Part shown: piece by piece, positions 1 to 64,000 of the stretch
How the letters are laid out: the number at the start of each line of letters is the position of its first letter
How positions within the stretch are numbered: position 1 is the first letter of the stretch
Origin: an uncultured Bacteroidales bacterium
GTDB taxonomy: Bacteria > Bacteroidota > Bacteroidia > Bacteroidales > Paludibacteraceae
Assembly: GCA_902784585.1 (NCBI GenBank)
Contig: CACZVM010000005.1
Span: 16,065 to 80,064, forward strand
Direction of reading: 5' to 3'
DNA length: 64,000 nucleotides
Notes under the pieces: model-generated
Told to the model about the DNA's origin: nothing
Database searches by the model: none
What the model saw: the letters and a program-made list of their open reading frames with translations, nothing else
Made by a program: the position numbers and the translations under genes

Positions 1-2225
1 TCGCTCAATTCTTGCGCTACCACCAGCGTGGAGTCGTACAACTCCGGATAACAGTATTTCTTGATCAGCGTCGAGTCGTCGCCAAACAGTGAGGCAAGAT
101 GTTCGCCGAAGGGTTCCAGTTCAGGGAAGATTATCTTGCCGCTGGAGGAATAGACAGTCAGGCCCTCTATCCAGTCGAAGCGTCCGTCGGGACTGGCGTT
201 GTGCATTTGGTCCAGTCGGTCGAGGTTCATCACACGCAGCAGTTGCTTGCCGCTGATGGGTCCTTCGCTGATATATTGTACGTCCGTACCTACCGAGTCG
301 TTGCGGTAGGTCACGTAGAGTTCAAATTTCTCTTGGTTCACACTGGTGGCACCGAGAGCGTAGATGTTTTTCATCATCAGGTCCCATGTGCCGTAACTGA
401 ACTCTGCCTTCTTCCGACCGATCATCTTGCCGTTGATGATCTGTTGTCTTCTCTCTTGCTCTCGTGCAGTGGTGGGGTCGTTGGGAGCGTTGCCGCTACT
501 CTTAATCATCTTCAGCGCTAAGGCGTTGGGGGCTCGTAGTTCGTCATTACCGTCTGTAGAGAACTCACCGACTTGATAGACACGACCGTTATAGGTATAT
601 TCATATGCCACCGCCAGCACCTCGTCCTGGTTGAGCGCACTCTTGAGAGATATATAGCCCAACGTACTGTTGAGCGTATATTCGCTGCTGGTCAGCAGTC
701 GTGCCGACTCTATCTTCTCATAGTCAATGCCGCCCTGAAGTGAATCAGGGGGAGCGGAATAATCCCTTACCGCTTCAAGAGCAATGCTGGTTTGATCTAT
801 TTTTCGGAAGTCCGGAGCATCACGGCGAAGAGTTGCATAAAGATCGTTTGTGTTGTTGTCAGGTGGAGTGTTTATGACACCGCCCCAATTCATGCGTGAG
901 TGCTCTTTCCTCTCACCCAGATCCGCGAAGGCTACGATGTTACGTGCCTGGTCGTAGGTGCCGCGTTTGTTGGTCACCCATACCTCAATCTTATTGATCT
1001 GCACGCCACTGGCCACGTACGGCACACTGGCCATCGCTGCTTCGTATTTCTCGCGGAAGAAATGGCTGAGGAAGAAATGACGGTTCTCGTCGTAGTTGTC
1101 ACCACTGATGTCATAGCGTGTCAACTGTGCACCGCCCTTACTGCTCACCGTTTGTGCACTACTGTTCTGCTGACTCACCAGGGCTTGGATCTTCAGTTTG
1201 CCGAACTTCAGGTTGGTCTTGATACCGAACAGCGCCTTGCTGCCGCGGATGAGCGAACTGGGCAGATCCATCGTCACGTTACCAGCCTCCAGACTTTGGA
1301 TGATGTCATCCTCCTCACCTTTATAACTGAGTTTGAGGTTGGTCTGGTCAAACGAGAAACTGGCCTCGGTGTTGTAACTGAGGTTGAAGTTGAGTTTCTG
1401 ACCTACCTTACCTTGTATGCTGGCTTGTATCTTCTCGTCGAAGTCGAAGATATTGTTGTTTCTTGCACGCGGAGTGAGCGAAGGGTTGGCGATGTATTGA
1501 TGTTTGAATCCGAAGAGCAGTTCGGCCGACCCTTGCATCTTCAGTTGTACACCGCCCGGACCGAACACTTTGTCGGCCGGACCGATGTTGAACTTCATGT
1601 CAGTGATGTCGAACTTATTCTCGTTGTTATGTTCCACCTCGCCTATTTTCTGTTGCCAGTAGCGCTGCATCAGTTGCCGTTCGGCGTACTGGTTATACTC
1701 CTCTTGCGTGAGCATATATGGGGTGGAGATGTCGGTGTCGCCTATCTTCGTACGGATGATATAGAAGCCGCCATCCGGATCATATTCCACGCTGGTGGTC
1801 ACGTTGTCCGGATCTTTGAGGTCCAGGCTGCTTTGCGGTTGGGTCAACTCGCCGTAGTTGCGGAGACCCAGTTGCTTGACGCGGGTGGGAGCCCAGAGCG
1901 CACTGTCGGTCAGGGTGATCGTGCTGGCCACCTGTTCCGGTGTGATGATGCTGTCGTTGTCCATGGCGGCTCTCGCAGCTTTTGCTGCTTCTTCGCGCTG
2001 ACGCTGACGCTCTTCTCGTTCCTTGGCCGCCTGTGCCTCTTTGGCTTCTTGCTCCTGCTTGGCTTTCTTCTCTGCCTCCTTACGCGCTTTCTCTTCCGCC
2101 ACCAGCTCTTTCAGTGTCTTAGGCTTCGTTCTCTCCTGAGCATGAGCCATCTCTACTGCCATAGGCAGCAGCATAAGCAGAATGAATATGTAGCAATAAC
2201 GCTTAAGCAAGAAAAATCCTTTCAC
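1..2225 (-). CDS. sprA: SprA/Sov, type IX secretion outer-membrane translocon (N-terminal part, runs off left edge)
   Basis: SprA is the very large outer-membrane channel of the type IX secretion system. About 741 codons are present; the rest lies left of the window. Translation of the minus strand gives a signal peptide with a hydrophobic stretch ending near AHAQ, a Lys/Glu/Ala-rich segment, and then beta-strand-rich sequence typical of SprA, including PADKVFGPGGVQLKMQGSAE, NPSLTPRARNNN and KLNFNLSYNTEASF. I chose the GTG at 2225, 12 nt after the ruvA stop, because it is the only nearby in-frame start that gives a whole signal peptide. ATG codons further in would cut it. The tight spacing suggests cotranscription with ruvA. 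Family assignment is confident; the exact start is less so. Confidence 0.9.
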   Translation of the reverse strand, partial: MKGFFLLKRYCYIFILLMLLPMAVEMAHAQERTKPKTLKELVAEEKARKEAEKKAKQEQEAKEAQAAKEREERQRQREEAAKAARAAMDNDSIITPEQVASTITLTDSALWAPTRVKQLGLRNYGELTQPQSSLDLKDPDNVTTSVEYDPDGGFYIIRTKIGDTDISTPYMLTQEEYNQYAERQLMQRYWQQKIGEVEHNNENKFDITDMKFNIGPADKVFGPGGVQLKMQGSAELLFGFKHQYIANPSLTPRARNNNIFDFDEKIQASIQGKVGQKLNFNLSYNTEASFSFDQTNLKLSYKGEEDDIIQSLEAGNVTMDLPSSLIRGSKALFGIKTNLKFGKLKIQALVSQQNSSAQTVSSKGGAQLTRYDISGDNYDENRHFFLSHFFREKYEAAMASVPYVASGVQINKIEVWVTNKRGTYDQARNIVAFADLGERKEHSRMNWGGVINTPPDNNTNDLYATLRRDAPDFRKIDQTSIALEAVRDYSAPPDSLQGGIDYEKIESARLLTSSEYTLNSTLGYISLKSALNQDEVLAVAYEYTYNGRVYQVGEFSTDGNDELRAPNALALKMIKSSGNAPNDPTTAREQERRQQIINGKMIGRKKAEFSYGTWDLMMKNIYALGATSVNQEKFELYVTYRNDSVGTDVQYISEGPISGKQLLRVMNLDRLDQMHNASPDGRFDWIEGLTVYSSSGKIIFPELEPFGEHLASLFGDDSTLIKKYCYPELYDSTLVVAQELS

Positions 2226-2237
2226 CTTTCATCTTTC

Positions 2238-2843
2238 TCAAAGCATCTTCAGTGCTTCTCGAATGACCGCTTCCACCTTCATCGTCGGGTTGTTCTTCAG
2301 TATCTTATCCACGGCCTTGCCACTGGCTGCGGCTGCGAAGCCCAGCATTGTCAGTGCACTGATGGCCTCGGCACGAACACCGTTCTCCTCTTCTTCAAAC
2401 GCCATCGGCAGTTCCGTCGGGTCGCCACCCAGATTGAGCTTCAGCGCTTTGTCCTTCAGATCGACGATGATACGTTGTGCCGTCTTCGGACCCAACCCTT
2501 TTACCTTCGCCATACCCTTGGCATTACCGGTGGCGATCAGCATGCGCAGCTCTTCTGCGGTGAAGGCCGACATGATCATGCGTGCCGTGGCAGCACCTAC
2601 GCCGCTCACTGTCATCAGCATCTCAAATAGAGCACGGTCACCTTTTTCGCAGAAGCCGTACACCTCATGTGTATCTTCACGGATGATCTCCGAGATGAAT
2701 AGCTTCACTTCTTTCTCTTCGCTGCCTACCAACGCACTATAGGTCGGCAGGGTGATGGCCACGCCGTAGCCCACACCGGCCGCCTCAATTACGGCTTCCG
2801 TAGGGTTCAGATCCGTCAGTATGCCCTTGATATATTCTATCAT
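2238..2843 (-). CDS. ruvA: Holliday junction branch migration protein RuvA
   Basis: RuvA binds four-way DNA junctions and loads the RuvB motor during recombination repair. The 201-residue product has the family's usual length. It starts MIEYIKG, has an OB-fold N-terminal domain, two helix-hairpin-helix motifs (MTVSGVGAATARMI and VKGLGPKTAQRIIVDLK) and a C-terminal domain ending in EALKML. An upstream in-frame ATG at 2861 would add six residues, but MIEYIKG matches known RuvA starts better. The gene has its own promoter (about 2904-2935) and lies 12 nt before sprA. Confidence 0.96.
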   Translation of the reverse strand: MIEYIKGILTDLNPTEAVIEAAGVGYGVAITLPTYSALVGSEEKEVKLFISEIIREDTHEVYGFCEKGDRALFEMLMTVSGVGAATARMIMSAFTAEELRMLIATGNAKGMAKVKGLGPKTAQRIIVDLKDKALKLNLGGDPTELPMAFEEEENGVRAEAISALTMLGFAAAASGKAVDKILKNNPTMKVEAVIREALKML

Positions 2844-2903
2844 AATCCTATTTATGCGCATTCAAGTACCTGCGTACATACGTACACATACAAAAAGCGG
2901 CTG

Positions 2904-2935
2904 CAAAGGTACTGCTTTTTTCTGACATACGCAAA
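2904..2935 (-). promoter_or_regulatory. Promoter of ruvA-sprA
   Basis: On the minus strand TTTG (2932-2935) and TACCTTTG (2904-2911) are separated by 20 nt, matching the Bacteroidota housekeeping consensus TTTG/TAnnTTTG. It is back to back with the promoter at 2951-2982; the two -33 boxes enclose a 23-bp core. Confidence 0.85.
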
Positions 2936-2950
2936 TAAAATGGCAAATAA

Positions 2951-2982
2951 TTTGCATATATCAAAAAAAAAGTGTACTTTTG
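2951..2982 (+). promoter_or_regulatory. Promoter of the lipoprotein gene at 3018
   Basis: TTTG (2951-2954) and TACTTTTG (2975-2982) with a 20-nt spacer. Transcription would start near 2989, leaving a leader of about 30 nt. Confidence 0.85.
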
Positions 2983-3017
2983 CGGTGTGAAATGTATTTT
3001 TAATTCTATACGAACAC

Positions 3018-3803
3018 ATGAAAAAAATCTTTCTTTTGGCATGCACGGCGCTCACGATGCTGGCATGCGCAGGCGGCGCCGGTTCTGCCAACAAAGACGG
3101 GTTGCTGCCCGGTAAGTTCTCCGTTTCTGACACGCTGCAAGTGCAGTTTTCACAAGGTAACCTGCAGTACCAACCTGCTACGCATACTTGGCGCTTTGCA
3201 GAGAACCAGTTTGATACCATTGGTGAGCAGAACAAGCTGATCGCGGATGACTATGAAGGATGGATCGATCTCTTCGGGTGGGGCACAGGCGCTGCACCAA
3301 CCAAGACGTCCACCAACAACCAGCATTACCCCGACTATACCGAATGGGGCGCCAATGCCATCAGCAATGGCGGAGAAAATCTTCCCTGGCGCACACTGAC
3401 CGTCAAGGAGTGGGGTTACCTGTTCTTTAAGCGCACCGACGCCAAGTTCAAACACGGCGTGGCCGAAGTGAATGGCCGCGACGGTATGATCCTGCTGCCC
3501 GACGAGTGGGAGCAACCCGAGGGGCTCAACTTCAATCCTGGCTTTACGCGTCGAGGAAAGGCTGCGTATGTCAATTGCTACACGCTCGAGCAATGGCAAA
3601 CTATGGAGCAGAACGGTGCGGTCTTCCTGCCAGAAGCCGGTGCTCGCAGGGGCACTAAGATGGTGTCCGATTGTGGTGATTACTGGTCTTCCAGTGCCTA
3701 CAACTATGCCCAAGCCTACGACGTGTTCTTCAGCTCCATCTACGTTCAAACTGACTGTCACGGCGGCAATAGCTACGGCAAAGCCGTACGTCTTGTTCGC
3801 TGA
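3018..3803 (+). CDS. Lipoprotein of the Bacteroidales 'GKFSV...FSQGNLQY' surface protein type
   Basis: A 261-residue exported protein. The N-terminus is a signal peptide with a probable lipobox ending MLAC (Cys17), so it is probably a lipoprotein, although Met at -3 is not ideal. The body has the string GKFSVSDTLQVQFSQGNLQY near residue 32, a WIDLFGWGTG segment, and a C-terminal DYWSSSAYNYAQAYDVFF...GKAVRLVR block. From memory these belong to a surface-protein group common in Bacteroidales whose C-terminal part resembles the DUF1566/Fibrobacter major paralogous domain. Substrate and role are unknown. It has its own promoter and is divergent from ruvA. Confidence 0.7.
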   Translation: MKKIFLLACTALTMLACAGGAGSANKDGLLPGKFSVSDTLQVQFSQGNLQYQPATHTWRFAENQFDTIGEQNKLIADDYEGWIDLFGWGTGAAPTKTSTNNQHYPDYTEWGANAISNGGENLPWRTLTVKEWGYLFFKRTDAKFKHGVAEVNGRDGMILLPDEWEQPEGLNFNPGFTRRGKAAYVNCYTLEQWQTMEQNGAVFLPEAGARRGTKMVSDCGDYWSSSAYNYAQAYDVFFSSIYVQTDCHGGNSYGKAVRLVR

Positions 3804-3895
3804 TCTTCCTGCTCAGCACGCTACTGCCTCTATGGATATGCGCCGTCAATATCGAATCCGGCATTTCGCTTTTTATGTTTCTCGATTCCTAATAT

Positions 3896-4525
3896 ATGAC
3901 CATCCCTATGAACCCCCAACCTTTACAATCCACCGGCGAAGCGTTGAACCGCTATGCGAAGTTGTGCGCTGAGCATTGCGATCGCGCGCAACATATCTGG
4001 GAAGAGCGCGAAGACCCGAGTCCGATCACCGAGATGGCACGCGAAGTCATCGTCTACTGCCGCCATCTTGCGCAGTTTGAGCACATGCTCAGCGCAGCCT
4101 ATTCGCTCACCAAGCGGATGGCCGAACTGCTCGAAGACCATCCGCGTCTGCTGCTCGAGCTCAAGCAGGTTGAGCTGGAGACGCTGAAGTATGTCGAGGT
4201 GACGCAAGGTCATGAACTCGGCATCACCGAGGATCTTAGGGATGAGATCCGCCTGCTCGAGGCGAACATCCGTGCGGCGGACGAAGGCCGCTGGGATGAT
4301 ATCCATGACGGCCGTATGCTTAAGAGCGATCCTGTCGAGTGGACCAAGGAGTATGAAGACGTGATTGATGACGTCCACCGCGAGGCCTATGCCAACCTGA
4401 CTGATTGCCCTCGCGGCATGGGTTTTTGCTTTGGTTACTGGGCAGAGAAAGGCGATGCATTGGCCCGACGAGGCATCGAATGGCAAAGTCCTTCCGCCCT
4501 CAACCCAGGCGTCATGTTCGATTGA
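3896..4525 (+). CDS. Unrecognised 209-residue helical protein
   Basis: I do not recognise this protein. It has no signal peptide or membrane segment. It is rich in Glu, Arg and Leu and predicted mostly helical (for example RMAELLEDHPRLLLELKQVE), with a Cys-containing C-terminal third around DCPRGMGFCFGYWAEKGDAL. A second ATG at 3908 is an equally plausible start. It lies 92 nt after the lipoprotein gene and converges on the DUF1963-like gene, with stop codons only a few nt apart. It is GC-rich with regular codon use, so it is probably a real gene, but no function can be offered. Confidence 0.65.
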   Translation: MTIPMNPQPLQSTGEALNRYAKLCAEHCDRAQHIWEEREDPSPITEMAREVIVYCRHLAQFEHMLSAAYSLTKRMAELLEDHPRLLLELKQVELETLKYVEVTQGHELGITEDLRDEIRLLEANIRAADEGRWDDIHDGRMLKSDPVEWTKEYEDVIDDVHREAYANLTDCPRGMGFCFGYWAEKGDALARRGIEWQSPSALNPGVMFD

Positions 4526-4527
4526 TG

Positions 4528-5037
4528 TTAGTAGCTATACAATACGCAGCGGACACGGTCGAAACGACGTGCGGCTAGGTCGGCTGGACGGATGAGAAAG
4601 AAGAGTGAACCGCAGTCGTAGAACCGCAGACCGAGGGCATCATCCTCCTCCAATTGCACTAGCACTTTATATCCAGGAAAGTCTTGTTCTAACTCGTCTG
4701 TCCACGCCGTAGGCGATGAGAGGATATGCGAGTCGTAACCGCTTATTTCCCGCGGCGCAGTCACAGCCGACGAACCGTCGGCATAGCGGATCTTATGCTC
4801 GTGCAGCCCCTTGCGTGTCGGTGAATAGAGCACGCGAAAGAGCGATGAAGACCACTCGCCCAAATGTCCGCCTTCTGCTTCAAGATCTCCGAAGAAATAA
4901 TCAAGGTTGGCAAAGACATACACCATGCCTTCGCCCAATGCGAACTGACAGACGAGCGTCATCGGATCGTCTTCGCCGCAGTAGGGATAATCCATCCCTT
5001 CCGGCATCGCCGCAAAACCCCACCAGTGTTCCTGCAT
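4528..5037 (-). CDS. DUF1963/YwqG-like protein
   Basis: A 169-residue cytosolic protein. The start HWWGFAAMPEGMDYPYCGED followed by DPMTLVCQFALGEG matches, from memory, the DUF1963 (YwqG) pattern in which a proline/glycine-rich substrate-like strand precedes a PLT-CQ strand. The C-terminus continues with DDALGLRFYDCGSLFFLIRP. The biochemical function of this family is not established. The ATG at 5037 is chosen because the promoter -7 box is at 5058-5065, which rules out the longer reading frame starting upstream of it. Confidence 0.75.
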   Translation of the reverse strand: MQEHWWGFAAMPEGMDYPYCGEDDPMTLVCQFALGEGMVYVFANLDYFFGDLEAEGGHLGEWSSSLFRVLYSPTRKGLHEHKIRYADGSSAVTAPREISGYDSHILSSPTAWTDELEQDFPGYKVLVQLEEDDALGLRFYDCGSLFFLIRPADLAARRFDRVRCVLYSY

Positions 5038-5057
5038 AAAGTAATCGTTTCGCACTG

Positions 5058-5089
5058 CAAAAGTACACATTTCTCGCGACATATGCAAA
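5058..5089 (-). promoter_or_regulatory. Promoter of the DUF1963-like gene
   Basis: Minus-strand TTTG (5086-5089) and TACTTTTG (5058-5065), spacer 20 nt. The predicted transcript has a leader of only about 15 nt, which fixes the start codon at 5037. Confidence 0.85.
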
Positions 5090-5104
5090 TAAAAAGATAA
5101 ATAA

Positions 5105-5135
5105 TTTGCATATATGCAAAAAAGTAGTACTTTTG
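5105..5135 (+). promoter_or_regulatory. Promoter still standing in front of the thiL remnant
   Basis: TTTG (5105-5108) and TACTTTTG (5128-5135), spacer 19 nt, pointing right. It is divergent from the promoter at 5058-5089 with a 23-bp core between and including the -33 boxes, as at 2932-2954. Confidence 0.8.
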
Positions 5136-5156
5136 CAGCGCTAATTGTGAGCACTT

Positions 5157-5318
5157 ATGGCAAGAACAGAGATTTCTACGATGGGTGCGTTCGGATTGAT
5201 CAAGCATCTCACCAAAGATATACCTGCTGTGCAACCCAGCACCAAGGTTGAAAGTGAGCGGTACTCTTGTGCTGCTCACTTTTGTTTATGTTCGGCAAGT
5301 TGCACAATATCTGCGTAG
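5157..5318 (+). pseudogene. 5' remnant of a second thiL copy
   Basis: The first 30 codons (5157-5246) encode MARTEISTMGAFGLIKHLTK and then DIPAVQPSTK, almost the same as the start of intact thiL at 6492 (MARTEIATMGEFGLIKHLTK, DIQPVQPSTK). Similarity stops abruptly after the AGCACCAAG codons. The frame then runs into unrelated sequence and ends at TAG 5316-5318 after 53 codons. Differences between the two copies are about 16 in 90 nt and largely silent, so both were under protein-level selection before this copy was cut. The promoter upstream is intact. Seen directly; the mechanism is inferred. Confidence 0.85.
5251..5282. terminator. Hairpin, possible terminator, at the break of the thiL remnant
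   Basis: A perfect 9-bp stem (AAAGTGAGC 5251-5259 with GCTCACTTT 5274-5282, loop 14 nt) followed by a T-rich run. A second 7-bp stem lies at 5308-5314/5325-5331. They could end transcription from the remnant promoter or from the opposing gene at 5351-6031. Confidence 0.5.
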
Positions 5319-5350
5319 TTGTTTGCAGATAAGGTTGAGGGCGCTACCTT

Positions 5351-6031
5351 CTAACAAATTAAGTAGCCTCGGGGGTGGAGAGTGAGGTTGGTATCGGACT
5401 CTTGGTAATGCATGAGGGCGGTAAGTGGGTACGAACGACGATCACGCAGAGGGCGCGAGATAGGCTCAAACGAGATGTCGTTTGAGATGGTTTGACGTTG
5501 TTGGAGGTCGTTTGAAGTAGTTTGATATTGTTGGAGGGTGTCGCGGGCGGATTGGAGTTCGCGGTAGATTGCGACGTATGTGTATTGGTAGAAACGGGAG
5601 TAGCGTTTCATGCCCGGTTCGGGGGCAGCTCCGCCTCTGACTACACGGAAATAATGGGTAAAGAACCGCAAGCGCCACTCAAGGGCTGCGGGAGAGTAGT
5701 CATGTTCGAGTGCATGTGCTTGACGTTGTGCGAGTTTGATGAGTTCTCTGTTTGCTACACAGGCAGTTGACCAATGTGTTGGGAAATGGTAGGTGTAGAG
5801 CTGGTAGAGATTACCACCACAACGCGGGACACGACGGACAATGATATGTTTGTTGTAATGCGATCCTTCTTTGAAAGTATTCATCTTACCACAATACATT
5901 TTGATAGCCGGAGTGAACTCCAAATAACGCACTCCGCGTCTATGGGATGCGGAGACTTCCGTTGGAGGCACGTAGCGGGAAACGATGCCTTTCAAACGGT
6001 TTTTTATGATAGATTTTAAATGTCGAGACAT
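5351..6031 (-). CDS. Unrecognised 226-residue basic protein, lineage-specific, near the thiL scar
   Basis: I cannot assign a family. The product is basic and rich in Arg, Tyr and His. Its N-terminal half is dense and looks conserved: LKGIVSRYVPPTEVS, YLEFTPAIKMYCGKMNTF, EGSHYNKHIIVRRVPRCGGN, LYQLYTYHFPTHWS. The paired CGK/CGG and NKHIIVRR could suggest nucleic-acid binding, but that is a guess. The C-terminal tail (LQQYQTTSND, LQQRQTISND) is encoded by a period-10 repeat array at 5480-5539. It has its own promoter at 6199-6230 with a leader of about 160 nt, and sits between the thiL remnant and intact thiL, as a cargo or mobile gene might. Confidence 0.6.
   Translation of the reverse strand: MSRHLKSIIKNRLKGIVSRYVPPTEVSASHRRGVRYLEFTPAIKMYCGKMNTFKEGSHYNKHIIVRRVPRCGGNLYQLYTYHFPTHWSTACVANRELIKLAQRQAHALEHDYSPAALEWRLRFFTHYFRVVRGGAAPEPGMKRYSRFYQYTYVAIYRELQSARDTLQQYQTTSNDLQQRQTISNDISFEPISRPLRDRRSYPLTALMHYQESDTNLTLHPRGYLIC
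5480..5539 (-). repeat. Period-10 tandem array, GTTTGAAGTA family, inside the 5351-6031 gene
   Basis: Six 10-nt units on the plus strand (gtttgagatg, gtttgacgtt, gttggaggtc, gtttgaagta, gtttgatatt, gttggagggt), also readable as two 30-nt units. The 16-nt string gtttgaagtagtttga recurs exactly at 8179-8194 behind kdsC, so this is a dispersed family. Confidence 0.85.
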
Positions 6032-6198
6032 GTGCTATAATGTATTGTATATGTGCCGTTTGCAAGTTTATGAATTTAGCATGGTCTAGGAGAACCAGGT
6101 TCCGCCTTCAACTCACTCTGAACTTTACCGTTATTTTGGTTGCAAAGAAGGGTGAGAAATGGTTTTGAACCGGAGCAGGATATTTCCTAAATCGAGTG

Positions 6199-6230
6199 CA
6201 AAGATACAACAAATTTTTGGAATATGCAAA
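6199..6230 (-). promoter_or_regulatory. Promoter of the 5351-6031 gene
   Basis: Minus-strand TTTG (6227-6230) and TATCTTTG (6199-6206), spacer 20 nt. It leaves a leader of about 160 nt, unusually long for this window. Confidence 0.8.
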
Positions 6231-6432
6231 TTTTGAACCGCGAAAAATGAAGTTTTTTGAAAAACCGGCATAAAATGCCGGGGAATGGACATACGAAAGC
6301 CGGATGACATCCGACACAATAGACGATGAGACCCGCATACGATGCTGGGATAATGGACAAAGAAAACATGCTTTAAAACTTCATATTTATCTGCGTTCAA
6401 AATGATAATTTTAATAAAAATTTATTAAACCC

Positions 6433-6463
6433 TTGCGTATGTGCAAATAAAATCGTACCTTTG
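6433..6463 (+). promoter_or_regulatory. Promoter of thiL
   Basis: TTG (6433-6435) and TACCTTTG (6456-6463), spacer 20 nt, just upstream of the intact thiL start at 6492. Confidence 0.82.
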
Positions 6464-6491
6464 CACCCGCAAATGATTTAATAGGACGCTA

Positions 6492-7574
6492 ATGGCAAGA
6501 ACAGAAATAGCAACGATGGGTGAGTTCGGGCTGATCAAGCACCTCACCAAAGACATACAACCTGTGCAGCCGAGCACGAAGAAAGCTGTCGGTGACGACT
6601 GCGCGGTGATGGACTTTAGTCCAATTCACAATTCACAATTCACAATGCACAATGCATCGGATGTCCGGGTGCTCATGACCACCGATATGCTGCTGGAGGG
6701 AATACATTTCAACCTGGAGTACGTACCGCTTAAGCACCTCGGTTACAAAGCCGCGGTGGTCAATTTCTCGGATATCTATGCGATGAACGGCACGCCGACG
6801 CAGATCACCGTGTCGCTGGGTATCAGCCGTCGTTTCTCGGTGGAAGACATCGAAGCATTGTACAGCGGTATACGCCTTGCTTGTGAGAAATACGGCGTGG
6901 ATATAGTGGGTGGCGACACCTGTGCTTCGATGACCGGACTGACCATCTCCATCACTTGTTTGGGCGTGGCGGCAGAGAAAGACATCGTCTATCGCAACGG
7001 GGCGAAACTCAACGACCTGATCTGCGTCAGCGGTAATCTTGGCACCGCCTACATGGGCCTGCAACTGCTCGAACGCGAGAAGCTGGTGGCACAGGCGGAT
7101 GAGAAGGCACAACTTCAGTTTGAAGGCAAGGAGTACCTGCTGGAGCGCCAACTCAAACCCGAAGCACGGCGTGACATTCTCGAATCGTTACGTAAGGCCG
7201 GTGTGAAGCCGACGGCGATGATGGATGTGAGCGATGGACTCTCGTCCGAACTGTTGCATATCTGTAGCCAATCGAACGTAGGATGCTGTATCTACGAGGA
7301 CAAGCTGCCTATCGACTACCAGGCGGCGGCACTGGCCGAGGAGATGAACCTCAACATCGTCACATGCGCGCTCAACGGCGGCGAGGACTACGAGCTGCTC
7401 TTTACATGTTCGCTGGACGACTATGAGAAACTGATTCCGATAGACGATCTCTATATCATCGGACACATCACCAAACCCGAGCACGGATGTAACCTCATCG
7501 GTCGCAACGGCGAAGAGATAACCCTAAAAGCACAAGGCTGGAACGCGTTTTCGCGTTCGGCAACAAAGTCGTGA
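6492..7574 (+). CDS. thiL: Thiamine-monophosphate kinase ThiL
   Basis: ThiL phosphorylates thiamine monophosphate with ATP to make thiamine diphosphate. The 360-residue product shows the PurM/ThiL fold signatures: GDDCAVMD (metal-binding loop), TTDMLLEGIHF, VVGGDTC, MDVSDGLSSEL and GGEDYELLFTC. It is about 15 residues longer than usual. The extra piece NSQFTMHNASD lies just after GDDCAVMDFS and is encoded by a heptamer array at 6623-6657. The start MARTEIATMGEFGLIKHL is shared with the broken copy at 5157. It heads a rightward gene row with kdsC, ispD and kdsD. Assignment is firm. Confidence 0.95.
   Translation: MARTEIATMGEFGLIKHLTKDIQPVQPSTKKAVGDDCAVMDFSPIHNSQFTMHNASDVRVLMTTDMLLEGIHFNLEYVPLKHLGYKAAVVNFSDIYAMNGTPTQITVSLGISRRFSVEDIEALYSGIRLACEKYGVDIVGGDTCASMTGLTISITCLGVAAEKDIVYRNGAKLNDLICVSGNLGTAYMGLQLLEREKLVAQADEKAQLQFEGKEYLLERQLKPEARRDILESLRKAGVKPTAMMDVSDGLSSELLHICSQSNVGCCIYEDKLPIDYQAAALAEEMNLNIVTCALNGGEDYELLFTCSLDDYEKLIPIDDLYIIGHITKPEHGCNLIGRNGEEITLKAQGWNAFSRSATKS
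6623..6657 (+). repeat. Heptamer array (AATTCAC)n inside thiL
   Basis: Five 7-nt units: aattcac three times, aatgcac, aatgcat. It lies in frame within the coding sequence, in a loop between two conserved motifs. Confidence 0.9.
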
Positions 7575-7694
7575 TGTCGATACCGCTCCGCTAAATCGAC
7601 GGGACGATTTGTGCCTCCGCTCTCCCCACCACAAACACTCCGTTGGTTTGCGTCGGGGGCCCCAATAATTGAACAAAAATCGAACAAAGAAATA

Positions 7695-8189
7695 ATGAAT
7701 ATTAGATTGTTTTTAACGGACGTCGATGGCTGCCTTACGGACGGAGGCATGTACTATACCGCCGAAGGCGACGTGATGAAGCGTTTCTGTGTTTACGACG
7801 GTATGGGGATGGTCTTGCTTCGCAAGGCCGGTATTGCCTGCGGTATCCTGACAAGCGAGAACTCGCCTATCGTCAAGGCACGCGCGGAGAAACTCCATCT
7901 GGACTACCTCTATATGGGTGTTGGCAGTCCTGATCGTCAGGGTACCTTGACCAAACTGGATGCGGCTAAGCGTATCTGCGACAAGATGGGTATTACGCTC
8001 GCGGAAGTGTGCTACGTAGGCGACGATGTGAATGATATCGACTTGCTCATGGCCGTCGGCCTTCCTTGTTGCCCGCCTAATGCGCGACCCGAAGTGAAAG
8101 CAGTGCCGGGCATCCGTGTGTTGAAGACACCCGGAGGACAAGGGACTGTGAGAGAAATCGCTGATGCGATTCTCACAAGTTTGAAGTAG
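7695..8189 (+). CDS. kdsC: Kdo-8-phosphate phosphatase KdsC
   Basis: KdsC removes phosphate from 3-deoxy-manno-octulosonate 8-phosphate to give free Kdo for lipid A core synthesis. The 164-residue product is a C0-type HAD phosphatase: DVDGCLTDGG near the N-terminus (nucleophile and acid Asp), TSENS as motif II and GDDVNDIDL as the Mg-binding motif IV. The ATG at 7695 gives the classic start MNIRLFLTDVDG; an in-frame start at 7611 would add 28 non-conserved residues. kdsD two genes downstream supports the Kdo role, although a related YrbI-type sugar phosphatase cannot be fully excluded. Confidence 0.9.
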   Translation: MNIRLFLTDVDGCLTDGGMYYTAEGDVMKRFCVYDGMGMVLLRKAGIACGILTSENSPIVKARAEKLHLDYLYMGVGSPDRQGTLTKLDAAKRICDKMGITLAEVCYVGDDVNDIDLLMAVGLPCCPPNARPEVKAVPGIRVLKTPGGQGTVREIADAILTSLK

Positions 8190-8208
8190 TTTGAAATAGT
8201 TTGAGAGT
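8179..8208 (+). repeat. Period-10 array over the kdsC stop codon
   Basis: Three units gtttgaagta, gtttgaaata, gtttgagagt. The kdsC stop TAG (8187-8189) lies within the first unit. Same family as 5480-5539. Confidence 0.85.
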
Positions 8209-8232
8209 TTGAACATCCAACGATGTTTTGTT

Positions 8233-8937
8233 ATGTATAACATTGCTATCATATTAGCCGGAGGCATCGGCAGCAGAGTGGGAGGGGATACGCCTAAACA
8301 ACTGTTGCTGCTTGATGACGGCCGATCGATCTTGGAGCACTCGGTGGATGCGTTTGACCAGGCACCGTGTATCGATGAGGTGGCTATCGTTATGCATCCT
8401 GAGTGGATGGACGAGGCGAAGACAATCGTGGCACGTAACTGCTGGCAGAAAGTGAAGACAATTATCCCCGGTGGTACTGAACGATGGGAATCGTCCTGGC
8501 ACGCCATAGAGGCATATGCAGGTCAGCCGTCAGACGTCAACCTCTTGCTGCACGATGCAGCACGACCCTTTGTCTCGCAAACCATCATCGCCAACATATG
8601 CAAGGCGTTGGAACAGCATGAAGCCGTGACGGTAGCGGTGCCGTCCACCGATACTTTGTATAGAATTAAAAATGAAAAATTAAAAATTAAAAATGGCGTA
8701 GAGCCGTATCCCATCGTTGAGAGTATTCCGGCGAGGAGGGAGTATATGCGGGCACAAACACCGCAGGCCTTCCGTTTGACCATCATTCGCAAGGCTTTTG
8801 AGAAGGCCTTAGCCCAAGGGAATATCGGCGCGACGGATGATGTGGGTATTGTCCATCGTTATATGCCCGAGACAGCCATTTTTATTGTGCCGGGCGAGGA
8901 GACCAATAAGAAAATAACGTATAAAGGGGATCTTTGA
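8233..8937 (+). CDS. ispD: 2-C-methyl-D-erythritol 4-phosphate cytidylyltransferase IspD
   Basis: IspD transfers CMP to methylerythritol phosphate in the non-mevalonate isoprenoid pathway. The 234-residue protein begins MYNIAIILAGGIGSRVGG with the CTP-binding loop and DTPKQ, and has the family motif HDAARPFV and the AQTPQAFR segment. A heptamer array (8664-8698) encodes an inserted RIKNEKLKIKNG stretch after the PSTDTLY strand. The start at 8233 is preferred to 8209 because it matches the family start. Related TarI-type cytidylyltransferases make ribitol products; the TarI reading is less likely without a TarJ partner. Confidence 0.88.
   Translation: MYNIAIILAGGIGSRVGGDTPKQLLLLDDGRSILEHSVDAFDQAPCIDEVAIVMHPEWMDEAKTIVARNCWQKVKTIIPGGTERWESSWHAIEAYAGQPSDVNLLLHDAARPFVSQTIIANICKALEQHEAVTVAVPSTDTLYRIKNEKLKIKNGVEPYPIVESIPARREYMRAQTPQAFRLTIIRKAFEKALAQGNIGATDDVGIVHRYMPETAIFIVPGEETNKKITYKGDL
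8664..8698 (+). repeat. Heptamer array (AATTAAA)n inside ispD
   Basis: Five 7-nt units: aattaaa, aatgaaa, aattaaa, aattaaa, aatggcg, in frame. The same AT-rich family occurs in kdtA (54215-54242) and in the rRNA leader (63845-63886). Confidence 0.9.
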
Positions 8938-8963
8938 ATGATGCGAATGATGCAAATGATGAA

Positions 8964-9941
8964 ATGATGGAAAAGGAAACAATTATAGCAACGGCGAAGC
9001 AGTGTCTTCGCGATGAGGCTGCAGCGATTGAGTCGCTCATTCCTCGTCTGGATGAGCAGTTTATGCGGGCGGTGGAAGCGATTCGTGACTGCAAAGGTAA
9101 GATCGTCGTGACTGGCGTAGGCAAGTCGGGCCATGTGGGGTCGAAGATTGCCTCTACGTTGGCCAGCATCGGAACACCAGCCTTTTTCCTGAATCCTCTG
9201 GATGCCTATCATGGCGATCTGGGAATGCTGAGTGAAGCCGACGTAGTGCTGGCTATATCCTATTCCGGAGCCACTGAAGAGTTGTTGCGTTTTCTGCCGC
9301 TGATACAAGCGAAGAAGATTACGATCATTGGTATGTCGGGCCATGCCGACAGCCTCTTGGCGCGCTATTCGGACATCCATCTGGATATATCGGTGGAGCG
9401 CGAGGCCGATCCGCTGAACCTTGTGCCGACGGCTTCCACCACGGCTACGCTCGCATTGGGTGATGCACTCGCGAGTGCACTTGTGGAAGCGAAGCGTTTC
9501 CAACCGACAGACTTTGCACGTCTGCATCCGGGAGGTGACTTGGGACGCAAACTGCTCGCGAAAGTGGAGGATGTGATGTTCACCGACAACCTGCCGTTTG
9601 TGACACCGGATATGAAGTTGGCCGAAGCCATCGAGATAGTGACCAATGGAAAACTCGGTGTGGGAATAGTGCTTGAAAACGGTGCGTTAGTCGGTATCAT
9701 CACCGACGGAGACATCCGCCGCGCAATGCTGCGGCTTGGGCAATCTTTCTTCGCCACGCCCGTGGCAGACATCATGTCCCGCAATCCGAAGACGATCAGC
9801 AAGGACGCGAAGATCGTTGACGCCGGCGAGACGATGAATCATTATTCTATTCACTCCCTTGTCGTGCTGAACAACGATGCCAAAGTATGTGGCGTGATAG
9901 ACTCCTTCTCTTGTCTCCCCGGCACACGGTTTTATCATTAG
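8964..9941 (+). CDS. kdsD: Arabinose-5-phosphate isomerase KdsD (KpsF/GutQ family)
   Basis: KdsD interconverts ribulose 5-phosphate and arabinose 5-phosphate, the first step of Kdo synthesis. The 325-residue product has a SIS domain (VVTGVGKSGHVGSKIAS, DAYHGDLGML) followed by two CBS domains (from VEDVMFTDNLPF and from VADIMSRNPKTI), ending GVIDSFSCLPGTRFYH. A TTG overlapping the ispD stop at 8934 opens the frame earlier, but those codons are a short aatgatg repeat. The ATG pair at 8964/8967 gives a family-like MMEKETII start. With kdsC and kdtA it covers most Kdo steps found in the window. Confidence 0.92.
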   Translation: MMEKETIIATAKQCLRDEAAAIESLIPRLDEQFMRAVEAIRDCKGKIVVTGVGKSGHVGSKIASTLASIGTPAFFLNPLDAYHGDLGMLSEADVVLAISYSGATEELLRFLPLIQAKKITIIGMSGHADSLLARYSDIHLDISVEREADPLNLVPTASTTATLALGDALASALVEAKRFQPTDFARLHPGGDLGRKLLAKVEDVMFTDNLPFVTPDMKLAEAIEIVTNGKLGVGIVLENGALVGIITDGDIRRAMLRLGQSFFATPVADIMSRNPKTISKDAKIVDAGETMNHYSIHSLVVLNNDAKVCGVIDSFSCLPGTRFYH

Positions 9942-10246
9942 GAATTCTTAATATGTAACAATCAAGTAATACCTCTGATAATAATTAAGAATAACTAAGA
10001 AGCACTAAGAACAACTAACGCTCAATTTTCGAACACAGCGTTCGAAAGAAATATAAATTTTGACATGACATTATTGACACTTTTGACAGTATCTATCTTT
10101 TTGATAGTGGAGTAACCAGAAGAGAGTGTCATTTTGATACAAAAGGAATAAATTCCGGGCTAAAATTTTACATTATGCAAGAAAGTGTCAAAAATGTCAA
10201 AATTGCCAATGCAAATTTTTAAATGCAAAGAAAAAATTCAGGAGAA
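9942..10246. other. 305-nt AT-rich intergenic region before the polysaccharide cluster
   Basis: No gene. It contains a period-10 array (9981-10020, four units ending in ctaag/ctaac), a perfect 8-bp hairpin TTTCGAAC-ACAGC-GTTCGAAA (10027-10047), four TGACA boxes (10061-10088) and three TGTCA boxes (10127-10199). TTGACACTTTTGACA (10074-10088) and TGTCAAAAATGTCAA (10186-10200) form a 14/15 inverted repeat. I see no clear TAnnTTTG promoter. Confidence 0.7.
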
Positions 10247-12034
10247 ATGCAAGCGATAATTTTAGCAGCGGGTATGGGAAAGCGATTAGGCGAATATACC
10301 CAGAATAATACCAAATGCATGGTGCGTGTCGGTGGCGAGACGCTGATCGAACGTGTATTACACCAATTGGATCAACTTCATTTGAGCCGCATCATTATTG
10401 TTATCGGTTATAAGGGAGCAGAACTACGTGACTATTTGTCACAGGTCTCCGTTCAAACGTCGCTTGTGTTTGTCGAGAATCCGATATACGACAAGACGAA
10501 TAACATCTATTCGCTCTATCTCGCCAAAGATTATATGCGAGAGCAAGATACGCTGCTGTTGGAGTCGGATATTATTATGGAAGACGCGGTACTCAAGAAG
10601 TTAGTACAACATCCGTATCCGGATTTGGCGCTGGTGGATAAGTATGAGAGTTGGATGGATGGTACGGTAGTAACGATTGATGAAGAAAATCGCATTCAAC
10701 GTTTCATCCCGAACAGCCAGTTCCGTTATGAGGAAATACCGGATTATTACAAGACGGTAAATATCTACAAGTTCTCACAGGCATTTTCGGAACACATGTA
10801 TGTGCCATTTCTGGAGGCTTATAGTTCAGCACTTGGAAATAATGAGTATTATGAGCAAGTATTACGCGTCATTACAATGCTGGACAACTCTACCTTGCGC
10901 GCTTTACCTTTAGAGGGAGAACAGTGGTATGAGATAGATGATGTGCAGGATTTAGATATTGCAGAATCCATTTTTACGGACAAGCAGTACGACTTGTTGG
11001 CTTCTCGTTACGGAGGGTATTGGCGTTATCCGCACATGTTGGATTTCTGCTATTTAGTGAATCCATATTTTCCAAATCAGCGTTTACGGGCAGAATTAGC
11101 TGCAAGTTTTGATCGTTTGTTAACGGAGTATCCGTCTGGGCAGCGTATTAACAATCTGTTGGCAGCAAAGGATTTTAGTATTAAGCAAGAGTACGCGATG
11201 GTAGGCAATGGTGCGGCAGAGCTGATTAAGGCGCTTACATCGCAGATGTTAGGTAAGGTAGGTGTCGTACGTCCGACTTTTGAGGAATACCCGAATAGGT
11301 TAATGCCGGAACAAGTGGTGGCTTATACGCCGAGCCGGAAAGATTTTCGTTATACGGTTGATGACTTAATGGACTATTTTGCAGAAAAACAGATTTGGTC
11401 GTTAGTGCTCATCAATCCGGATAACCCTACGGGTAATTATATCTCTTATGCTGACTGTTTGCGTTTGGCAGAATGGTGCCAGCAAAAGGATATAGTGCTT
11501 GTGCTGGATGAGAGTTTTATTGATTTCTCGACCGAACACCCGACATTCCTTTGCAATGAGGTGCTGGAGCGATTTAATCATCTGGTAGTGGTGAAGAGTA
11601 TTTCCAAATCATATGGCGTTCCGGGATTGCGTTTGGGCGTCTTGGCAACATCAAATCAGAGTTTGATGATGAATATCCGCAGAGAAGTAAGTATATGGAA
11701 CATCAACTCGTTCGGTGAGTTTTTCTTGCAGATACTTGGGAAATATGAGAAGGCGTACAAACAAGCGATGGATGCATTCCGCGACGAGCGAGCAAGATTT
11801 GTGAAGGAACTGGGTCAGATATCATGGCTGCGTGTACTTCCGAGTGAAGCGAATTATGTGCTGTGTGAAATAAAAGAGCGTTTCTCTTCACGCGAATTGG
11901 CCGTGCGTTTATTGAAGGATTATAACATTCTCATAAAGGATTGCGCATCAAAATGCAAAGGAAATTACATCCGTCTGGCGGTACGCGATTTGGAAGATAA
12001 TAATAGGCTTGTTTTTGCGTTGAATAGTTTATGA
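10247..12034 (+). CDS. Fusion of LicC-type cytidylyltransferase and HisC/CobD-like PLP enzyme
   Basis: Two enzymes in one 595-residue chain. Residues 1-240 form a nucleotidyltransferase (MQAIILAAGMGKRLGEYTQ, then KCMVRVGGETLIERV) of the LicC/phosphocholine or PntC-like type, which usually makes CDP-alcohols. From about residue 250 a fold-type I PLP domain follows: NPDNPTG (Asn about 390), VLDESFIDF (Asp about 421) and SISKSYGVPGLRLG with the Schiff-base Lys about 454. Close relatives by pattern are histidinol-phosphate aminotransferases and CobD-type decarboxylases. An ATG at 10223 is possible; 10247 follows an AGGAG and gives the family start. Downstream genes suggest the product is a CDP-activated amino-alcohol, but this is inferred. 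Confidence 0.82.
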   Translation: MQAIILAAGMGKRLGEYTQNNTKCMVRVGGETLIERVLHQLDQLHLSRIIIVIGYKGAELRDYLSQVSVQTSLVFVENPIYDKTNNIYSLYLAKDYMREQDTLLLESDIIMEDAVLKKLVQHPYPDLALVDKYESWMDGTVVTIDEENRIQRFIPNSQFRYEEIPDYYKTVNIYKFSQAFSEHMYVPFLEAYSSALGNNEYYEQVLRVITMLDNSTLRALPLEGEQWYEIDDVQDLDIAESIFTDKQYDLLASRYGGYWRYPHMLDFCYLVNPYFPNQRLRAELAASFDRLLTEYPSGQRINNLLAAKDFSIKQEYAMVGNGAAELIKALTSQMLGKVGVVRPTFEEYPNRLMPEQVVAYTPSRKDFRYTVDDLMDYFAEKQIWSLVLINPDNPTGNYISYADCLRLAEWCQQKDIVLVLDESFIDFSTEHPTFLCNEVLERFNHLVVVKSISKSYGVPGLRLGVLATSNQSLMMNIRREVSIWNINSFGEFFLQILGKYEKAYKQAMDAFRDERARFVKELGQISWLRVLPSEANYVLCEIKERFSSRELAVRLLKDYNILIKDCASKCKGNYIRLAVRDLEDNNRLVFALNSL

Positions 12035-12930
12035 AAAGTATCTCGAATCAGCAAATAGTAGATTTAGGTATCTCTCCGCGTGAGTGTGTCGAATGGATAC
12101 GTGAATCATTCCGCATGAAATACGAGGCACAATTACCCACAAAGATTAGTTTGCATCCACAAGGAACGGATTTTATAAATACAATGCCTTGTTTGCTGCC
12201 GGAACGTTTTAATCGTTTTGGCGTAAAGGTAGTCTCGAGAATTGCAGGTCAAAAACCTTCTTTGCACTCGGATTTATTGCTTTACGATTCTAAATCAGGA
12301 GAACTTCTAGCACTTGTGGAAGCCGACTGGATAACGCAGATGCGCACAGGAGCGGTAGCAGCATTGGCTATTGAGACATTACAGAGAAAAAATGCATCAG
12401 TGTATTCTTTTATCGGATTAGGAAGTACGGCGGATGCAACTATGGCTTGTTTACAAGCTATCTTGCCGGAGGAGAAACAGTATACTATTCGACTAAAAAG
12501 ATACAAGAATCAGGCAGAACAATTTGCTGCGAAATGGGCAAAGGAGAATTATAATTTCATTATTGTAGAAACGAATGAGCAGTTATTGGAACACTGTGAT
12601 GTGTTAGTATCAGCAGTAACGGAGATGCCAGACTTATTCTGCGCAGATGATACAAAGTATCCAGAAGGCGTATTGCTTGTGCCGATCCATACACGTGGTT
12701 TCCAAAATTGCGACTTGTTTTTTGATCACATGTTTGCTGATGACAAGGGGCATGTAGAAGGATTTAAATATTTTTCGCAGTTCAAGGCTTTTAATGAGTT
12801 CAGTGAAGTTTTGTTAGGTAAGGCAGCCGGTCGTGAAAATGATAAGCAACGAATAATTGCATATAACATTGGTCTTGGATTGCACGATGTTTTATTCGCA
12901 AGTAAAATTTATGAGCTTGTTAAGGGATAA
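12031..12930 (+). CDS. Ornithine cyclodeaminase/mu-crystallin family dehydrogenase
   Basis: A 299-residue NAD(P)-dependent enzyme of the OCD/mu-crystallin superfamily, overlapping the previous stop by 4 nt. Visible features are VVSRIAGQKPSLHSDLLLYD (substrate domain), DWITQMRTGAVAALA (the conserved TxxRTGA region) and the Rossmann segment YSFIGLGSTADATMACL, where the usual GxGxQA is altered to GLGSTA. Family members include ornithine cyclodeaminase, alanine dehydrogenases, ketimine reductases and SbnB. The exact substrate is not visible. Its place between a PLP/cytidylyltransferase and a phosphotransferase suggests work on an amino precursor or an imine. Confidence 0.82.
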   Translation: MKSISNQQIVDLGISPRECVEWIRESFRMKYEAQLPTKISLHPQGTDFINTMPCLLPERFNRFGVKVVSRIAGQKPSLHSDLLLYDSKSGELLALVEADWITQMRTGAVAALAIETLQRKNASVYSFIGLGSTADATMACLQAILPEEKQYTIRLKRYKNQAEQFAAKWAKENYNFIIVETNEQLLEHCDVLVSAVTEMPDLFCADDTKYPEGVLLVPIHTRGFQNCDLFFDHMFADDKGHVEGFKYFSQFKAFNEFSEVLLGKAAGRENDKQRIIAYNIGLGLHDVLFASKIYELVKG

Positions 12931-14242
12931 AATAAATCAATTTGTAGGTATCTCCTTGTGGGATAGTATCTATAAAGCATTTACTTTCCGTGATTTCTTT
13001 ATCGCGGCATCTTCTAAATGCCTGTTACGCAAAGTGTCTAAGGTGCGTAGCGCGCAAACACGGAAGATAGAACAACTTCACGAGCAAGGCAAAGCGCGTG
13101 TGCTTTTTTTCCTGCAAACGCCTTCTGTCTGGAAGTACGATGCCCTTTATCAAAAGTTAGAGAACTCGGAATATTTTGAACCGCTAATCGTAGTCTCTCC
13201 TTATAACGTTCATCTTAACTATGACACAGAAGAGTGTTTCCGGGTCATGCGTCAAACAGAGGAGTATGCTCATGAGAAGGGCTATAACTATGTGAGCGCG
13301 TATAACTGGGAGAAGAATAAATGGCGGGATATAAAAAAAGAATACCAACCGGATATTGTTTTCTTTACAAAACCCTATAAGGATACGCTGCCCGCGTACC
13401 ATATTTATCATTTTACGGATGCGTTGACGTTGTATGTCCCTTATGGAATCAACTGCATGAATCTCTATCATAATAATTATGAATTACCTTTTCAATCATT
13501 ATTGTGGAAATTGCTATTAGAGACAGATTTTCAGAAACAATATGCAGAGAAGTACGAGAAGTGCCATGGAGACAATGTTGAAATTGTAGGAACATTGGTG
13601 ATGGAGAAATTGATGCAGAAAGAGTATGTGGCAAAAGATGTGTGGAAGCCGCAGGGAAAAAGAAAGAAACGCATCATTTGGGCGCCTCATCATACGGTGG
13701 ACTACTTGTTTAACTTCTCGAATTTCCTGAATTACTGCGAGGATATGCTGAAGTTGGCGGAGAAATATCAAGATGAGATACAGATTGCTTTTAAACCTCA
13801 TCCGGTACTCAAGTTCAAACTCATCAATATATGGGGACAGGAGGAGACGGAAGACTATTATAACCGCTGGGCGAATTTGGCGAACGGACAGATTGAGCAG
13901 GGCGATTATATTGATCTGTTTAAGACTTCGGACGCGATGATTCATGACTCAGGGTCGTTTACGGTGGAGTATCTTTACGCGCAGAAACCGGTGCTATTCC
14001 AAATCCGCGATAATAAAGTAAAGGACGAGTTCAATTCATTTGGGCAGATGTGTCTGGAGCAGCATTACTTGGCTTATTCAATAGAGGAAACGGAAAACTT
14101 CATCCGCGAAGTGGTAATCGCCGGTAATGATCCGAAGAAAGCAGAAAGGGAACAATTCTACAAGCAATATCTCTATCCGAAGGACGGAATTATGCCTTCG
14201 CAGAAGATATACGACATATTGAAAACAACAATAGGAAAATAA
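12911..14242 (+). CDS. CDP-glycerol glycerophosphotransferase-like protein (TagB/TagF family)
   Basis: A 443-residue probable transferase of a CDP-linked alcohol phosphate to a surface glycan. Family signs are IIWAPHHTVDYLFNFSNF, IQIAFKPHPVLKFKLIN, and DAMIHDSGSFTVEYLYAQKPVLF, the conserved HxPH-like and SDxSSxxxE-like regions of TagB/TagF. I take the ATG at 12911 (MSLLRDKINQF), overlapping the OCD gene by 20 nt; the frame opens at 12857. In this operon the donor could be the CDP-alcohol made by the 10247 gene product. Codon use is AT-richer than in the flanking housekeeping genes. Confidence 0.82.
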   Translation: MSLLRDKINQFVGISLWDSIYKAFTFRDFFIAASSKCLLRKVSKVRSAQTRKIEQLHEQGKARVLFFLQTPSVWKYDALYQKLENSEYFEPLIVVSPYNVHLNYDTEECFRVMRQTEEYAHEKGYNYVSAYNWEKNKWRDIKKEYQPDIVFFTKPYKDTLPAYHIYHFTDALTLYVPYGINCMNLYHNNYELPFQSLLWKLLLETDFQKQYAEKYEKCHGDNVEIVGTLVMEKLMQKEYVAKDVWKPQGKRKKRIIWAPHHTVDYLFNFSNFLNYCEDMLKLAEKYQDEIQIAFKPHPVLKFKLINIWGQEETEDYYNRWANLANGQIEQGDYIDLFKTSDAMIHDSGSFTVEYLYAQKPVLFQIRDNKVKDEFNSFGQMCLEQHYLAYSIEETENFIREVVIAGNDPKKAEREQFYKQYLYPKDGIMPSQKIYDILKTTIGK

Positions 14243-14251
14243 TGATAGACT

Positions 14252-16657
14252 ATGAATAAAATCAATTGGAAATCCATTTGGCAGCAATCATGGCCGCACA
14301 TCGTAGCGGTTCTTGTTTTTGTACTGCTGTGCGTGGTTTATTTTGCGCCGGAGTTCTTTGATAACAAACAACTTCCGCAAGGGGATGTGCAGAGCGGTGT
14401 AGGCATGGGAAACGACGCGCGTCTCTATCATGAGAAGACGGGAGAGTACGCGGATTGGTCAAATGCCATGTTCGGCGGAATGCCGCATAATTACTCCTAC
14501 TCGCAGCCATCCAAGAGCGTATTCCGCCAGATTGAGAATATCGTCCGAATTGGTCTGCCAAATCACACTGCCGCACCGTTATTCCTGTATCTGATCGGTT
14601 TTTACATCTTTATGCTTTGTATGGGCTGCAGCCCGTGGATGAGTATGGTAGGAGCCATTGCCTTTGCACTTGCGTCGTACAATATCATTATTATTGATGC
14701 CGGACATATCAACAAATGCTATGTGATCGCTACTATGCCGGCTGTGTTGGGCGGTATCATGTTATGCTATCGCAAGCGCTATGTGGCGGGTATAATCGTG
14801 ACGCTTTTGTCGGTGGGACTCAATGTGTATTGGAATCATCAGCAGATTTCCTATTATCTGTTGCTGATGATTATTCCGCTTGCTATCGTGTATTTCATTA
14901 TATCGCTTCGCGAGAAAACGGTAAAGGACTTTTTCGTAGCATCTGCCGTTCTGCTGGCCTGTGCCGCTTTAGCTATTCTGCCGGCTGCAGACAAGTTGGT
15001 GCCGACGATGGACTATACCAAAGAGACGATGCGTGGCGGAGCGGTGTTGCACGGGGCGGCAGACAGCGAGGCCGGCAAGTCCGGACTGAACCGCGATTAT
15101 GCCTTCCAATGGAGCTACGGCAAGGCGGAGACGATGACGCTGCTGATTCCTAATTTCTATGGTGGTAGCAGTAATTATCCGTTGGGCGAAGAGAGTGAGT
15201 CCTATAAGACCATTAAAAAGTATGCCGGTTCATCCCAAGCCAAGCAGTTTGTTCGTTCCGTTCCTACTTATTGGGGCGATCAGCCTTTTACATCCGGTCC
15301 TGTATATGCCGGCGCGATCATCTGTTTCCTCTTCCTATTGGGTTTGCTGGTCGTACCGCAAAAAGAGCGCTGGTGGCTATTAGCGGCGGCAATTATCGGT
15401 ATCGTGCTTTCGTGGGGACGTAATTTCCCGAGCCTGAACAACTGGCTGTTTGACCATCTGCCGCTATATAATAAGTTCCGTACGCCGAGCATGTCGCTGG
15501 TGATGACCACGACGGCGATGGCAATGATGGCGATGTTGGCGCTGAAAGAAGTGATAGAACGCCATGTGACCATCAAACAGATTACTATTGCCGGTGGCAT
15601 CATAGCAGGCGTGTGTCTGATCTATGCGCTCTTCCCGTCGTTGGCCGGTTCATTCTCTGCTGCAATAGATGCACAGATGCCGGACTGGCTCATGCCGTCG
15701 ATCATCGCAGACAGACGGCATATGCTTACGGCAGACGCATGGCGTTCAATTGCTTTTGTCGTGTTGTCGTTAGTCGCTATCCTGGCCTACCTAAAGGCAG
15801 AAAAGATGCGTGAGGGATTGCTGATAGCTATTTTGGCTGTTCTTACGCTGGTGGATCTTTGGGCGGTGGATAAACATTTCCTCAATGATGATCACTTCAT
15901 CCCGAAACGTCAGTCGCTTTGGACGCCGTCGGAGGCGAATAAGCAGATTATGGCGGATACAGACCCAGACTACCGTGTGCTTAACCTGACCAGTAATACC
16001 TTCAATGAGTCACGCACGAGTTACTACCATAAGTCGATAGGTGGCTATAGTCCGGCTAAGTTGCGTCGCTATCAGGATATTATCGATTATTACCTGTCCG
16101 GTCGTATCAATATGAACGTGCTGAATATGCTCAATACGCGTTATGTAATCACGCAGCAAGGGGTTCAGTATAATCCGGCAGCATTTGGCAACGCATGGTT
16201 CGTTAAACAAGTGAAGTGGGTGAATACGCCGAACGAAGAGATTGAGGCTATCGGCGATGCAGATTTGCAAAACGTAGCGTTTGTCGATACCTGCTGGCGC
16301 AGTAAGATCAAAGGCGAGGTAGTGATGTCGCAGACTGCAAAGATTGAATTGACCAATTATGCGAACCCCGGTAACTTGTTCTACGAGAGCGAGAGTGCCG
16401 AAGATGGTTTGGCTGTTTTCTCAGAAGTGTATTATAAGACGTGGAAGGCTTATGTTGATGGCAAGGAAGTGCCTATTGTTCGTGCAAACTATATCCTTCG
16501 TGCAATAGAAGTTCCAGCCGGCAAGCATCAAATTGAGTTCCGCTGCAAGGATGAGTTGCTGACGAAGATGCAAATTGTTTCGCTTGTTGCGTCCAGCCTG
16601 ATTGTTTTGGTTATTCTATTGCTTTTAGTGCTCCGTAAAAAGATTGAAAAGGAATGA
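14252..16657 (+). CDS. YfhO family multi-pass membrane protein
   Basis: An 801-residue membrane protein with about a dozen hydrophobic helices, beginning with a helix at residues 15-33 (HIVAVLVFVLLCVVYFAPEF) and a periplasmic loop GVGMGNDARLYHEKTGEYADW. The C-terminal third is a soluble domain of beta type (GNLFYESESAEDGLAVFSEV, YKTWKAYVDGKEVPIVRANY) before a last helix and a basic end. This arrangement is typical of YfhO, a GT-C-like family linked in Firmicutes to glycosylation of lipoteichoic acid. The neighbouring TagF-like gene fits that theme. Actual substrate unknown. Confidence 0.85.
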   Translation: MNKINWKSIWQQSWPHIVAVLVFVLLCVVYFAPEFFDNKQLPQGDVQSGVGMGNDARLYHEKTGEYADWSNAMFGGMPHNYSYSQPSKSVFRQIENIVRIGLPNHTAAPLFLYLIGFYIFMLCMGCSPWMSMVGAIAFALASYNIIIIDAGHINKCYVIATMPAVLGGIMLCYRKRYVAGIIVTLLSVGLNVYWNHQQISYYLLLMIIPLAIVYFIISLREKTVKDFFVASAVLLACAALAILPAADKLVPTMDYTKETMRGGAVLHGAADSEAGKSGLNRDYAFQWSYGKAETMTLLIPNFYGGSSNYPLGEESESYKTIKKYAGSSQAKQFVRSVPTYWGDQPFTSGPVYAGAIICFLFLLGLLVVPQKERWWLLAAAIIGIVLSWGRNFPSLNNWLFDHLPLYNKFRTPSMSLVMTTTAMAMMAMLALKEVIERHVTIKQITIAGGIIAGVCLIYALFPSLAGSFSAAIDAQMPDWLMPSIIADRRHMLTADAWRSIAFVVLSLVAILAYLKAEKMREGLLIAILAVLTLVDLWAVDKHFLNDDHFIPKRQSLWTPSEANKQIMADTDPDYRVLNLTSNTFNESRTSYYHKSIGGYSPAKLRRYQDIIDYYLSGRINMNVLNMLNTRYVITQQGVQYNPAAFGNAWFVKQVKWVNTPNEEIEAIGDADLQNVAFVDTCWRSKIKGEVVMSQTAKIELTNYANPGNLFYESESAEDGLAVFSEVYYKTWKAYVDGKEVPIVRANYILRAIEVPAGKHQIEFRCKDELLTKMQIVSLVASSLIVLVILLLLVLRKKIEKE

Positions 16658-17868
16658 ATCTGCTGACAATAAATAGTTTCGATTGTTCTGCACAAGCGAT
16701 GGGAGGCGTTAACCAAACAACGGCAACGCTGAGCACTTTTTTTACCCATCAGTGTGGGGTCAATTGCTATTTGGGTTTCTTCGAAAATATGCCTTCTGAA
16801 TTCGAACCACTCCCAGTTATCAAGGGACGAATTCTGCTAAATCGGCATTTCGATGAGCAGGCCTTTGCGGAATTTTTACATACCAACAAGATAGATATTG
16901 TACAGGTTAATTTTCTCAAGAAGCACAATCTAAAGACTATTCCGCAGATCTACAAGGTAGCCCATCAATGTGGGGCAAAGGTGATCTATGCATTCCATAT
17001 GTGTCCTGGTTTTCAGAGTCTTACGTATGGCTCATGGGAACGTATGATATATGGTTGGATATATAAGGATAATGCGGAGGCAGAGACAAAGAAATGGATT
17101 TTGACGCAGACTAATTGCTTGTGGAAAGGTATTGCGCGCAGTGCTTTACAATCAAAATATAGGATTCCATATGAGCAATGCGACAAAATAGTGGTGTTGT
17201 CCAAATATTATTTCCCGACATATTTGTACTACGCCGGATTAAAGAATAGCAATAAGATGGAGGCTATAGGTAATGCGTTGCGTTTCCATGAATATGCCAC
17301 CGATGAGGATATAAGCAACAAGCAGAAAACGGTTATTGTTGTTGCGCGCTTTGATGAAGATACTAAGCGTATTTCTTTAGCATTGAAGGCATGGCGTCAG
17401 ATAGAAACTGATTGTTGTTTCAATGAATGGAAGTTACAGCTGGTTGGGGATGGACGGGATCGAAATTTCTATGAATATCTTGCTAGAAGATTGAATTTGC
17501 AGCGCGTAGAGTTTACTGGTAGACAAAATCCGATGGAGTATTATCGCAAAGCATCATTGTTCTTAATGACCAGTACAGCAGAAGGATGGCCATTGGTTCT
17601 CATGGAGGCAACTCAAATGGGTGTGCCGGTGGTGGCGATGGATTCTTTTGGCTCCTTGCACGATATAGTTGAAGACGGTGTAAACGGTCGCATTGTTCCA
17701 AATAACGACATCCCAGCATTTATACAAGCTATGAAGGAGATGATGCGTAATGATAAGGAACGGCAGCAAATGGCGCGTTGTGCGGTTGAGAATTGCAAAC
17801 AGTTTGAGATACAAAACATATTGAAACGTTGGACACAGTTGTTCAATGAACTAATGCAAGATAAATGA
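16654..17868 (+). CDS. Glycosyltransferase, GT4 type
   Basis: A 404-residue GT-B glycosyltransferase overlapping YfhO by 4 nt. The C-terminal half shows the donor-binding pattern: TVIVVARFDEDTKRISLALKAW, LVGDGRDRNFYEYLARRLNL, VEFTGRQNPMEYYRKASLFL and EGWPLVLMEATQMGVPVV, with the EX7E motif (Glu 307-315 region). It probably adds a sugar from a nucleotide-sugar donor on the cytosolic face during LPS or capsule assembly. Acceptor and sugar cannot be read from the sequence. Confidence 0.88.
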   Translation: MNLLTINSFDCSAQAMGGVNQTTATLSTFFTHQCGVNCYLGFFENMPSEFEPLPVIKGRILLNRHFDEQAFAEFLHTNKIDIVQVNFLKKHNLKTIPQIYKVAHQCGAKVIYAFHMCPGFQSLTYGSWERMIYGWIYKDNAEAETKKWILTQTNCLWKGIARSALQSKYRIPYEQCDKIVVLSKYYFPTYLYYAGLKNSNKMEAIGNALRFHEYATDEDISNKQKTVIVVARFDEDTKRISLALKAWRQIETDCCFNEWKLQLVGDGRDRNFYEYLARRLNLQRVEFTGRQNPMEYYRKASLFLMTSTAEGWPLVLMEATQMGVPVVAMDSFGSLHDIVEDGVNGRIVPNNDIPAFIQAMKEMMRNDKERQQMARCAVENCKQFEIQNILKRWTQLFNELMQDK

Positions 17869-18605
17869 TGACGGTTTCCATTATCACTATAACTTATAAT
17901 GCCGAGCAGTGGTTGGAGCGCACAATGCAAAGTGTGTTGGCGCAGACCTGTACGGACTATGAGTATATCATCGTCGATGGCGCATCCAAAGACAAGACGG
18001 TAGATATTATCCAGACTCTTGAACCGCAATTCGAAGGTCGTTTGTCATGGAAATCCGAACCGGATAAAGGGCTGTATGACGCGATGAACAAAGGCATTGC
18101 ACGCGCTAAAGGGGATTTCCTTTGGTTCATCAATGCCGGCGATGAGATATATGCGCCGGATACCTTAGCGCATATCGTTGCTGCTGCTACGACGGATACC
18201 GACATCGTTTATGGCAAAGCCTGTATCGTGAATGCCGAAGGCATCAAAGTGAGCGAACACCATAAACAGACACCATCTGATCTGCAGCGCAAGCATTTCC
18301 TCAACGGCCTTGTGGTCAGTCATCAGGCTATTCTAGTTCGTAGGTTGATAGCCGGCAATTATAACACGGATTATCGCATCTCTGCTGATTACGATTGGTG
18401 TGTGCGTGCAGTAACGGCATCGCGCAGGAATGCTTATTTGGATGAATATCTCTGTAAGTTCCTTACGGCCGGCGTGAGCCAGAAACAACGAAAACGCTCT
18501 TGGGCGGAGCGTTTTCATATTATGCGTACGCATTTTGGTTTGTTGCGTACCCTTTGGGCACATTTTCTGATTGTGCTCAAATATCCGTTCTCAATCAAGT
18601 ATTGA
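17865..18605 (+). CDS. Glycosyltransferase family 2
   Basis: A 246-residue GT-A enzyme. Visible motifs are VSIITITYNAEQWLERTMQS, YEYIIVDGASKDKTVDI and LYDAMNKGIARAKGDFLWFI with an NAGDEIY metal-binding segment in place of DxD. It is similar to WcaA/EpsE-type enzymes that add sugars in colanic acid-like or O-antigen assembly. It overlaps the GT4 gene by 4 nt (ATGA) and is the last gene of the rightward cluster. Its stop abuts the stop of the convergent GT2 gene with no spacer. Confidence 0.88.
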   Translation: MMTVSIITITYNAEQWLERTMQSVLAQTCTDYEYIIVDGASKDKTVDIIQTLEPQFEGRLSWKSEPDKGLYDAMNKGIARAKGDFLWFINAGDEIYAPDTLAHIVAAATTDTDIVYGKACIVNAEGIKVSEHHKQTPSDLQRKHFLNGLVVSHQAILVRRLIAGNYNTDYRISADYDWCVRAVTASRRNAYLDEYLCKFLTAGVSQKQRKRSWAERFHIMRTHFGLLRTLWAHFLIVLKYPFSIKY

Positions 18606-19625
18606 TTACTTATAAAAGTTCTTTCTGAAGGCCTGAAAATCGGTCTCTTTTTTGATGAGGCAATGCCAAACGGCGCGCAGAAACCCGGTGCCATAGCCGA
18701 TGAGTTGGACAAACGCTGCCACTACTGCCAGGCATCCTACATACAGGCTGCGACTTTGAATAGAGGCATCCAGTACCAATCCTAGACCATAGACCAAAAT
18801 ACACCCTATCGAAAGCCACGCAATCCGTTGATTTTCAATGCATAATCCAATGATGCAGAGGCAGAGCAAAAATAGCACCCCGAGCGTAAAAACAGAGGGT
18901 AAAAGGTGAACCAGTTTGAGGGATTCAGGATATTTTTGATACAAGTGAATACGCGCAATGCCGGAGTTGTGCACCTGTTTGAAGAACTGACGGAATGTGC
19001 TTCTGCGTTTATGATAGACCCACGCTTCTGGGAACAGACGGCAGCGATAGTTGTTCGCAAAGATACGAATGGAGAAATCGATGTCCTCTCCGAAACGCAT
19101 CGTGGTGTCGAAGCCGTTCAATGCTTCAAATACTTCCCGTTTGACGCCTAGATTGAAGCTGCGCGGATAGAACTTGTCCATCTTCTTCTTGCCACCGCGG
19201 ATACCACCGGTGGTCAGAAAACTTGTCATCGAATAACTGATTGCTTTCTGTATCGGACTGAAATCCGGATGAGCTGCATCGGGTCCGCCGAAAGCGTCTG
19301 CCGGTTCGCGCTGCAGTTCCCGCTTGATTTCTTCTATATACGTCTTGGGTGCAATGATGTCGCTGTCTAATATCAGCAAATAATCACCTTTGGCGTATTG
19401 TGCTCCGTAGTTGCGTGCCGCGCTGGGACCGCCGTTTGGCTTGGTCAGATAGCGAATAGTCAGTTGGTCTGTATACCGTTTGCATATCTCTTCGCAAGGA
19501 AGAGACGAACCATCTTCCACTATGACTACCTCAAAATCCTTGTTCGTCTGCTCACATAGCGAGGCCAACAGCTCGTCCACCTCTTGCGGACGATTGTAAA
19601 CCGGAACAATGATACTAAATAGCAT
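18606..19625 (-). CDS. Glycosyltransferase family 2 with C-terminal membrane helices
   Basis: A 339-residue GT-A enzyme: SIIVPVYNRPQEVDELLASL, VVIVEDGSS, GGPSAARNYGAQYAKGDYLL, ILDSDIIAP (DxD) and RFGEDIDFSIRI. After residue 240 there are about three hydrophobic helices (VFTLGVLFLLCLCIIGL and following), so it is membrane-bound. It is the last gene of a ten-gene leftward operon, 1 nt after the MerR gene, and converges on the other GT2 gene. Target glycan unknown. Confidence 0.88.
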   Translation of the reverse strand: MLFSIIVPVYNRPQEVDELLASLCEQTNKDFEVVIVEDGSSLPCEEICKRYTDQLTIRYLTKPNGGPSAARNYGAQYAKGDYLLILDSDIIAPKTYIEEIKRELQREPADAFGGPDAAHPDFSPIQKAISYSMTSFLTTGGIRGGKKKMDKFYPRSFNLGVKREVFEALNGFDTTMRFGEDIDFSIRIFANNYRCRLFPEAWVYHKRRSTFRQFFKQVHNSGIARIHLYQKYPESLKLVHLLPSVFTLGVLFLLCLCIIGLCIENQRIAWLSIGCILVYGLGLVLDASIQSRSLYVGCLAVVAAFVQLIGYGTGFLRAVWHCLIKKETDFQAFRKNFYK

Positions 19626-19626
19626 A

Positions 19627-19953
19627 TCAGTTAATCAGTTTGCGGATTTCACATAGTTCTTCTTTCACGCGCAGCAGGATATCCAGGGCTGATTGCCGTT
19701 CGTCGGAGTGCTTGGTGTTATGTGCCAGCTCGCGACGGATGGCCTCGATGCGCGTGATATGCAGTTCATCGCGGATATAACGGATGCGTTTGATCAGTTC
19801 CTGGTCATCGCGGGTGTAATAGCGGTTGCCGTGACCGTCCTTACGGGGATTGAGTTGCTCAAACTGCTTCTCCCAATAGCGCAAGGTGGAAGCCGGGATA
19901 CCGGTTTCCTGCACAGTCTCGCGGAGCGAATAGTATATCTTGCCTTCGGCCAT
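19627..19953 (-). CDS. MerR family transcriptional regulator
   Basis: A 108-residue DNA-binding protein. The winged-helix part reads YYSLRETVQETGIPASTLRY, WEKQFEQLNPRKDGHGNRYY, TRDDQELIKRIRYI, the usual MerR helix-turn-helix and wing. A short coiled-coil follows and there is no metal-binding Cys pattern or effector domain. Small MerR proteins of this kind are common in Bacteroidota. It lies in the parA-parB-DUF5683-mltD row where, from memory, many relatives carry a relA/spoT gene instead. Confidence 0.9.
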   Translation of the reverse strand: MAEGKIYYSLRETVQETGIPASTLRYWEKQFEQLNPRKDGHGNRYYTRDDQELIKRIRYIRDELHITRIEAIRRELAHNTKHSDERQSALDILLRVKEELCEIRKLIN

Positions 19954-19974
19954 CTATGATTTTTGCTTTTAGAT

Positions 19975-21291
19975 TTACTTGCAAATCTTCAGTTTCTTAC
20001 CGGCGCGGATATTGTCGTTCTTGAGTCCGTTCCATTGCTTGAGTTGCTTAACCGAGCAATGGAAACGCTTGGCAATCGTACTGAGGCTGTCGCCATTCTT
20101 GATCGTATAGTAGGTCACGCCATTGACGCGGTAGGCACCGGTGATAGATGTCACTTTGGCCATGTCTATCTCTGCGCGGCGGTTGTTGATCAGGCTATCG
20201 GCCATGTAGGCCATGATGCTATCCTGCATGTCGATGAATGCTCCCGCTTTGTCTGCCGGAAGGCAGAGCGTATATTCGCTTCCTCCGGGCAAGATGTCAC
20301 GTGTATATTGCGGATTGAGTCGCCGCAGTTCGTCCATGCTGATAGATAGGTTGTCACTGATCTGCTGGAGATGCAAACGCTGATTGGTGCGGATTGTATC
20401 CGTCATCATGACGCGATCAATGGGAGCCTTGCATATGCCGTGTTCCTGACCATAGTTCATCGCATAGTTGGCCGCGATGAAGATAGGCAGGTAGTTGCGC
20501 GTCTCGCGAGGCAGGTAGGGATAGATCGACCAGAAGTCGCGTTTGCCTCCAGCGCGATGGATTGCCTTGTTGACATTACCTCCGCCGCAGTTGTAGGCTG
20601 CGATCACCAGATTCCAGTCGTGATAGATAGCGTAGAGTGATTTCAGGAATCGGCAAGCCGCTTCCGTGGAGCGAATAGGATCCATACGTTCGTCCACCAG
20701 CGAGTTGATCTCCAGTCCGTATAGTTTGCCTGTACCCGGCATGAACTGCCATAATCCGGCGGCTCCTGCATGCGAACGTGCCATCGGATTGAGTGCTGAC
20801 TCGATGATGGGCACATATTTGAGTTCGTACGGCAGTCCGTAGCGTCCCAGTGCTTCTTCGAACATAGGGAAGTAATACTCGCTCATGCGCATCATGCGTG
20901 CCACCTGTTTGGGGCTGCGACGAACATAGCGCAAGATGAAACCGCGTATATACTCGTTGTAAGGCAACTCAATCACGCAGGGCAGTGCTTGCAGACGTGC
21001 CTTATAGATGGAGTCGGCTAGGATGGTGGTGTCGTGAGTGCTGGTGCAATCGGAGGTGTCGAGCCAGCAGAGCGTCCATTCCATCAGTCGGAAATCGATG
21101 TCACTCAATTCGTTTTCGTTCCAAGTGCGTACTATATATGGTTGGATAGTGTCAGCCTGCAGCATGCTGTCGGCCATCTGTTCGAGCACCGTCTCGATGG
21201 AGTCCATCGGTGCGATAATGCTGTCCTGTTCTTCGGCGTGCGCCATCAGCGCAGCGCTCAGGATGAATATGAGAATAAAGAGTTTTTTCAA
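19975..21291 (-). CDS. mltD: MltD-type lytic transglycosylase with LysM domain
   Basis: A periplasmic enzyme that cleaves peptidoglycan to give 1,6-anhydro-muropeptides. Of 438 residues, a signal peptide (KKLFILIFILSAALMAHA) comes first, then an SLT domain with catalytic Glu in YVPIIESALNPMARSHAGAA and GLWQFMPGTGKLYGL, NLVIAAYNCGGGNVNKAI, and one C-terminal LysM repeat (YYTIKNGDSLSTIAKRFH). The start is a TTG at 21291 that overlaps the upstream stop as TTGA. No ATG is available at the signal peptide, and the longer frame upstream lies in another gene. It follows DUF5683, a common order in this phylum. Confidence 0.88.
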   Translation of the reverse strand: MKKLFILIFILSAALMAHAEEQDSIIAPMDSIETVLEQMADSMLQADTIQPYIVRTWNENELSDIDFRLMEWTLCWLDTSDCTSTHDTTILADSIYKARLQALPCVIELPYNEYIRGFILRYVRRSPKQVARMMRMSEYYFPMFEEALGRYGLPYELKYVPIIESALNPMARSHAGAAGLWQFMPGTGKLYGLEINSLVDERMDPIRSTEAACRFLKSLYAIYHDWNLVIAAYNCGGGNVNKAIHRAGGKRDFWSIYPYLPRETRNYLPIFIAANYAMNYGQEHGICKAPIDRVMMTDTIRTNQRLHLQQISDNLSISMDELRRLNPQYTRDILPGGSEYTLCLPADKAGAFIDMQDSIMAYMADSLINNRRAEIDMAKVTSITGAYRVNGVTYYTIKNGDSLSTIAKRFHCSVKQLKQWNGLKNDNIRAGKKLKICK

Positions 21292-21929
21292 AATCGTATA
21301 GCTAATTTTAGTTCTGTACTTTGTTGATGTTGCATATCCAGATAAATCTGCGGTTCGGCATGAAGGGATAAGTCGGGACTGATGTCGTAGTCGAACAATT
21401 GGGCATCCACATAGGCATCGATGAGCGAGAGCGCATAGACCAAGATGCAGGCAATGATAGAATAGTCGCGATAGCGCCGATAGGTGTTCTGCCTGTTCTT
21501 GAGCGTGTTCATCCATGTATTCACACCTCCGACACGCTCCAGGGTATATCCATCGGGAAGGACGGCTATATAACTCTTGCTTGGATCTTCAGTCACCGTG
21601 CCGGCTTCGTTGTCATAATACAATTCCAGATAGGCGGATTTGTAGCTGCTATAGCGTCCGTGGTTCCAAGCAATGGCGTAGCCGCAGCCCATGAAGGCAC
21701 CGTAGACGAGAGGCAACTTCCAATACGAACCGTTATAGATCTGTCCGGCACCAGGAAGGATGGCTCCCAGCCAAACGGATTTGATGGCATCGGGTTTCTT
21801 GGTCAGGTCGAAATAGTACCGATATTTGGCCTCGGAGGTGGTGGTGTCCGGGGTGTAATGAATACTATCCTGTCGTGCGTGCGCCAACAGAGGAAGTATC
21901 AAAAGCACTATGTAGAGCCAATGTCTCAA
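21288..21929 (-). CDS. DUF5683 domain protein
   Basis: A 213-residue exported protein with signal peptide (LYIVLLILPLLAHA). The DUF5683 core is visible as KSVWLGAILPGAGQIYNGSYWKLPLVYGAFMGCGYAIAW, a glycine-rich membrane-associated stretch, followed by NTWMNTLKNRQNTYRRYRDY and a helix IIACILVYALSLIDAYVDAQ. Function is unknown, but the gene is regularly found between parB and an MltD gene in Bacteroidota. Here it overlaps both neighbours by 4 nt. Confidence 0.85.
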   Translation of the reverse strand: MRHWLYIVLLILPLLAHARQDSIHYTPDTTTSEAKYRYYFDLTKKPDAIKSVWLGAILPGAGQIYNGSYWKLPLVYGAFMGCGYAIAWNHGRYSSYKSAYLELYYDNEAGTVTEDPSKSYIAVLPDGYTLERVGGVNTWMNTLKNRQNTYRRYRDYSIIACILVYALSLIDAYVDAQLFDYDISPDLSLHAEPQIYLDMQHQQSTELKLAIRF

Positions 21930-22756
21930 TTCAGTCGGTTGGCAATGCGAATCAGTTCCGCTTCGTCCTTAAAGGCGATGACGATCTTGCCGTTTTGTAT
22001 CTTCACTTTGGTGTTCAGGCTGACGCTCATCTCCTGCTCTAGCGGCGTATAGGGATTCGCCTCTTTCTTCTTGGCCGGTTTAGCCTCTGCTTTGGATTCT
22101 TGCGCGAGTTCTTCCACCTTACGCACCGACAATCCCTCGCGCAGGATACGCTGGTAGAGAGCCAGTTGCCGTTCGGCAGAGGGAGTGCCCAGAATAGCGC
22201 GGGCATGCCCCATATCGATCTTTTTCTCCTTGATACCCACTTGGATCTCTGCCGGCAGTTTCAATAGACGCAAGTAGTTGGCTACTGTAGCGCGCTTCTT
22301 GCCTACGCGCTCAGACATACGTTCTTGCGTGAGGTTGTAGTCGTCCATCAGTCGCTGGTAGGCCAGTGCGATCTCGATAGCATCAAGGTCTTCGCGTTGG
22401 ATATTCTCTATCAAGGCCCATTCCATCACCTGCTCGTCTTTGGCAGTGCGGATATAAGCGGGAATACGTTCGAGTCCAGCCAGTCGGCTGGCGCGGAAAC
22501 GGCGTTCACCGGCAATGATCATATACGTGCCGTCACCGTTGTCGCGCAGGGTGATGGGGGAAATCACTCCGTGCTCACGGATGGAGTCGGCCAGTTCTTG
22601 CAGTGCCTCTTCGTCGAAGGTGCGGCGTGGCTGGTCGGGGTTGGCGATGATCTTGTCGAGTTCGATTTCGGAGATCGAACTACCGCCGTTGGTATCTACA
22701 TGCGAGGTGTCGATGAGTGCATCTAGTCCTCGTCCGAGTCCTGTCATCTTTTTCAT
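21926..22756 (-). CDS. parB: Chromosome partitioning protein ParB
   Basis: ParB binds parS sites near the replication origin and spreads as a CTP-dependent clamp. The 276-residue protein has the N-terminal start MKKMTGLGRGLDALI, the ParB/Srx fold (NPDQPRRTFDEEALQELADS and GERRFRASRLAG, the CTP-binding patch), the LIENIQREDLDAIEIALAYQ segment and the helix-turn-helix LTQERMSERVGKKRATVANY. A short Lys/Ala linker and dimer domain end the chain. It overlaps parA and DUF5683 by 4 nt each. No obvious parS-like 16-mer was noticed in the window, but I could not search systematically. Confidence 0.95.
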   Translation of the reverse strand: MKKMTGLGRGLDALIDTSHVDTNGGSSISEIELDKIIANPDQPRRTFDEEALQELADSIREHGVISPITLRDNGDGTYMIIAGERRFRASRLAGLERIPAYIRTAKDEQVMEWALIENIQREDLDAIEIALAYQRLMDDYNLTQERMSERVGKKRATVANYLRLLKLPAEIQVGIKEKKIDMGHARAILGTPSAERQLALYQRILREGLSVRKVEELAQESKAEAKPAKKKEANPYTPLEQEMSVSLNTKVKIQNGKIVIAFKDEAELIRIANRLN

Positions 22757-23517
22757 TTCTGTCGTTCAATTAATTCTTTGGCTAATGCGATATAGTTCTT
22801 TGCTCCCTTGGACGAAGAATCATACTCCAGTACGGAGACTCCGTGAGAAGGAGCTTCGCTCAGGCGCACGTTGCGGGCAATGACGGTGTTGAAGACCAGA
22901 TCGCCGAAGTGGCGTTTCACTTCTTCGTACACCTGATTGCTGAGGCGCAGACGGTTGTCAAACATGGTCAGCAGGAATCCCTCTATCTTTAGACCCGGGT
23001 TGAGTTTGGACTTGATGATCTTGATCGTATTGAGCAACTTGGCGATGCCCTCCAACGCAAAGAACTCGCATTGTACGGGGATGATAACGCTGTCGCTGGC
23101 CGTGAGGGCATTGACGGTGATCAGACCCAACGAAGGACTGCAATCGATCAGGATATAGTCATACTCGTGGTGAATGGGATCCAACAATCGCTTGAGCAGT
23201 AGTTCGCGGTTCTCGAGGTTGAGCATCTCTATCTCTGCGCCCACCAGGTCGATATGACTCGGAATGAGGCTGAGGTTGTCCACGTGGGTGGCTACGATAG
23301 CCGAGTGAGGATCAACACCGTTAACCAGACACTCGTAGATAGTGGTGTTCAGTTCGCGGATCTCTACGCCCAGACCGGACGAAGTGTTGGCCTGCGGATC
23401 GGCATCAATCAGTAGTACTTTCTTGCCTTCAGCGGCAAGGGCTGCGGCCAAGTTGATGGAGGTGGTGGTCTTACCTACGCCTCCTTTCTGGTTGGCCAGT
23501 GAAATAATCTTACTCAT
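22753..23517 (-). CDS. parA: Chromosome partitioning ATPase ParA/Soj
   Basis: ParA is the ATPase that moves ParB-bound origin regions. The 254-residue product starts MSKIISLANQKGGVGKTTT with the deviant Walker A motif, then LLIDADPQANTSSGLG, DYILIDCSPSLGLITVNAL and VIARNVRLSEAPSHGVSV, all typical of chromosomal Soj. The ATG at 23517 overlaps the stop of the upstream GT9 gene as ATGA; the longer open frame is not used. Presence of parA and parB suggests the origin may not be far, although this is not required. Confidence 0.95.
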   Translation of the reverse strand: MSKIISLANQKGGVGKTTTSINLAAALAAEGKKVLLIDADPQANTSSGLGVEIRELNTTIYECLVNGVDPHSAIVATHVDNLSLIPSHIDLVGAEIEMLNLENRELLLKRLLDPIHHEYDYILIDCSPSLGLITVNALTASDSVIIPVQCEFFALEGIAKLLNTIKIIKSKLNPGLKIEGFLLTMFDNRLRLSNQVYEEVKRHFGDLVFNTVIARNVRLSEAPSHGVSVLEYDSSSKGAKNYIALAKELIERQK

Positions 23518-24503
23518 ATATGTTGCAATATTGTTTCTGCTTCTATTTGTCGGCAGGCATAGTTGCCGTACCGGCAGTGGTTGGTTCCGTGGCAGGCGCA
23601 TGGACGACAACGGAGGTCGTTGCGCTGCACGATGTCGTTCGGACTCTGTTTCCATCCCATGAATCCGATCATCGGATGGGTGGCACACCATACGCTGATG
23701 GCACGAAGACCTACCAGACTGGATAGATGCTGGTTGGCGCTATCCATACATATCATGACGTCCAAGCGGCGCATCAGTTCGAGTTCTTCCTCCAGTTTCA
23801 GTTTGCCGGCTATACTGATGGTGCGTGGAAAGACACTCGCCCACTGGCGCAACATCTCGCATTCCACCCGGCCAGCACCGAAAAGGAAGACGCGGGTGTT
23901 CTCGTTGGCCGTCAGTTGCTCGATCACCTCTTTGGTGACGCGGTAAGGCAACATGTTGGATCGCGATTTGGCAAAAGGAGCCAGTCCTATCCAGCGACCT
24001 TCTTTCGTTCCATAGATCTTCTTTATATTGCGGCTTGCCGTTTTGTTGACAGGTAGTGTCTCAAAGGCTTCGTCTGTCTCCAGTCCTGCGCGTCGGAAGG
24101 CATCGCAATAGCGTTCGAACTCGCTGGGCAGTTGTCGCTTGCCGATACCCCAGATGGTGATCAAATGCTTGCGGATACGTCCGTAATGTACGCGAGTAAC
24201 GCGTTTGCCGCTGAGGCGCATCAGCGAGCCGAAGACGCGTGTGCGAAGCACCGCTTGCAGGTCGATGACGGCATCTATCTCATTACGCCATTCCCGCCAG
24301 ATGGCAAACACCCCTCTCCAACCAAGATGGTTGTCCACTTCGCGAAACTCCACGTTAGGCATGGCGGCGAACATCGCTCCCAGTTGCTTCTTGCTTGCGA
24401 CGATAAACCGATCGTTCGGATAGCGCCGACTGAGTGAAGCGATCACAGGAACAGTCATGGCGACACTTCCCAGGGTAGATAATCGGATGATCAGGTACGT
24501 CAT
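23514..24503 (-). CDS. Glycosyltransferase family 9 (heptosyltransferase-like)
   Basis: A 329-residue cytosolic GT-B enzyme of the ADP-heptose:LPS heptosyltransferase family. It starts MTYLIIRLSTLGSVAMTVPV, has VIDLQAVLRTRVFGSLM, WIGLAPFAKSRSNMLPY and CMDSANQHLSSLVGLRAISV (the donor-site region), and ends in a Cys-rich tail (CRPCACHGTNHCRYGNYACR) seen in Bacteroidota members. It probably adds a core sugar to lipid A-Kdo. Its 3' end overlaps parA by 4 nt and its start overlaps the PorT-like gene stop by 4 nt. Confidence 0.9.
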   Translation of the reverse strand: MTYLIIRLSTLGSVAMTVPVIASLSRRYPNDRFIVASKKQLGAMFAAMPNVEFREVDNHLGWRGVFAIWREWRNEIDAVIDLQAVLRTRVFGSLMRLSGKRVTRVHYGRIRKHLITIWGIGKRQLPSEFERYCDAFRRAGLETDEAFETLPVNKTASRNIKKIYGTKEGRWIGLAPFAKSRSNMLPYRVTKEVIEQLTANENTRVFLFGAGRVECEMLRQWASVFPRTISIAGKLKLEEELELMRRLDVMICMDSANQHLSSLVGLRAISVWCATHPMIGFMGWKQSPNDIVQRNDLRCRPCACHGTNHCRYGNYACRQIEAETILQHI

Positions 24504-25171
24504 TGCTTTTTCTTTATCTCCCACATCCATGCTAGATTAATACTCAGATCCATCGGGCTGGCCATATTAAAATGATCGACCAGATTGGTGCCGAAGATAC
24601 CTCCGAAGCTATAGTCGAACCGTGCTTCAAACTGATATAATCCTGCGTTTCGCGACCGATAATAGAACCCGGCGCCGGTGGCTATTCCCCAATCGAAAGG
24701 ATGGTCAACAGGTGAATATTCATGGCCATCGGCACTGACCTCGACACCTTTACCTCCGCCGTCCTTGATACAATAACCGATCTGGGGACCGAGGTTGAAG
24801 AACCCTCTCCATCGTTCGCTTCCGAAATAGATATGCATCAGTAGCGGCAGTTCGAGGTAGTGGAGTTCATGGGTATATACGCCAGCGGTGCTATGCTCGC
24901 GCCATCCTCGATGCAGGTAGTCGAGTTCGAGTTGGATAGCGCAGCACTTATGTCCCGAATAGCGGAAGACGAAGCCGGCATTACCGCCAAGGACGCATGC
25001 TTTCTCAATCGGTGACATCGTTCCTACACTGGGGTTGAAGACTACCGTTGAGGCACTCACACCGGCCTGAACGCCTACGTACATCTCGGGTACGCGCAGT
25101 CGCCGTTGCCCCAGCATCGTGATAGATGACAGGACAAGCAGCAGGGTGAATATGTGGCGCGTGACTCTCAC
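24500..25171 (-). CDS. PorT-like outer-membrane beta-barrel protein
   Basis: A 223-residue exported barrel. The signal peptide (RHIFTLLLVLSSITMLG) leads into alternating strands such as YVGVQAGVSASTVVFNPSVG, NAGFVFRYSGHKCCAIQLEL, LELPLLMHIYFGSERWRGFF and FEARFDYSFGGIFGTNLVDH, the pattern of the PorT/OMP_b-brl_2 group. I take the GTG at 25171, overlapping the upstream stop as GTGA, because it gives a proper signal peptide. Whether it is the true PorT of the type IX secretion system or a relative is not clear from sequence; gldG in the same operon makes the question relevant. Confidence 0.78.
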   Translation of the reverse strand: MRVTRHIFTLLLVLSSITMLGQRRLRVPEMYVGVQAGVSASTVVFNPSVGTMSPIEKACVLGGNAGFVFRYSGHKCCAIQLELDYLHRGWREHSTAGVYTHELHYLELPLLMHIYFGSERWRGFFNLGPQIGYCIKDGGGKGVEVSADGHEYSPVDHPFDWGIATGAGFYYRSRNAGLYQFEARFDYSFGGIFGTNLVDHFNMASPMDLSINLAWMWEIKKKQ

Positions 25172-26592
25172 TCTCTTGTTATTACAGTTACATGACTGTT
25201 CTGCCAACCTCCGTTCTCACCGGTACGAACAAACTTGATGTCAGATTGCAGACCATTGTAGGCGGTTTGACCATGGAGATATGCTACCAGCATCTTCATC
25301 AAATCGTATCCCAGCTGATCGTAGCGCGGCGTAACTGACACATGTTCGTTGACGAAATAGTGTTTCCACTCCGCCTCGTAGGCATCGGTGTCACTGTTGG
25401 AATTAAACATAGAGGTATATACTTGCGGCAGTCGGATCTGCTCTTTCTGCCATGAGTACTGGCTGACGATGCGGATTCGATAGCCGGCTGCCTGCAGCAT
25501 CTCCAGATGGGGGATAAGCGGACGTACGTGCTGGTAGCGATCGCTATGGAGAATGATGAGGTTCTCCTTCTCCTTGCTCAAGGCGTAGGCGGCTGAGTCG
25601 GCCATCAGGTCGCGCAGGGCAAGTCCGGTATAGGAGATGCCGTTGGCCCGCATCTGCCTGCGTAGAGTGCGGATGGAGGAAGTCATGTCGGCTTCTCGCA
25701 CTTCGACAGCTACGTAATGCAGATCTTTGGTCTGCAGCCATCGGCAGAGGCTGTCCGCCTCCTGACGATCCGTAGCATTGAACTGCATCAGTTGCGGGTG
25801 TCCGTTCAACTCCAGATCATTACTGAAGGGGATAAGCAGGGGCACATTATGGATTGTGGCCCAACTGGTCATCCGTTCTATCTGGATAGGATAGACAAGT
25901 CCGAGTATACCGCGGACGCTGTCAAGCAGGGTGCTGTCGCACAGTGCGTTCACGCGACGCTCGCTACGCTCGGTGTCGTAAACACGGAGGCGATAAATCG
26001 TGCTGTCGTTTTGCAGTTCGTGCAAGGCAAGCAATGCGCCCTGGTAGAACTCCAGCATCTTCTCCGCATTCGTGCTGCGCTTGATCTGCTGACTCTCGAA
26101 GGGCAGCATCAGTGCCAGTTCAATCACTTGCTTCTCCGGCAGAGGAAGCGTGTCGATGGTCAGGATAGTATCGATAGCGAGCGGGAGTGTGTCTGCATTT
26201 GCCGGTGTCTTGTCTGCGACGATGGGTGTCTCTTTCTGTTCTACAATCACCGGAGTCGGTTGAGGAGGAAGATCGCGTACTTCCGTCTTGACGACAACGG
26301 CTTCTGTCTGTCTGACCACTCTGCGGCCGGAAGGAATCAGGATAGTCTCGCCGAAATGGAGTCCGCGTTGTTTGAGTTGCGGGTTCATACGGATGATCTC
26401 GCTCTGCGGCACGTTGAAGTTAACGCCCACACGATAGAGGCCGATGCCTTTCTCCACTTCATACTTATAGACGATCTCTCCGTCAATCGTATCCGTGGGG
26501 CAATTTATCTCGCTTTCCACCGGGGTTTGTGCCCAGAGCGGTGCGGCCGCAATGACGGCCATAATCCATATTAGAATGCGGTTATTTCTCAT
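25168..26592 (-). CDS. LysM protein with receptor-type (periplasmic binding) domain
   Basis: A 474-residue periplasmic or surface protein. A signal peptide (ILIWIMAVIAAAPLWAQ) is followed by one LysM domain (YEVEKGIGLYRVGVNFNVPQ, SEIIRMNPQLKQRGLHFGET), a Thr/Pro-rich linker and then, from about residue 155, a type I periplasmic-binding fold (VIELALMLPFESQQ, MLEFYQGALLALHELQ, LVYPIQIERMTSWATIHNVP). It looks like a peptidoglycan-attached ABC-type receptor without ABC partners nearby. Its start overlaps gldG by 11 nt. It is widespread in Bacteroidota by recollection; its ligand is unknown. Confidence 0.82.
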   Translation of the reverse strand: MRNNRILIWIMAVIAAAPLWAQTPVESEINCPTDTIDGEIVYKYEVEKGIGLYRVGVNFNVPQSEIIRMNPQLKQRGLHFGETILIPSGRRVVRQTEAVVVKTEVRDLPPQPTPVIVEQKETPIVADKTPANADTLPLAIDTILTIDTLPLPEKQVIELALMLPFESQQIKRSTNAEKMLEFYQGALLALHELQNDSTIYRLRVYDTERSERRVNALCDSTLLDSVRGILGLVYPIQIERMTSWATIHNVPLLIPFSNDLELNGHPQLMQFNATDRQEADSLCRWLQTKDLHYVAVEVREADMTSSIRTLRRQMRANGISYTGLALRDLMADSAAYALSKEKENLIILHSDRYQHVRPLIPHLEMLQAAGYRIRIVSQYSWQKEQIRLPQVYTSMFNSNSDTDAYEAEWKHYFVNEHVSVTPRYDQLGYDLMKMLVAYLHGQTAYNGLQSDIKFVRTGENGGWQNSHVTVITRE

Positions 26593-28216
26593 ATTTTCTT
26601 CTTCGTATTAGTTGAACTATCAGTCCGATGAGTGCCAGCATAGCAATCGGACTCAGCGTACTTATCCACTGTATTTTCATTCGTTCGTCATGTGCCCGCT
26701 TGTCGTTGAGCAGACGTAGCGCGACGTTTTTCTCGCGCAGGCTGATCAGTCCGTCTGCATCGGTGAGCCAAAGTACGGCATTGACCATGAAGTCACGATT
26801 GCTGAATTGCATGCCGCTATAGCGATCGTAGCCCATGGGTAGCGGTTGTCCCTGCTGCAACTCGTTTCCGGCGATGCTACCGCATCCAATGACGACTTGG
26901 CGTGACTTCTTCCCTTGCTTGACAATAGGCTCGCCATGGATAATTCCCTCGGGCGTCATGCGATGGGCAAAGGCACTCGCGAATGCACCTTCAAGTGAGA
27001 CGGCCACTGGTACGTATTGGAACTTGAACTGCGACATGTCAGGGTTCATATCACTCAGGTTGACTTCACCGGGTGTGCCCGTAAGACGTGTGGCAGTGCT
27101 GGTGGCCAAAAGCACTCGTTTCTCAATGCCATCCTCGCCGCCTACAGCGTCAATCGGACAGACGAACATGCTGCTGACTTGTCCCAGATTCTTGGTGATG
27201 GGACTACCTTGACTGGTCAGGAGTAGCGGTGCGTAGGTCCAGGGTAGGGGCTGGAAGTTCGGTTGTTGCGGATCGCTTGACACATTAACGGGTATGGGCA
27301 GGCACTGTATGTCTTGGACGAGGGCAGGGTTGACACGGACGCCGTAACGGAAGAGCATGTCGGTGATGCCCAAGTCCAGTGCAACGATAGGCGTGAAGCC
27401 TTCTTGCTGCAACACCTGTTCGCTGAACCGCACACCGTCGATGGCCCAGAGGAGTGCACCTCCCTGCATCAGGTATTGATCGAGTACGAACTTCTCCTGG
27501 TCGGAGAATGCACGTTGCGGCCCTACAATCATTACGGCCTTGTAGCCATCCAACATGTGCGCGTCGATGGCCGACGAATCGTCTGTGGCCATGATGCTGC
27601 CACGGTCCACCTGGTAGTAGCGGCTCAGCGCACGCATCAGGTCGTAGGTATGCGCCTCATCCGGTTCTCCGTGCCCCTCAAGGATGGCTACGCGAGGTGT
27701 CTCTGTCTGTTGGAGCAGATGGAGCGCTTCGGCGAAGGCAAACTCGAGGTTCTCGATGCTCGCGTTTAGGTTCTCTTCGCCACTCAGGCCTCGTGTGTTC
27801 TTGAGTAAAGCCACCGGTGCTCGTCTGCCCTTGTAACGCATGAGCGCGTAAGGATAGACGGTCGTCTGGGCAGTCTTTCCGTTCTGCTCTCGTTCGTGGA
27901 TGACGATAGGAGACAAGCCGAGTGAGTCCGGCAGGTCGTTGGAGCCGGTAGAGATGCGGAGGTCGGCATAGACATCCATCTCGTCCAGTGTCTCACGTGT
28001 GGCTTTCTGCAGACGCCGGAAACCGGCGTTGAGGTCGCCCTGTAGGAACAGCGTCACTTCGATGGGCGCGTCTGTTTGCAGCAACAGTTGCTTGGTAGCC
28101 TCGTTGAGACTATAGTGCTTGTCATCCGTCAAATCCCAACGAACGACGAAAACCTGTGCCAGTATGTTTACCAGCACGACGCCAAGCAATACTATGACTG
28201 CATTACGCCACCTCAT
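26582..28216 (-). CDS. gldG: GldG, gliding-associated ABC transporter accessory protein
   Basis: GldG is the ABC_transp_aux-type partner of GldF and GldA in Bacteroidota. The 544-residue product has an N-terminal helix (NAVIVLLGVVLVNILAQVFV), the typical WDLTDDKHYSLNEATKQLL, EVTLFLQGDLNAGFRRLQK and VAILEGHGEPDE segments, a large periplasmic domain and a C-terminal helix (LSPIAMLALIGLIVQLIR) with a basic end. No gldF is next to it: the upstream neighbour is a parvulin gene. In species that do not glide its job is unresolved. Confidence 0.88.
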   Translation of the reverse strand: MRWRNAVIVLLGVVLVNILAQVFVVRWDLTDDKHYSLNEATKQLLLQTDAPIEVTLFLQGDLNAGFRRLQKATRETLDEMDVYADLRISTGSNDLPDSLGLSPIVIHEREQNGKTAQTTVYPYALMRYKGRRAPVALLKNTRGLSGEENLNASIENLEFAFAEALHLLQQTETPRVAILEGHGEPDEAHTYDLMRALSRYYQVDRGSIMATDDSSAIDAHMLDGYKAVMIVGPQRAFSDQEKFVLDQYLMQGGALLWAIDGVRFSEQVLQQEGFTPIVALDLGITDMLFRYGVRVNPALVQDIQCLPIPVNVSSDPQQPNFQPLPWTYAPLLLTSQGSPITKNLGQVSSMFVCPIDAVGGEDGIEKRVLLATSTATRLTGTPGEVNLSDMNPDMSQFKFQYVPVAVSLEGAFASAFAHRMTPEGIIHGEPIVKQGKKSRQVVIGCGSIAGNELQQGQPLPMGYDRYSGMQFSNRDFMVNAVLWLTDADGLISLREKNVALRLLNDKRAHDERMKIQWISTLSPIAMLALIGLIVQLIRRRKYEK

Positions 28217-28230
28217 TCTCTACTCGTAAT

Positions 28231-28263
28231 TGTCTCGATAATGTCTCGATAGTGTCTCGATAA
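28231..28263 (-). repeat. Period-11 array in front of gldG
   Basis: Three near-perfect 11-nt units (tgtctcgataa, tgtctcgatag, tgtctcgataa) in the 56-nt spacer between the parvulin gene and gldG. The same TCTCG family occurs at 36576-36608 and, as its complement, at 62462-62516. Confidence 0.9.
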
Positions 28264-28272
28264 AAGTGTGGG

Positions 28273-30069
28273 TTATTTCTTGATTTGTTCCCACACAGTT
28301 TGATCGATGACGACGGGATATTTGGCACGAAGGGCTTTGATCCATTCGGCTTCCAGATAGTCCTGATAGTCGGTGGTCACTTTGCCTTTCTCGTCGCTCC
28401 AGGTCTCAGGCGCTTTGAGTTTCTTGCCGAGGCAGATGACTACCGGCAGTTGCTCGGAGGGCGTGAATTCAGCCTTTTTCAGCTTGAAGCCGAATTTGTC
28501 TATAGCTGCGTTCTTGCCCTGTTCCCACAGACCGTGTTGCACCTTGACGTATTGTACGCTGTCGGTGTTGAGGCGGCGCGTGATATAGGCGTTGATGCTG
28601 TCGGCTTCGGCGCTCTTGATGATGGCCTTGGCTGCTTTGGCACTGCTCTTGTCTTTGCACTGCAGCAGATAGCCTTTCCAGCGCGGTTGCTCCCAAGGAT
28701 AATTCTTCTTGTTGGCCAGGAAGTACGTCTGAAGGCCGATGGTGTCTTTGGCAGCTTTGTCCCATACTTCGCGCAGCGATACTTCGAAGAGCAGAATGCC
28801 GTCGTGGTACTCTTTGACAAGGTTCCTGAGGTCGGCGTATTTGTCCTCGAGGTGCTCGTCGGCATAAGCCTTGACATCAGCGTCGCTCATCTCAGCGGGC
28901 AGGTTGTACTCGGCACGGGTCTTGCGGATAAAGCTCTTCTCCGCCTCCTTCATGCGCTCGTCTCGTTGTACCTGACGTAGGATCTGAGCGCGCATTGAGT
29001 CGAGCGGTTGGATGCCGCGTTGTCCCTCTTTGAGGATGATGTGCCAGCCGTAGGCGGAGCGAATGGGTTGGCTGATCTCGCCATCTTTGAGGCTGAAAGC
29101 TGCATCCTCGAAGGGCTTGACCATCATGCCTTTGCCGAACCAGTTGAGATCACCGCCACGTGCGCTACTGCCGCGGTCGTCGGACTCCAGTTTAGCCACT
29201 TCGGCGAAGTTCTCTGCCGTGACGATGGCACGGATAGAGTCGATCTGCGCTTTCTTGACAGCAGCAGTGCTATCGGCCTGCTTGAGTTGTTCGGGATCCG
29301 CCTCGTTGGCGCGCGGCACCATCTTCATGATATGACGAGCACGCACCTCTTCGTGATCACGCTCCTCCTCCACCAGCACAATGTGGAATCCGTATTGAGT
29401 GCGGAAGACCTCGCTGATTTGTCCGACGGGTGTAGCGTAGACGGCCTCCTCGAGCGGATAGACATAACGGAACGGAGTGATCCATCCGAGTTCGCCTCCG
29501 GTCTCCTGTACACTCGGGTCGGTGCTGAGTTCACGTGCAACAGCATCAAATGCCTCCACCTTCTGGCGCACGAGTTTAGCCCGTTTGCCTTTGCCTTTCA
29601 TCACACCTTTGCCGATGGTGACGCGTTCGCGTGCCTCGTTGATCTTGGCTTGTGCTTCGGCCACAGCAGCGCTGTCTGCGCTGGCGGGGCATTGGATAGC
29701 AATGTGGGCAGCGCGACGATCTTTGGCCATATGACGCCAACTCATCTCCACGAGGCTGTCGATGGCCTGTTGATCTTGGAGGTACTTCGGCGTAGCCTGT
29801 GCGCGGTAGCCTTTCAGCTCTTTAAGGAAAGCCTCGGTGGTGTCAATGCCTTGTTGCTCGGCTTCGATCACTTTGAGTTTGAAATTGATGAACATGTCAA
29901 GGTACTCGTCCATCGTTTTGGGGTCAACCGCACCGGCCTGGTTGTTTTTCTCATAGATATAGAGAAACTCCTCTGCACTAACGGGTTGACCGTTGATAGT
30001 CATAAGCGTTTGAGCCTGCATAGCGAGGCCCATCCAACCGGCGACTAATACCAATACTAATTTCTTCAT
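28273..30069 (-). CDS. Parvulin-type peptidyl-prolyl isomerase, SurA-like
   Basis: A periplasmic chaperone of 598 residues. A signal peptide (MKKLVLVLVAGWMGLAMQ) precedes a helical region, then two parvulin domains: one with HIAIQCPA, GELGWITPFRYVYPLEEA and GQISEVFRTQYGFHIVLVEE, the second with RHIMKMVPRANE, GDLNWFGKGMMVKPFEDAAF and PIRSAYGWHIILKEGQRG. A long C-terminal part follows. It most likely helps outer-membrane proteins fold. MKKL at 30069 is taken over the ATG two codons upstream. Its promoter at 30117-30148 is shared back to back with nrnA. It may read through into gldG. Confidence 0.92.
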   Translation of the reverse strand: MKKLVLVLVAGWMGLAMQAQTLMTINGQPVSAEEFLYIYEKNNQAGAVDPKTMDEYLDMFINFKLKVIEAEQQGIDTTEAFLKELKGYRAQATPKYLQDQQAIDSLVEMSWRHMAKDRRAAHIAIQCPASADSAAVAEAQAKINEARERVTIGKGVMKGKGKRAKLVRQKVEAFDAVARELSTDPSVQETGGELGWITPFRYVYPLEEAVYATPVGQISEVFRTQYGFHIVLVEEERDHEEVRARHIMKMVPRANEADPEQLKQADSTAAVKKAQIDSIRAIVTAENFAEVAKLESDDRGSSARGGDLNWFGKGMMVKPFEDAAFSLKDGEISQPIRSAYGWHIILKEGQRGIQPLDSMRAQILRQVQRDERMKEAEKSFIRKTRAEYNLPAEMSDADVKAYADEHLEDKYADLRNLVKEYHDGILLFEVSLREVWDKAAKDTIGLQTYFLANKKNYPWEQPRWKGYLLQCKDKSSAKAAKAIIKSAEADSINAYITRRLNTDSVQYVKVQHGLWEQGKNAAIDKFGFKLKKAEFTPSEQLPVVICLGKKLKAPETWSDEKGKVTTDYQDYLEAEWIKALRAKYPVVIDQTVWEQIKK

Positions 30070-30116
30070 ATACATAGAATTTTAAATATTTTTTTGTATT
30101 CCATACAAATAGCCCG

Positions 30117-30148
30117 CAAAATTACAAAAAAATTTTGATATGTGCAAA
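30117..30148 (-). promoter_or_regulatory. Promoter of the parvulin gene
   Basis: Minus-strand TTTG (30145-30148) and TAATTTTG (30117-30124), spacer 20 nt. Its -33 box and that of the opposite promoter together form the 15-bp TTTGATATGTGCAAA. Confidence 0.82.
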
Positions 30149-30164
30149 TAAATTTGTATCTTTG
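30134..30164 (+). promoter_or_regulatory. Promoter of the NrnA gene
   Basis: TTTG (30134-30137) and TATCTTTG (30157-30164), spacer 19 nt. It overlaps the divergent parvulin promoter in a symmetric core that is repeated exactly at 54457-54471. Confidence 0.82.
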
Positions 30165-30180
30165 CACAAATTTTACGACT

Positions 30181-31230
30181 ATGAACACCCCAATATCTCC
30201 TGAATTAGTGTCGAAGGCGCACGAAGTGCTTGCAGAAGCACAGCGTGTAGTCATCTTCACGCACATGGGTCCGGACGGTGATGCCATCGGTTCGTCGCTG
30301 GCCCTGCGTCATTATCTGGAATCACGTTCTACAGCTACTCAGGCGACCGTGATCGTGCCTAATGATTTTCCGGATTTTCTGGCATGGATGCCAGGGGCGG
30401 ACCAGATACTGGTGTATGAGGGTCATGCGGAGCAATGCGACCGTTGTCTGGACGAAGCGGATGTGGTGGTTTGTCTGGATTTCAATGATCCTCGGCGTAT
30501 AGGGCCTGTCGGAGAGAGAGTGCAGCAAAAACCGTGCCCAAAGGTGATGATAGATCATCATTTGTATCCGACGGATTTTGCGACGGTCTTGATTTCGGAC
30601 CCAGCGGTTTCATCGACATGCGAGTTGGTGTATTATTTCCTGCGTCAAAGGGAGGGCGAGTCGTGGCATCCCTCGCCGGAGATAGCCAATTGTCTGTACA
30701 CCGGATTGATGACAGATACCGGTAATTTCTCGTATAACAGCAATCGGCCGGAACTATATGAGATCATCGCGGAACTGATGCGTGCGGGGATACAGAAAGA
30801 TGTCATCTATGATCGCGTCTTCAATCAATATTCGGCCGACCGGATGCGTCTGATGGGGTATTGTCTATACAAGAAGATGCGTCTCTACCCGGAGCATCAT
30901 ATGGCACTAATCACTTTGTCGATTGACGAATTGAAACAATTCAACTACAAGCAAGGCGATACCGAAGGTATCGTTAACCTGCCGCTGCAGATGGGAGATA
31001 TCTTCTATTCGGTCTTTATGCGTGAGCAGGAACCGAAGCCGGGGACCACGAAGAATGTGGTGAAGGTGTCATTCCGTTCGCAAGGAGACAGGCCCGTGAA
31101 TGTGATGGCGGCAGAAGTATTCCGTGGCGGAGGACATGCGAATGCGTCGGGCGGTGATTTCTACGGATCAATACATACTGCTGCGCGTTTGTTCTTGCGC
31201 GAGTATCCGAAGTATTTTAAGAAGGAATAA
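30181..31230 (+). CDS. nrnA: DHH-family phosphoesterase, NrnA-like (oligoribonuclease/pAp phosphatase)
   Basis: A 349-residue DHH/DHHA1 enzyme that degrades short oligoribonucleotides and can act on pAp. Metal-site motifs are HMGPDGDAIGSSLALRHY, VVCLDFND, KVMIDHHLYP (the DHH) and CLYTGLMTDTGNFSYNS; the DHHA1 end has FRSQGDRPVNVMAAEVF and GGGHANASGG. The ATG at 30181 fits the promoter; an upstream in-frame ATG lies inside it. It is the only gene between its promoter and a strong palindromic terminator. Confidence 0.9.
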   Translation: MNTPISPELVSKAHEVLAEAQRVVIFTHMGPDGDAIGSSLALRHYLESRSTATQATVIVPNDFPDFLAWMPGADQILVYEGHAEQCDRCLDEADVVVCLDFNDPRRIGPVGERVQQKPCPKVMIDHHLYPTDFATVLISDPAVSSTCELVYYFLRQREGESWHPSPEIANCLYTGLMTDTGNFSYNSNRPELYEIIAELMRAGIQKDVIYDRVFNQYSADRMRLMGYCLYKKMRLYPEHHMALITLSIDELKQFNYKQGDTEGIVNLPLQMGDIFYSVFMREQEPKPGTTKNVVKVSFRSQGDRPVNVMAAEVFRGGGHANASGGDFYGSIHTAARLFLREYPKYFKKE

Positions 31231-31262
31231 GAAAAGAAGCGACCCGCGGGTCGCTTCTTTTC
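31231..31262. terminator. Bidirectional terminator, perfect 32-bp palindrome
   Basis: GAAAAGAAGCGACCCG followed exactly by its reverse complement, with A-run and T-run at the ends. It lies between the convergent stop codons at 31230 and 31266 and can work in both directions. Confidence 0.92.
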
Positions 31263-31265
31263 TGT

Positions 31266-34200
31266 TTATTGCACTCGTGTGCCGCGTGCATCGTAGATGC
31301 GACCGTCGCGGATAATATATAGGCGACCGTCTATCATGCGTTTGCGTACGTAGTCACGCGAGTTGTCGTCGGTAACGGGATCGAGGGCCGTAGGCGTTTC
31401 TTGCACCGGTGAGATCTCGAGCCAGAAACGTCCGTTGTGCGTGCCCTGACTCAGCGTGGCGGTGTACGTCAAGCCTGTGCTGAGGTTGGTACGCATGCCG
31501 GACAGTGAATCGATGAGCGTGATACCTATACCGTCGCTGCCGTCTGGTAGTGCGAAAGTATAGTCGCCTGCTTGGTCCGCCTTGGAGAGCACAACACCCA
31601 ACGGAATCAGCGTGGTCTCTTCGGTATGAAGCGACATGCTATTGGCTGCCACTTGCTCGTTGCCTACGAAGGAATAGAGGTAGGCGTGGTTGTACTTAGG
31701 CTCTTTGCTAAGGTCCTGTCCGAAATCGAAGGAGTCGGTCACTTGTTCCATGGTGCTCATGCGAATGTAGGTCTGATCTTCGAATGTACCCTCTCGCTCC
31801 AGCGTGAGACGCCATGTGTAGTCAATGGTTTTCGTCTGTCGACGGGCTACGATGGATGATGTGTTGGGCTTGCCTACCACTTTCTGCCAATAGATAGCAC
31901 TACTACATTGCACCAGATAAGCGAATGTCGGGCGGAAGTGGAAGGGGTGAGTAGAACGTGGCGTGAGAGAGTTGTCGGTGGTGTTCCACTCGTAGAGGAA
32001 AGGTAGTGAGCCGGTGACAATCTCCCATTGGGGATGAGGTTGCCAAGCGATGTTCTCACCGCCTTCGCCAGTAAGTACTTCCATGGTGTAATCATTATAT
32101 CCAGGCACTCCGATGCATCGCCAGTAACTGTCTTTGATGGTGTGATCCATCTCAGGATGAAGTCCATCTGAATTATGGTTGATCTGGCACTGGTATTCCT
32201 CGCCCAGGGCAGGGAGTGTGGCCTCCGATGTTGCGATTGTTTCTATATGCATATTAGACGGGAAGAACAGCTCGACATTATGGATCTGGTTGAGCCAGAA
32301 GGTGGTGGTGTCGTTGTACTCCATCTGGCTGAGATCGAGGCTAAGTAGGTAACCTTCGTTCGCTTTGAGCACGAAGGTGTTGTGGTCGATGCCTAATTCG
32401 GAGTGGATGTAGTCCCAGTTGGTACAATCGTGATTGAAGCAATTGTCGGCAAAATAACCTTGCTGTGCGCGGCGTAGGCCGTTGTAGCGGGATATGATCC
32501 ATTGCTCACCGTAAGTGCCGAAGCCAAACACATCACTTAGGTTGACATCAAACGGGAAGGAGATGAAATAGTGCTGACGTTCAAAGACCGGTATCTGTTC
32601 TCCACCTATCAAGAGGGGATGGTAGGTGGCTATTTGCTCGTCGGTGAGGCAGTGCTCTTTTATTTCATCCTCGGTGTCACCTGGGCCGCGACGTCGGTTG
32701 TTGAGTGTCCAACGGTTGAACTTCATCACACCGTAGACGGTTCTTACGTCCGAAAGTTTGCTATCGTCGTTAGTCATAGTGATGCAGTCGGCATCTTTTT
32801 GATGATCACGAATGATCATAGCGTCTGCCTCAATCTGCTGAGTTCCCGTTATGTCGCCACTTGGCATCCATGCAGTCACCAAACGATTGGTCTTGAAGTC
32901 ATAGATGATACGCATTTTTTGTGGAGTGGTACTATATGATTCTCCTCCCAAAATCTTTATGGCATGGTCTGAAGAAAAGTCATCAAAGAATTCATCTCCG
33001 CCATCACCACGGAAATATTGTGCATCTTTGGGTTCGACTGTTGTGTAGCAAGCGTAGAGCTTGGCGTAGGTGCCAGGCACGACCTTGATGTAGGATTCGT
33101 AAATCCAGTTCTGGTCGTCGTGCAAGAGGACTGCGTTTGCTTCGAGATTAGCGGTCGCGGGGATGGCGTTGCCGTCTTTGTCCTTCAGTCCTGCGTCGCC
33201 AACGAGTACGAGGAATCTTTTGGCGACGTTGGTCGCCGAGGCAACATATGCACGGCAGATTTTGTTGGTATGCCAGTTCCACATAAAGCGGATGTTGGCA
33301 CTATACATGTCGGCGGTAGGATCAGTATCGGGTTTGCCGTCTTTTCCACGATGTTCAGCCATCAACTCGCCATCAGGATGTGCAGGGTCATCCGCATAGA
33401 TGTTTTCGTATTCGTTATTATAATCTTGAATCAGTGTGTCGGAGATACAGGGGCTGTAGTCGTTGGCGATGCAGAACATGACGTTGGTACCACGCGGACA
33501 CCATTTGGCCTTGTAGTGGCTGAATTTCTCACCAAAACTATTCTGTTCGCTTTCAGAGAAAGCAGAGTAGGTCATCTTATGGTCGTAGTCGTTGCGATAA
33601 TTGCCCCATTTGCTGTGGAGTGCCCCACAACGGATATAATATGGACCGGTATATTTCTCGATCTTGACAAGGCTCATTGCACCACCGGACTGATGAACGA
33701 TGAGGTTGTAAACTCCCGATTCCTCTACAGCCGGATCGTCGTTGATGTTGATAGGAGAGGTGGGCGTTCCCCATGACACCTCGCCTGTCGTGCTGTTGAT
33801 GCCAGTTACTTTGCGGAATTGGATAGTCGGGGACGATCCTTTGCTGATGAAGAACGAGACGGTATCGGTAGCGCCCTCTTCGGAATAGATGACGCGGGAA
33901 GGATGAGACCATGCCGCAGTGTGTGGACCTTTCGACCAAGTAGCCAAATCTTTGTAGACAACCTGGAAGTCACCGGTCTTGGTGGGATAATGTACACCCA
34001 CTACATAGTTGTAGCCGTTCTTGTTGGCGAAGGACAATGTGAAGGTATAGGTACCCGCAGCGGTAGTAAGGAGTCCGCACTTGGATGTGCTTGTCTTGAA
34101 CTCCCAAGGTGTTTGTCCAACATCGCCACTATTACCGTTTTTCATAATGCCGTTGTTGCCGAACCATTGATTGTCAGCGCGATAGATCTTAAAACCATAG

Positions 34201-36467
34201 GTGGTTGTCTCGCTGAGTGCAAGGTCGACAGGCGCAGATAAAGTAAACTCATCTGTGAACTCAAAAGGAATAGATGCTACTTCAATGGCTCCGTCTTCCG
34301 CTATGCGGTCGTATACTTTGATCCAGTAACCGGTGTTTTCAGGATAGTTGATCCAGTAACCATGATTGTAGTAAACCGCTTGGTTACTATTCATCTTTGT
34401 TCCTGTTTCGTCTAGCGGAACATACATCGGGAGGTGATTATAGTCGTAGTCCGTACGGTATACGACATTGTTCGGCGTGGTTGTTCCGGATTTGTAGGAG
34501 AAATTCGTGTATCCGTTTTGTGTATATTCGGTAAATGCCACCACCGTATTGGAAGATGAAACGTTGTTTTCCTCACAGTCGTAGTACCAGATATTGGTGC
34601 CATCAATTTGCGTCATTGCACCATATTTGCCGGTATAGCTACCTCCAGTCTGGCTACCAGTACCTTTGGAGCCATCCCAATATGCGCCACTATAGAAATA
34701 GACGGTTACTCCGGACCAACCGAGTGTGTTGTTGAAATAGATCGTGCGTTTGTGCTCATAGATGGCTGTTAGTGTAGCATCGTATTCAGCGGTATAGCTG
34801 TTATCCTTGGTTGTCTTGTCTGCGCTAAGGGTGATGCCTTCTCCGGCTTTCCATTCTTTGAACTTGTAGCCGATGATGTCCGGGGCGGTGACATCAGTAG
34901 CATCGAGCGGGTTACCGGGTTGTGTGATGGATGGCAGTAGTACTTCATCTCCGCACATATACTTGATGGTGACGGTATAGTCGTTAGCAATGCGGAAGTT
35001 CTTTTTGAAGGTGCTGAGCATTGTTCCGCTTCCGCAGTCACCTCCTGTGCGAAGGACGGCCTCAATCTTGTAGGTGCCGGCAGCCAGGCCAACAATCGGG
35101 AAACGCACTTGGTTGGGTTTGGTGCCTCCTTCTGTATAGGCTTCGGCATCATGACCGGAGACAGGGCTTACACCGTCGCTGTATAATAATCGCCAGCATA
35201 CGATGGTAGCATCGCCGATTTTAACGGTCGGGTCGATTACGGCATCGGCGATAACATAGTCCTTGTCATCGTCACCCGTGGAAGTCGGTTGCACTTCCAT
35301 CACGGTGTGGGATAGCGTGATGTTATCCTCTATGGAATATTGCATGAAGTAGGCGTAGAGTGTCTGGTCTGAAGCAACATCCCAAACGTGTGCGCTGGAG
35401 CCATCGGCGTTGTAGTACTTTGTGCCGGTGCCGTTGTGGCCGGAGTAGTAGCCAGCGAAGTTATGATAAGCAGTAGCACCCGGCGCTGCGCCCATAGCAG
35501 GCATGTCGGCACCAAAAGTGGCCGTTACTGAACCGTTTGCGCCAGAGGCATAGTTGTCTTCGCCGGTATTCTGCAGCGTGACGGTGTAGGTGTTGGCCTT
35601 GAATCGTGCGTAAATGGTTTTTGCCTCTGTGGGATAGTAGGTATATGTGAGATTTGTAGATAAAGCAGAGCCTCCGCTGGGTGCAGCAAACCATCCCACG
35701 AAGGTATAGCCGTCATAGGCAGACACGGTAAGGGCCGTGGTGGCGGTGCGTGCTGCTGTGAGATCCGCTTCATAAACGTCTCCGCCAGCTATCATTTCGA
35801 GGTCTTGAGTGGAAGCGGACACCGCGTTGAAGGTGCCATCCACAAACTTGTAGGAGGATGAAGTGATTGTAGCCGGAACGATGCCGGAGGTGACTTCGGA
35901 ATAGGTGCTTCCGTTGTTGTATGAAACAGAATACTTAATCGTCTGCGTGTAGTTAAGATCGGTGCTATGGGTACCGAGATAATAACTATTTGATGGTTTC
36001 AGGTCATTCCCCTTCGTGGAAGAAGACGCTTGCAATAAATAGACAGAATTATTGTTAAAACCATACGTTTTGAATGAACTATACCAAGTACTGTTAGTGC
36101 CATTCCAATATTCGGTATCTCCATCTGATTTTGCGGATGAATTAGAGATGAAAGCCCATCCGTGAAATTTGGCTCCGCTCCATTCAGGGCCGTGCAGCGT
36201 ATGTGTATAGTATAGGCGTGTGTTTGGTATGTTGGAAAGCGAAGTAACGGCTGTATACCAGGAATAGTCATCCCCTCCGTCGTTTTGGTATTTACGTGCG
36301 GCTATTTGGATGGTACCCTTGTTGACAGTGGTGGATGCGTTAACATATGGGTCAAAATATATGTACGGGTTTCTTTCGAAGGCAATGTTGTTACCGGCCC
36401 AAGTATTGCTGAGCCCCCATGAAGAGAGGAGGAGAAGGGTGAGGAATATATGTTGGAACTTTTTCAT
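31266..36467 (-). CDS. Giant secreted surface protein with InlB-type repeats and a CBM26-like segment
   Basis: A 1733-residue exported protein. A signal peptide (FQHIFLTLLLLSSWGLSNTW) is followed by Asn/Ser/Tyr-rich modules. Listeria-Bacteroides (InlB B-type) repeats are visible as VSAYDGYTFVGWFAAPSGGS...AKTIYARFKANTYTV and IIGYKFKEWKAGEGITLSAD...LTAIYEHK. Next is a segment starting TIYFNNTLGWSGVTVYFYSG that resembles starch-binding CBM26 modules. The C-terminus (KRMIDGRLYIIRDGRIYDAR, then GTRVQ) is a short motif seen, from memory, on many Bacteroidales surface proteins and may be a secretion or anchoring signal. The start at 36467 is the ATG that begins the signal peptide. Role likely adhesion or glycan binding. 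Confidence 0.78.
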   Translation of the reverse strand: MKKFQHIFLTLLLLSSWGLSNTWAGNNIAFERNPYIYFDPYVNASTTVNKGTIQIAARKYQNDGGDDYSWYTAVTSLSNIPNTRLYYTHTLHGPEWSGAKFHGWAFISNSSAKSDGDTEYWNGTNSTWYSSFKTYGFNNNSVYLLQASSSTKGNDLKPSNSYYLGTHSTDLNYTQTIKYSVSYNNGSTYSEVTSGIVPATITSSSYKFVDGTFNAVSASTQDLEMIAGGDVYEADLTAARTATTALTVSAYDGYTFVGWFAAPSGGSALSTNLTYTYYPTEAKTIYARFKANTYTVTLQNTGEDNYASGANGSVTATFGADMPAMGAAPGATAYHNFAGYYSGHNGTGTKYYNADGSSAHVWDVASDQTLYAYFMQYSIEDNITLSHTVMEVQPTSTGDDDKDYVIADAVIDPTVKIGDATIVCWRLLYSDGVSPVSGHDAEAYTEGGTKPNQVRFPIVGLAAGTYKIEAVLRTGGDCGSGTMLSTFKKNFRIANDYTVTIKYMCGDEVLLPSITQPGNPLDATDVTAPDIIGYKFKEWKAGEGITLSADKTTKDNSYTAEYDATLTAIYEHKRTIYFNNTLGWSGVTVYFYSGAYWDGSKGTGSQTGGSYTGKYGAMTQIDGTNIWYYDCEENNVSSSNTVVAFTEYTQNGYTNFSYKSGTTTPNNVVYRTDYDYNHLPMYVPLDETGTKMNSNQAVYYNHGYWINYPENTGYWIKVYDRIAEDGAIEVASIPFEFTDEFTLSAPVDLALSETTTYGFKIYRADNQWFGNNGIMKNGNSGDVGQTPWEFKTSTSKCGLLTTAAGTYTFTLSFANKNGYNYVVGVHYPTKTGDFQVVYKDLATWSKGPHTAAWSHPSRVIYSEEGATDTVSFFISKGSSPTIQFRKVTGINSTTGEVSWGTPTSPININDDPAVEESGVYNLIVHQSGGAMSLVKIEKYTGPYYIRCGALHSKWGNYRNDYDHKMTYSAFSESEQNSFGEKFSHYKAKWCPRGTNVMFCIANDYSPCISDTLIQDYNNEYENIYADDPAHPDGELMAEHRGKDGKPDTDPTADMYSANIRFMWNWHTNKICRAYVASATNVAKRFLVLVGDAGLKDKDGNAIPATANLEANAVLLHDDQNWIYESYIKVVPGTYAKLYACYTTVEPKDAQYFRGDGGDEFFDDFSSDHAIKILGGESYSTTPQKMRIIYDFKTNRLVTAWMPSGDITGTQQIEADAMIIRDHQKDADCITMTNDDSKLSDVRTVYGVMKFNRWTLNNRRRGPGDTEDEIKEHCLTDEQIATYHPLLIGGEQIPVFERQHYFISFPFDVNLSDVFGFGTYGEQWIISRYNGLRRAQQGYFADNCFNHDCTNWDYIHSELGIDHNTFVLKANEGYLLSLDLSQMEYNDTTTFWLNQIHNVELFFPSNMHIETIATSEATLPALGEEYQCQINHNSDGLHPEMDHTIKDSYWRCIGVPGYNDYTMEVLTGEGGENIAWQPHPQWEIVTGSLPFLYEWNTTDNSLTPRSTHPFHFRPTFAYLVQCSSAIYWQKVVGKPNTSSIVARRQTKTIDYTWRLTLEREGTFEDQTYIRMSTMEQVTDSFDFGQDLSKEPKYNHAYLYSFVGNEQVAANSMSLHTEETTLIPLGVVLSKADQAGDYTFALPDGSDGIGITLIDSLSGMRTNLSTGLTYTATLSQGTHNGRFWLEISPVQETPTALDPVTDDNSRDYVRKRMIDGRLYIIRDGRIYDARGTRVQ

Positions 36468-36542
36468 AAGTAGATTAGTTTCGTAAAGATTGGACATTTA
36501 TTCGGACTATTTCTAAAATCACGGGATAATATACTATGTATA

Positions 36543-37010
36543 TTATAGGGTGTGGTATGATACGTGATTGCCTCGTTGCGCTCTCGTTGCGGTCTCGTTA
36601 TTGTCTCGATGAAAGTTAGTTTTTGAGTAGCGGATGGTGCGATAGGTGATGAATCCGCCGAAGAGGAGTGCGAAGAGTAGCATGATCCACGGTTCGCCAA
36701 TAGGAGGATCGGTGGAAGGCGGTGAGTCGGGGCGATCACCGAAATTACCGATCAGTCGGCGTTGGATATTCTCCCATTTAGCAGCCTCGCGTTGCGGGTT
36801 GGTGACATCGTCTTCGCTGATGCAATAGGTGGAAGGTGCATCAATATTAAACGGAATATAGACCATCGATGTGGGATATGCCACGCCGCTGGTCATGATT
36901 TTACACTCGCGCATCTCCAATAGTGGGGGAGGCTCCATGGTGTACATGGGCACGGCCTGCGCGCTTGCTATGCACACTACTAAAAGGAATGCAGTAAGAA
37001 CGTGTTTCAT
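36543..37010 (-). CDS. Small exported protein with sortase-type C-terminal tail
   Basis: A 155-residue protein. A signal peptide (HVLTAFLLVVCIASAQA) leads to a mature part beginning VPMYTMEPPPLLEMRECKIM with SGVAYPTSMVYIPF. Near the C-terminus is PPIGEPWIMLLFALLFGGFI, a Pro-Gly motif, a hydrophobic helix, then basic TYRTIRYSK: the three-part layout of C-terminal sorting signals. The last residues (NNETATRAQRGNHVSYHTL) are encoded partly by a period-11 array, so the gene seems to have been extended at its end. It is 75 nt upstream of the giant surface protein and probably cotranscribed. An exosortase-like gene lies at 55553. Confidence 0.68.
   Translation of the reverse strand: MKHVLTAFLLVVCIASAQAVPMYTMEPPPLLEMRECKIMTSGVAYPTSMVYIPFNIDAPSTYCISEDDVTNPQREAAKWENIQRRLIGNFGDRPDSPPSTDPPIGEPWIMLLFALLFGGFITYRTIRYSKTNFHRDNNETATRAQRGNHVSYHTL
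36576..36608 (-). repeat. Period-11 array in the 3' end of the 36543-37010 gene
   Basis: Three 11-nt units: ttgcgctctcg, ttgcggtctcg, ttattgtctcg. They share the TCTCG core with 28231-28263 and lie inside the last codons of the gene. Confidence 0.8.
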
Positions 37011-37033
37011 GGTTTGTGAATTGTAAATCGTGG

Positions 37034-37065
37034 CAAAGTTACAACTTTTTTTGCATTTATGCAAA
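37034..37065 (-). promoter_or_regulatory. Promoter of the small exported protein and giant surface protein
   Basis: Minus-strand TTTG (37062-37065) and TAACTTTG (37034-37041), spacer 20 nt. Confidence 0.82.
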
Positions 37066-37097
37066 TAATTAGTAAAAATTTCGTTAAAAATGGCAAA

Positions 37098-37131
37098 AAA
37101 AGAGAGACTTCCGTGAGGAAATCTCTCTTTT
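37098..37131 (-). terminator. Terminator of glgP
   Basis: A stem of AAAGAGAGA paired with TCTCTCTTT, extended by TTCC/GGAA round a GTGA loop, followed on the minus strand by a run of T. Confidence 0.85.
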
Positions 37132-37133
37132 GA

Positions 37134-37182
37134 GCTGTCAGTTGTCAGCTGTCAGCCATCAGATTTCTGAATCCTGAATGCT
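37134..37182 (-). repeat. Heptamer array (GCTGTCA)n between glgP and its terminator
   Basis: Seven 7-nt units: gctgtca, gttgtca, gctgtca, gccatca, gatttct, gaatcct, gaatgct. The first four belong to the same family as the array inside tsaD (54877-54922). Confidence 0.88.
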
Positions 37183-37185
37183 CTG

Positions 37186-39744
37186 TTACAACCAACGAAC
37201 GTAGCAGAAGTCCATGCGGTGGGGCAGGAGTTCATTCTGCGGATACATACGCAGGCAGAACTTCATGCCGCCGGCATAGTCTACCTGGTAGGTATTCTCG
37301 AAGAAGAGATGTGTGCCTTCAGCCTTGACGAGCTTCAACGGCTCTACTTCGTAGAGTTTGTCGTTGTTGTGGGTGGAGGTGCGAACCGCTACGAGTTCTA
37401 CGCCGATACCCTTGTCGTTGAGACTGTGTGTGTCGAGTTCTACAGCGATATTCAGCTTGTCACCTACGGTGAGAGTGGACATGTCCTTAGAGGAGGACTT
37501 GTTCACCAGTTCAATCTCGTCCCAGTGAGCGGCAAGGTTCTCTTTCCAAGCAGCGATCTCTTTGGCTACCTTGTAGTTGTCTGCCAACAACATATTATGG
37601 CGTTTAGCCAACTTGTTGTAGAACTTAGCGAAGTAGTCGTCAAGCATGCGCTTCATGGTGAAGCGCGGGGTGATCTTGGTAACGGAGTTCTTGATATATT
37701 GAATCCACTCAGGGCTGTAACCCTTGCTGTTCTTAGCATAGTACAGCGGGATGATCTCGGATTCGAGCATCTGGTAGATGGTAGCAGCATCGAGTTGATC
37801 CTGGTGCGCCTGATTCTCGTAGGTGCGTTTTTCTGTCAAAGCCCAGCCTGCACCCTCGATATAACCCTCGTACCACCAACCGTCTTTGACGGAGAAGTTG
37901 AGTACGCCGTTCATCTGTGCTTTCTCACCGGATGTACCGGAAGCCTCGAGCGGACGTGTCGGGGTGTTGAGCCAGATGTCGACACCGGAGATGAGTCGTT
38001 TAGCGAGTCGCATATCGTAGTTCTCGAGGAAGATGATCTTACCGAGGAACTGAGGCATACGGCTGATCTCGATGATACGCTTGATCAGGCCTTGTCCACC
38101 ACCGTCTGCGGGGTGTGCCTTACCGGTGAAGAGGAACTGAACGGGGTAGTTGGGGTTGTTAACAAGTTTGTCGAGACGCTCGAGGTCGGTGAACAGCAGG
38201 TGTGCACGTTTGTAGGTGGCGAAACGACGACCGAAACCGATGATGAGGTTATCGGGTTTCATCTCGCTGAGTGCGCGGATGATGCGAGCAGGATCGCCCT
38301 GCGACTTCATCCAGTCCTCGCGGAACTGCTGCTTGATATAATCCACCATCTTACGCTTCAGACCGAGGCGCGTAGCCCAGATCTCAGCATCTGGAATGTC
38401 GTTGTACGGCTTCCACATCTCGAGGTTGGATTGGTCGTTCTGCCAGCCTTTAGGCAGGTATTTGTTGTACACCACTTTCCAATCGGAAGCAGCCCAAGTA
38501 GGCATATGTACACCGTTGGTGACATAGTCAACATGCAGTTCTTCAGGGAAATAGCCGGGCCAAACGGGCGAGAACATCTTCTTGGATACTTCGCCATGTA
38601 GCCACGATACACCATTAGCCTCTTGGCAGGTGTTAAGCGCGAAGACAGACATCGAGAATTTCTCATTCTTATCTTCCGGGTTGGTGCGGCCCATACCGAT
38701 CAGGTCGTCCCACTCGATACCCAACTTGCCGGCGTACTCGTTCATGTACTTATAGAACAAGCTCTCCTCAAAGTAGTCGTGACCTGCAGGCACCGGAGTA
38801 TGGCAAGTGTAGAGTCCGCTGGAGCGTACCACTTCTTTTGCCTCGTTGAACGAAAGTCCCTCTTGTACCAGATCCACCAGACGTTGCAGACCCATCAGGG
38901 CAGCGTGGCCTTCATTACAGTGGTATACATCCTTCTTGATGCCCAGTTTCTTGAGCGCCAGCATACCACCGATACCCAGCATGATCTCTTGCTTGATGCG
39001 GTTCTCCCAGTCACCACCATAGAGCTTATGCGTGATCTCGCGATCCCACTCGCTATTAAGCTCATTATCAGTATCCAAGAGATACAGGTTCATGCGTCCT
39101 ACAGCTACCTTCCAGAGGTATGCTTTCACGGTGCGGTCAGGATAAGGCACCTCGACGATGAGGTTGCTGCCATCTTTCTCCTTCACCTGCGTGATGGGCA
39201 GGTTGCTGAAATTCTGCGCCTCATAGTTAGCGATCTGTTGTCCTTCGGGCGAGAGGGTTTGAGTGAAATAGCCATAGCGATAGAGGAAGCCGATGGCCGT
39301 CATATCGACGTTGCAGTCGGAAGCTTCTTTGATATAGTCGCCGGCCAAGATACCCAGACCGCCTGAATAAATCTTAAGAACGTGGGTGAGACCATACTCC
39401 ATCGAGAAATAAGCGATGGTCGGTTTTTTCTTGTCTTTCGGAGCGTCCATGTATGCGCGGAACTCGTCATACACAGCGTTCAGTTGTTTCATAAATTTCT
39501 GGTCCTTGGTCAGTTCTACCATCCGATCATAACTGATCGTGTTGAGCAGAACGATAGGATTGGAACCGGCACGGTGCCATGCCTCGAGGTCGATGTAACG
39601 GAACAGATCCTTTGCATCGCCATTCCAGCTCCACCAAAGGTTGTACGCAATCTCTTGCAGTTTGCTCAGTTCTGCAGGCAGAGTAGCGTGTACGTTGCAC
39701 TCTTTCCAAACAGCCTGATTGACATTACTTACTTTAACTTTCAT
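37186..39744 (-). CDS. glgP: Alpha-glucan (glycogen/starch) phosphorylase
   Basis: The enzyme releases glucose 1-phosphate from glycogen or maltodextrin. The 852-residue product is of the Thermotoga-type (short) phosphorylase group: [20 protein letters not shown] at the N-terminus, [52 protein letters not shown] and [20 protein letters not shown], whose Lys is the PLP anchor. A C-terminal domain of about 100 residues follows. Has its own promoter (39790-39820) and terminator, so it is a single-gene unit downstream of the murein cluster. Confidence 0.95.
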
Positions 39745-39789
39745 AATATGATTGTTTGTTGATTTTTTCGTTTATTTCAAAAGCGGCCG

Positions 39790-39820
39790 CAAAATTACAC
39801 AATTTTTTTGAATTGTGCAA
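39790..39820 (-). promoter_or_regulatory. Promoter of glgP
   Basis: Minus-strand TTG (39818-39820) and TAATTTTG (39790-39797), spacer 20 nt. Confidence 0.78.
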
Positions 39821-39863
39821 GATTTTTCGAAAAAATTACCTACAATTATATAGAATGCCTATC

Positions 39864-40940
39864 TCATTTGGCAGTTTTTGCCAACGTCATTACCTCCTCG
39901 GCAATCCGTTTGGCTGAGTCGCGTTGAGCGAGTTGAAGTACGTTGGTGTGGAGCGACATGAGTTGTTCCTCATCTTTGATGAGACGTAGCGCTGTGGGTA
40001 TCAGTCGTTCTGCAGCCTCTGCGTCACGCACCAGCACCGCAGCCTCTCGATTGACCAGTGCCATGGCGTTGTGTGTCTGGTGGTCTTCGGCCACGTTGGG
40101 TGAGGGCACGAGGATGGCGGGTTTGCCCAGCAGGCACAATTCGCTGATAGATGATGCTCCGGCACGCGAAATAACCAAATCAGCAGTTGCATACCTATCC
40201 GGCATGTCAGACAAGAAATCCAGACACTCGATATTCTTCGGACTACCTGCTGCTTCCCATGCTGCTTTGCATTTCTCGTAATAGACCTTGCCCGTCTGCC
40301 AAACGACATGCAGATCAGATTTGCCCAGTTCGGGCAGGGCTGCTTTGACGGCTTCGTTGATGGTGCGTGCACCGAGAGAGCCGCCGATGATGAGCAGGTT
40401 CTTTTCGCCTTTATTCTTTGCCTTTTTCCCATCCAACAAGTTCTGTCGCACAGGATTGCCGGTGAGGATGATTTTTTCAGCAGGGAAGAAGCGCTCCATG
40501 CCCTCATAGGCCACACATATCTTGGCTGCCTTGTCACGGAGGATCTTGTTGGTGACGCCTGCAAAACCGTTTTGCTCCTGCAAAAGGATAGGAATACCCA
40601 TCTTAGCGGCAGCCCACATAGCTGCCCCCGAAGCGTAGCCGCCTACGCCGACTCCTACGTCAGGGCGGAAATCGCGAATGATCTTCTTTACCTGATGGAT
40701 GGATTTGGCGAGGTCGATGAGTACCGACACGTTCTTCCACGGCTGTGCACGGTTGAAGCCTCGTACAGGCAGTCCGACAATCTTGTACCCCGCTTGCGGG
40801 ACGCGCTCCATCTCCATTCGGCCGAGTGCGCCGATAAACAAAATCTCTGCTTCAGGATCGAGTTCCTTCAGCGCATTTGCGATACTTACTGCGGGGAAGA
40901 TATGTCCACCGGTTCCCCCTCCGGAAATGAGGTATTTCAT
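39864..40940 (-). CDS. murG: UDP-GlcNAc:undecaprenyl-PP-MurNAc-pentapeptide transferase MurG
   Basis: MurG converts lipid I to lipid II on the inner face of the membrane. The 358-residue product begins YLISGGGTGGHIFPAVSIAN (glycine loop I), has a second glycine loop in VGVGVGGYASGAAMWAAAKM, and the donor-site motif LVISRAGASSISELCLLGKP, PAILVPSPNVAEDHQTHNA. It is the last gene of the division/cell-wall cluster here; murC and ftsQAZ, which usually follow in this phylum, are not present. It is separated from glgP by 119 nt containing the glgP promoter. Confidence 0.96.
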   Translation of the reverse strand: MKYLISGGGTGGHIFPAVSIANALKELDPEAEILFIGALGRMEMERVPQAGYKIVGLPVRGFNRAQPWKNVSVLIDLAKSIHQVKKIIRDFRPDVGVGVGGYASGAAMWAAAKMGIPILLQEQNGFAGVTNKILRDKAAKICVAYEGMERFFPAEKIILTGNPVRQNLLDGKKAKNKGEKNLLIIGGSLGARTINEAVKAALPELGKSDLHVVWQTGKVYYEKCKAAWEAAGSPKNIECLDFLSDMPDRYATADLVISRAGASSISELCLLGKPAILVPSPNVAEDHQTHNAMALVNREAAVLVRDAEAAERLIPTALRLIKDEEQLMSLHTNVLQLAQRDSAKRIAEEVMTLAKTAK

Positions 40941-40944
40941 AATG

Positions 40945-40965
40945 GTCGTTAGACGTTAGTCGATT
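40945..40965 (-). repeat. Heptamer array between ftsW and murG
   Basis: Three 7-nt units (gtcgtta, gacgtta, gtcgatt) fill most of the 23-nt spacer and touch the ftsW stop codon. Confidence 0.7.
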
Positions 40966-42199
40966 ATTCCAATGTGAGGATAGGTACGTCCTCTTCGCTC
41001 TCCGTTTTGGTTTCTTCCACTTTCTCACGCAACTCCATCTGCTCGCGGCTGACGCTCATCATGATACCGAAATAGATGGATGTGATAAGGACGGATGTGC
41101 CGCCTCGGCTGATGAGTGGCAGCGGTTGACCGGTGACAGGTCCGAGTCCGACGGCCACGAGCATGGAGATAAGGGCCTGGCAGGTAATCATCAGTGCGAG
41201 TCCCATCGTCATGAGCATCGCCGGCGTGTCGGAGTAACGGCTAGACACGTTGCAGGCGCGGAAGAGGATCGCCAGATAGATGAAGATGAGGAAGGCTGCC
41301 CCGAGGATGCCGCTTTCCTCGACGATGATGGCAAAGATATAGTCGGCAAAAGCCAGCGGCAGGTAGTCACGCTCCTTGCTGTTGCCGGGCAGTACACCTA
41401 TCGGTGAAGTGCCACCGCGGGCGATGGCTACGGCCGAATAGACCTCCTGGATATTATCGTCGGTGAGGACGTATTTGGAGGCACCATCGTCCGCGAAATG
41501 CCGATCGAGTCGTGCCACCCATGTAGTGGCGCGCTTGAAGGGGCCATGCATCTCGCGGTGAGGGCGTACGAAGGCAAACTCGACGATGGCGTAACCGAGT
41601 CCGAGTATCAGGACGGCGATGCCGACGACGGAAAGCGTATATTTCCAAGGGATACGAGCCAGTATCCAGAGGCAGAAGATAATAAGTCCGATAAGTACGG
41701 CCGTCGAGAGGTTGGATGCCATGACGGGCAACATGACGATGCCGGCGATGATGAGGGTGCGGTAGAAATATTTCCGCTTGTCATCCTCGGAGTGAATACG
41801 TGCCAGTTGATCAGCCACCACGATGATGAGGCTTAGTTTCGCCAGTTCAGAAGGCTGGAACGTGATGCCGGCAATGCGCACCCAACGGGCGGCACCATTG
41901 ATGGTGACTACCAGCGGGTTGCCGGGTATCATGGTGGAATAGACCAGCAGGGTGCTGAGTGCCAGCAGAGCGTAACCGCCCAGACGCACCCAATAGGTGG
42001 GGATGAACTGAATACCGTAGGCGGCTGCGAGTCCCAGCACGATGAAGAACATCTGCTGTCCGATAGGTCCGAGGGCGGAGTGATGCATATACACGAGCGT
42101 GGACGACGCCGAGAACAGCGCGATGATGGCTACCACGATCAGAGTGATGAACAGTCCCCAGAATGTGCGGTCGATATATTTGAGCCCTGGTAGTTTCAT
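40964..42199 (-). CDS. ftsW: Peptidoglycan glycosyltransferase FtsW
   Basis: FtsW polymerises lipid II at the septum with its partner FtsI. The 411-residue SEDS protein has about ten membrane helices, starting with GLFITLIVVAIIALFSASST, and the conserved loop GPVTGQPLPLISRGGTSVLI near the C-terminus, plus FQPSELAKLSLIIVVADQLA. A cytosolic acidic tail (VEETKTESEEDVPILTLE) ends the chain. Its start overlaps the murD stop by 4 nt. Confidence 0.94.
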   Translation of the reverse strand: MKLPGLKYIDRTFWGLFITLIVVAIIALFSASSTLVYMHHSALGPIGQQMFFIVLGLAAAYGIQFIPTYWVRLGGYALLALSTLLVYSTMIPGNPLVVTINGAARWVRIAGITFQPSELAKLSLIIVVADQLARIHSEDDKRKYFYRTLIIAGIVMLPVMASNLSTAVLIGLIIFCLWILARIPWKYTLSVVGIAVLILGLGYAIVEFAFVRPHREMHGPFKRATTWVARLDRHFADDGASKYVLTDDNIQEVYSAVAIARGGTSPIGVLPGNSKERDYLPLAFADYIFAIIVEESGILGAAFLIFIYLAILFRACNVSSRYSDTPAMLMTMGLALMITCQALISMLVAVGLGPVTGQPLPLISRGGTSVLITSIYFGIMMSVSREQMELREKVEETKTESEEDVPILTLE

Positions 42200-43476
42200 A
42201 ACTTACGTACGGCGTTCATAAACTGTTCGCCACGATCTTCATAACTCTTAAAGAGGTCAAAGCTGGCGCAACAAGGCGAGAGCAACACCGTGTCGCCTTC
42301 GCGTGCGGCGCGGTAGGCTCCTTGGATAGCATCGTGCAGGTTGTTAGTATCGATGATTTGAAGACCGAAACCGTCGAAATGTTCATGTAGTTTCTCATTG
42401 TGCAGGCCCATGAAGACGAGGGTGTGGCATTTCTCGCGCACGAGTTCGTCTATCTCCGAGTAGTCGTTACCCTTGTCCTTGCCGCCTAGGATGAGAACGG
42501 TGGGGGTGGTCATCGACTCAAGTGCGTACCAGCAGGAATTGACGTTTGTGGCTTTGCTGTCGTTGATCCAGCGTACACCACGGACTGTAGCGACGTACTG
42601 CAGACGGTGTTCGACACCCTGGAAGGTCTTCAAACTCTCGCGAATGATCTCCTTGCGAATACCCACTACGTTCGCAGCGATGGTGGCCGCCATCGAATTG
42701 AGCACATTATGTCGTCCCTTCAGCGCCAGTTCGTCTTCACCTACCGGCAGCGGGTTGGGTTGAGTGAATCCGTAAGGATAGAGAGTGGCTCCAAGTTGTA
42801 GTTTCTTCATCTCACGATCTATTACGGGATCTTCTGCCCAATAGATGAATGCATCGTCTGTCGTCTGGTTGCGCGTGATGCGGAACTTGGCATCTACGTA
42901 GTTCTGGAACTGGAAATCGTAGCGGTCCAGATGGTCGGGTGTGATGTTGAGTAAGATAGCGACGTCGGCGCGGAAATCGTACATGTTATCGAGTTGGAAC
43001 GAAGATAACTCGATCACGTAGTAGTCGTGATCCTCATGCGCCACTTGCAGTGCCAGCGAGTTGCCGATATTTCCGGCAAGACCTACGTTGAGGCCTGCCT
43101 GCCGAAGGATATAATAGATCAGCGAGGTGGTGGTGGTCTTACCGTTCGAACCGGTGATGCAGATCATCTTGGCGTGTGTATAACGCGCCGCGAACTCAAT
43201 CTCGGAGATGATAGGTGTACCCTGCGCCTGCAATTTCTGGATGAGCGGTGCTGTCAGTGGAATGCCGGGTGATTTGACTACTTCGTCTGCATTGAGAATC
43301 AACTCCTCAGTATGCTTGCCGTCTTCCCACTTGACGCCGTTCTGGTCGAGCAACGCACGGTAAGGCTCCGTGATCGTTCCGCAGTCGCTCACGAACACGT
43401 CGAACCCTTTCTCTTTGGCGAGGATGGCTGCTCCGCTGCCTGATTCGCCGGCGCCTAAAACAACAATTCGTTTCAT
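42196..43476 (-). CDS. murD: UDP-MurNAc-L-Ala:D-Glu ligase MurD
   Basis: MurD adds D-glutamate to UDP-MurNAc-L-alanine. The 426-residue protein begins KRIVVLGAGESGSGAAILAK, has the ATP loop MICITGSNGKTTTTSLIYYI, ITPDHLDRYDFQFQNYVDAK in the central domain and WINDSKATNVNSCWYALESM, TVLILGGKDKGNDYSEID in the C-terminal domain. It is 1 nt downstream of mraY and overlaps ftsW by 4 nt, so the group is translated together. Confidence 0.96.
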   Translation of the reverse strand: MKRIVVLGAGESGSGAAILAKEKGFDVFVSDCGTITEPYRALLDQNGVKWEDGKHTEELILNADEVVKSPGIPLTAPLIQKLQAQGTPIISEIEFAARYTHAKMICITGSNGKTTTTSLIYYILRQAGLNVGLAGNIGNSLALQVAHEDHDYYVIELSSFQLDNMYDFRADVAILLNITPDHLDRYDFQFQNYVDAKFRITRNQTTDDAFIYWAEDPVIDREMKKLQLGATLYPYGFTQPNPLPVGEDELALKGRHNVLNSMAATIAANVVGIRKEIIRESLKTFQGVEHRLQYVATVRGVRWINDSKATNVNSCWYALESMTTPTVLILGGKDKGNDYSEIDELVREKCHTLVFMGLHNEKLHEHFDGFGLQIIDTNNLHDAIQGAYRAAREGDTVLLSPCCASFDLFKSYEDRGEQFMNAVRKL

Positions 43477-43477
43477 G

Positions 43478-44749
43478 TTATCTTATTTTCAATGTCAATA
43501 TGGTTAATGCTGCCAGTATCAGCGTCACGATGCAGAAGCGCAGCACAATCTTCGTCTCGTGGTGCAAGTTTTTGCTGCCACGGAAGAGGATGGTGCAGGT
43601 CGGGTCGTTCTTGAGTACCTGATCTACGCTGGTACGGAAATGGTCATGTAGCGGCGTTCGTTTCCATATGCGCACATGCTGTCCACGTTTCTTATAGAAC
43701 TTATACACCTGTGTCTGTACGATGACGCTCACGCTCTCCATGAGGAACACTCCGCAGAGTACGGGTACCAGTAATTCCTTATGAATGATCATGGCTGTTA
43801 CACCGATGATGCCGCCTACAGTCAGGCTGCCTGTGTCACCCAGAAAGACCTGAGCGGGAAAACCATTAAACCAGAGGTAACCCACCAGTGCTCCTACGAA
43901 TGATGCCAGGAAGACGACCAGTTCTTCACTGCCGGGGATATACATCACGTCGAAATATTCGGCCCATACTACGCTACCGCTGGTGTAGGCCAGTATGAGC
44001 AAGGCGATGCCGATGATGGCAGAGTTGCCGGCACACATACCGTCCATGCCGTCGTTCAGGTTTGCGCCGTTGCTCACTGCTGCCACTACGAATACCGTCA
44101 GCAGTACGAAGAAGATCCAACCGAAGCGGTATTTGTTCGCTTCACCGGTCCAACTGAACAGGTCTGCATAGTTGAAGTTATGATGTTTGACGAAAGGAAT
44201 AGTGGTCTGTGTTGATTTGATCTCCGGTGTTTTTTCTACCACCACGATATTATTTTCTATATGACTGCTTACCACTTCGTTCATCGCCACGGCCGGGCAG
44301 AAACGCAGCGTCAGTCCGACGATCAGTCCCAGTGTTACTTGGCCGGCGATCTTGATCCAACCGTTCAGTCCTTCTTTGTTCTTACGGAAGGTCTTGATAT
44401 AGTCGTCGGCAAAACCCAGGCTTCCCATCAGTAGGGTGGTGATGATCATCAGGATCATGTAGATGTTGCTCAGTTTGCCCAATAGCAGGCAGGGGATCAG
44501 AATGGCGGCGATAACGATCAGTCCGCCCATGGTGGGAACACCCTTCTTCGCTACGTTGAAGGGGTCGATGCTGGCATCACGCTGCGTCTCAGAGATGTTA
44601 TGACGCTTCATGTAGTTGATGAACCAATTGCCCATCCATATGCTCACGCAGAGTGCGCTGATGCCTGCTGTGATGGCGCGGAAGGATATATAGGTGAACA
44701 GACGCGCACCCAACACATCACTGAAATGATTAAACAGAGAATATAACAT
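43478..44749 (-). CDS. mraY: Phospho-MurNAc-pentapeptide transferase MraY
   Basis: MraY makes lipid I by linking UDP-MurNAc-pentapeptide to undecaprenyl phosphate. The 423-residue product has about ten helices and the catalytic motifs GVPTMGGLIVIAAILIPCLL, LGFADDYIKTFRKNKEGLNG, NGANLNDGMDGMCAG and FLGDTGSLTVGGIIGV. The loop usually written HHH reads PLHDHF here. There is an extra cytosolic or periplasmic stretch of about 50 residues (around VVEKTPEIKSTQTTIPFVKH), common in Bacteroidota. murF, often between murE and mraY elsewhere, is absent. Confidence 0.95.
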   Translation of the reverse strand: MLYSLFNHFSDVLGARLFTYISFRAITAGISALCVSIWMGNWFINYMKRHNISETQRDASIDPFNVAKKGVPTMGGLIVIAAILIPCLLLGKLSNIYMILMIITTLLMGSLGFADDYIKTFRKNKEGLNGWIKIAGQVTLGLIVGLTLRFCPAVAMNEVVSSHIENNIVVVEKTPEIKSTQTTIPFVKHHNFNYADLFSWTGEANKYRFGWIFFVLLTVFVVAAVSNGANLNDGMDGMCAGNSAIIGIALLILAYTSGSVVWAEYFDVMYIPGSEELVVFLASFVGALVGYLWFNGFPAQVFLGDTGSLTVGGIIGVTAMIIHKELLVPVLCGVFLMESVSVIVQTQVYKFYKKRGQHVRIWKRTPLHDHFRTSVDQVLKNDPTCTILFRGSKNLHHETKIVLRFCIVTLILAALTILTLKIR

Positions 44750-44787
44750 AATTGTCTTTCGTTATATCGTTATGACCTTATTACGGA

Positions 44788-46263
44788 TTAAATATACTTA
44801 CGAACCACCTCGTGATCATCAAAATGATGTTTCACCCCTTTGATGATCTGATAGTCTTCATGTCCTTTACCGGCTACGAGGATGACGTCGCCGTTTTGAG
44901 CGAGTGTGCAGGCTGTCTGGATGGCAGCGGCGCGATCTTCAATGACGAGTGTCGTGCGCAGTTCCTCTGCGTTGAGGCCGTCCGTCATGTCTTTGAGGAT
45001 GGCGGCAGGTTCTTCGTCACGCGGGTTGTCACTCGTCAAGATGAGTTGTTCGCTACCGCGTTTGGCGATTTGCGCCATCATCGGACGTTTGCCTTTATCG
45101 CGATTGCCTCCGCATCCTACGACGGTGATCAGTTTAGCACCTTCGTGCTTGATTTCGCGGATGGTTTGAATCACATTATCTACCGCATCAGGCGTATGGG
45201 CGTAATCGACGATAGCCGTCCAGCCTTTCGGGCTGTGGATAGTCTCGAACCTGCCGTTGACGGGCTTGAGTGTGGAGAGTACCCGCAGCACGTCCAGTTC
45301 GTCGAAACCGAGGTTGAGTGCGGCACCGTAGATACAGAGCAGGTTGCTCACGTTGAAGCGTCCCACCAAGGGCACAAACACCTCTTTGCCGTTGATGCTG
45401 AGCATCATACCGTCGAAACCTTCTTCAAGGATCTGCGCCTTGTAATCCGCCAGAGCGCAAGTGGAATAGGTGCGTACGGAAGCCGGGCAATTCTGCGTCA
45501 TCACGAGGCCGTTCTTGTCGTCTTTGTTGGTAACGGCAAAAGCTGTTTTCTTCAGTCCGTCGAAGAGCCGTTTCTTGGTGTCGCGGTAATTGTCGAAGGT
45601 CTTATGATAGTCAATATGATCGCGCGTGAGGTTGGTGAACAGCGCACCGTCGAAGTCCAGTCCGGCGATGCGTTCCTGTGCGATGGCGTGACTGCTCACT
45701 TCCATGAAGGCATACCTGCAACCGGCATCCACCATACGACGCAGCAAACCGTTCAGTTCGATGGCGTCCGGAGTGGTGTGAGTGGCGGCCACGGCTTCGT
45801 CTTCGATATAATTGACTACCGTAGAGAGCAGTCCGGCTTTGTGACCCAGCGCCCGCACGAGTTTATATAGCAAGGTGGCGATGGTGGTCTTGCCGTTGGT
45901 ACCCGTCACGCCGACGAGCGTCAGTTGTTTGCTTGGTTCACCGAACCATCTGCTTGCCAGCAACCCCAAGGCTTTATCGGTGTTCTCTACGAGGATATAT
46001 GTAGGTCTGACGGCGAGCCCGTGGTCGCGAGTGATGTCTTCTTTCGGCATAAAACTGCTGTCCGAGAGAACGATCGCTGCAGCACCTCGTGCGACACAAC
46101 CATCAATGAACGTGTGTCCATCTACTGCTGTGCCCACTTGTGCGACAAATAAATCTCCTTCGCCTATCTTGCGGCTGTCGAAATGAATGCCGTTAATCTC
46201 CTTGTCGGTGCTCCCGATGATTTGGAGAGGCTGAATGGCTGTCAATAGTTCGTTTAACTTCAT
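44788..46263 (-). CDS. murE: UDP-MurNAc-tripeptide synthetase MurE
   Basis: MurE adds the third amino acid of the stem peptide. The 491-residue product shows LVGVTGTNGKTTIATLLYKL (ATP loop), TNLTRDHIDYHKTFDNYRDT (carbamylated-Lys region nearby), YAHTPDAVDNVIQTIREI, VVGCGGNRDKGKRPMMAQIA and the specificity motif SDNPRDEEP, whose DNPR points to meso-diaminopimelate. It is 34 nt behind ftsI and 38 nt before mraY. Confidence 0.96.
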   Translation of the reverse strand: MKLNELLTAIQPLQIIGSTDKEINGIHFDSRKIGEGDLFVAQVGTAVDGHTFIDGCVARGAAAIVLSDSSFMPKEDITRDHGLAVRPTYILVENTDKALGLLASRWFGEPSKQLTLVGVTGTNGKTTIATLLYKLVRALGHKAGLLSTVVNYIEDEAVAATHTTPDAIELNGLLRRMVDAGCRYAFMEVSSHAIAQERIAGLDFDGALFTNLTRDHIDYHKTFDNYRDTKKRLFDGLKKTAFAVTNKDDKNGLVMTQNCPASVRTYSTCALADYKAQILEEGFDGMMLSINGKEVFVPLVGRFNVSNLLCIYGAALNLGFDELDVLRVLSTLKPVNGRFETIHSPKGWTAIVDYAHTPDAVDNVIQTIREIKHEGAKLITVVGCGGNRDKGKRPMMAQIAKRGSEQLILTSDNPRDEEPAAILKDMTDGLNAEELRTTLVIEDRAAAIQTACTLAQNGDVILVAGKGHEDYQIIKGVKHHFDDHEVVRKYI

Positions 46264-46297
46264 ATGTTTTGCTTGTGTTGCTTCGGATATGATCCGG

Positions 46298-48091
46298 TCA
46301 TCGTGTCTCTAGTTTGCGTTCACCTTTGTCGTATATATAGCAACCGGTGTAGGCCATGGTGCGTTCGGCTATCACGCGTACGGTGCTACCGCAGTCCATG
46401 CCGGCATCGTACGGGTATTGCGGATCTTCAATCATGCAGATGCAGGTGTAGCGTGGGTTCTCTTCGGGGAAATAGCCTACGAACGTTATTCTGTGGTGCT
46501 TGCCCGAATAACCGTGTCTCGGGATGATAAGCTGTGCCGTGCCTGTCTTGCCTGCTATCGAGACCAGATCCGACTGTGCTTTCCGGCTCCATAGTCGGCG
46601 GGAGGCGGTGCCCAGATAGTTATCCCATACTACGTCGTGCAGCGCACTTTGAATGTCTGCCAGGGTCTGCTTGCTGCAGATAGACGACTTTACCACTTCG
46701 GGACGAAACAGTTTCTCTGTCTCACCGTTCTGCTGGATAGCAGTGACGAGCATCGGTCGCATCATCCGACCTTTGTTAGCCAGAGCGTTGTAGAACATGA
46801 GTATCTGCATCGGACTCAGTTCGACGGAGTAACCGTACGACATCTTGCTGAGTGTGACGGTATCGCGTGGTACGTCTATACGCGCTTTGTCTGCACCTGG
46901 TATCTCGCAATAGATGCTGTCCATCAGACCCATCTTCTCGATGCGGCGAACGAATTTCTTGGCTGACCCTTCATAACTGCGGGTGATTAGTTTGGCCAGG
47001 GCGATGTTGGATGACACGGCCAGTGCCGAGCGAACCGTCAGCAGGGTGTCCATGGGGTGGGCATCGGTATGCTTGACAGTGAAGTACTGCCATGGTTGGC
47101 GACTTACGCTCACTGTGTCGTCGATATCGATCTTCCCGTCATCCAGTGCGGCCACCAGTGCAATGGTCTTGAAGGTGGAACCGGGTTCCACACGTTGCAC
47201 GGCGTGGTTCTGTGCTTCGTAGTAACTACCGTCTTCGGCGCGATCGAGGTTGGCGATGGCACGTATATAGCCCGTCTGCGTCTCCATCAAAATGGCACAT
47301 CCCCACTTGGCATTCCGTTCGGCTGTCTTGCTCAGCAGGGCCTGCTCCACGATGTCTTGCAGGTTGGCATCGATGGTAGTGACGACATCCATGCCGTCGA
47401 CGGCTTCCTCCATCGTCACCGACTCGTTGCGTCCACCGATTCGCTGGATACTACTCACGCCGTCTATACCTCGCAACTCGCGGTCGAAACGTTTCTCCAG
47501 ACCTGAGTTGCCTACACCGCCTTCACCGTAGATGCTGCCTATCGTACGACTGGCCAGCATACCGTACGGCTTGATTCGGCGGTGCTGGTCTTCAAACAGT
47601 ATTCCGCTTTTGTATTTGCCGCGACGGATGAGTCGGTTCTGTTCCAGTGCCTGCCGCTGCAGGTAGTTGATACGATGGTCGCATACCTTCAGTCGTTTTT
47701 CTCCGCGTCGATAGGCGTTGGTGATACGTGCTTTGTATTCGCCGGCTGTGTGATCGCCAACGATGGTAGCTAGGTCGTGTGCCAGACTGTCGATGTTCTC
47801 CACGAACAAAGCACCTTGTCTCTCGTGTAGCGCGGGCACACGCGTATCCATATATACATAATATTGTGGCATACTGCTGGCCAGGAGCTGGCCGCGGCAG
47901 TCCAGTATATTACCGCGTGTCGCCGTGATAGGACGGATGGTCGGCACTTGCCGCTCAGCCACCTTCAGCCATTCGCTCCGTTCCACGGCCTGGATATAGA
48001 TGATCTTAGCCAGCACCGCGCAGAAACCCAGCGTGATGAAGATAAAGATGATGGCAAAACGCCAAACTGTATTTCTCTGTTCCTCACTCAT
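46298..48091 (-). CDS. ftsI: Septal transpeptidase FtsI (PBP3)
   Basis: FtsI crosslinks septal peptidoglycan. The 597-residue protein has a single N-terminal helix (FAIIFIFITLGFCAVLAKII), a PBP dimer domain (TATRGNILDCRGQLLASSMP) and a transpeptidase domain with the active-site Ser in RVEPGSTFKTIALVAAL, SxN as AVSSNIALAK and the KTG box as AGKTGTAQLIIPRHG. No clear C-terminal PASTA domain is seen. It overlaps the ftsL-like gene by 4 nt. Confidence 0.94.
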   Translation of the reverse strand: MSEEQRNTVWRFAIIFIFITLGFCAVLAKIIYIQAVERSEWLKVAERQVPTIRPITATRGNILDCRGQLLASSMPQYYVYMDTRVPALHERQGALFVENIDSLAHDLATIVGDHTAGEYKARITNAYRRGEKRLKVCDHRINYLQRQALEQNRLIRRGKYKSGILFEDQHRRIKPYGMLASRTIGSIYGEGGVGNSGLEKRFDRELRGIDGVSSIQRIGGRNESVTMEEAVDGMDVVTTIDANLQDIVEQALLSKTAERNAKWGCAILMETQTGYIRAIANLDRAEDGSYYEAQNHAVQRVEPGSTFKTIALVAALDDGKIDIDDTVSVSRQPWQYFTVKHTDAHPMDTLLTVRSALAVSSNIALAKLITRSYEGSAKKFVRRIEKMGLMDSIYCEIPGADKARIDVPRDTVTLSKMSYGYSVELSPMQILMFYNALANKGRMMRPMLVTAIQQNGETEKLFRPEVVKSSICSKQTLADIQSALHDVVWDNYLGTASRRLWSRKAQSDLVSIAGKTGTAQLIIPRHGYSGKHHRITFVGYFPEENPRYTCICMIEDPQYPYDAGMDCGSTVRVIAERTMAYTGCYIYDKGERKLETR

Positions 48092-48402
48092 TTGATTTTC
48101 GTTGGCGGTACTCTGTTCTCTTGCAGGCTGCTACCTTGTTCGCGCAGACGCTCAGCCACTTGCGACTGTCGGGTGGCGTTGGTCAGTTCGGCACTGATCG
48201 TCATATAGCGGAACTTGGCATCCAGCATCTCTTTCTTGGTATCTGTCAGGCGGTTCTGTTGCTTGGCCGACTGATAGCCGGTGAGTATATATAGGAAGAT
48301 GAGTCCGACGATCAGTCCGATCAGCGGATATTGTTCGCGCAGACGACGACTGCGTAGTTTGTCGCCGTTCAACCATGCTCGTATAGTGCCGGTGTTGCTC
48401 AT
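48088..48402 (-). CDS. ftsL: FtsL-like divisome protein
   Basis: A 104-residue bitopic protein: a basic cytosolic N-terminus, one helix (YPLIGLIVGLIFLYILTGYQ) and a periplasmic coiled coil (QQNRLTDTKKEMLDAKFRYM and following). Sequence similarity among FtsL proteins is low, so the call rests on topology and on its place between rsmH and ftsI with 4-nt overlaps on both sides. In Bacteroidota this gene is usually named FtsL. Confidence 0.8.
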   Translation of the reverse strand: MSNTGTIRAWLNGDKLRSRRLREQYPLIGLIVGLIFLYILTGYQSAKQQNRLTDTKKEMLDAKFRYMTISAELTNATRQSQVAERLREQGSSLQENRVPPTKIK

Positions 48403-49367
48403 CTCTTCTCTGCTATGCGTAGTTTGGCGCTGCGGCTGCGGGGGTTGCGTGCCACTTCCTCCTCCTCGGCCGTGCGACCTTTCTCTATCAATGTAAACGG
48501 CGACAGGTTGTTGCCGTAGAAATCTTTCTCTATAGTCCCCTCCAGATTGCCGCTGCGCAGAAAGTTCTTCACCAGTCGGTCTTCCAGCGAATGGTAGGTG
48601 AGGATGGCGATACGTCCGCCCGGACGAAGCAGGTCGCGTGCTGCCACCAGCATCTCACGTAGTGCTCCCAGTTCATCGTTCACCTCAATACGCAGGGCTT
48701 GAAACAGGCGCGCCAACTCCTTGCTCATCTCAGCCGGAATACGCGAGGCGGCTACCAGTTCTTCGGTGCGCTCAATCGGCTTTTCTGCTCGTGCCCGACA
48801 TATATTCTTCGCAATGCCGCGCCCGTTCTTCAGCTCTCCGTAGAGCCAGAACAACTGTGCCAGTTCTTCTTCACTATAACTGTTGACGATGTCTGCCGCC
48901 GTACGTTTGGCTGTTTGGTTCATGCGCATGTCCAGTGGGGCGGGATGGCGAAAACTGAAACCTCGTTCAGGACAGTCAAAATGATGAAAACTAACTCCTA
49001 AATCGGCCAGCAGACCGTCTATCTGCGTCACGCCGTAATAGTCCATCCAGTTCTTCAGGTAGCGGAAGTTACTCAGCACAAAGGTCCATCGGTCATCTTC
49101 TATGGCATTCTGCAACGCATCTTTATCTTGATCAAATGAGTACAGATGACCTTCCTCTTCCTTCCTTTTTCCATCCGTCCTTTTTCCTTCTCCCTCGGTC
49201 TTTATTCTCTCTGTCCTTCGTCCTTCCTCCTTCATCCTTTCCAGAATGGCACGACTGTGGCCGCCACCGCCAAAGGTGACATCTACATATACCCCGTTCG
49301 GCTTAATCGCCAAACCTTCAATCGTCTCCTTCAGCATCGCTGGTATGTGATAACTCTCGGTACTCAT
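48399..49367 (-). CDS. rsmH: 16S rRNA m4C1402 methyltransferase RsmH
   Basis: RsmH (MraW) N4-methylates C1402 of 16S rRNA. The 322-residue product has SYHIPAMLKETIEGL, VDVTFGGGGHSRAILERM (SAM loop), DGLLADLGVSFHHFDCPERG, FSFRHPAPLDMRMN and GRIAILTYHSLEDRLVKNFL. Between ILERMKEEG and HLYSFDQDKD lies an extra stretch of about 30 Lys/Glu/Arg residues encoded by a purine-rich repeat (49151-49241), not present in typical family members. It is preceded by a perfect 11-nt tandem array and mraZ. Confidence 0.94.
   Translation of the reverse strand: MSTESYHIPAMLKETIEGLAIKPNGVYVDVTFGGGGHSRAILERMKEEGRRTERIKTEGEGKRTDGKRKEEEGHLYSFDQDKDALQNAIEDDRWTFVLSNFRYLKNWMDYYGVTQIDGLLADLGVSFHHFDCPERGFSFRHPAPLDMRMNQTAKRTAADIVNSYSEEELAQLFWLYGELKNGRGIAKNICRARAEKPIERTEELVAASRIPAEMSKELARLFQALRIEVNDELGALREMLVAARDLLRPGGRIAILTYHSLEDRLVKNFLRSGNLEGTIEKDFYGNNLSPFTLIEKGRTAEEEEVARNPRSRSAKLRIAEKR
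49151..49241 (-). repeat. Purine-rich, partly heptameric repeat inside rsmH
   Basis: On the coding strand AAGGATG, AAGGAGG, AAGGACG, AAGGACA follow each other, then a less regular A/G stretch with further near-7-nt spacing. In frame, about 30 codons. Confidence 0.75.
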
Positions 49368-49380
49368 CCGGACCTGACTG

Positions 49381-49435
49381 TAGTAGGTGATTAGTAGGTG
49401 ATTAGTAGGTTATTAGTAGGTGATTAGTAGGTGAT
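49381..49435 (-). repeat. Period-11 tandem array (tagtaggtgat)5 between mraZ and rsmH
   Basis: Five 11-nt units; four are identical and the third has one change (tagtaggttat). It fills most of the 75-nt spacer between mraZ and rsmH. Confidence 0.95.
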
Positions 49436-49442
49436 TTACCTG

Positions 49443-49898
49443 TCAATCATTTCTCTTTGCCATTTTTGCACGTAGTCTTGCAGCCAACTCTGTTTGGCTC
49501 AGGCGCTTAGCGGCAAAGGTCTCCGGCGCCCAAAGGGCGAAACGGTTGAGCATGCCTACAAAGAGCACGTCTTGTTGCGCACCGATGGTCTCCAGATTTT
49601 TCTTCTGAAGCAAGATACGACCTTGCCCGTCCATCTCCATGTATTCCGCATCGGCCATGAACTGCATCAGGATCAACTGATCTTCCGGATTCCACTCGTC
49701 CAGGGCTGCGCGCAGCGTCTCCACTTTCTCGTTCCATATATGCTCGGGATAGAACATCAGGCACTCGTTGTCTGTGTCACGACGCATGACGATACGCTTG
49801 CTGTCTGCTTCTGCCAATATCTTGCGGTAGGCGGCAGGCACGAAGATACGTCCCTTTTCGTCTAAACGGCCATCGATATTTCCTACAAATGTACTCAT
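49443..49898 (-). CDS. mraZ: Transcriptional regulator MraZ
   Basis: MraZ is a small AbrB-fold DNA-binding protein that controls the division/cell-wall cluster. The 151-residue product contains the two half-repeats: FVGNIDGRLDEKGRIFVPAA with RKIL, and ADAEYMEMDGQGRILLQKKN with LFVGMLNRFALWAP. The start at 49898 (MSTFVGNIDG) matches the family; the frame is open 28 codons further but crosses the promoter at 49949. First gene of the cluster. Confidence 0.95.
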   Translation of the reverse strand: MSTFVGNIDGRLDEKGRIFVPAAYRKILAEADSKRIVMRRDTDNECLMFYPEHIWNEKVETLRAALDEWNPEDQLILMQFMADAEYMEMDGQGRILLQKKNLETIGAQQDVLFVGMLNRFALWAPETFAAKRLSQTELAARLRAKMAKRND

Positions 49899-49948
49899 AA
49901 TTAGTCTGTATTCTGTACGCGGTATGCTGTTTCCCTTAAAATTCGGCG

Positions 49949-49956
49949 CAAAGATA
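49949..49956 (-). promoter_or_regulatory. -7 box of the mraZ promoter
   Basis: Minus-strand TATCTTTG. At the expected distance upstream (about 49977-49980) no TTTG is present; instead there is GTGGTG, part of a possible MraZ-type box, so this promoter may depend on or be blocked by a regulator. Confidence 0.65.
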
Positions 49957-50098
49957 CAAAAAATATTTGAATTACACCACATTTCCCCACAAAAAAAGTT
50001 ATGAATTGTTTTATTAACAGATTGTCAACTACTCTTTGTGTGGTATAATTTGCATAAAATCAAGCAAATATGTGAGTTATTAACATTTTTGCAAAAAG

Positions 50099-50114
50099 TG
50101 GGGTAAAATGGGGG
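50099..50114 (+). promoter_or_regulatory. TGGGG-N5-TGGGG direct repeat, possible MraZ box
   Basis: TGGGG (50099-50103), TAAAA, TGGGGG (50109-50114): the 10-nt period known for MraZ operators. It lies on the strand opposite to mraZ, about 150 nt upstream of its -7 box. A weaker pair (TGGGGAAATGTGGTG) on the mraZ strand lies at about 49977-49991. Confidence 0.45.
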
Positions 50115-50142
50115 TATTTGTTTTCTGTCCTTGCGAAGGAGC

Positions 50143-50174
50143 AAAAAAATGCCCCGCACCGGGTGGTGCAGGGC
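50143..50174 (-). terminator. Terminator of the hisS-DUF1599-DoxX group
   Basis: A GC-rich stem (GCCCTGCACC with GGTGCGGGGC around ACCC) followed on the minus strand by seven T. Confidence 0.88.
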
Positions 50175-50203
50175 TTCTGTGAAACTACTTCAGCAGATGG
50201 TTT

Positions 50204-51319
50204 TTACTTCAACTGCCTGAAGTTCTGCTTGTCGATGATGGTGCCGTTCTGAATGACGAACAATCCGGGGTTGGCGCGTACAATGGTCTTGAGTGTTACG
50301 GGGTCGATGGTGCAGAACACACTCATCATCGTCTCCTCGTCCCAACCCAGTTCTTCTGCGAAGGCGTAGATGTCATCGTCGCCGCTACCGGTCAAGAAAT
50401 ACACGTTCGGGTGCTCATGGATGATAGCCATTAGTTTGTCCATCTGCTTGCGGTCGGTCTTTTTCAGGTCGTACATCGCTACCAGATATACGGGTTCTTC
50501 GCTCTCCAAAATATCGCTCGTGATGTCTTCATATTCCATCGTTAGGATCTCGAAGTCATGGATGGGCGCTTCATACCCTTTCTTGACAAGCACCGAGCGT
50601 TGGTCGACGAAGGTCCAGTCGGGGTCACCCTTCGGGTAGTTTTCTAACGTGAACTCTTGCTCAACACCATCTTTCTGGTAGATGAGCGTCGTTTCGTACA
50701 CATCCGGTTCAGCATCTTCGGGCACCTCCATCAGTTCAGGGATGTTATTGCCTATCTTATACGGACGGAAGTCCATGGGAGGAAGGTGCAGATAGCTATA
50801 TCCCATCATGCCAAGCGAGAAAGCAACACCCAGCAGAGCGATCACGAGATCCATCCACCAGGAGAAGAGGGGAGGAATAGTGCGACATGAGCATAGAAGT
50901 ACCACGCTCAGGCCCAGCAACACGATGTTCTTCCAGAACGTCTGCCAGTTAGTCAGCACCAGCGCATCACCGAAGCAACCGCAGTCGCTCACGGGGTTGG
51001 TCAGTGCTATCCAGAGAGTGAGCGGCGTCATGATGAGATAGAAGATCAAGGTCAACCAACTCGTCCAACGTGTGCGTACGTTGAGTAGCATACATAGACC
51101 CAGCACCAACTCTGTCGTGATGAGCAGGATGGCGGCGGCTGTGGCCAGCGGCAGCAAGTCGGTGAACCAACCTCCGAAGGCCTTCAGGTAGTCTTCTATC
51201 TTATATACGGTGCCTAACGGGTCCACCGCTTTGACAAAACCGGAGAACAAGAAGGTCAATGCCAACAACGTACGGGCGATTGAGCCGGTTATATGTAGTG
51301 CTGTCTTATTCGTTTGCAT
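50204..51319 (-). CDS. DoxX/BT_3928-like membrane protein
   Basis: A 371-residue protein. The N-terminal half is a four-helix DoxX-like membrane unit (ARTLLALTFLFSGFVKAVDP, then AAAILLITTELVLGLCMLLN) with the paired-Cys loop NPVSDCGCFGDALVLTNWQ typical of MauE/DoxX proteins that handle thiols. The C-terminal half is soluble and may be thioredoxin-like (PVYLVAMYDLKKTDRKQMDK, NVYFLTGSGDDDIYAFAEEL), but a CxxC motif is not seen. Bacteroidota members are known only by names such as BT_3928 family. Start overlaps the DUF1599 gene by 14 nt. Confidence 0.8.
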   Translation of the reverse strand: MQTNKTALHITGSIARTLLALTFLFSGFVKAVDPLGTVYKIEDYLKAFGGWFTDLLPLATAAAILLITTELVLGLCMLLNVRTRWTSWLTLIFYLIMTPLTLWIALTNPVSDCGCFGDALVLTNWQTFWKNIVLLGLSVVLLCSCRTIPPLFSWWMDLVIALLGVAFSLGMMGYSYLHLPPMDFRPYKIGNNIPELMEVPEDAEPDVYETTLIYQKDGVEQEFTLENYPKGDPDWTFVDQRSVLVKKGYEAPIHDFEILTMEYEDITSDILESEEPVYLVAMYDLKKTDRKQMDKLMAIIHEHPNVYFLTGSGDDDIYAFAEELGWDEETMMSVFCTIDPVTLKTIVRANPGLFVIQNGTIIDKQNFRQLK

Positions 51320-51845
51320 AGTGAATCAGATCAAATATAGCGTAGTTGATGATGTCGAAATAATTGCCTTCCACGCCTTCGGACGCGATGGTCTTGCCGT
51401 CGTGGTCAAGGATGGTCTTGATGCGAATGATCTTAGCCAATATCATATCGACGATGCCTTCTTTCGACATCTCGCGCCAAGCCTCGCCGTAGTCGTGATT
51501 CTTGCGCACCATCAGTTCTTTGGCCTCGTTGAGCACTTTGTCGTATTGCTTGGCCGCTTCGTCGTTGCTCATGTCAATGGCGTCGGCATAACCGAGGCGC
51601 GACTGGATGATGGCGGTGATGCCGTAGTTGATGATCGCACGCAGGTTTCCCTCGATGTCATCGCCTACCAGACTCACACCGGTCTCTTGCCGTTGACGGA
51701 TGTTGCACACCTTGATATAGAGCTGGTCGGTGATGCCATGCAGACGGAAGATACGCCATGACGCTCCGTAGTCACTCATCTTGTCCATGAAGATCATGCG
51801 ACATTTTGCCGTCACCTCATCAAATTGTTTGTTTGTATCAGCCAT
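51306..51845 (-). CDS. DUF1599 protein
   Basis: A 179-residue soluble protein with two related halves, each with a CRMIFMDKMSDYGASWRIFR / AKELMVRKNHDYGEAWREMS pattern (K-x-x-DYG-x-x-WR) and NLRAIINYGI / NYFDIINYAI. This duplication is the mark of DUF1599, a family restricted mostly to Bacteroidota; function not known. The shape recalls all-alpha MazG/dUTPase-like nucleotide-handling folds, but that is speculation. It sits between hisS and the DoxX-like gene. Confidence 0.85.
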   Translation of the reverse strand: MADTNKQFDEVTAKCRMIFMDKMSDYGASWRIFRLHGITDQLYIKVCNIRQRQETGVSLVGDDIEGNLRAIINYGITAIIQSRLGYADAIDMSNDEAAKQYDKVLNEAKELMVRKNHDYGEAWREMSKEGIVDMILAKIIRIKTILDHDGKTIASEGVEGNYFDIINYAIFDLIHYANE

Positions 51846-51857
51846 AGAAATGAATTC

Positions 51858-53171
51858 TTATTTTTTTATTTCCTGCAGAAGTTCGTCTTTCGAGACTAAC
51901 TTTTGCTCTCCGGTGCTCATCTCCTTGAGCATCACTTTCTGCTGCGCCATCTCATCGCCGCCAACGATGGCTACGTAGGGTATCTGTTTGGCGTCAGCGT
52001 AGCCCATCTGCTTCTTCATCTTCGTCGATTCGGGATAAACCTCCACGGCGATGCCATGTTGGCGGAGCTGCTTGGCCCATCCTAAGGCGTAGGTCTGTTC
52101 TGCTTCACCAAAGGTGGCGAAGAGCACTTGGGTGCTGGACTGCAATGCGGCAGGGAAGAGGTTCAGTTCCGTCAATACGTCGTATATACGATCCGCACCG
52201 AAGGAGATACCTACGCCCGACACATCCGGCATGCCGAAGATACCCGTCAGGTTGTCGTAGCGTCCGCCGCCCGTGATGCTGCCTATCTGCGCATCCAGTG
52301 CTTTTACTTCGAAGATAGCACCGGTGTAGTAGTTCAGTCCGCGGGCAAGGCAGAGGTCCAGTTCTATATTCAGTTCCACGCCTGTAGCCTCTATCATGCT
52401 AAACAGCGTTTCCAACTCCTCCACACCTTTCATGCCGGTCTCGCTTGAGGCAAGAATAGTACGAAGGCTGGTGAGTTTGTCTGCTGTCGTACCGCTGAGG
52501 TTGAGGATGGGCTGCAGTGCCATAACGGCTTCTTCGCTTAGTCCGCGTTCCTTCAGTTCGGCGTTGACGGCTTCCAGGCCTATCTTGTCCAGCTTGTCGA
52601 TGGCGACGGTGATATCGATGATCTTGTCGGGAGCACCGATCACCTCGGCAATGCCGGCAAGTACCTTGCGGTTGTTCAGGTGCAGACAGACGCGGATACC
52701 CAGACGGCGATAGACCTCCTCCACGATCTGGATGAGTTCGAGTTCTCCTACAAGACTATTACTTCCAATCACATCCACATCGCACTGATAGAACTCGCGG
52801 TAACGTCCTTTCTGCGGACGGTCGGCACGCCAGACGGGTTGGATCTGGAATCGTTTGAAGGGAAAACTGATCTCCTCGCGGTGCTGCACCACGTAGCGGG
52901 CAAAAGGAACCGTAAGGTCGTAACGCAACCCCTTCTCGGGAGCCAGCGCAGCTTTCTCACCGCTATTCTGGATGCGGAAGAGCAACTTGTCGCCCTCTTC
53001 GCCGTACTTGCCCATCAAGGTCGATAGGTTCTCCATCGCCGGTGTCTCTATCTGCTGGAAACCATACAGCGCAAAGACACCACGAATAGAGTCGAAGATA
53101 TAATTGCGGCGCGCCATCTCTATCTGTCCGAAGTCACGCGTGCCCTTGGGTATACTGGGTTTTTGTGCCAT
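51858..53171 (-). CDS. hisS: Histidyl-tRNA synthetase
   Basis: Charges tRNA-His. The 437-residue class II enzyme has motif 1 in the [20 protein letters not shown] region, motif 2 in [20 protein letters not shown] with [13 protein letters not shown], and the histidine-specific [14 protein letters not shown]; a C-terminal anticodon domain ([20 protein letters not shown]) follows. It is 1 nt downstream of kdtA and 12 nt before DUF1599. Confidence 0.97.
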
Positions 53172-53172
53172 A

Positions 53173-54420
53173 TTACTTAAAAATCTCGTTGTATATTTTT
53201 TCTGTTGCTCCTAATTCGTTCTCTACGTACGCTGCGGCTTTCTCGCCTATAGCCGTATGGTCATTGAGCGCCTCGTTCATCGCTGTGCACAGTTCTTCGC
53301 CGTTCTTCACGCTGCGTGCCGCACCGGCAGCTATCAGTCCTTCCGCTTCGCGGAAATGGTGGTAATTGGGACCGAACAAGACGGGCATGCCGTAGGCGGC
53401 TGCTTCCACTGTGTTGTGGATTCCTTCGCCGAACCCTCCGCCTATGTATGCTACCTGACCGTAGTGGTATGTGGAGGAGAGCAGACCAATCGTATCCACC
53501 ACCAGCACCTCTGCCCGACGCAGGATGTCCTGCTGACTGGTCTTGGGAATGCACCCGCTGACTGCGCTATAGCTTACGTATCGTCCTTGGAAGAGGTTGA
53601 AGATATAGTGCAGATGGGCTGCGTCTATCTCGTGCGGCACGAGGATGAGTTTTACCGGTAGGTCAGTCTCTTCGTTGAGCTGATTGAGGTAGTGCAGCAG
53701 CAGTTCTTCGTCCTTCGGCCAGGTGCTGCCCGCCACGATCACGCGTTCGCATCCTTCGGCAAACAGCGCCATGGGTAGTAGCCGTTCATTCGTCAATTGG
53801 TTTACCCGTTCCCTTCTCACCTCGGCCATCCGGTCAAAACGGGTGTCACCGGCCACGCTGGCCTGGTGTACACCATGCTCCGTCAGCAGACGAAGTGAGG
53901 CTTCGTCCTGTACGTAGAGATGGGTGAAACAGCGCAACAGACGTAGTTGGCCTTTACCCCACCAGCGGAAGAAATACTGCTGTGGGCGGAAGATGGCTGA
54001 GATACAGTAGGTAGGTATGTCGCGTTTCTTCAGCGCACGAAGATACGCCGGCCAGAACTCATACTTGACGAAGATGGCCATCTGCGGTTGCACTGCCTCC
54101 AGCCACTTGAGGGCGTTGCGACGCGTAGCGAAAGGCAGGAAGAGAACGGCATCGGCCTGGTCGTAGTCCTTGTGCGCCTCGTAACCCGAAGGCGAGAAGA
54201 ACGTGACTACGATCTTTAATTCTTCATTTTTACTTTTTAATTTCTCTATGAGCGGACGTGCCTGTTCGAACTCACCCACCGAGGCGGCATGGATCCACAC
54301 GCACCCTTGGCAGCCGCTCAGGTCGCGCTTGAGGGTTTCGCGTTGCCCACGCACCATCGCACGGGCTTTCTTATGCCCGAATAAAGCTGCGATTCGTATC
54401 AACAAAAAATAAATCCACAT
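53173..54420 (-). CDS. waaA: Kdo transferase WaaA/KdtA
   Basis: KdtA transfers Kdo from CMP-Kdo to lipid A precursor at the inner membrane. The 415-residue protein has an N-terminal membrane anchor ([13 protein letters not shown]), the acceptor-domain motif [20 protein letters not shown] with the catalytic Glu, [20 protein letters not shown], and donor-domain [41 protein letters not shown] heptamer array (54215-54242) encodes part of [16 protein letters not shown]. Its promoter is shared back to back with tsaD. Together with kdsC and kdsD it shows a Kdo-containing LPS. Confidence 0.95.
54215..54242 (-). repeat. Heptamer array (TTTAATT)n inside kdtA
   Basis: Four 7-nt units: tttaatt, cttcatt, tttactt, tttaatt, in frame. 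Same AT-rich family as in ispD and the rRNA leader. Confidence 0.85.
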
Positions 54421-54439
54421 ACTTATCTAAAAACGGGCA

Positions 54440-54471
54440 CAAAATTACAAAATTATTTTGATATGTGCAAA
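54440..54471 (-). promoter_or_regulatory. Promoter of kdtA-hisS group
   Basis: Minus-strand TTTG (54468-54471) and TAATTTTG (54440-54447), spacer 20 nt, sharing the 15-bp core TTTGATATGTGCAAA with the tsaD promoter. Confidence 0.82.
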
Positions 54472-54487
54472 AAAAATAGTACTTTTG
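54457..54487 (+). promoter_or_regulatory. Promoter of tsaD
   Basis: TTTG (54457-54460) and TACTTTTG (54480-54487), spacer 19 nt. Leader of about 11 nt before the ATG at 54505. Confidence 0.85.
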
Positions 54488-54504
54488 CAGCCGATTTTGG
54501 AAAA

Positions 54505-55572
54505 ATGAGTGAGAAACGAGTAGTCATATTAGCTATCGAGTCGAGTTGCGATGATACCTCTGCGGCGGTGATTGTGGACGGCGAGTTGCGCAGCAACGTC
54601 ATTGCATCGCAGAAAGTGCATGAGGAGTTCGGTGGCGTGGTGCCTGAGTTGGCCAGTCGCGCCCATCAGCAGAATATCGTACCCGTGGTGGACACGGCGC
54701 TTAAGCGTGCCGGCGTGACGCAGGCGGACATCTCCGCCATCGCCTTCACCCGCGGTCCTGGTCTGCTGGGATCGTTGCTCGTTGGTACCTCATTTGCTAA
54801 GGGCCTGGCGCTGGCATTGCAAGTGCCGCTGATCGATGTCAACCATCTGCAGGGACATGTGCTGGCACATTTCATTCAGCCCTCAGCAGACAGCAATCAG
54901 CCATCCGACATCCGTCATCCGGAGTTGCCTTTCCTCTGTCTGCTTGTGAGTGGCGGTAACAGCCAGGTCGTGCTGGTACGTGCCTACAACGACATGCAGA
55001 TCATCGGACAGACTATCGACGATGCAGCCGGTGAGGCTTTCGACAAATGTGCGAAAGTGCTGGGTCTTCCTTATCCCGGAGGACCGTGGATCGACAAGTT
55101 GGCCAAGGAGGGCGATGCAGCCAAGTATCCTTTCGCCAAACCCAATATTCCCGGTTACGACTATTCCTTCTCTGGTCTGAAGACTTCGTTCCTCTATACG
55201 CTGCGCGACATGCTCCGTGCGCACGGCGTGGAGACAATAGATGAACTGGCCGAAGTGGTGCCTCATTTGCGCGAAGATATGTGTGCCAGTCTTCAGGCGA
55301 CAGTGGTGGATATACTGATGCGCAAACTGAAAAAGGCCGCGCAGGACTTGGGCATCCGTCATGTGGCGGTAGCCGGTGGCGTGAGTGCCAACAGTGCGCT
55401 GCGTGCAGCTTTTGCCGACTATGGCAAGCGCTACAGTTGGGAGGTCTATGTGCCGCCTTTCTCCTTCACAACAGACAATGCTGCCATGGTATGCCAGGCG
55501 GGTTATTTCAAGTATTTAGACGGCGATTTTTGCGCCATAGATGCCGTGCCATATGCCAAGACGACTATCTGA
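54505..55572 (+). CDS. tsaD: tRNA threonylcarbamoyladenosine transferase TsaD
   Basis: TsaD transfers the threonylcarbamoyl group to A37 of ANN-decoding tRNAs. The 355-residue product has ILAIESSCDDTSAAVIVDGE, PELASRAHQQNIVPVVDTAL, FTRGPGLLGSLLVGTSFAKG, the metal-binding HLQGHVLAH and LLVSGGNSQVVLV, GQTIDDAAGEAFDKCAKVLG and AVAGGVSANSALR. Between HFIQ and PFLCLLVSGG an extra SADSNQPSDIRHPE stretch is encoded by a heptamer array. The start at 54505 follows from the promoter. Confidence 0.96.
   Translation: MSEKRVVILAIESSCDDTSAAVIVDGELRSNVIASQKVHEEFGGVVPELASRAHQQNIVPVVDTALKRAGVTQADISAIAFTRGPGLLGSLLVGTSFAKGLALALQVPLIDVNHLQGHVLAHFIQPSADSNQPSDIRHPELPFLCLLVSGGNSQVVLVRAYNDMQIIGQTIDDAAGEAFDKCAKVLGLPYPGGPWIDKLAKEGDAAKYPFAKPNIPGYDYSFSGLKTSFLYTLRDMLRAHGVETIDELAEVVPHLREDMCASLQATVVDILMRKLKKAAQDLGIRHVAVAGGVSANSALRAAFADYGKRYSWEVYVPPFSFTTDNAAMVCQAGYFKYLDGDFCAIDAVPYAKTTI
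54877..54922 (+). repeat. Heptamer array (CAGCAGA/CCGTCAT)n inside tsaD
   Basis: Six units: cagccct, cagcaga, cagcaat, cagccat, ccgacat, ccgtcat, then ccgg. In frame, in the loop after the HLQGH metal site; related to 37134-37161. Confidence 0.88.
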
Positions 55573-56119
55573 CACCATCCGTCCGTACCGCGACGTGCTC
55601 ATCTTCATGATCACCTTGCTGGTGGCCAATTATTTCTGGAAGTTCACTATGGTGGGCGACGAGGATGGCGATGTGGTGACTTGGTTCGGACTGGACATCA
55701 CCGCTCCGTTCGCGTGGATGTCGTGTCATATCACGCGGGTAGTCTATTGGTTGGTGTCGCTCTGTCGGGATACGGTGCATATGGTAGGTCCTCAGACTTT
55801 GCGTTTCGACTCGGGTAGCGGTACATCCATCATCTGGGGCTGTTCGGGGCTGAAGCAGATGTTCATATGGCTATGTCTGATCCTGACCGTCTGCGGTGGA
55901 TGGAAGCATAAGTTGTGGTTTATCCCTATGGGATGGCTGCTTTGTCACGCGTTTAATATCCTGCGTATCTGGCTCATTACACTGGCGATAGAGCACCATC
56001 CGGATTGGTTTCCGGTGTTGCACGACTACGTGTTCAAATACTTGTTCTATGGAATGATGTTCGCCCTCTGGGTGTGGTTCGTTGAGGGCATTCGCGGACC
56101 TCAGAAGGGTTCGGCATAG
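55553..56119 (+). CDS. Exosortase/archaeosortase-like membrane protease
   Basis: A 188-residue protein with about five hydrophobic helices (VLIFMITLLVANYFWKFTMV, MFIWLCLILTVCGGW, LWFIPMGWLLCHAFNILRIW). Three residues match the known Cys-Arg-His triad of exosortases: Cys in TSIIWGCSGLKQ, Arg in HAFNILRIWLI, His in LHDYVFKYLFYG. Such enzymes cut or transfer proteins with a C-terminal motif-helix-basic tail. A candidate substrate is encoded at 36543-37010. The ATG at 55553 lies inside the end of tsaD; 55541 is another option. The 3' end overlaps the convergent topB gene by 19 nt. Confidence 0.78.
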   Translation: MPRRLSDTIRPYRDVLIFMITLLVANYFWKFTMVGDEDGDVVTWFGLDITAPFAWMSCHITRVVYWLVSLCRDTVHMVGPQTLRFDSGSGTSIIWGCSGLKQMFIWLCLILTVCGGWKHKLWFIPMGWLLCHAFNILRIWLITLAIEHHPDWFPVLHDYVFKYLFYGMMFALWVWFVEGIRGPQKGSA

Positions 56120-58008
56120 GTGCATCCCTCGCGCCAGCGCGAACATCCGTAACGCGTGTTGCCGCGGATGACGTGTCCCTGACGGCACACCGGGCAGAGC
56201 ATGCCGGCTTTGTTGGTCTTCACGTCGCGTACCACGCCGCTGGTCATCTCTTTCAGTTCGTCTAGAAACTGTTGCGCTGTATAGTCGCCACGTTCTATCT
56301 CTCGCAGTTTTTTCTCCCATAGTCCTGTCAACTCTGCTGACTTGAGCAGTGGGGAAATGATGGTGTGGATCAGGTCGATACCCACTTCGGTGGCGCGGAG
56401 CGACTTACCTTGTTTCTGTATGTACTTACGCTGGTAGAGTTTCTCGATGATAGCGGCGCGGGTAGAAGGACGTCCGATGCCGTTCTCCTTCATCGCTTCA
56501 CGCAGTTCGTCGTTCTCCACTGTCTTGCCTGCCGTTTCCATGGCACGCAGCAGCGTTGCCTCGGTGTAGTATTTAGGCGGGGTGGTGGTTTTCTCCTTCA
56601 GCAGCGGTTCGTGCGGTCCCGACTCTCCTTTGACAAAGGCGGGCAGCCCTTTGCTGTTTTCCTCTTCACTGTTGTTCTCCTCTTTGTCGTCCTTGTCGTC
56701 GAAGACGGTACGCCAACCGGGCACCAGCACTTCGCGGCCGTTGACGCGAAAGTCCACCTCGCCCGCACGGGCGGTGACGGTAGTGTTGCTTACCTGACAG
56801 TCGGGATAGAAAGCGGCGATGAAATGCAGTGCCACCAGGTCGTACACCTTTTTCTCGTCTGCTGTCAGTCCCTCCGGACGCATACCGGTGGGGATGATGG
56901 CATGGTGGTCGGTCACTTTCTTGTTGTCGAACACGCGTTTCGACTTGGGTAATTTCGCACCCAGCAGCGGTGTCACTTGCGGGAAATAATCCTTGATACC
57001 CGCCAGCGTGGTCGGTACTTTCGGATAGATGTCATCACTCAGATAGGTGGTGTCCACACGCGGATAGGTGGTCACGCGTTTCTCGTATAGCGATTGAATG
57101 AGTTTGAGCGTCTGGTCGGCTGAGAAACTAAATTTCTTGTTGCAATCCACCTGTAGCGATGTCAGATCGTATAGTTTGGGAGCGTATTCTGTGCCTTTCT
57201 TTTTCTCAACGCCGGTGATCTCGAGTGGAAGATCTTTGATGCTGTCCACCAGCGCTTCTCCTTGCTCCGGACTGTTGATGGCATATTCGCCTTCTTCGGC
57301 TGGCAGTTGAGCGGTGAAGAGGGTGTCGCGGTAGCGGGTCTTTAGCTCCCAGTAGGTACGCGGCACGAAGTTCTCTATCTCGGCTTGCCGCTTGACGACG
57401 AGCGCGAGGGTAGGTGTCTGTACGCGTCCGACGCTGAGCACTTGCCGGTCCTTTCCTGTCCCTTTTGCATAACGGATGGTGTAGGCACGGGTGGCGTTCA
57501 TGCCGAGCAACCAGTCGCCTATCGCGCGCATCAGTCCTGCTTCATATAGGTGCTGGTAGTCGCTTTGATCCTTGAGTTGGGCAAAACCCTCGCGGATGGC
57601 TTCTTCGGTTAACGAACTGACCCATAGACGCTTCACGGGACAGCGGCAACCGGCTTTCTGATAGACCCAGCGCTGGATTAGCTCTCCCTCTTGGCCGGCA
57701 TCACCGCAGTTGATCACCTCGTCGGCTTGATCGATCAGGCTCTTTATGACGTTGAATTGTTTGTGGACTCCCTCGTCGCCGAATACCTTGATCTGGAAGC
57801 GCTGGGGGATCATCGGTAGCGAACTGAGATTCCATCCCTTCCACGCGTCGGTATATTCCTGCGGATCGAGTAGCGCACAGAGATGACCGAAGGTCCAGGT
57901 TACTTGATACCCGTTCCCTTCAAAATAGCCGTTCTTGCGCTGGCCTGCGCCAAGCACCTTGGCGATATATTCGCCTACGGCCGGTTTCTCTGCTACGCAA
58001 ACAATCAT
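56101..58008 (-). CDS. topB: DNA topoisomerase III
   Basis: A type IA topoisomerase that decatenates DNA. The 635-residue product has the TOPRIM start MIVCVAEKPAVGEYIAKVLG, DADEV-type metal residues in EVINCGDAGQEGELIQRWVY, the active-site Tyr in VTTYPRVDTTYL, and DWLLGMNATRAYT, LSVGRVQTPTLALVV. A C-terminal Cys4 zinc ribbon (PVCRQGHVIRGNTRYGCSRW) is present. An acidic insertion (DKDDKEENNSEEENSKGLPA) lies near residue 440. The gene follows wza-wzc with a 25-nt spacer, an odd place for a topoisomerase. Confidence 0.94.
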   Translation of the reverse strand: MIVCVAEKPAVGEYIAKVLGAGQRKNGYFEGNGYQVTWTFGHLCALLDPQEYTDAWKGWNLSSLPMIPQRFQIKVFGDEGVHKQFNVIKSLIDQADEVINCGDAGQEGELIQRWVYQKAGCRCPVKRLWVSSLTEEAIREGFAQLKDQSDYQHLYEAGLMRAIGDWLLGMNATRAYTIRYAKGTGKDRQVLSVGRVQTPTLALVVKRQAEIENFVPRTYWELKTRYRDTLFTAQLPAEEGEYAINSPEQGEALVDSIKDLPLEITGVEKKKGTEYAPKLYDLTSLQVDCNKKFSFSADQTLKLIQSLYEKRVTTYPRVDTTYLSDDIYPKVPTTLAGIKDYFPQVTPLLGAKLPKSKRVFDNKKVTDHHAIIPTGMRPEGLTADEKKVYDLVALHFIAAFYPDCQVSNTTVTARAGEVDFRVNGREVLVPGWRTVFDDKDDKEENNSEEENSKGLPAFVKGESGPHEPLLKEKTTTPPKYYTEATLLRAMETAGKTVENDELREAMKENGIGRPSTRAAIIEKLYQRKYIQKQGKSLRATEVGIDLIHTIISPLLKSAELTGLWEKKLREIERGDYTAQQFLDELKEMTSGVVRDVKTNKAGMLCPVCRQGHVIRGNTRYGCSRWREGCTYAEPF

Positions 58009-58009
58009 T

Positions 58010-58037
58010 CTCTAAACCTTATATGTTAAACGCTCAA
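58010..58037 (-). repeat. Heptamer array between wzc and topB
   Basis: Units ctctaaa, ccttata, tgttaaa, cgctcaa fill the spacer and run into the wzc stop. Same CTCTAAA family as 60312-60339. Confidence 0.75.
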
Positions 58038-60310
58038 CTCTCCTGAATGCCGTAGCCGTAGCCGGCGCGGGTGTTCTGTACACCGTTGAGAACGCAGGCG
58101 ATATTCGGCATACGACCTTGAGCTAGCAGTTGGTTGATGGTGTCGATCATCTCGGTCGGCGTATATTTATAGCGGCTGACGAAGAGTGTCATGTCGGCGA
58201 TGCGTCCCAGCATGTAGGTGTCGCTGACAAGTGCTATCGGTGCCGTGTCCACAATGATATAGTCGTAGCGCTTGCGCAGTTCGACAAACAGTTCGTCCAG
58301 CCGCGGCGTCTGTAGCAGTTCCGACGGGTTGGGAGGAATAGTACCGCAAGGAATCAGGTCGAGGTTCTTATGTTCTCCGCTCGGTACGATGATGTCGTCT
58401 ATCGTTACGTCCGGTTCGGCCAAATAGTTGGTAAGTTGTCCTTTGGTTTTCAGGTTGAAATAGACAGCCAGCATCGGTTTGCGGATATCCAGTCCCACCA
58501 GTGCCACTTTCTTGCCCAGTATAGCTAGCGACAAGGCGATGTTGCTTGATACGTAGGACTTACCTTCTCCGTTGATGCACGAACTGACCAGTATCACCGG
58601 CGATTTGGTGTCGGCCGGCAGGATAAAACGCAGGTTGGTGCGGATGAGTCGGAACAGCTCGGCAGAAATAGTCGACTCGCCCTCGTGGATAGCGATATGT
58701 GCGTTACGTGAGTTCTGCACCAGTTGACCTATCATGGGTGCTTTTATCAGCCGTTCGAACTCCTTGATATCGTCTATCTTGTCGTTGAATAGTATGTATA
58801 GATATAGCACACCGGCAGGCAGCATCAGTCCCAGTAGGATGCAGAAGAAGAGCAGTTTGCTCAGTTGCGGCTTGCGGCTCGTCACGTCGCGTTGCGGCAT
58901 ATCGATGATCTTGGCGGGTTGGGCCGTAGAGGCCAGCATCAGAGCGTTCTCTTCGCGTTTCTCATAGAGGAAGAGATAGAGGCGCTCCTTGATTTGTTGC
59001 TGGCGCATGACGCGTACATATTCGCGTTCCTGCTCCGGTGCATTCTTGATCTGGCGGTTGTATTTGTCATCCTGTGCCTGCAGGCTGCGCTGACGTATCT
59101 TCAGGCTCTCGCGCACCGAACCGATGGTGGCGATGATGTTCTGACGCATGGTAGTGAGTTGCGCATTCATCTGCTCGATGACGGGGTTGTCCTCGGTAGC
59201 AGTACGCTGGATACGCATCCGCTGCAGTTGCAGCGCGTTATATTCGGCTATGCCTTGCGCCAACGAGGCATCACTGATGCCTATGTTGGACGGCATGAGG
59301 TTGTTGCGCTTGGTGTCATCGCGCATGAATTCATCTACGTAGTCCACCAGGCTTAGTTGGGTCTCTATCTCGGCTATCTCTCGTTGCTCGCGACTGGAAG
59401 CTTGTAGGAAGAGGGCGGCCTGGGTGTTCATGTTGGCGATGTTGTTCTGCTCTTTGTAACTCGACACGGCCATTTCGGCATCCGACAACTCAGCGGATAT
59501 GATGGCCAATCGCTCATCGATGAAGGCGGCGGTGTTGGTGGCAATCATGTTTTTGTCCACCACGGCGTTGAGGTTGTATTGCTCAATGAGTTGCAGCAGT
59601 AGAGCCTTGTCGCGATCGGGCATCGGCGAACTGATTGAGAGGTCGATGATGTTCGACTCTTTCTTATGTTGCGCGATCTTCAGGTTCTTCTGATACCCCT
59701 TGACCACCAGCTCTTTGCGCTTGTGTACCACGCGGTAGGTGGTGTCCGTACTCAGCGGACGGGTGGCATGGATGCGTATCGTACCTATCGCCGTCTCTAT
59801 TGGTTCGCTCAGGTCGGTCACGCGGCTCGTCGAACGAACGAAGAAACCCATCTTTGTCGTCACGCGATAACCCTTCTTGGTGGGACGCACCTTCACTACA
59901 AACGGGTTGGTCTCAGCGTCTTCCGTCAGGGCGATATAGTCAATCTTGAGCGCCGGCTGACGAAACTCGCCTTTCCATCTCAGTCCGTCCTTCACGGCAC
60001 ACGCTTCCCAGAGGTTGAGGGCATCAATCGACTGCGCGAGCAGACCTCGCGAAGCCAGTACCACCACTTCATCCTCGGCTGCCTGATTGCCTGAGAGACC
60101 TAACATCGTTAGGGCATTCATCTGATCGGTGCCGTCCTTCTGACGCAGCATGATTGCAGCATCAGTGCGCCATACGGGTGCCTTACGCAGAAAATAAGCG
60201 GTGCTGAGCAGCACAAAAAAGGCTACGCTCACGGCAAACCACCACCAGTGCTCCATCGCCACACGGACGATCTTGCGGATATCTATCTCTTGATTCTTCT
60301 GTTCCATCAT
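58034..60310 (-). CDS. wzc: Polysaccharide co-polymerase / tyrosine kinase Wzc
   Basis: Wzc controls chain length and export of capsule or exopolysaccharide. The 758-residue protein has a first membrane helix (WWWFAVSVAFFVLLSTAYFL), a long periplasmic coiled-coil region, a second helix (LLFFCILLGLMLPAGVLYLY) and a cytosolic BY-kinase domain with Walker A VSSCINGEGKSYVSSNIALS, Walker A' KVALVGLDIRKPML and Walker B YDYIIVDTAPIALVSDTYML. The C-terminal Tyr cluster is reduced to YGYG. It is 31 nt downstream of wza. Confidence 0.92.
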   Translation of the reverse strand: MMEQKNQEIDIRKIVRVAMEHWWWFAVSVAFFVLLSTAYFLRKAPVWRTDAAIMLRQKDGTDQMNALTMLGLSGNQAAEDEVVVLASRGLLAQSIDALNLWEACAVKDGLRWKGEFRQPALKIDYIALTEDAETNPFVVKVRPTKKGYRVTTKMGFFVRSTSRVTDLSEPIETAIGTIRIHATRPLSTDTTYRVVHKRKELVVKGYQKNLKIAQHKKESNIIDLSISSPMPDRDKALLLQLIEQYNLNAVVDKNMIATNTAAFIDERLAIISAELSDAEMAVSSYKEQNNIANMNTQAALFLQASSREQREIAEIETQLSLVDYVDEFMRDDTKRNNLMPSNIGISDASLAQGIAEYNALQLQRMRIQRTATEDNPVIEQMNAQLTTMRQNIIATIGSVRESLKIRQRSLQAQDDKYNRQIKNAPEQEREYVRVMRQQQIKERLYLFLYEKREENALMLASTAQPAKIIDMPQRDVTSRKPQLSKLLFFCILLGLMLPAGVLYLYILFNDKIDDIKEFERLIKAPMIGQLVQNSRNAHIAIHEGESTISAELFRLIRTNLRFILPADTKSPVILVSSCINGEGKSYVSSNIALSLAILGKKVALVGLDIRKPMLAVYFNLKTKGQLTNYLAEPDVTIDDIIVPSGEHKNLDLIPCGTIPPNPSELLQTPRLDELFVELRKRYDYIIVDTAPIALVSDTYMLGRIADMTLFVSRYKYTPTEMIDTINQLLAQGRMPNIACVLNGVQNTRAGYGYGIQES

Positions 60311-60311
60311 T

Positions 60312-60339
60312 CTCTAAACTCTAAACCCTTACCCCTAAA
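60312..60339 (-). repeat. Heptamer array between wza and wzc
   Basis: Four 7-nt units: ctctaaa, ctctaaa, cccttac, ccctaaa, filling the 31-nt spacer. Confidence 0.88.
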
Positions 60340-60341
60340 CG

Positions 60342-61133
60342 TTATTTTACCACGGTAACAACCACCGTCACGGCACTGGCAATGGTGCTGACTACGCTCA
60401 GCCATAGACCTGCGTTGGTGGCACTAATAGCTCGCACTTTGTTGGGCGATACATAGACCACATCGTTCTGCTGCAGGTAGTAATAGGGCGAAGCGAAGAG
60501 AGCAGGACTTGTTAGGTCCAGACGGCCGAACTCCAGCTTGCCGTCATGCTCACGTGTCACCAGCACGTTGTCGCGTCGGCCGTAGGGCGTCAGGTCACCG
60601 GCGGCAGCCAGTGCGTCCAGGATAGTCAGGCGTCCGTTGGTGATCGTTACCCGACCGGGGCGACTCACTTCACCCATCATCGACACTTTAGCATCTACCA
60701 TATTCACTTGCACCAAAGGGTTAACCACCTGATGAGCAAGCAATTGACGGATATGTTCTGCGGCTTCGTCACGCTTCAGTCCTTCCACGTGTATCTTGCC
60801 TAGCACCGGCATCTCTATGTTGCCGTCCTCATCCACACGGTAGGTCTGCAGCATCGGTGTTGTCTGGACGGTGGTGCTACCCGGAGCGTTGAACGTTACG
60901 GCCGGCAGGTTATAGGGCGCTATCGCCTCCTTGTCAAGGGCCGAGACGAAGATAGTCAAGGCATCGCCCGGCTTGATCGCTATCTCTGATATAGATGTGA
61001 AATGGCGGTTGATGGAGTCCGCCGAAGAGGGCACTACATCGTGCAAATAGGTTAATTTCTTCTGTGTCACGCAACCTGTTGTTAATACGGCCGTGGCGGC
61101 TAGAAAGAAAATAAGTTTACTGATCTTATTCAT
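60342..61133 (-). CDS. wza: Polysaccharide export lipoprotein, Wza-like
   Basis: An outer-membrane export lipoprotein of 263 residues. The lipobox is VLTTGC (Cys21), followed by KKLTYLHDV typical for Bacteroidota. The Poly_export domain is seen in IAIKPGDALTIFVSALDKEA and TYRVDEDGNIEMPVLGKIHV; a SLBB domain in KVSMMGEVSRPGRVTITNGR, LTILDALAAAGDLTPYGRRD. The C-terminal helix (GLWLSVVSTIASAVTVVVTV) probably sits in the outer membrane. Own promoter at 61159-61190, divergent from the sigma-54 activator gene. Confidence 0.92.
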   Translation of the reverse strand: MNKISKLIFFLAATAVLTTGCVTQKKLTYLHDVVPSSADSINRHFTSISEIAIKPGDALTIFVSALDKEAIAPYNLPAVTFNAPGSTTVQTTPMLQTYRVDEDGNIEMPVLGKIHVEGLKRDEAAEHIRQLLAHQVVNPLVQVNMVDAKVSMMGEVSRPGRVTITNGRLTILDALAAAGDLTPYGRRDNVLVTREHDGKLEFGRLDLTSPALFASPYYYLQQNDVVYVSPNKVRAISATNAGLWLSVVSTIASAVTVVVTVVK

Positions 61134-61158
61134 TGCGATGAATCCATAAAAGTGGCGA

Positions 61159-61190
61159 CAAAATTACTGCTTTTTTTTGATATACGCAAA
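61159..61190 (-). promoter_or_regulatory. Promoter of wza-wzc-topB
   Basis: Minus-strand TTTG (61187-61190) and TAATTTTG (61159-61166), spacer 20 nt; back to back with the next promoter over a 23-bp core. Confidence 0.82.
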
Positions 61191-61205
61191 TTTTTAATTC
61201 TTTTA

Positions 61206-61237
61206 TTTGCATATGTCATTTTTTTGTAGTACTTTTG
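61206..61237 (+). promoter_or_regulatory. Promoter of the sigma-54 activator gene
   Basis: TTTG (61206-61209) and TACTTTTG (61230-61237), spacer 20 nt. Confidence 0.85.
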
Positions 61238-61258
61238 CATGACATTTTGGCAGTATCT

Positions 61259-62449
61259 ATGACACAACAGGAATTATTAGCCATCAAACAACGATTTGGA
61301 ATCATCGGCCAGAACCCGCAACTCAACCGCGATATCGAGATAGCCGTCCAGGTGGCCCGCACCGATCTGAGTGTACTCATCACCGGTGAGTCGGGTGTGG
61401 GTAAGGAGCATTTTCCTAAGATCATCCATGCCTATTCGGCTCGCAAGCACGGTCCGTATTTCGCCGTCAACTGCGGTGCTATCCCCGAAGGAACCATCGA
61501 TAGCGAACTCTTCGGCCACGAGAAAGGTGCGTTCACCGATGCCAAGTCGGAGCATAAAGGCTATTTCGAGATTGCCGATGGTGGCACCCTCTTCCTCGAC
61601 GAGGTGGGGGAACTGCCCATGCCTACCCAGGTGCGTCTGTTGCGTGTACTCGAGACGGGTGAATACCTGCGGATGGGTTCGGCACAGGTGCGTAAGACGA
61701 ATGTGCGTGTCGTAGCTGCTACCAATCTCAATATGCGTCAGGCCATCGACGACGGACGCTTCCGCGAGGATCTCTACTATCGACTCAACACCGTGGAGAT
61801 ACGTGTACCTGCGCTGCGCGAACGAAAAGAGGATATACCTCTGCTGTTCCGTAAGTTCGCCGTCGATTTCTGCAATCGCTACCAGATGCCGCCTCTTTCG
61901 CTCAACGACGAGGCTACGCGCCTGCTGCAGAACGCCTACTGGCGAGGTAACATCCGCCAGCTCAAGAACCTTGCCGAGCAGATCGCCGTCATCGAGATGG
62001 ATCATCAGATCAATGCTGAGACGCTCCGCAGCTATCTGCCTGTAGAGGAGCACCAGCAGAGCATCGTGCTGCGTGGCAGCAGCCAACCCGCCGGCAAGGA
62101 CTACTCCCACGAGATAGGTATCCTCTATAACATGGTGATGCAGAACAAGAAAGACCTGGAGGATCTTAAGCAACTGCTCTCCGGTGCGCGTCATGATATA
62201 CTTGCCCACTCGTTGCCTACTGAGGAGGTACCGACACGCCATATGGAGGAGGTGCAGGCGGTGGAGGCCGATGAGGAGGAAGAGAGCAATACGCTTGTGA
62301 CTGAGCCTAACCTGCGCGTGGATGATAGCGAGAAAGAACTGATACGCCGTGCACTGGAGCAATCGGGCGGCAACCGTAAGGTGGCGGCCGACAAACTCGG
62401 ACGCTCCGAACGAACGCTATACCGCAAAATCAAGGAATATGGGTTATAG
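61259..62449 (+). CDS. Sigma-54-dependent transcriptional activator (no receiver domain)
   Basis: A 396-residue enhancer-binding protein. It starts almost directly with the AAA+ domain: LITGESGVGKEHFPKIIHAY (Walker A), SELFGHEKGAFTDAKSEHKG (the GAFTDA loop that touches sigma-54), GGTLFLDEVGELPMPTQVRL (Walker B). A C-terminal Fis-type helix-turn-helix (RALEQSGGNRKVAADKLGRS) binds DNA. A poorly conserved linker (GARHDILAHSLPTEEV) separates them. No sensor or receiver domain, so it may act constitutively or through a partner. The neighbours lptE and secG are, from memory, the usual companions in Bacteroidota. Confidence 0.92.
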   Translation: MTQQELLAIKQRFGIIGQNPQLNRDIEIAVQVARTDLSVLITGESGVGKEHFPKIIHAYSARKHGPYFAVNCGAIPEGTIDSELFGHEKGAFTDAKSEHKGYFEIADGGTLFLDEVGELPMPTQVRLLRVLETGEYLRMGSAQVRKTNVRVVAATNLNMRQAIDDGRFREDLYYRLNTVEIRVPALRERKEDIPLLFRKFAVDFCNRYQMPPLSLNDEATRLLQNAYWRGNIRQLKNLAEQIAVIEMDHQINAETLRSYLPVEEHQQSIVLRGSSQPAGKDYSHEIGILYNMVMQNKKDLEDLKQLLSGARHDILAHSLPTEEVPTRHMEEVQAVEADEEEESNTLVTEPNLRVDDSEKELIRRALEQSGGNRKVAADKLGRSERTLYRKIKEYGL

Positions 62450-62461
62450 AAGCGAAAATCA

Positions 62462-62516
62462 GACTAACGAGACACTAACGAGAGACTATCGAAACGAGAG
62501 TGGATCGAGAGTGACT
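62462..62516 (+). repeat. Period-11 array between the activator gene and lptE
   Basis: Five 11-nt units: gactaacgaga, cactaacgaga, gactatcgaaa, cgagagtggat, cgagagtgact. It is the complementary sense of the TCTCG family at 28231 and 36576. Confidence 0.85.
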
Positions 62517-62525
62517 GCTGGTAAA

Positions 62526-63029
62526 ATGCTGCGTATATGCTGCTTTGCGGCCTTATGTCTTTACCTATCTTCCTGTAGTATCAGCTATAAGTTCAACGGA
62601 GCCAACATCAACTATCAGACAACCCATTCTATCTCCATCGCAGATTTTCCCAACAATGCGCCGATGGTCAATCCTTCGCTTAGCAACAACCTTACCGAGG
62701 GTATCCGCGATCTGTATCAACGTCAGACACGACTGGAGATCTTGCGCAAGGGCGGCGATCTCGAACTGGAAGGCGAGATTGTGGGCTATGATATCTCCCA
62801 GGGGGCGATCTCTACCTCCAGCTATGCTACCGAGAGCCGACTCACCATCCGCGTTACTGTCCATTTTACGAATAATATCTACCCCGAACAGTCTTTCGAC
62901 AAGACCTATACGGCCTATCAGACTTTCGATGCCAGCAAACTGTTGAACGACGTACAGGACGAACTTTGCGCTGCGATGATCACCGAGATAGCAGAGAATA
63001 TCTACAACGATACCGTCGCCAAATGGTAA
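62526..63029 (+). CDS. lptE: LptE-like LPS assembly lipoprotein
   Basis: LptE plugs the LptD barrel and helps place LPS in the outer membrane. The 167-residue product has a lipoprotein signal (FAALCLYLSSCSISY, Cys near 17) followed by YKFNGANINYQTTHSISIAD, FPNNAPMVNPSLSNNLTEGI, RDLYQRQTRL and DLELEGEIVGYDISQGAIS, the pattern of Bacteroidota LptE. The start at 62526 is chosen for the signal peptide; the open frame upstream runs through the activator gene and the 11-nt array. Confidence 0.88.
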   Translation: MLRICCFAALCLYLSSCSISYKFNGANINYQTTHSISIADFPNNAPMVNPSLSNNLTEGIRDLYQRQTRLEILRKGGDLELEGEIVGYDISQGAISTSSYATESRLTIRVTVHFTNNIYPEQSFDKTYTAYQTFDASKLLNDVQDELCAAMITEIAENIYNDTVAKW

Positions 63030-63044
63030 TTTTTTTGTAAAAAA

Positions 63045-63076
63045 TTTGCGAGATTAAAAAAAAAGCAGTACCTTTG
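63045..63076 (+). promoter_or_regulatory. Promoter of secG
   Basis: TTTG (63045-63048) and TACCTTTG (63069-63076), spacer 20 nt, giving a leader of about 55 nt. Confidence 0.85.
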
Positions 63077-63138
63077 CAGCCGGTTTGTAGGAGAAACAAA
63101 TTATAAATTTGAAATCATAAATCATAAATTAAATAACT

Positions 63139-63456
63139 ATGTACGTATTTATTACTATTCTTATCGTTATTGCGGCTATCCTGCTGACGCTCCTTGTGCT
63201 GGTTCAGAACAGTAAGGGAGGTGGCCTTGCCGCAGGCTTTGCCAGTGGCAACCAGGTGATGGGTGCGCCGCGTACTGCGGATTTCCTTGAGAAAGCCACA
63301 TGGACGCTTATCGCCATCATCGTCTTCTTCAGTATAGCTGCTACCGGCTTCGTCAAGGGTAACCAGATAGCTGCCGAGCAGCAATCGGCCATCCAGGTCG
63401 AGGAGGCACCTGACGCACAACCGGCTGCAGAAATGCCTGCGCCTGAAGCGGACTAA
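63139..63456 (+). CDS. secG: Preprotein translocase subunit SecG
   Basis: SecG is the small helper of the SecYEG channel. The 105-residue protein has two helices (FITILIVIAAILLTLLVLVQ and LIAIIVFFSIAATGFV) with the conserved cytosolic loop NSKGGGLAAGFASGNQVMGA between them, plus an acidic, Ala/Pro-rich tail. It has its own promoter and a strong terminator. Confidence 0.95.
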   Translation: MYVFITILIVIAAILLTLLVLVQNSKGGGLAAGFASGNQVMGAPRTADFLEKATWTLIAIIVFFSIAATGFVKGNQIAAEQQSAIQVEEAPDAQPAAEMPAPEAD

Positions 63457-63463
63457 ATCCACG

Positions 63464-63490
63464 AAGAGCTCCTCGAGGGCTCTTTTTTTT
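63464..63490 (+). terminator. Terminator of secG
   Basis: AAGAGC (63464-63469) pairs with GCTCTT (63479-63484), with CCTC/GAGG inside, followed by a T-run to 63490. Confidence 0.88.
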
Positions 63491-63689
63491 TGTCTATATA
63501 TCGCGCACGCGTATATATGCGCACACCCGTTCCTTAATTAATAAATTATACGAGCCATTCATAACGGCTAAAACCCCAAATTCCGTCTTTTGACCCATAA
63601 AACACCAAAAATGGCAAAAAAATCCGACCGCTGATAATCAGTGAGTTACGAAAAATAATGCATTTTTTTGCATTTTTTTTATCAAAATA

Positions 63690-63721
63690 TTTGGTCAGTT
63701 CAAAAAAAAGCTGTACCTTTG
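63690..63721 (+). promoter_or_regulatory. Promoter of the rRNA operon
   Basis: TTTG (63690-63693) and TACCTTTG (63714-63721), spacer 20 nt, with a strongly AT-rich block (63655-63690) upstream that could serve as an UP element. Confidence 0.85.
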
Positions 63722-63844
63722 CACTCGCTTTTGAGAAACAAGTGTGTTTCGATTTTCTACCGGAGGCCCGGACATTAAAATTCAGATTCACCTACGTGGA
63801 CCTAATTTTTTGATACAATTAGTGTAGTACAAGAACTGAAAAAG

Positions 63845-63886
63845 TAATTCTTAATTTTTAATTCTTAATTTTGAATTTTTAATTAG
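63845..63886 (+). repeat. Heptamer array (TAATTCT/TAATTTT)n in the rRNA leader
   Basis: Six 7-nt units: taattct, taatttt, taattct, taatttt, gaatttt, taattag. Same AT-rich family as in ispD and kdtA. Confidence 0.88.
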
Positions 63887-63956
63887 GAATAACGGTTCCC
63901 TAAAAATTCTACACTTGATAAATTCGATTATTCTGAGCTATCTTATAATTTCTTTT

Positions 63957-64000
63957 ACAACGAAGAGTTTGATCCTGGCTCAGGATGAACGCTAGCGACA
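63957..64000 (+). rRNA. rrs: 16S rRNA, 5' end (runs off right edge)
   Basis: The sequence GAAGAGTTTGATCCTGGCTC followed by AGGATGAACGCTAGCGACA is the conserved start of bacterial 16S rRNA; GCTAGCGACA is a form common in Bacteroidales. Only about 44 nt lie in the window. The exact mature 5' end is uncertain by a few nt. Confidence 0.97.

Follow-up and report, generated by a model that had tools for sequence, protein, structure and literature searches.

Heptanucleotide tandem arrays within housekeeping genes and between genes of an uncultured Bacteroidales bacterium

Genes and heptamer arrays of the window

The window analysed here comprises 64,000 nt of contig CACZVM010000005.1 (GCA_902784585.1), from an uncultured Bacteroidales bacterium of the Paludibacteraceae. 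Its genome (G000) is Paludibacteraceae-like, with 1.63 Mb and a GC content of 51-52%, and is 79% complete. Tandem arrays of 7-nt units are found in frame within five profile-assigned genes (thiL, ispD, rsmH, kdtA and tsaD), and one array absent from the first-pass annotation was identified in noncoding DNA. The features are the following:

6492..7574, + strand: thiL, thiamine-phosphate kinase (TIGR01379, 301.6 bits, cut-off 184)
6622..6656, + strand: thiL array, (AATTCAC)5 with AATGCAC variants, encoding PIHNSQFTMHNA
8209..8937, + strand: ispD, MEP cytidylyltransferase, starting at TTG 8209 or ATG 8233
8664..8698, + strand: ispD array, (AATTAAA)4, with AATGAAA where the frame would read TAA, encoding RIKNEKLKIKN
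48399..49367, - strand: rsmH (TIGR00006, 284.8 bits, cut-off 154)
49151..49241, - strand: rsmH array, loose and purine-rich, heptamer core 49213-49239, GAAGGAC on the coding strand
53173..54420, - strand: kdtA/waaA, KDO transferase (PF04413, 141 bits, cut-off 23.9)
54215..54243, - strand: kdtA array, degenerate (AATTAAA)4 with AATGAAG at the stop phase, replacing codons with no added length
54505..55572, + strand: tsaD (TIGR03723, 386 bits, cut-off 296)
54877..54922, + strand: tsaD array, loose heptamers, CAGCNNN then CCGNCAT by eye
63845..63890, no strand: noncoding AATT-type heptamer array of period 7/14/21

The assignment of ispD comes from PF01128 (146.5 bits, over its cut-off), TIGR00453 reaching 153 bits where its cut-off is 181; the NCBIfam equivalogs for kdtA also match below cut-off. 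The noncoding array lies before what looks like a 16S rRNA gene start; an Rfam search gave no match at the gathering threshold.

The heptamer arrays first noted in the window were confirmed as real by counting lag-7 matches where the first-pass annotation had placed them, with 20 trinucleotide-preserving shuffles of the 64 kb as control. Equally good windows were never found in the shuffles (0.00) for thiL (26/28 matches), ispD (22/28), tsaD (29/39) and rsmH (48/84). The array in kdtA (15/21) is not significant alone, because the shuffles match it 0.55 times per 64 kb; four of the five genic arrays thus stand beyond shuffled sequence and this one, taken singly, could be chance. The rsmH stretch is low-complexity purine DNA where lag 4 scores nearly equal (0.56), and the approximately 6.5 loose units seen by eye in tsaD are called as just 2.9 by Tandem Repeats Finder. 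It was too strong to say that the period does not differ, as there are also arrays of 11 nt (49381-49436 and 28231-28263) and of 10 nt.

The same loops in congeners

In congeners, the orthologous loops hold arrays built of different words, or no array. The loop survey anchored 134 of 150 loci, the 16 others being dropped for having no anchor motifs. Sixteen of the anchored loops, three of them the window's own, score at least 10, against 18 of 2680 control windows taken from any position in these loci, with possible overlap of the loops themselves. The remaining 118 score below 10, that is, most congener loops are without an array.

The lineage-specific loops that had been proposed are borne out in thiL and ispD. 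The nearest relative has 8 codons in its thiL loop and the window's gene 21, which is 39 nt more. This insert amounts to 5.6 units, so that unit number by itself does not preserve the frame, contrary to what had been suggested. A structure model predicts the array region as coil (41-57) with strands on either side (37-40 and 58-68). Scores of at least 8 at this loop were found only in the window's own gene and in L252, L255 and L264 (4 of 42), and some congeners bear arrays of other words. By eye, the thiL loops of L254, L275 and L257 (scores 6, 7 and 3) look like decayed arrays. The residues ASDVRVL beside the array are common to the window's gene, L252 and L261, and these three do not group in the thiL tree, as read from the drawn tree with 17 of its 38 inner branches open. 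From that drawing, the heptamer loop appears to have undergone repeated gain or loss, and for part of the pattern the sharing of ASDVRVL may reflect either loops that were ancestral and then lost, or interspecies recombination. The ispD loop has 24 codons against 12 in several congeners, and some congeners carry arrays of other words at the same site.

The other three genes are less regular. In rsmH the loop following GGGGHS is indeed extended (36 codons against 12 in many relatives), but the loops of L177, L182 and L199 are long as well and contain no heptamers. The tsaD loop has 22 codons against 16 in many relatives and 24-32 without repeats in others; its proposed tie to the repeats fails, since L207, L215, L218 and L219 have 28-32 codons and no periodicity, a pattern that the first-pass annotation itself had named as contrary evidence. 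No extra loop exists in kdtA, which has 21 codons with the array, mostly 20-21 in genes without it and 28 in one relative. The kdtA unit on the coding strand, AATTAAA, is among the common units of the genome. Arrays of different words occupy the rsmH, kdtA and tsaD loops of some congeners; between L240 (G030) and L246 (G015) the words differ at kdtA and at one further site. Array lengths in close relatives differ by 34 and 35 nt.

Arrays and words across the genome

Heptamer arrays are strongly enriched and dispersed genome-wide, mainly outside genes. A 400 kb sample of the 1.63 Mb genome contains 81 short tandem arrays, 63 with a period of 7, 14 or 21. Period 7 accounts for 51, with none in five shuffles, so the enrichment over shuffled sequence that had been put forward as a check was found. 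Nine arrays have period 14, several being alternating heptamers, and three have period 21, two of these not built of heptamers by eye. The rate per 100 kb is 15.8 in this sample. It falls to 3.0 across stretches sampled from 20 congeners and to 0 across those from 20 other families; the latter total 372.9 kb and have a lower GC content (0.41) than the window's genome (0.52).

Array density is about 17 times higher outside genes (36 midpoints in 44.1 kb of noncoding against 20 in 419.9 kb of coding DNA). With single-base and two-letter repeats dropped, a home-made codon-scored ORF model, used in place of a trained gene caller, puts 23 of 70 arrays inside ORFs, 24 partially inside and 23 outside; a first, length-greedy model gave 22 of 72 inside and 26 partial, and lost ispD to an antisense ORF. 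By the length-greedy model, again with no trained caller, the noncoding arrays comprise 26 between tandem genes (25.1 kb), 5 between convergent genes (3.1 kb) and 4 between divergent genes (8.6 kb).

In this gut and rumen group, heptamer arrays sit in frame in the loops of many unrelated housekeeping enzymes, the word varying by species and the site being constant. The array-bearing genes include polA, uvrA, gltX, htpG, dapB and cinA, and all 17 sample ORFs submitted matched a Pfam family (ORF L125:17589-18176 was left out). Seven being coprime with three, all three frames of a given strand translate an array into a single repeating heptapeptide, so that a word without stop codons would be tolerated whatever its phase and would give unrelated proteins the same peptide. 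Unrelated proteins do share similar array-made heptapeptides, such as TNHQSPI and NSQFTIH. In five hand-picked coding arrays, and conditional on the genes being open, AATTAAA was unaltered in 0 of 8 units at the phase creating a stop against 13 of 13 at the other phases. The noncoding background is 83 AATTAA to 3 AATGAA at loci not chosen by pattern; an earlier value of 104:3 was biased, its loci having been chosen with the AATTAAA pattern. The open frames in conserved genes and the altered AATTAAA stop codon uphold the selection for frame suggested earlier.

Each genome prefers its own words, and a few words recur at loci with unrelated-looking flanks. The most frequent among the 51 period-7 arrays are AAGAATT (11), AATCACC (10) and AATTCAC (7), and two pattern searches allowing at most one mismatch, overlapping matches included, gave 48 and 59 matches. 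AATT is repeated 179 times at lag 7 and 150 times at lag 14, while every other lag between 4 and 18 gives 4-19. Five spacer classes cover 143 of the 179 lag-7 doublets, whereas no spacer dominates after a single AATT (2-5% each). With close variants such as AATTAAA and AATTAAG treated as separate words, the unit class is identical in 9.0% of within-genome pairs (198 of 2191) and in 1.9% of between-genome pairs, the values becoming 4.5% and 1.4% when the window's genome is left out; none of 300 permutations reach either observed value, and composition predicts about 0.2-0.3%. The flanks of the listed AATTCAC and AATTAAA arrays are unrelated by eye. The units recur genome-wide and are not independent local inventions.

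Origin of the arrays and related repeats

We put at about even the chance that the arrays arise by slippage and by the passing of words from one array to another, with selection on frame acting as the filter. Strand slippage would lengthen and shorten the arrays, and short patches would be copied onto other arrays or chance seeds elsewhere, possibly by microhomology-guided template switching or short-patch gene conversion. Such copying would homogenise a genome's vocabulary and replace words at sites that themselves stay put; within genes, the survivors would be frame-keeping, stop-free products in tolerant loops. Stepwise slippage between neighbouring units is not demonstrated, because unit similarity shows no clear gradient (mean differences of 0.66, 0.76, 0.88 and 0.71 at distances 1-4). 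More tentatively, and with slightly less than even likelihood, word exchange may be genus-wide, with every species settling on a vocabulary of its own and identical heptapeptides repeatedly entering loops of dozens of unrelated enzymes, which would make a DNA-level process a steady source of loop diversity. Recurrence could also come from selection for particular words in noncoding DNA.

Purely local slippage from chance seeds, where recurrence would follow from AT-rich composition and slippage-prone words, is a less likely alternative. It agrees with the nine period-14 arrays, since tandem duplication would give alternating heptamers, and with the length differences of 34 and 35 nt between close relatives, and Mrazek (2007), as reported in PMC4679880 and PMC4692102, suggested that a length of 7 nt may match the footprint of the polymerase. 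However, word identity within genomes is far above the level expected from composition, the words in coding DNA are AT-rich although genome GC is 51-52%, and the AATT doublets are concentrated in five classes while single-AATT spacers are not. Nor can the arrays be put down to a lost mutS: the window's genome has MutS_I, as do 33 of 36 congeners and 57 of the 61 genomes overall.

It is improbable that the words are binding sites under selection, for a putative nucleoid protein or post-transcriptional regulator, with spill-over into genes. The density outside genes and the constant AATT part would suit such sites, and for TAACTGA and GGGAATC arrays a role in regulation has been proposed or tested (PMC4679880, PMC4692102). 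Against this, the words of two congeners differ at one shared site outside thiL, and placement is mixed, with the fewest arrays where promoters are expected (4 on 8.6 kb of divergent spacers).

Insertion by a dedicated mobile system (a short-repeat reverse transcriptase, a RAYT-type transposase or other) appears a little less probable again. Dispersal with unrelated-looking flanks, similar words in unrelated genes and RVT_1 matches in the array-bearing G015, G030 and G002 are in its favour. Yet RVT_1 is unmatched in the window's genome and in the array-bearing G034, G003, G006 and G021, so a telomerase-like origin is not supported; the Y1_Tnp family (PF01797) of RAYT transposases is unmatched in the window's genome (79% complete), G015, G034, G021 and G006 and weak in G003 and G030. 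Both negatives are weakened because the genomes are incomplete. An element with ends is disfavoured by flanks that are not alike by eye, with no common ends seen, and by the lack of added length in kdtA. An assembly artefact is hardly credible: the named array-bearing records are MAGs, and assembly is prone to errors at repeats, but thiL loop arrays occur with different words in RUG and RGIG series MAGs and in the window's genome, frames are open with stop codons avoided, and genic arrays are tens of bases long, below the usual read length.

The arrays form a natural, countable system for the entry and survival of non-triplet repeats in coding sequence, where site, word, phase and stop avoidance are all readable from sequence alone, and dozens of species of the genus have been sequenced. 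They may explain the origin of some lineage-specific enzyme loops, and why 7 nt is favoured can be tested by comparing species with different words at one site. A literature search, with subscription papers largely outside its scope, returned nothing on genic heptamer arrays in these bacteria.

Heptanucleotide long simple sequence repeats of cyanobacteria go by the name STRRs. The present arrays have the features of the LSSR class, namely units of 5-11 nt in arrays that exceed chance in length or number, at many loci and mainly intergenic. Contingency-locus microsatellites, which act in phase variation, are likewise coding tandem repeats with a unit that is not a multiple of three; here, in contrast, functions are mostly housekeeping and frames are open, as known from single genomes per species, the whole-genome comparison having one genome for each. 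Unlike the G4-forming repeats of Xanthomonas and Nostoc, the arrays are AT-rich, and no listed unit class is GGGAATC or GGGGATT. Besides the heptanucleotide long simple sequence repeats, known heptamer arrays are TAACTGA in Beggiatoaceae and GGGAATC in Xanthomonas, and according to PMC4679880 and PMC4692102 such arrays share with ours a 7-nt unit in a few to tens of copies, a chromosome-wide and mostly intergenic location, lineage-restricted words and lengths varying between relatives. The present ones differ in having several words per genome, which change at orthologous sites, in stop-codon avoidance and in array-made loops of housekeeping enzymes. The genic share is also larger, 23 of 70 against 11% intragenic in Xanthomonas campestris, a value from the same sources (PMC4679880, PMC4692102). 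Rickettsia palindromic elements, as described in PMC10969869, are similarly in-frame repeats in many unrelated genes with a related peptide, but they are defined families of about 150 bp with a conserved peptide, whereas here there are tandem heptamers alone, with no common ends seen. In a further difference from them, the heptamer array sometimes brings no change of length, as in kdtA.

Heptanucleotide arrays in the window and in its genome

Genes were assigned with NCBIfam and Pfam, ispD and kdtA being above the Pfam cut-offs and below those of NCBIfam. The first-pass annotation had placed 7-nt tandem arrays in the coding sequence of five genes. This holds for thiL, ispD, tsaD and rsmH, where the periodicity has no equal in 20 shuffles, rsmH being a loose case (low-complexity purine DNA with a short heptamer core). 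The kdtA stretch alone does not exceed chance, being expected about once per two such windows (20 shuffles).

The genome carrying the window comprises 1.63 Mb in 21 contigs (79% complete) and its nearest named records are Paludibacteraceae or Bacteroidales MAGs, several labelled ruminant-gut. The scan of 20 samples of 20 kb (period 1-30, score of at least 14) identified 81 tandem arrays. Period 7 accounts for 51 of them, period 14 for 9, period 21 for 3 (by eye, two of these are not made of heptamers) and periods 11 and 22 together for 7. Shuffled samples gave zero arrays at the same settings, bearing out the predicted genome-wide enrichment of period 7 (51 arrays vs none). Arrays of period 7, 14 or 21 numbered 12 in congeners, in 7 of 20 (one stretch each, 398.5 kb in total), and zero in the 372.9 kb sampled from 20 other families of the order, again with a single stretch per family. 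Three exact units of AATTCAC were identified in 10 of 61 genus genomes, this one included, vs 0 of 40 others; for AATCACC the figures were 24 of 61 and 1 of 40.

Placement in genes, reading frame and protein structure

Placement was counted with a codon-scored ORF model of the window and samples. Among 70 arrays of score at least 12, 23 lie within reading frames with margin, 24 across the end of a frame and 23 outside. By midpoints (score of at least 14), coding DNA holds 20 in 419.9 kb (4.8 per 100 kb) and noncoding DNA 36 in 44.1 kb (82 per 100 kb). Each of the nine arrays with an 11-nt unit lies in noncoding DNA.

The 23 in-frame arrays comprise three in the window (thiL, ispD, rsmH) and 20 spread over 18 ORFs of the samples. 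Of these ORFs 17 were scanned, and every one matched Pfam: CinA, a SpoU-type methylase, PPDK-like, DUF1015, glutamyl-tRNA synthetase, DapB (two arrays), TrmO, BatD, DNA polymerase I, UvrA (two arrays), Hsp90, pullulanase, GtrA, a methyltransferase, a cobalamin adenosyltransferase, a phosphoesterase and DUF6048. Peptides like TNHQSPI, from AATCACC-type units, occur in eight of the sample-ORF proteins; those like NSQFTIH, from AATTCAC-type units, in ThiL, DapB, pullulanase and GtrA.

In five coding AATTAAA-type arrays of our own choosing, the sequence is altered at exactly the harmful phase. Conditional on the genes being open, AAT in the TAA-bound frame of these arrays was followed by a stop in 0 of 8 cases and in the other two phases by the stop letters in 13 of 13; the same context in noncoding sample DNA gave AATTAA 83 times vs AATGAA 3 times.

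Alignment to solved structures places the GltX array within an insertion preceding the conserved PYRQSE stretch, the PolA array (residues 337-347) in a region left unaligned between the match to the exonuclease and that to the polymerase, and one UvrA array in a linker whose length is little altered. In the ThiL model (mean pLDDT 77.6, 25 sequences) the array lies in a mostly coil stretch (residues 41-57) flanked by strands 37-40 and 58-68, a hairpin turn that is modelled as extended and that separates the conserved motifs DD and TTD. In the ThiL family these motifs bind metal and nucleotide.

Other repeats (L numbers are fetched loci or sample stretches):
Window 49381-49436: 11-nt unit (TAGTAGGTGAT), five near-perfect copies, between the rsmH start and an ORF ending at 49443, presumably mraZ by its position
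Window 5477-5537 and 8178-8213, L132:15209-15244, L123:5052-5094: 10-nt family (GTTTGAARTA / TTTCAAACCA)
L126:15635-15734: 100-nt higher-order array, ATTGGTG and ATTGGTA alternating (period 14)
L034 and L035, about 1501-1540: some AATTAAA arrays bordered by ATTACG and, at the opposite end, by CGTAAT (L035) or a nearly inverted sequence

Words at orthologous loops

Words identified in the loops of the own genome and its relatives (G numbers are congeners, except G000, the window's own genome)
thiL: AATTCAC (own genome), AATTAAA (RUG13090, L252), AAAGTAC (RGIG5163, L255), GAAAGTC (RUG12549, L264)
ispD: AAAGGTG (G030, G015, G006), AGCAAGG (G005)
kdtA: AATTCAC (G031), AAAGGTG (G030), AATTAAA (G001)
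rsmH: AATTCAC (G002), AAAAGAC (G004), GATTTGA (G006), GGAGAAA-type (G017)
tsaD: GCGAAAG (G025)

When the five sites are pooled, a score of at least 10 is reached by 16 of 134 anchored loops (three being the window's own) vs 18 of 2680 control windows. For thiL, anchoring succeeded in 79 of 80 named loci, and the more distant L288-L330 have a turn of 8-9 residues in 43 of 43. The ThiL tree, made with the loop removed and with many forks open, pairs the own protein with the short-loop L251 (98), L252 with the short L263 (89) and L255 with the short L260 (83). Since array-bearing loci each pair with short-loop loci, the loop state changed several times. About 1.3 kb upstream of thiL, window 5157-5249 (G000:C5:21221-21313) matches the first 31 ThiL residues at 84% and may be an incomplete copy of the beginning of the gene.

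The proposal that arrays give extra loops fails for kdtA, where the array adds no length, and for tsaD, where relatives have longer loops without repeats. For rsmH it stands in part; three relatives have long loops without heptamers.

Word sharing and a favoured mechanism

Pairs of AATT number 179 at distance 7 and 150 at distance 14; other distances from 4 to 18 give 4-19. Five spacer classes comprise 143 of the 179 distance-7 pairs. With loci fetched by word patterns excluded, the same unit class was found in 9.0% of within-genome array pairs vs 1.9% between genomes (166 arrays, 73 classes), or 4.5% vs 1.4% when the window's genome is left out; 0 of 300 permutations reach the observed value, with or without that genome. 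Composition alone predicts about 0.2-0.3%. The flanks of same-word arrays seem unrelated by eye.

We favour a combination of slippage and word exchange among arrays, under purifying selection where these lie in genes: slippage would change the arrays, words would pass from one array to another, and genic arrays would be filtered by selection. No exchange event was observed, and this step is inferred from word sharing together with different words at fixed sites, as between G030 and G015 (e.g. kdtA and a site near thiL). In the window's genome RVT_1 and Y1 transposase gave no match and MutS was found.

Our literature search found no publication that treats heptamer arrays in the genes of these bacteria. 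PMC4679880 and PMC4692102 describe heptanucleotide units as the commonest class of repeat in many repeat-rich genomes and credit a polymerase-footprint idea for the 7-nt unit to Mrazek 2007. PMC10969869 reports repeated DNA in frame in many Rickettsia genes, in which respect the present arrays are alike.

The congener G071 has 19 matches to the reversed control pattern, which is another common heptamer word in this organism.
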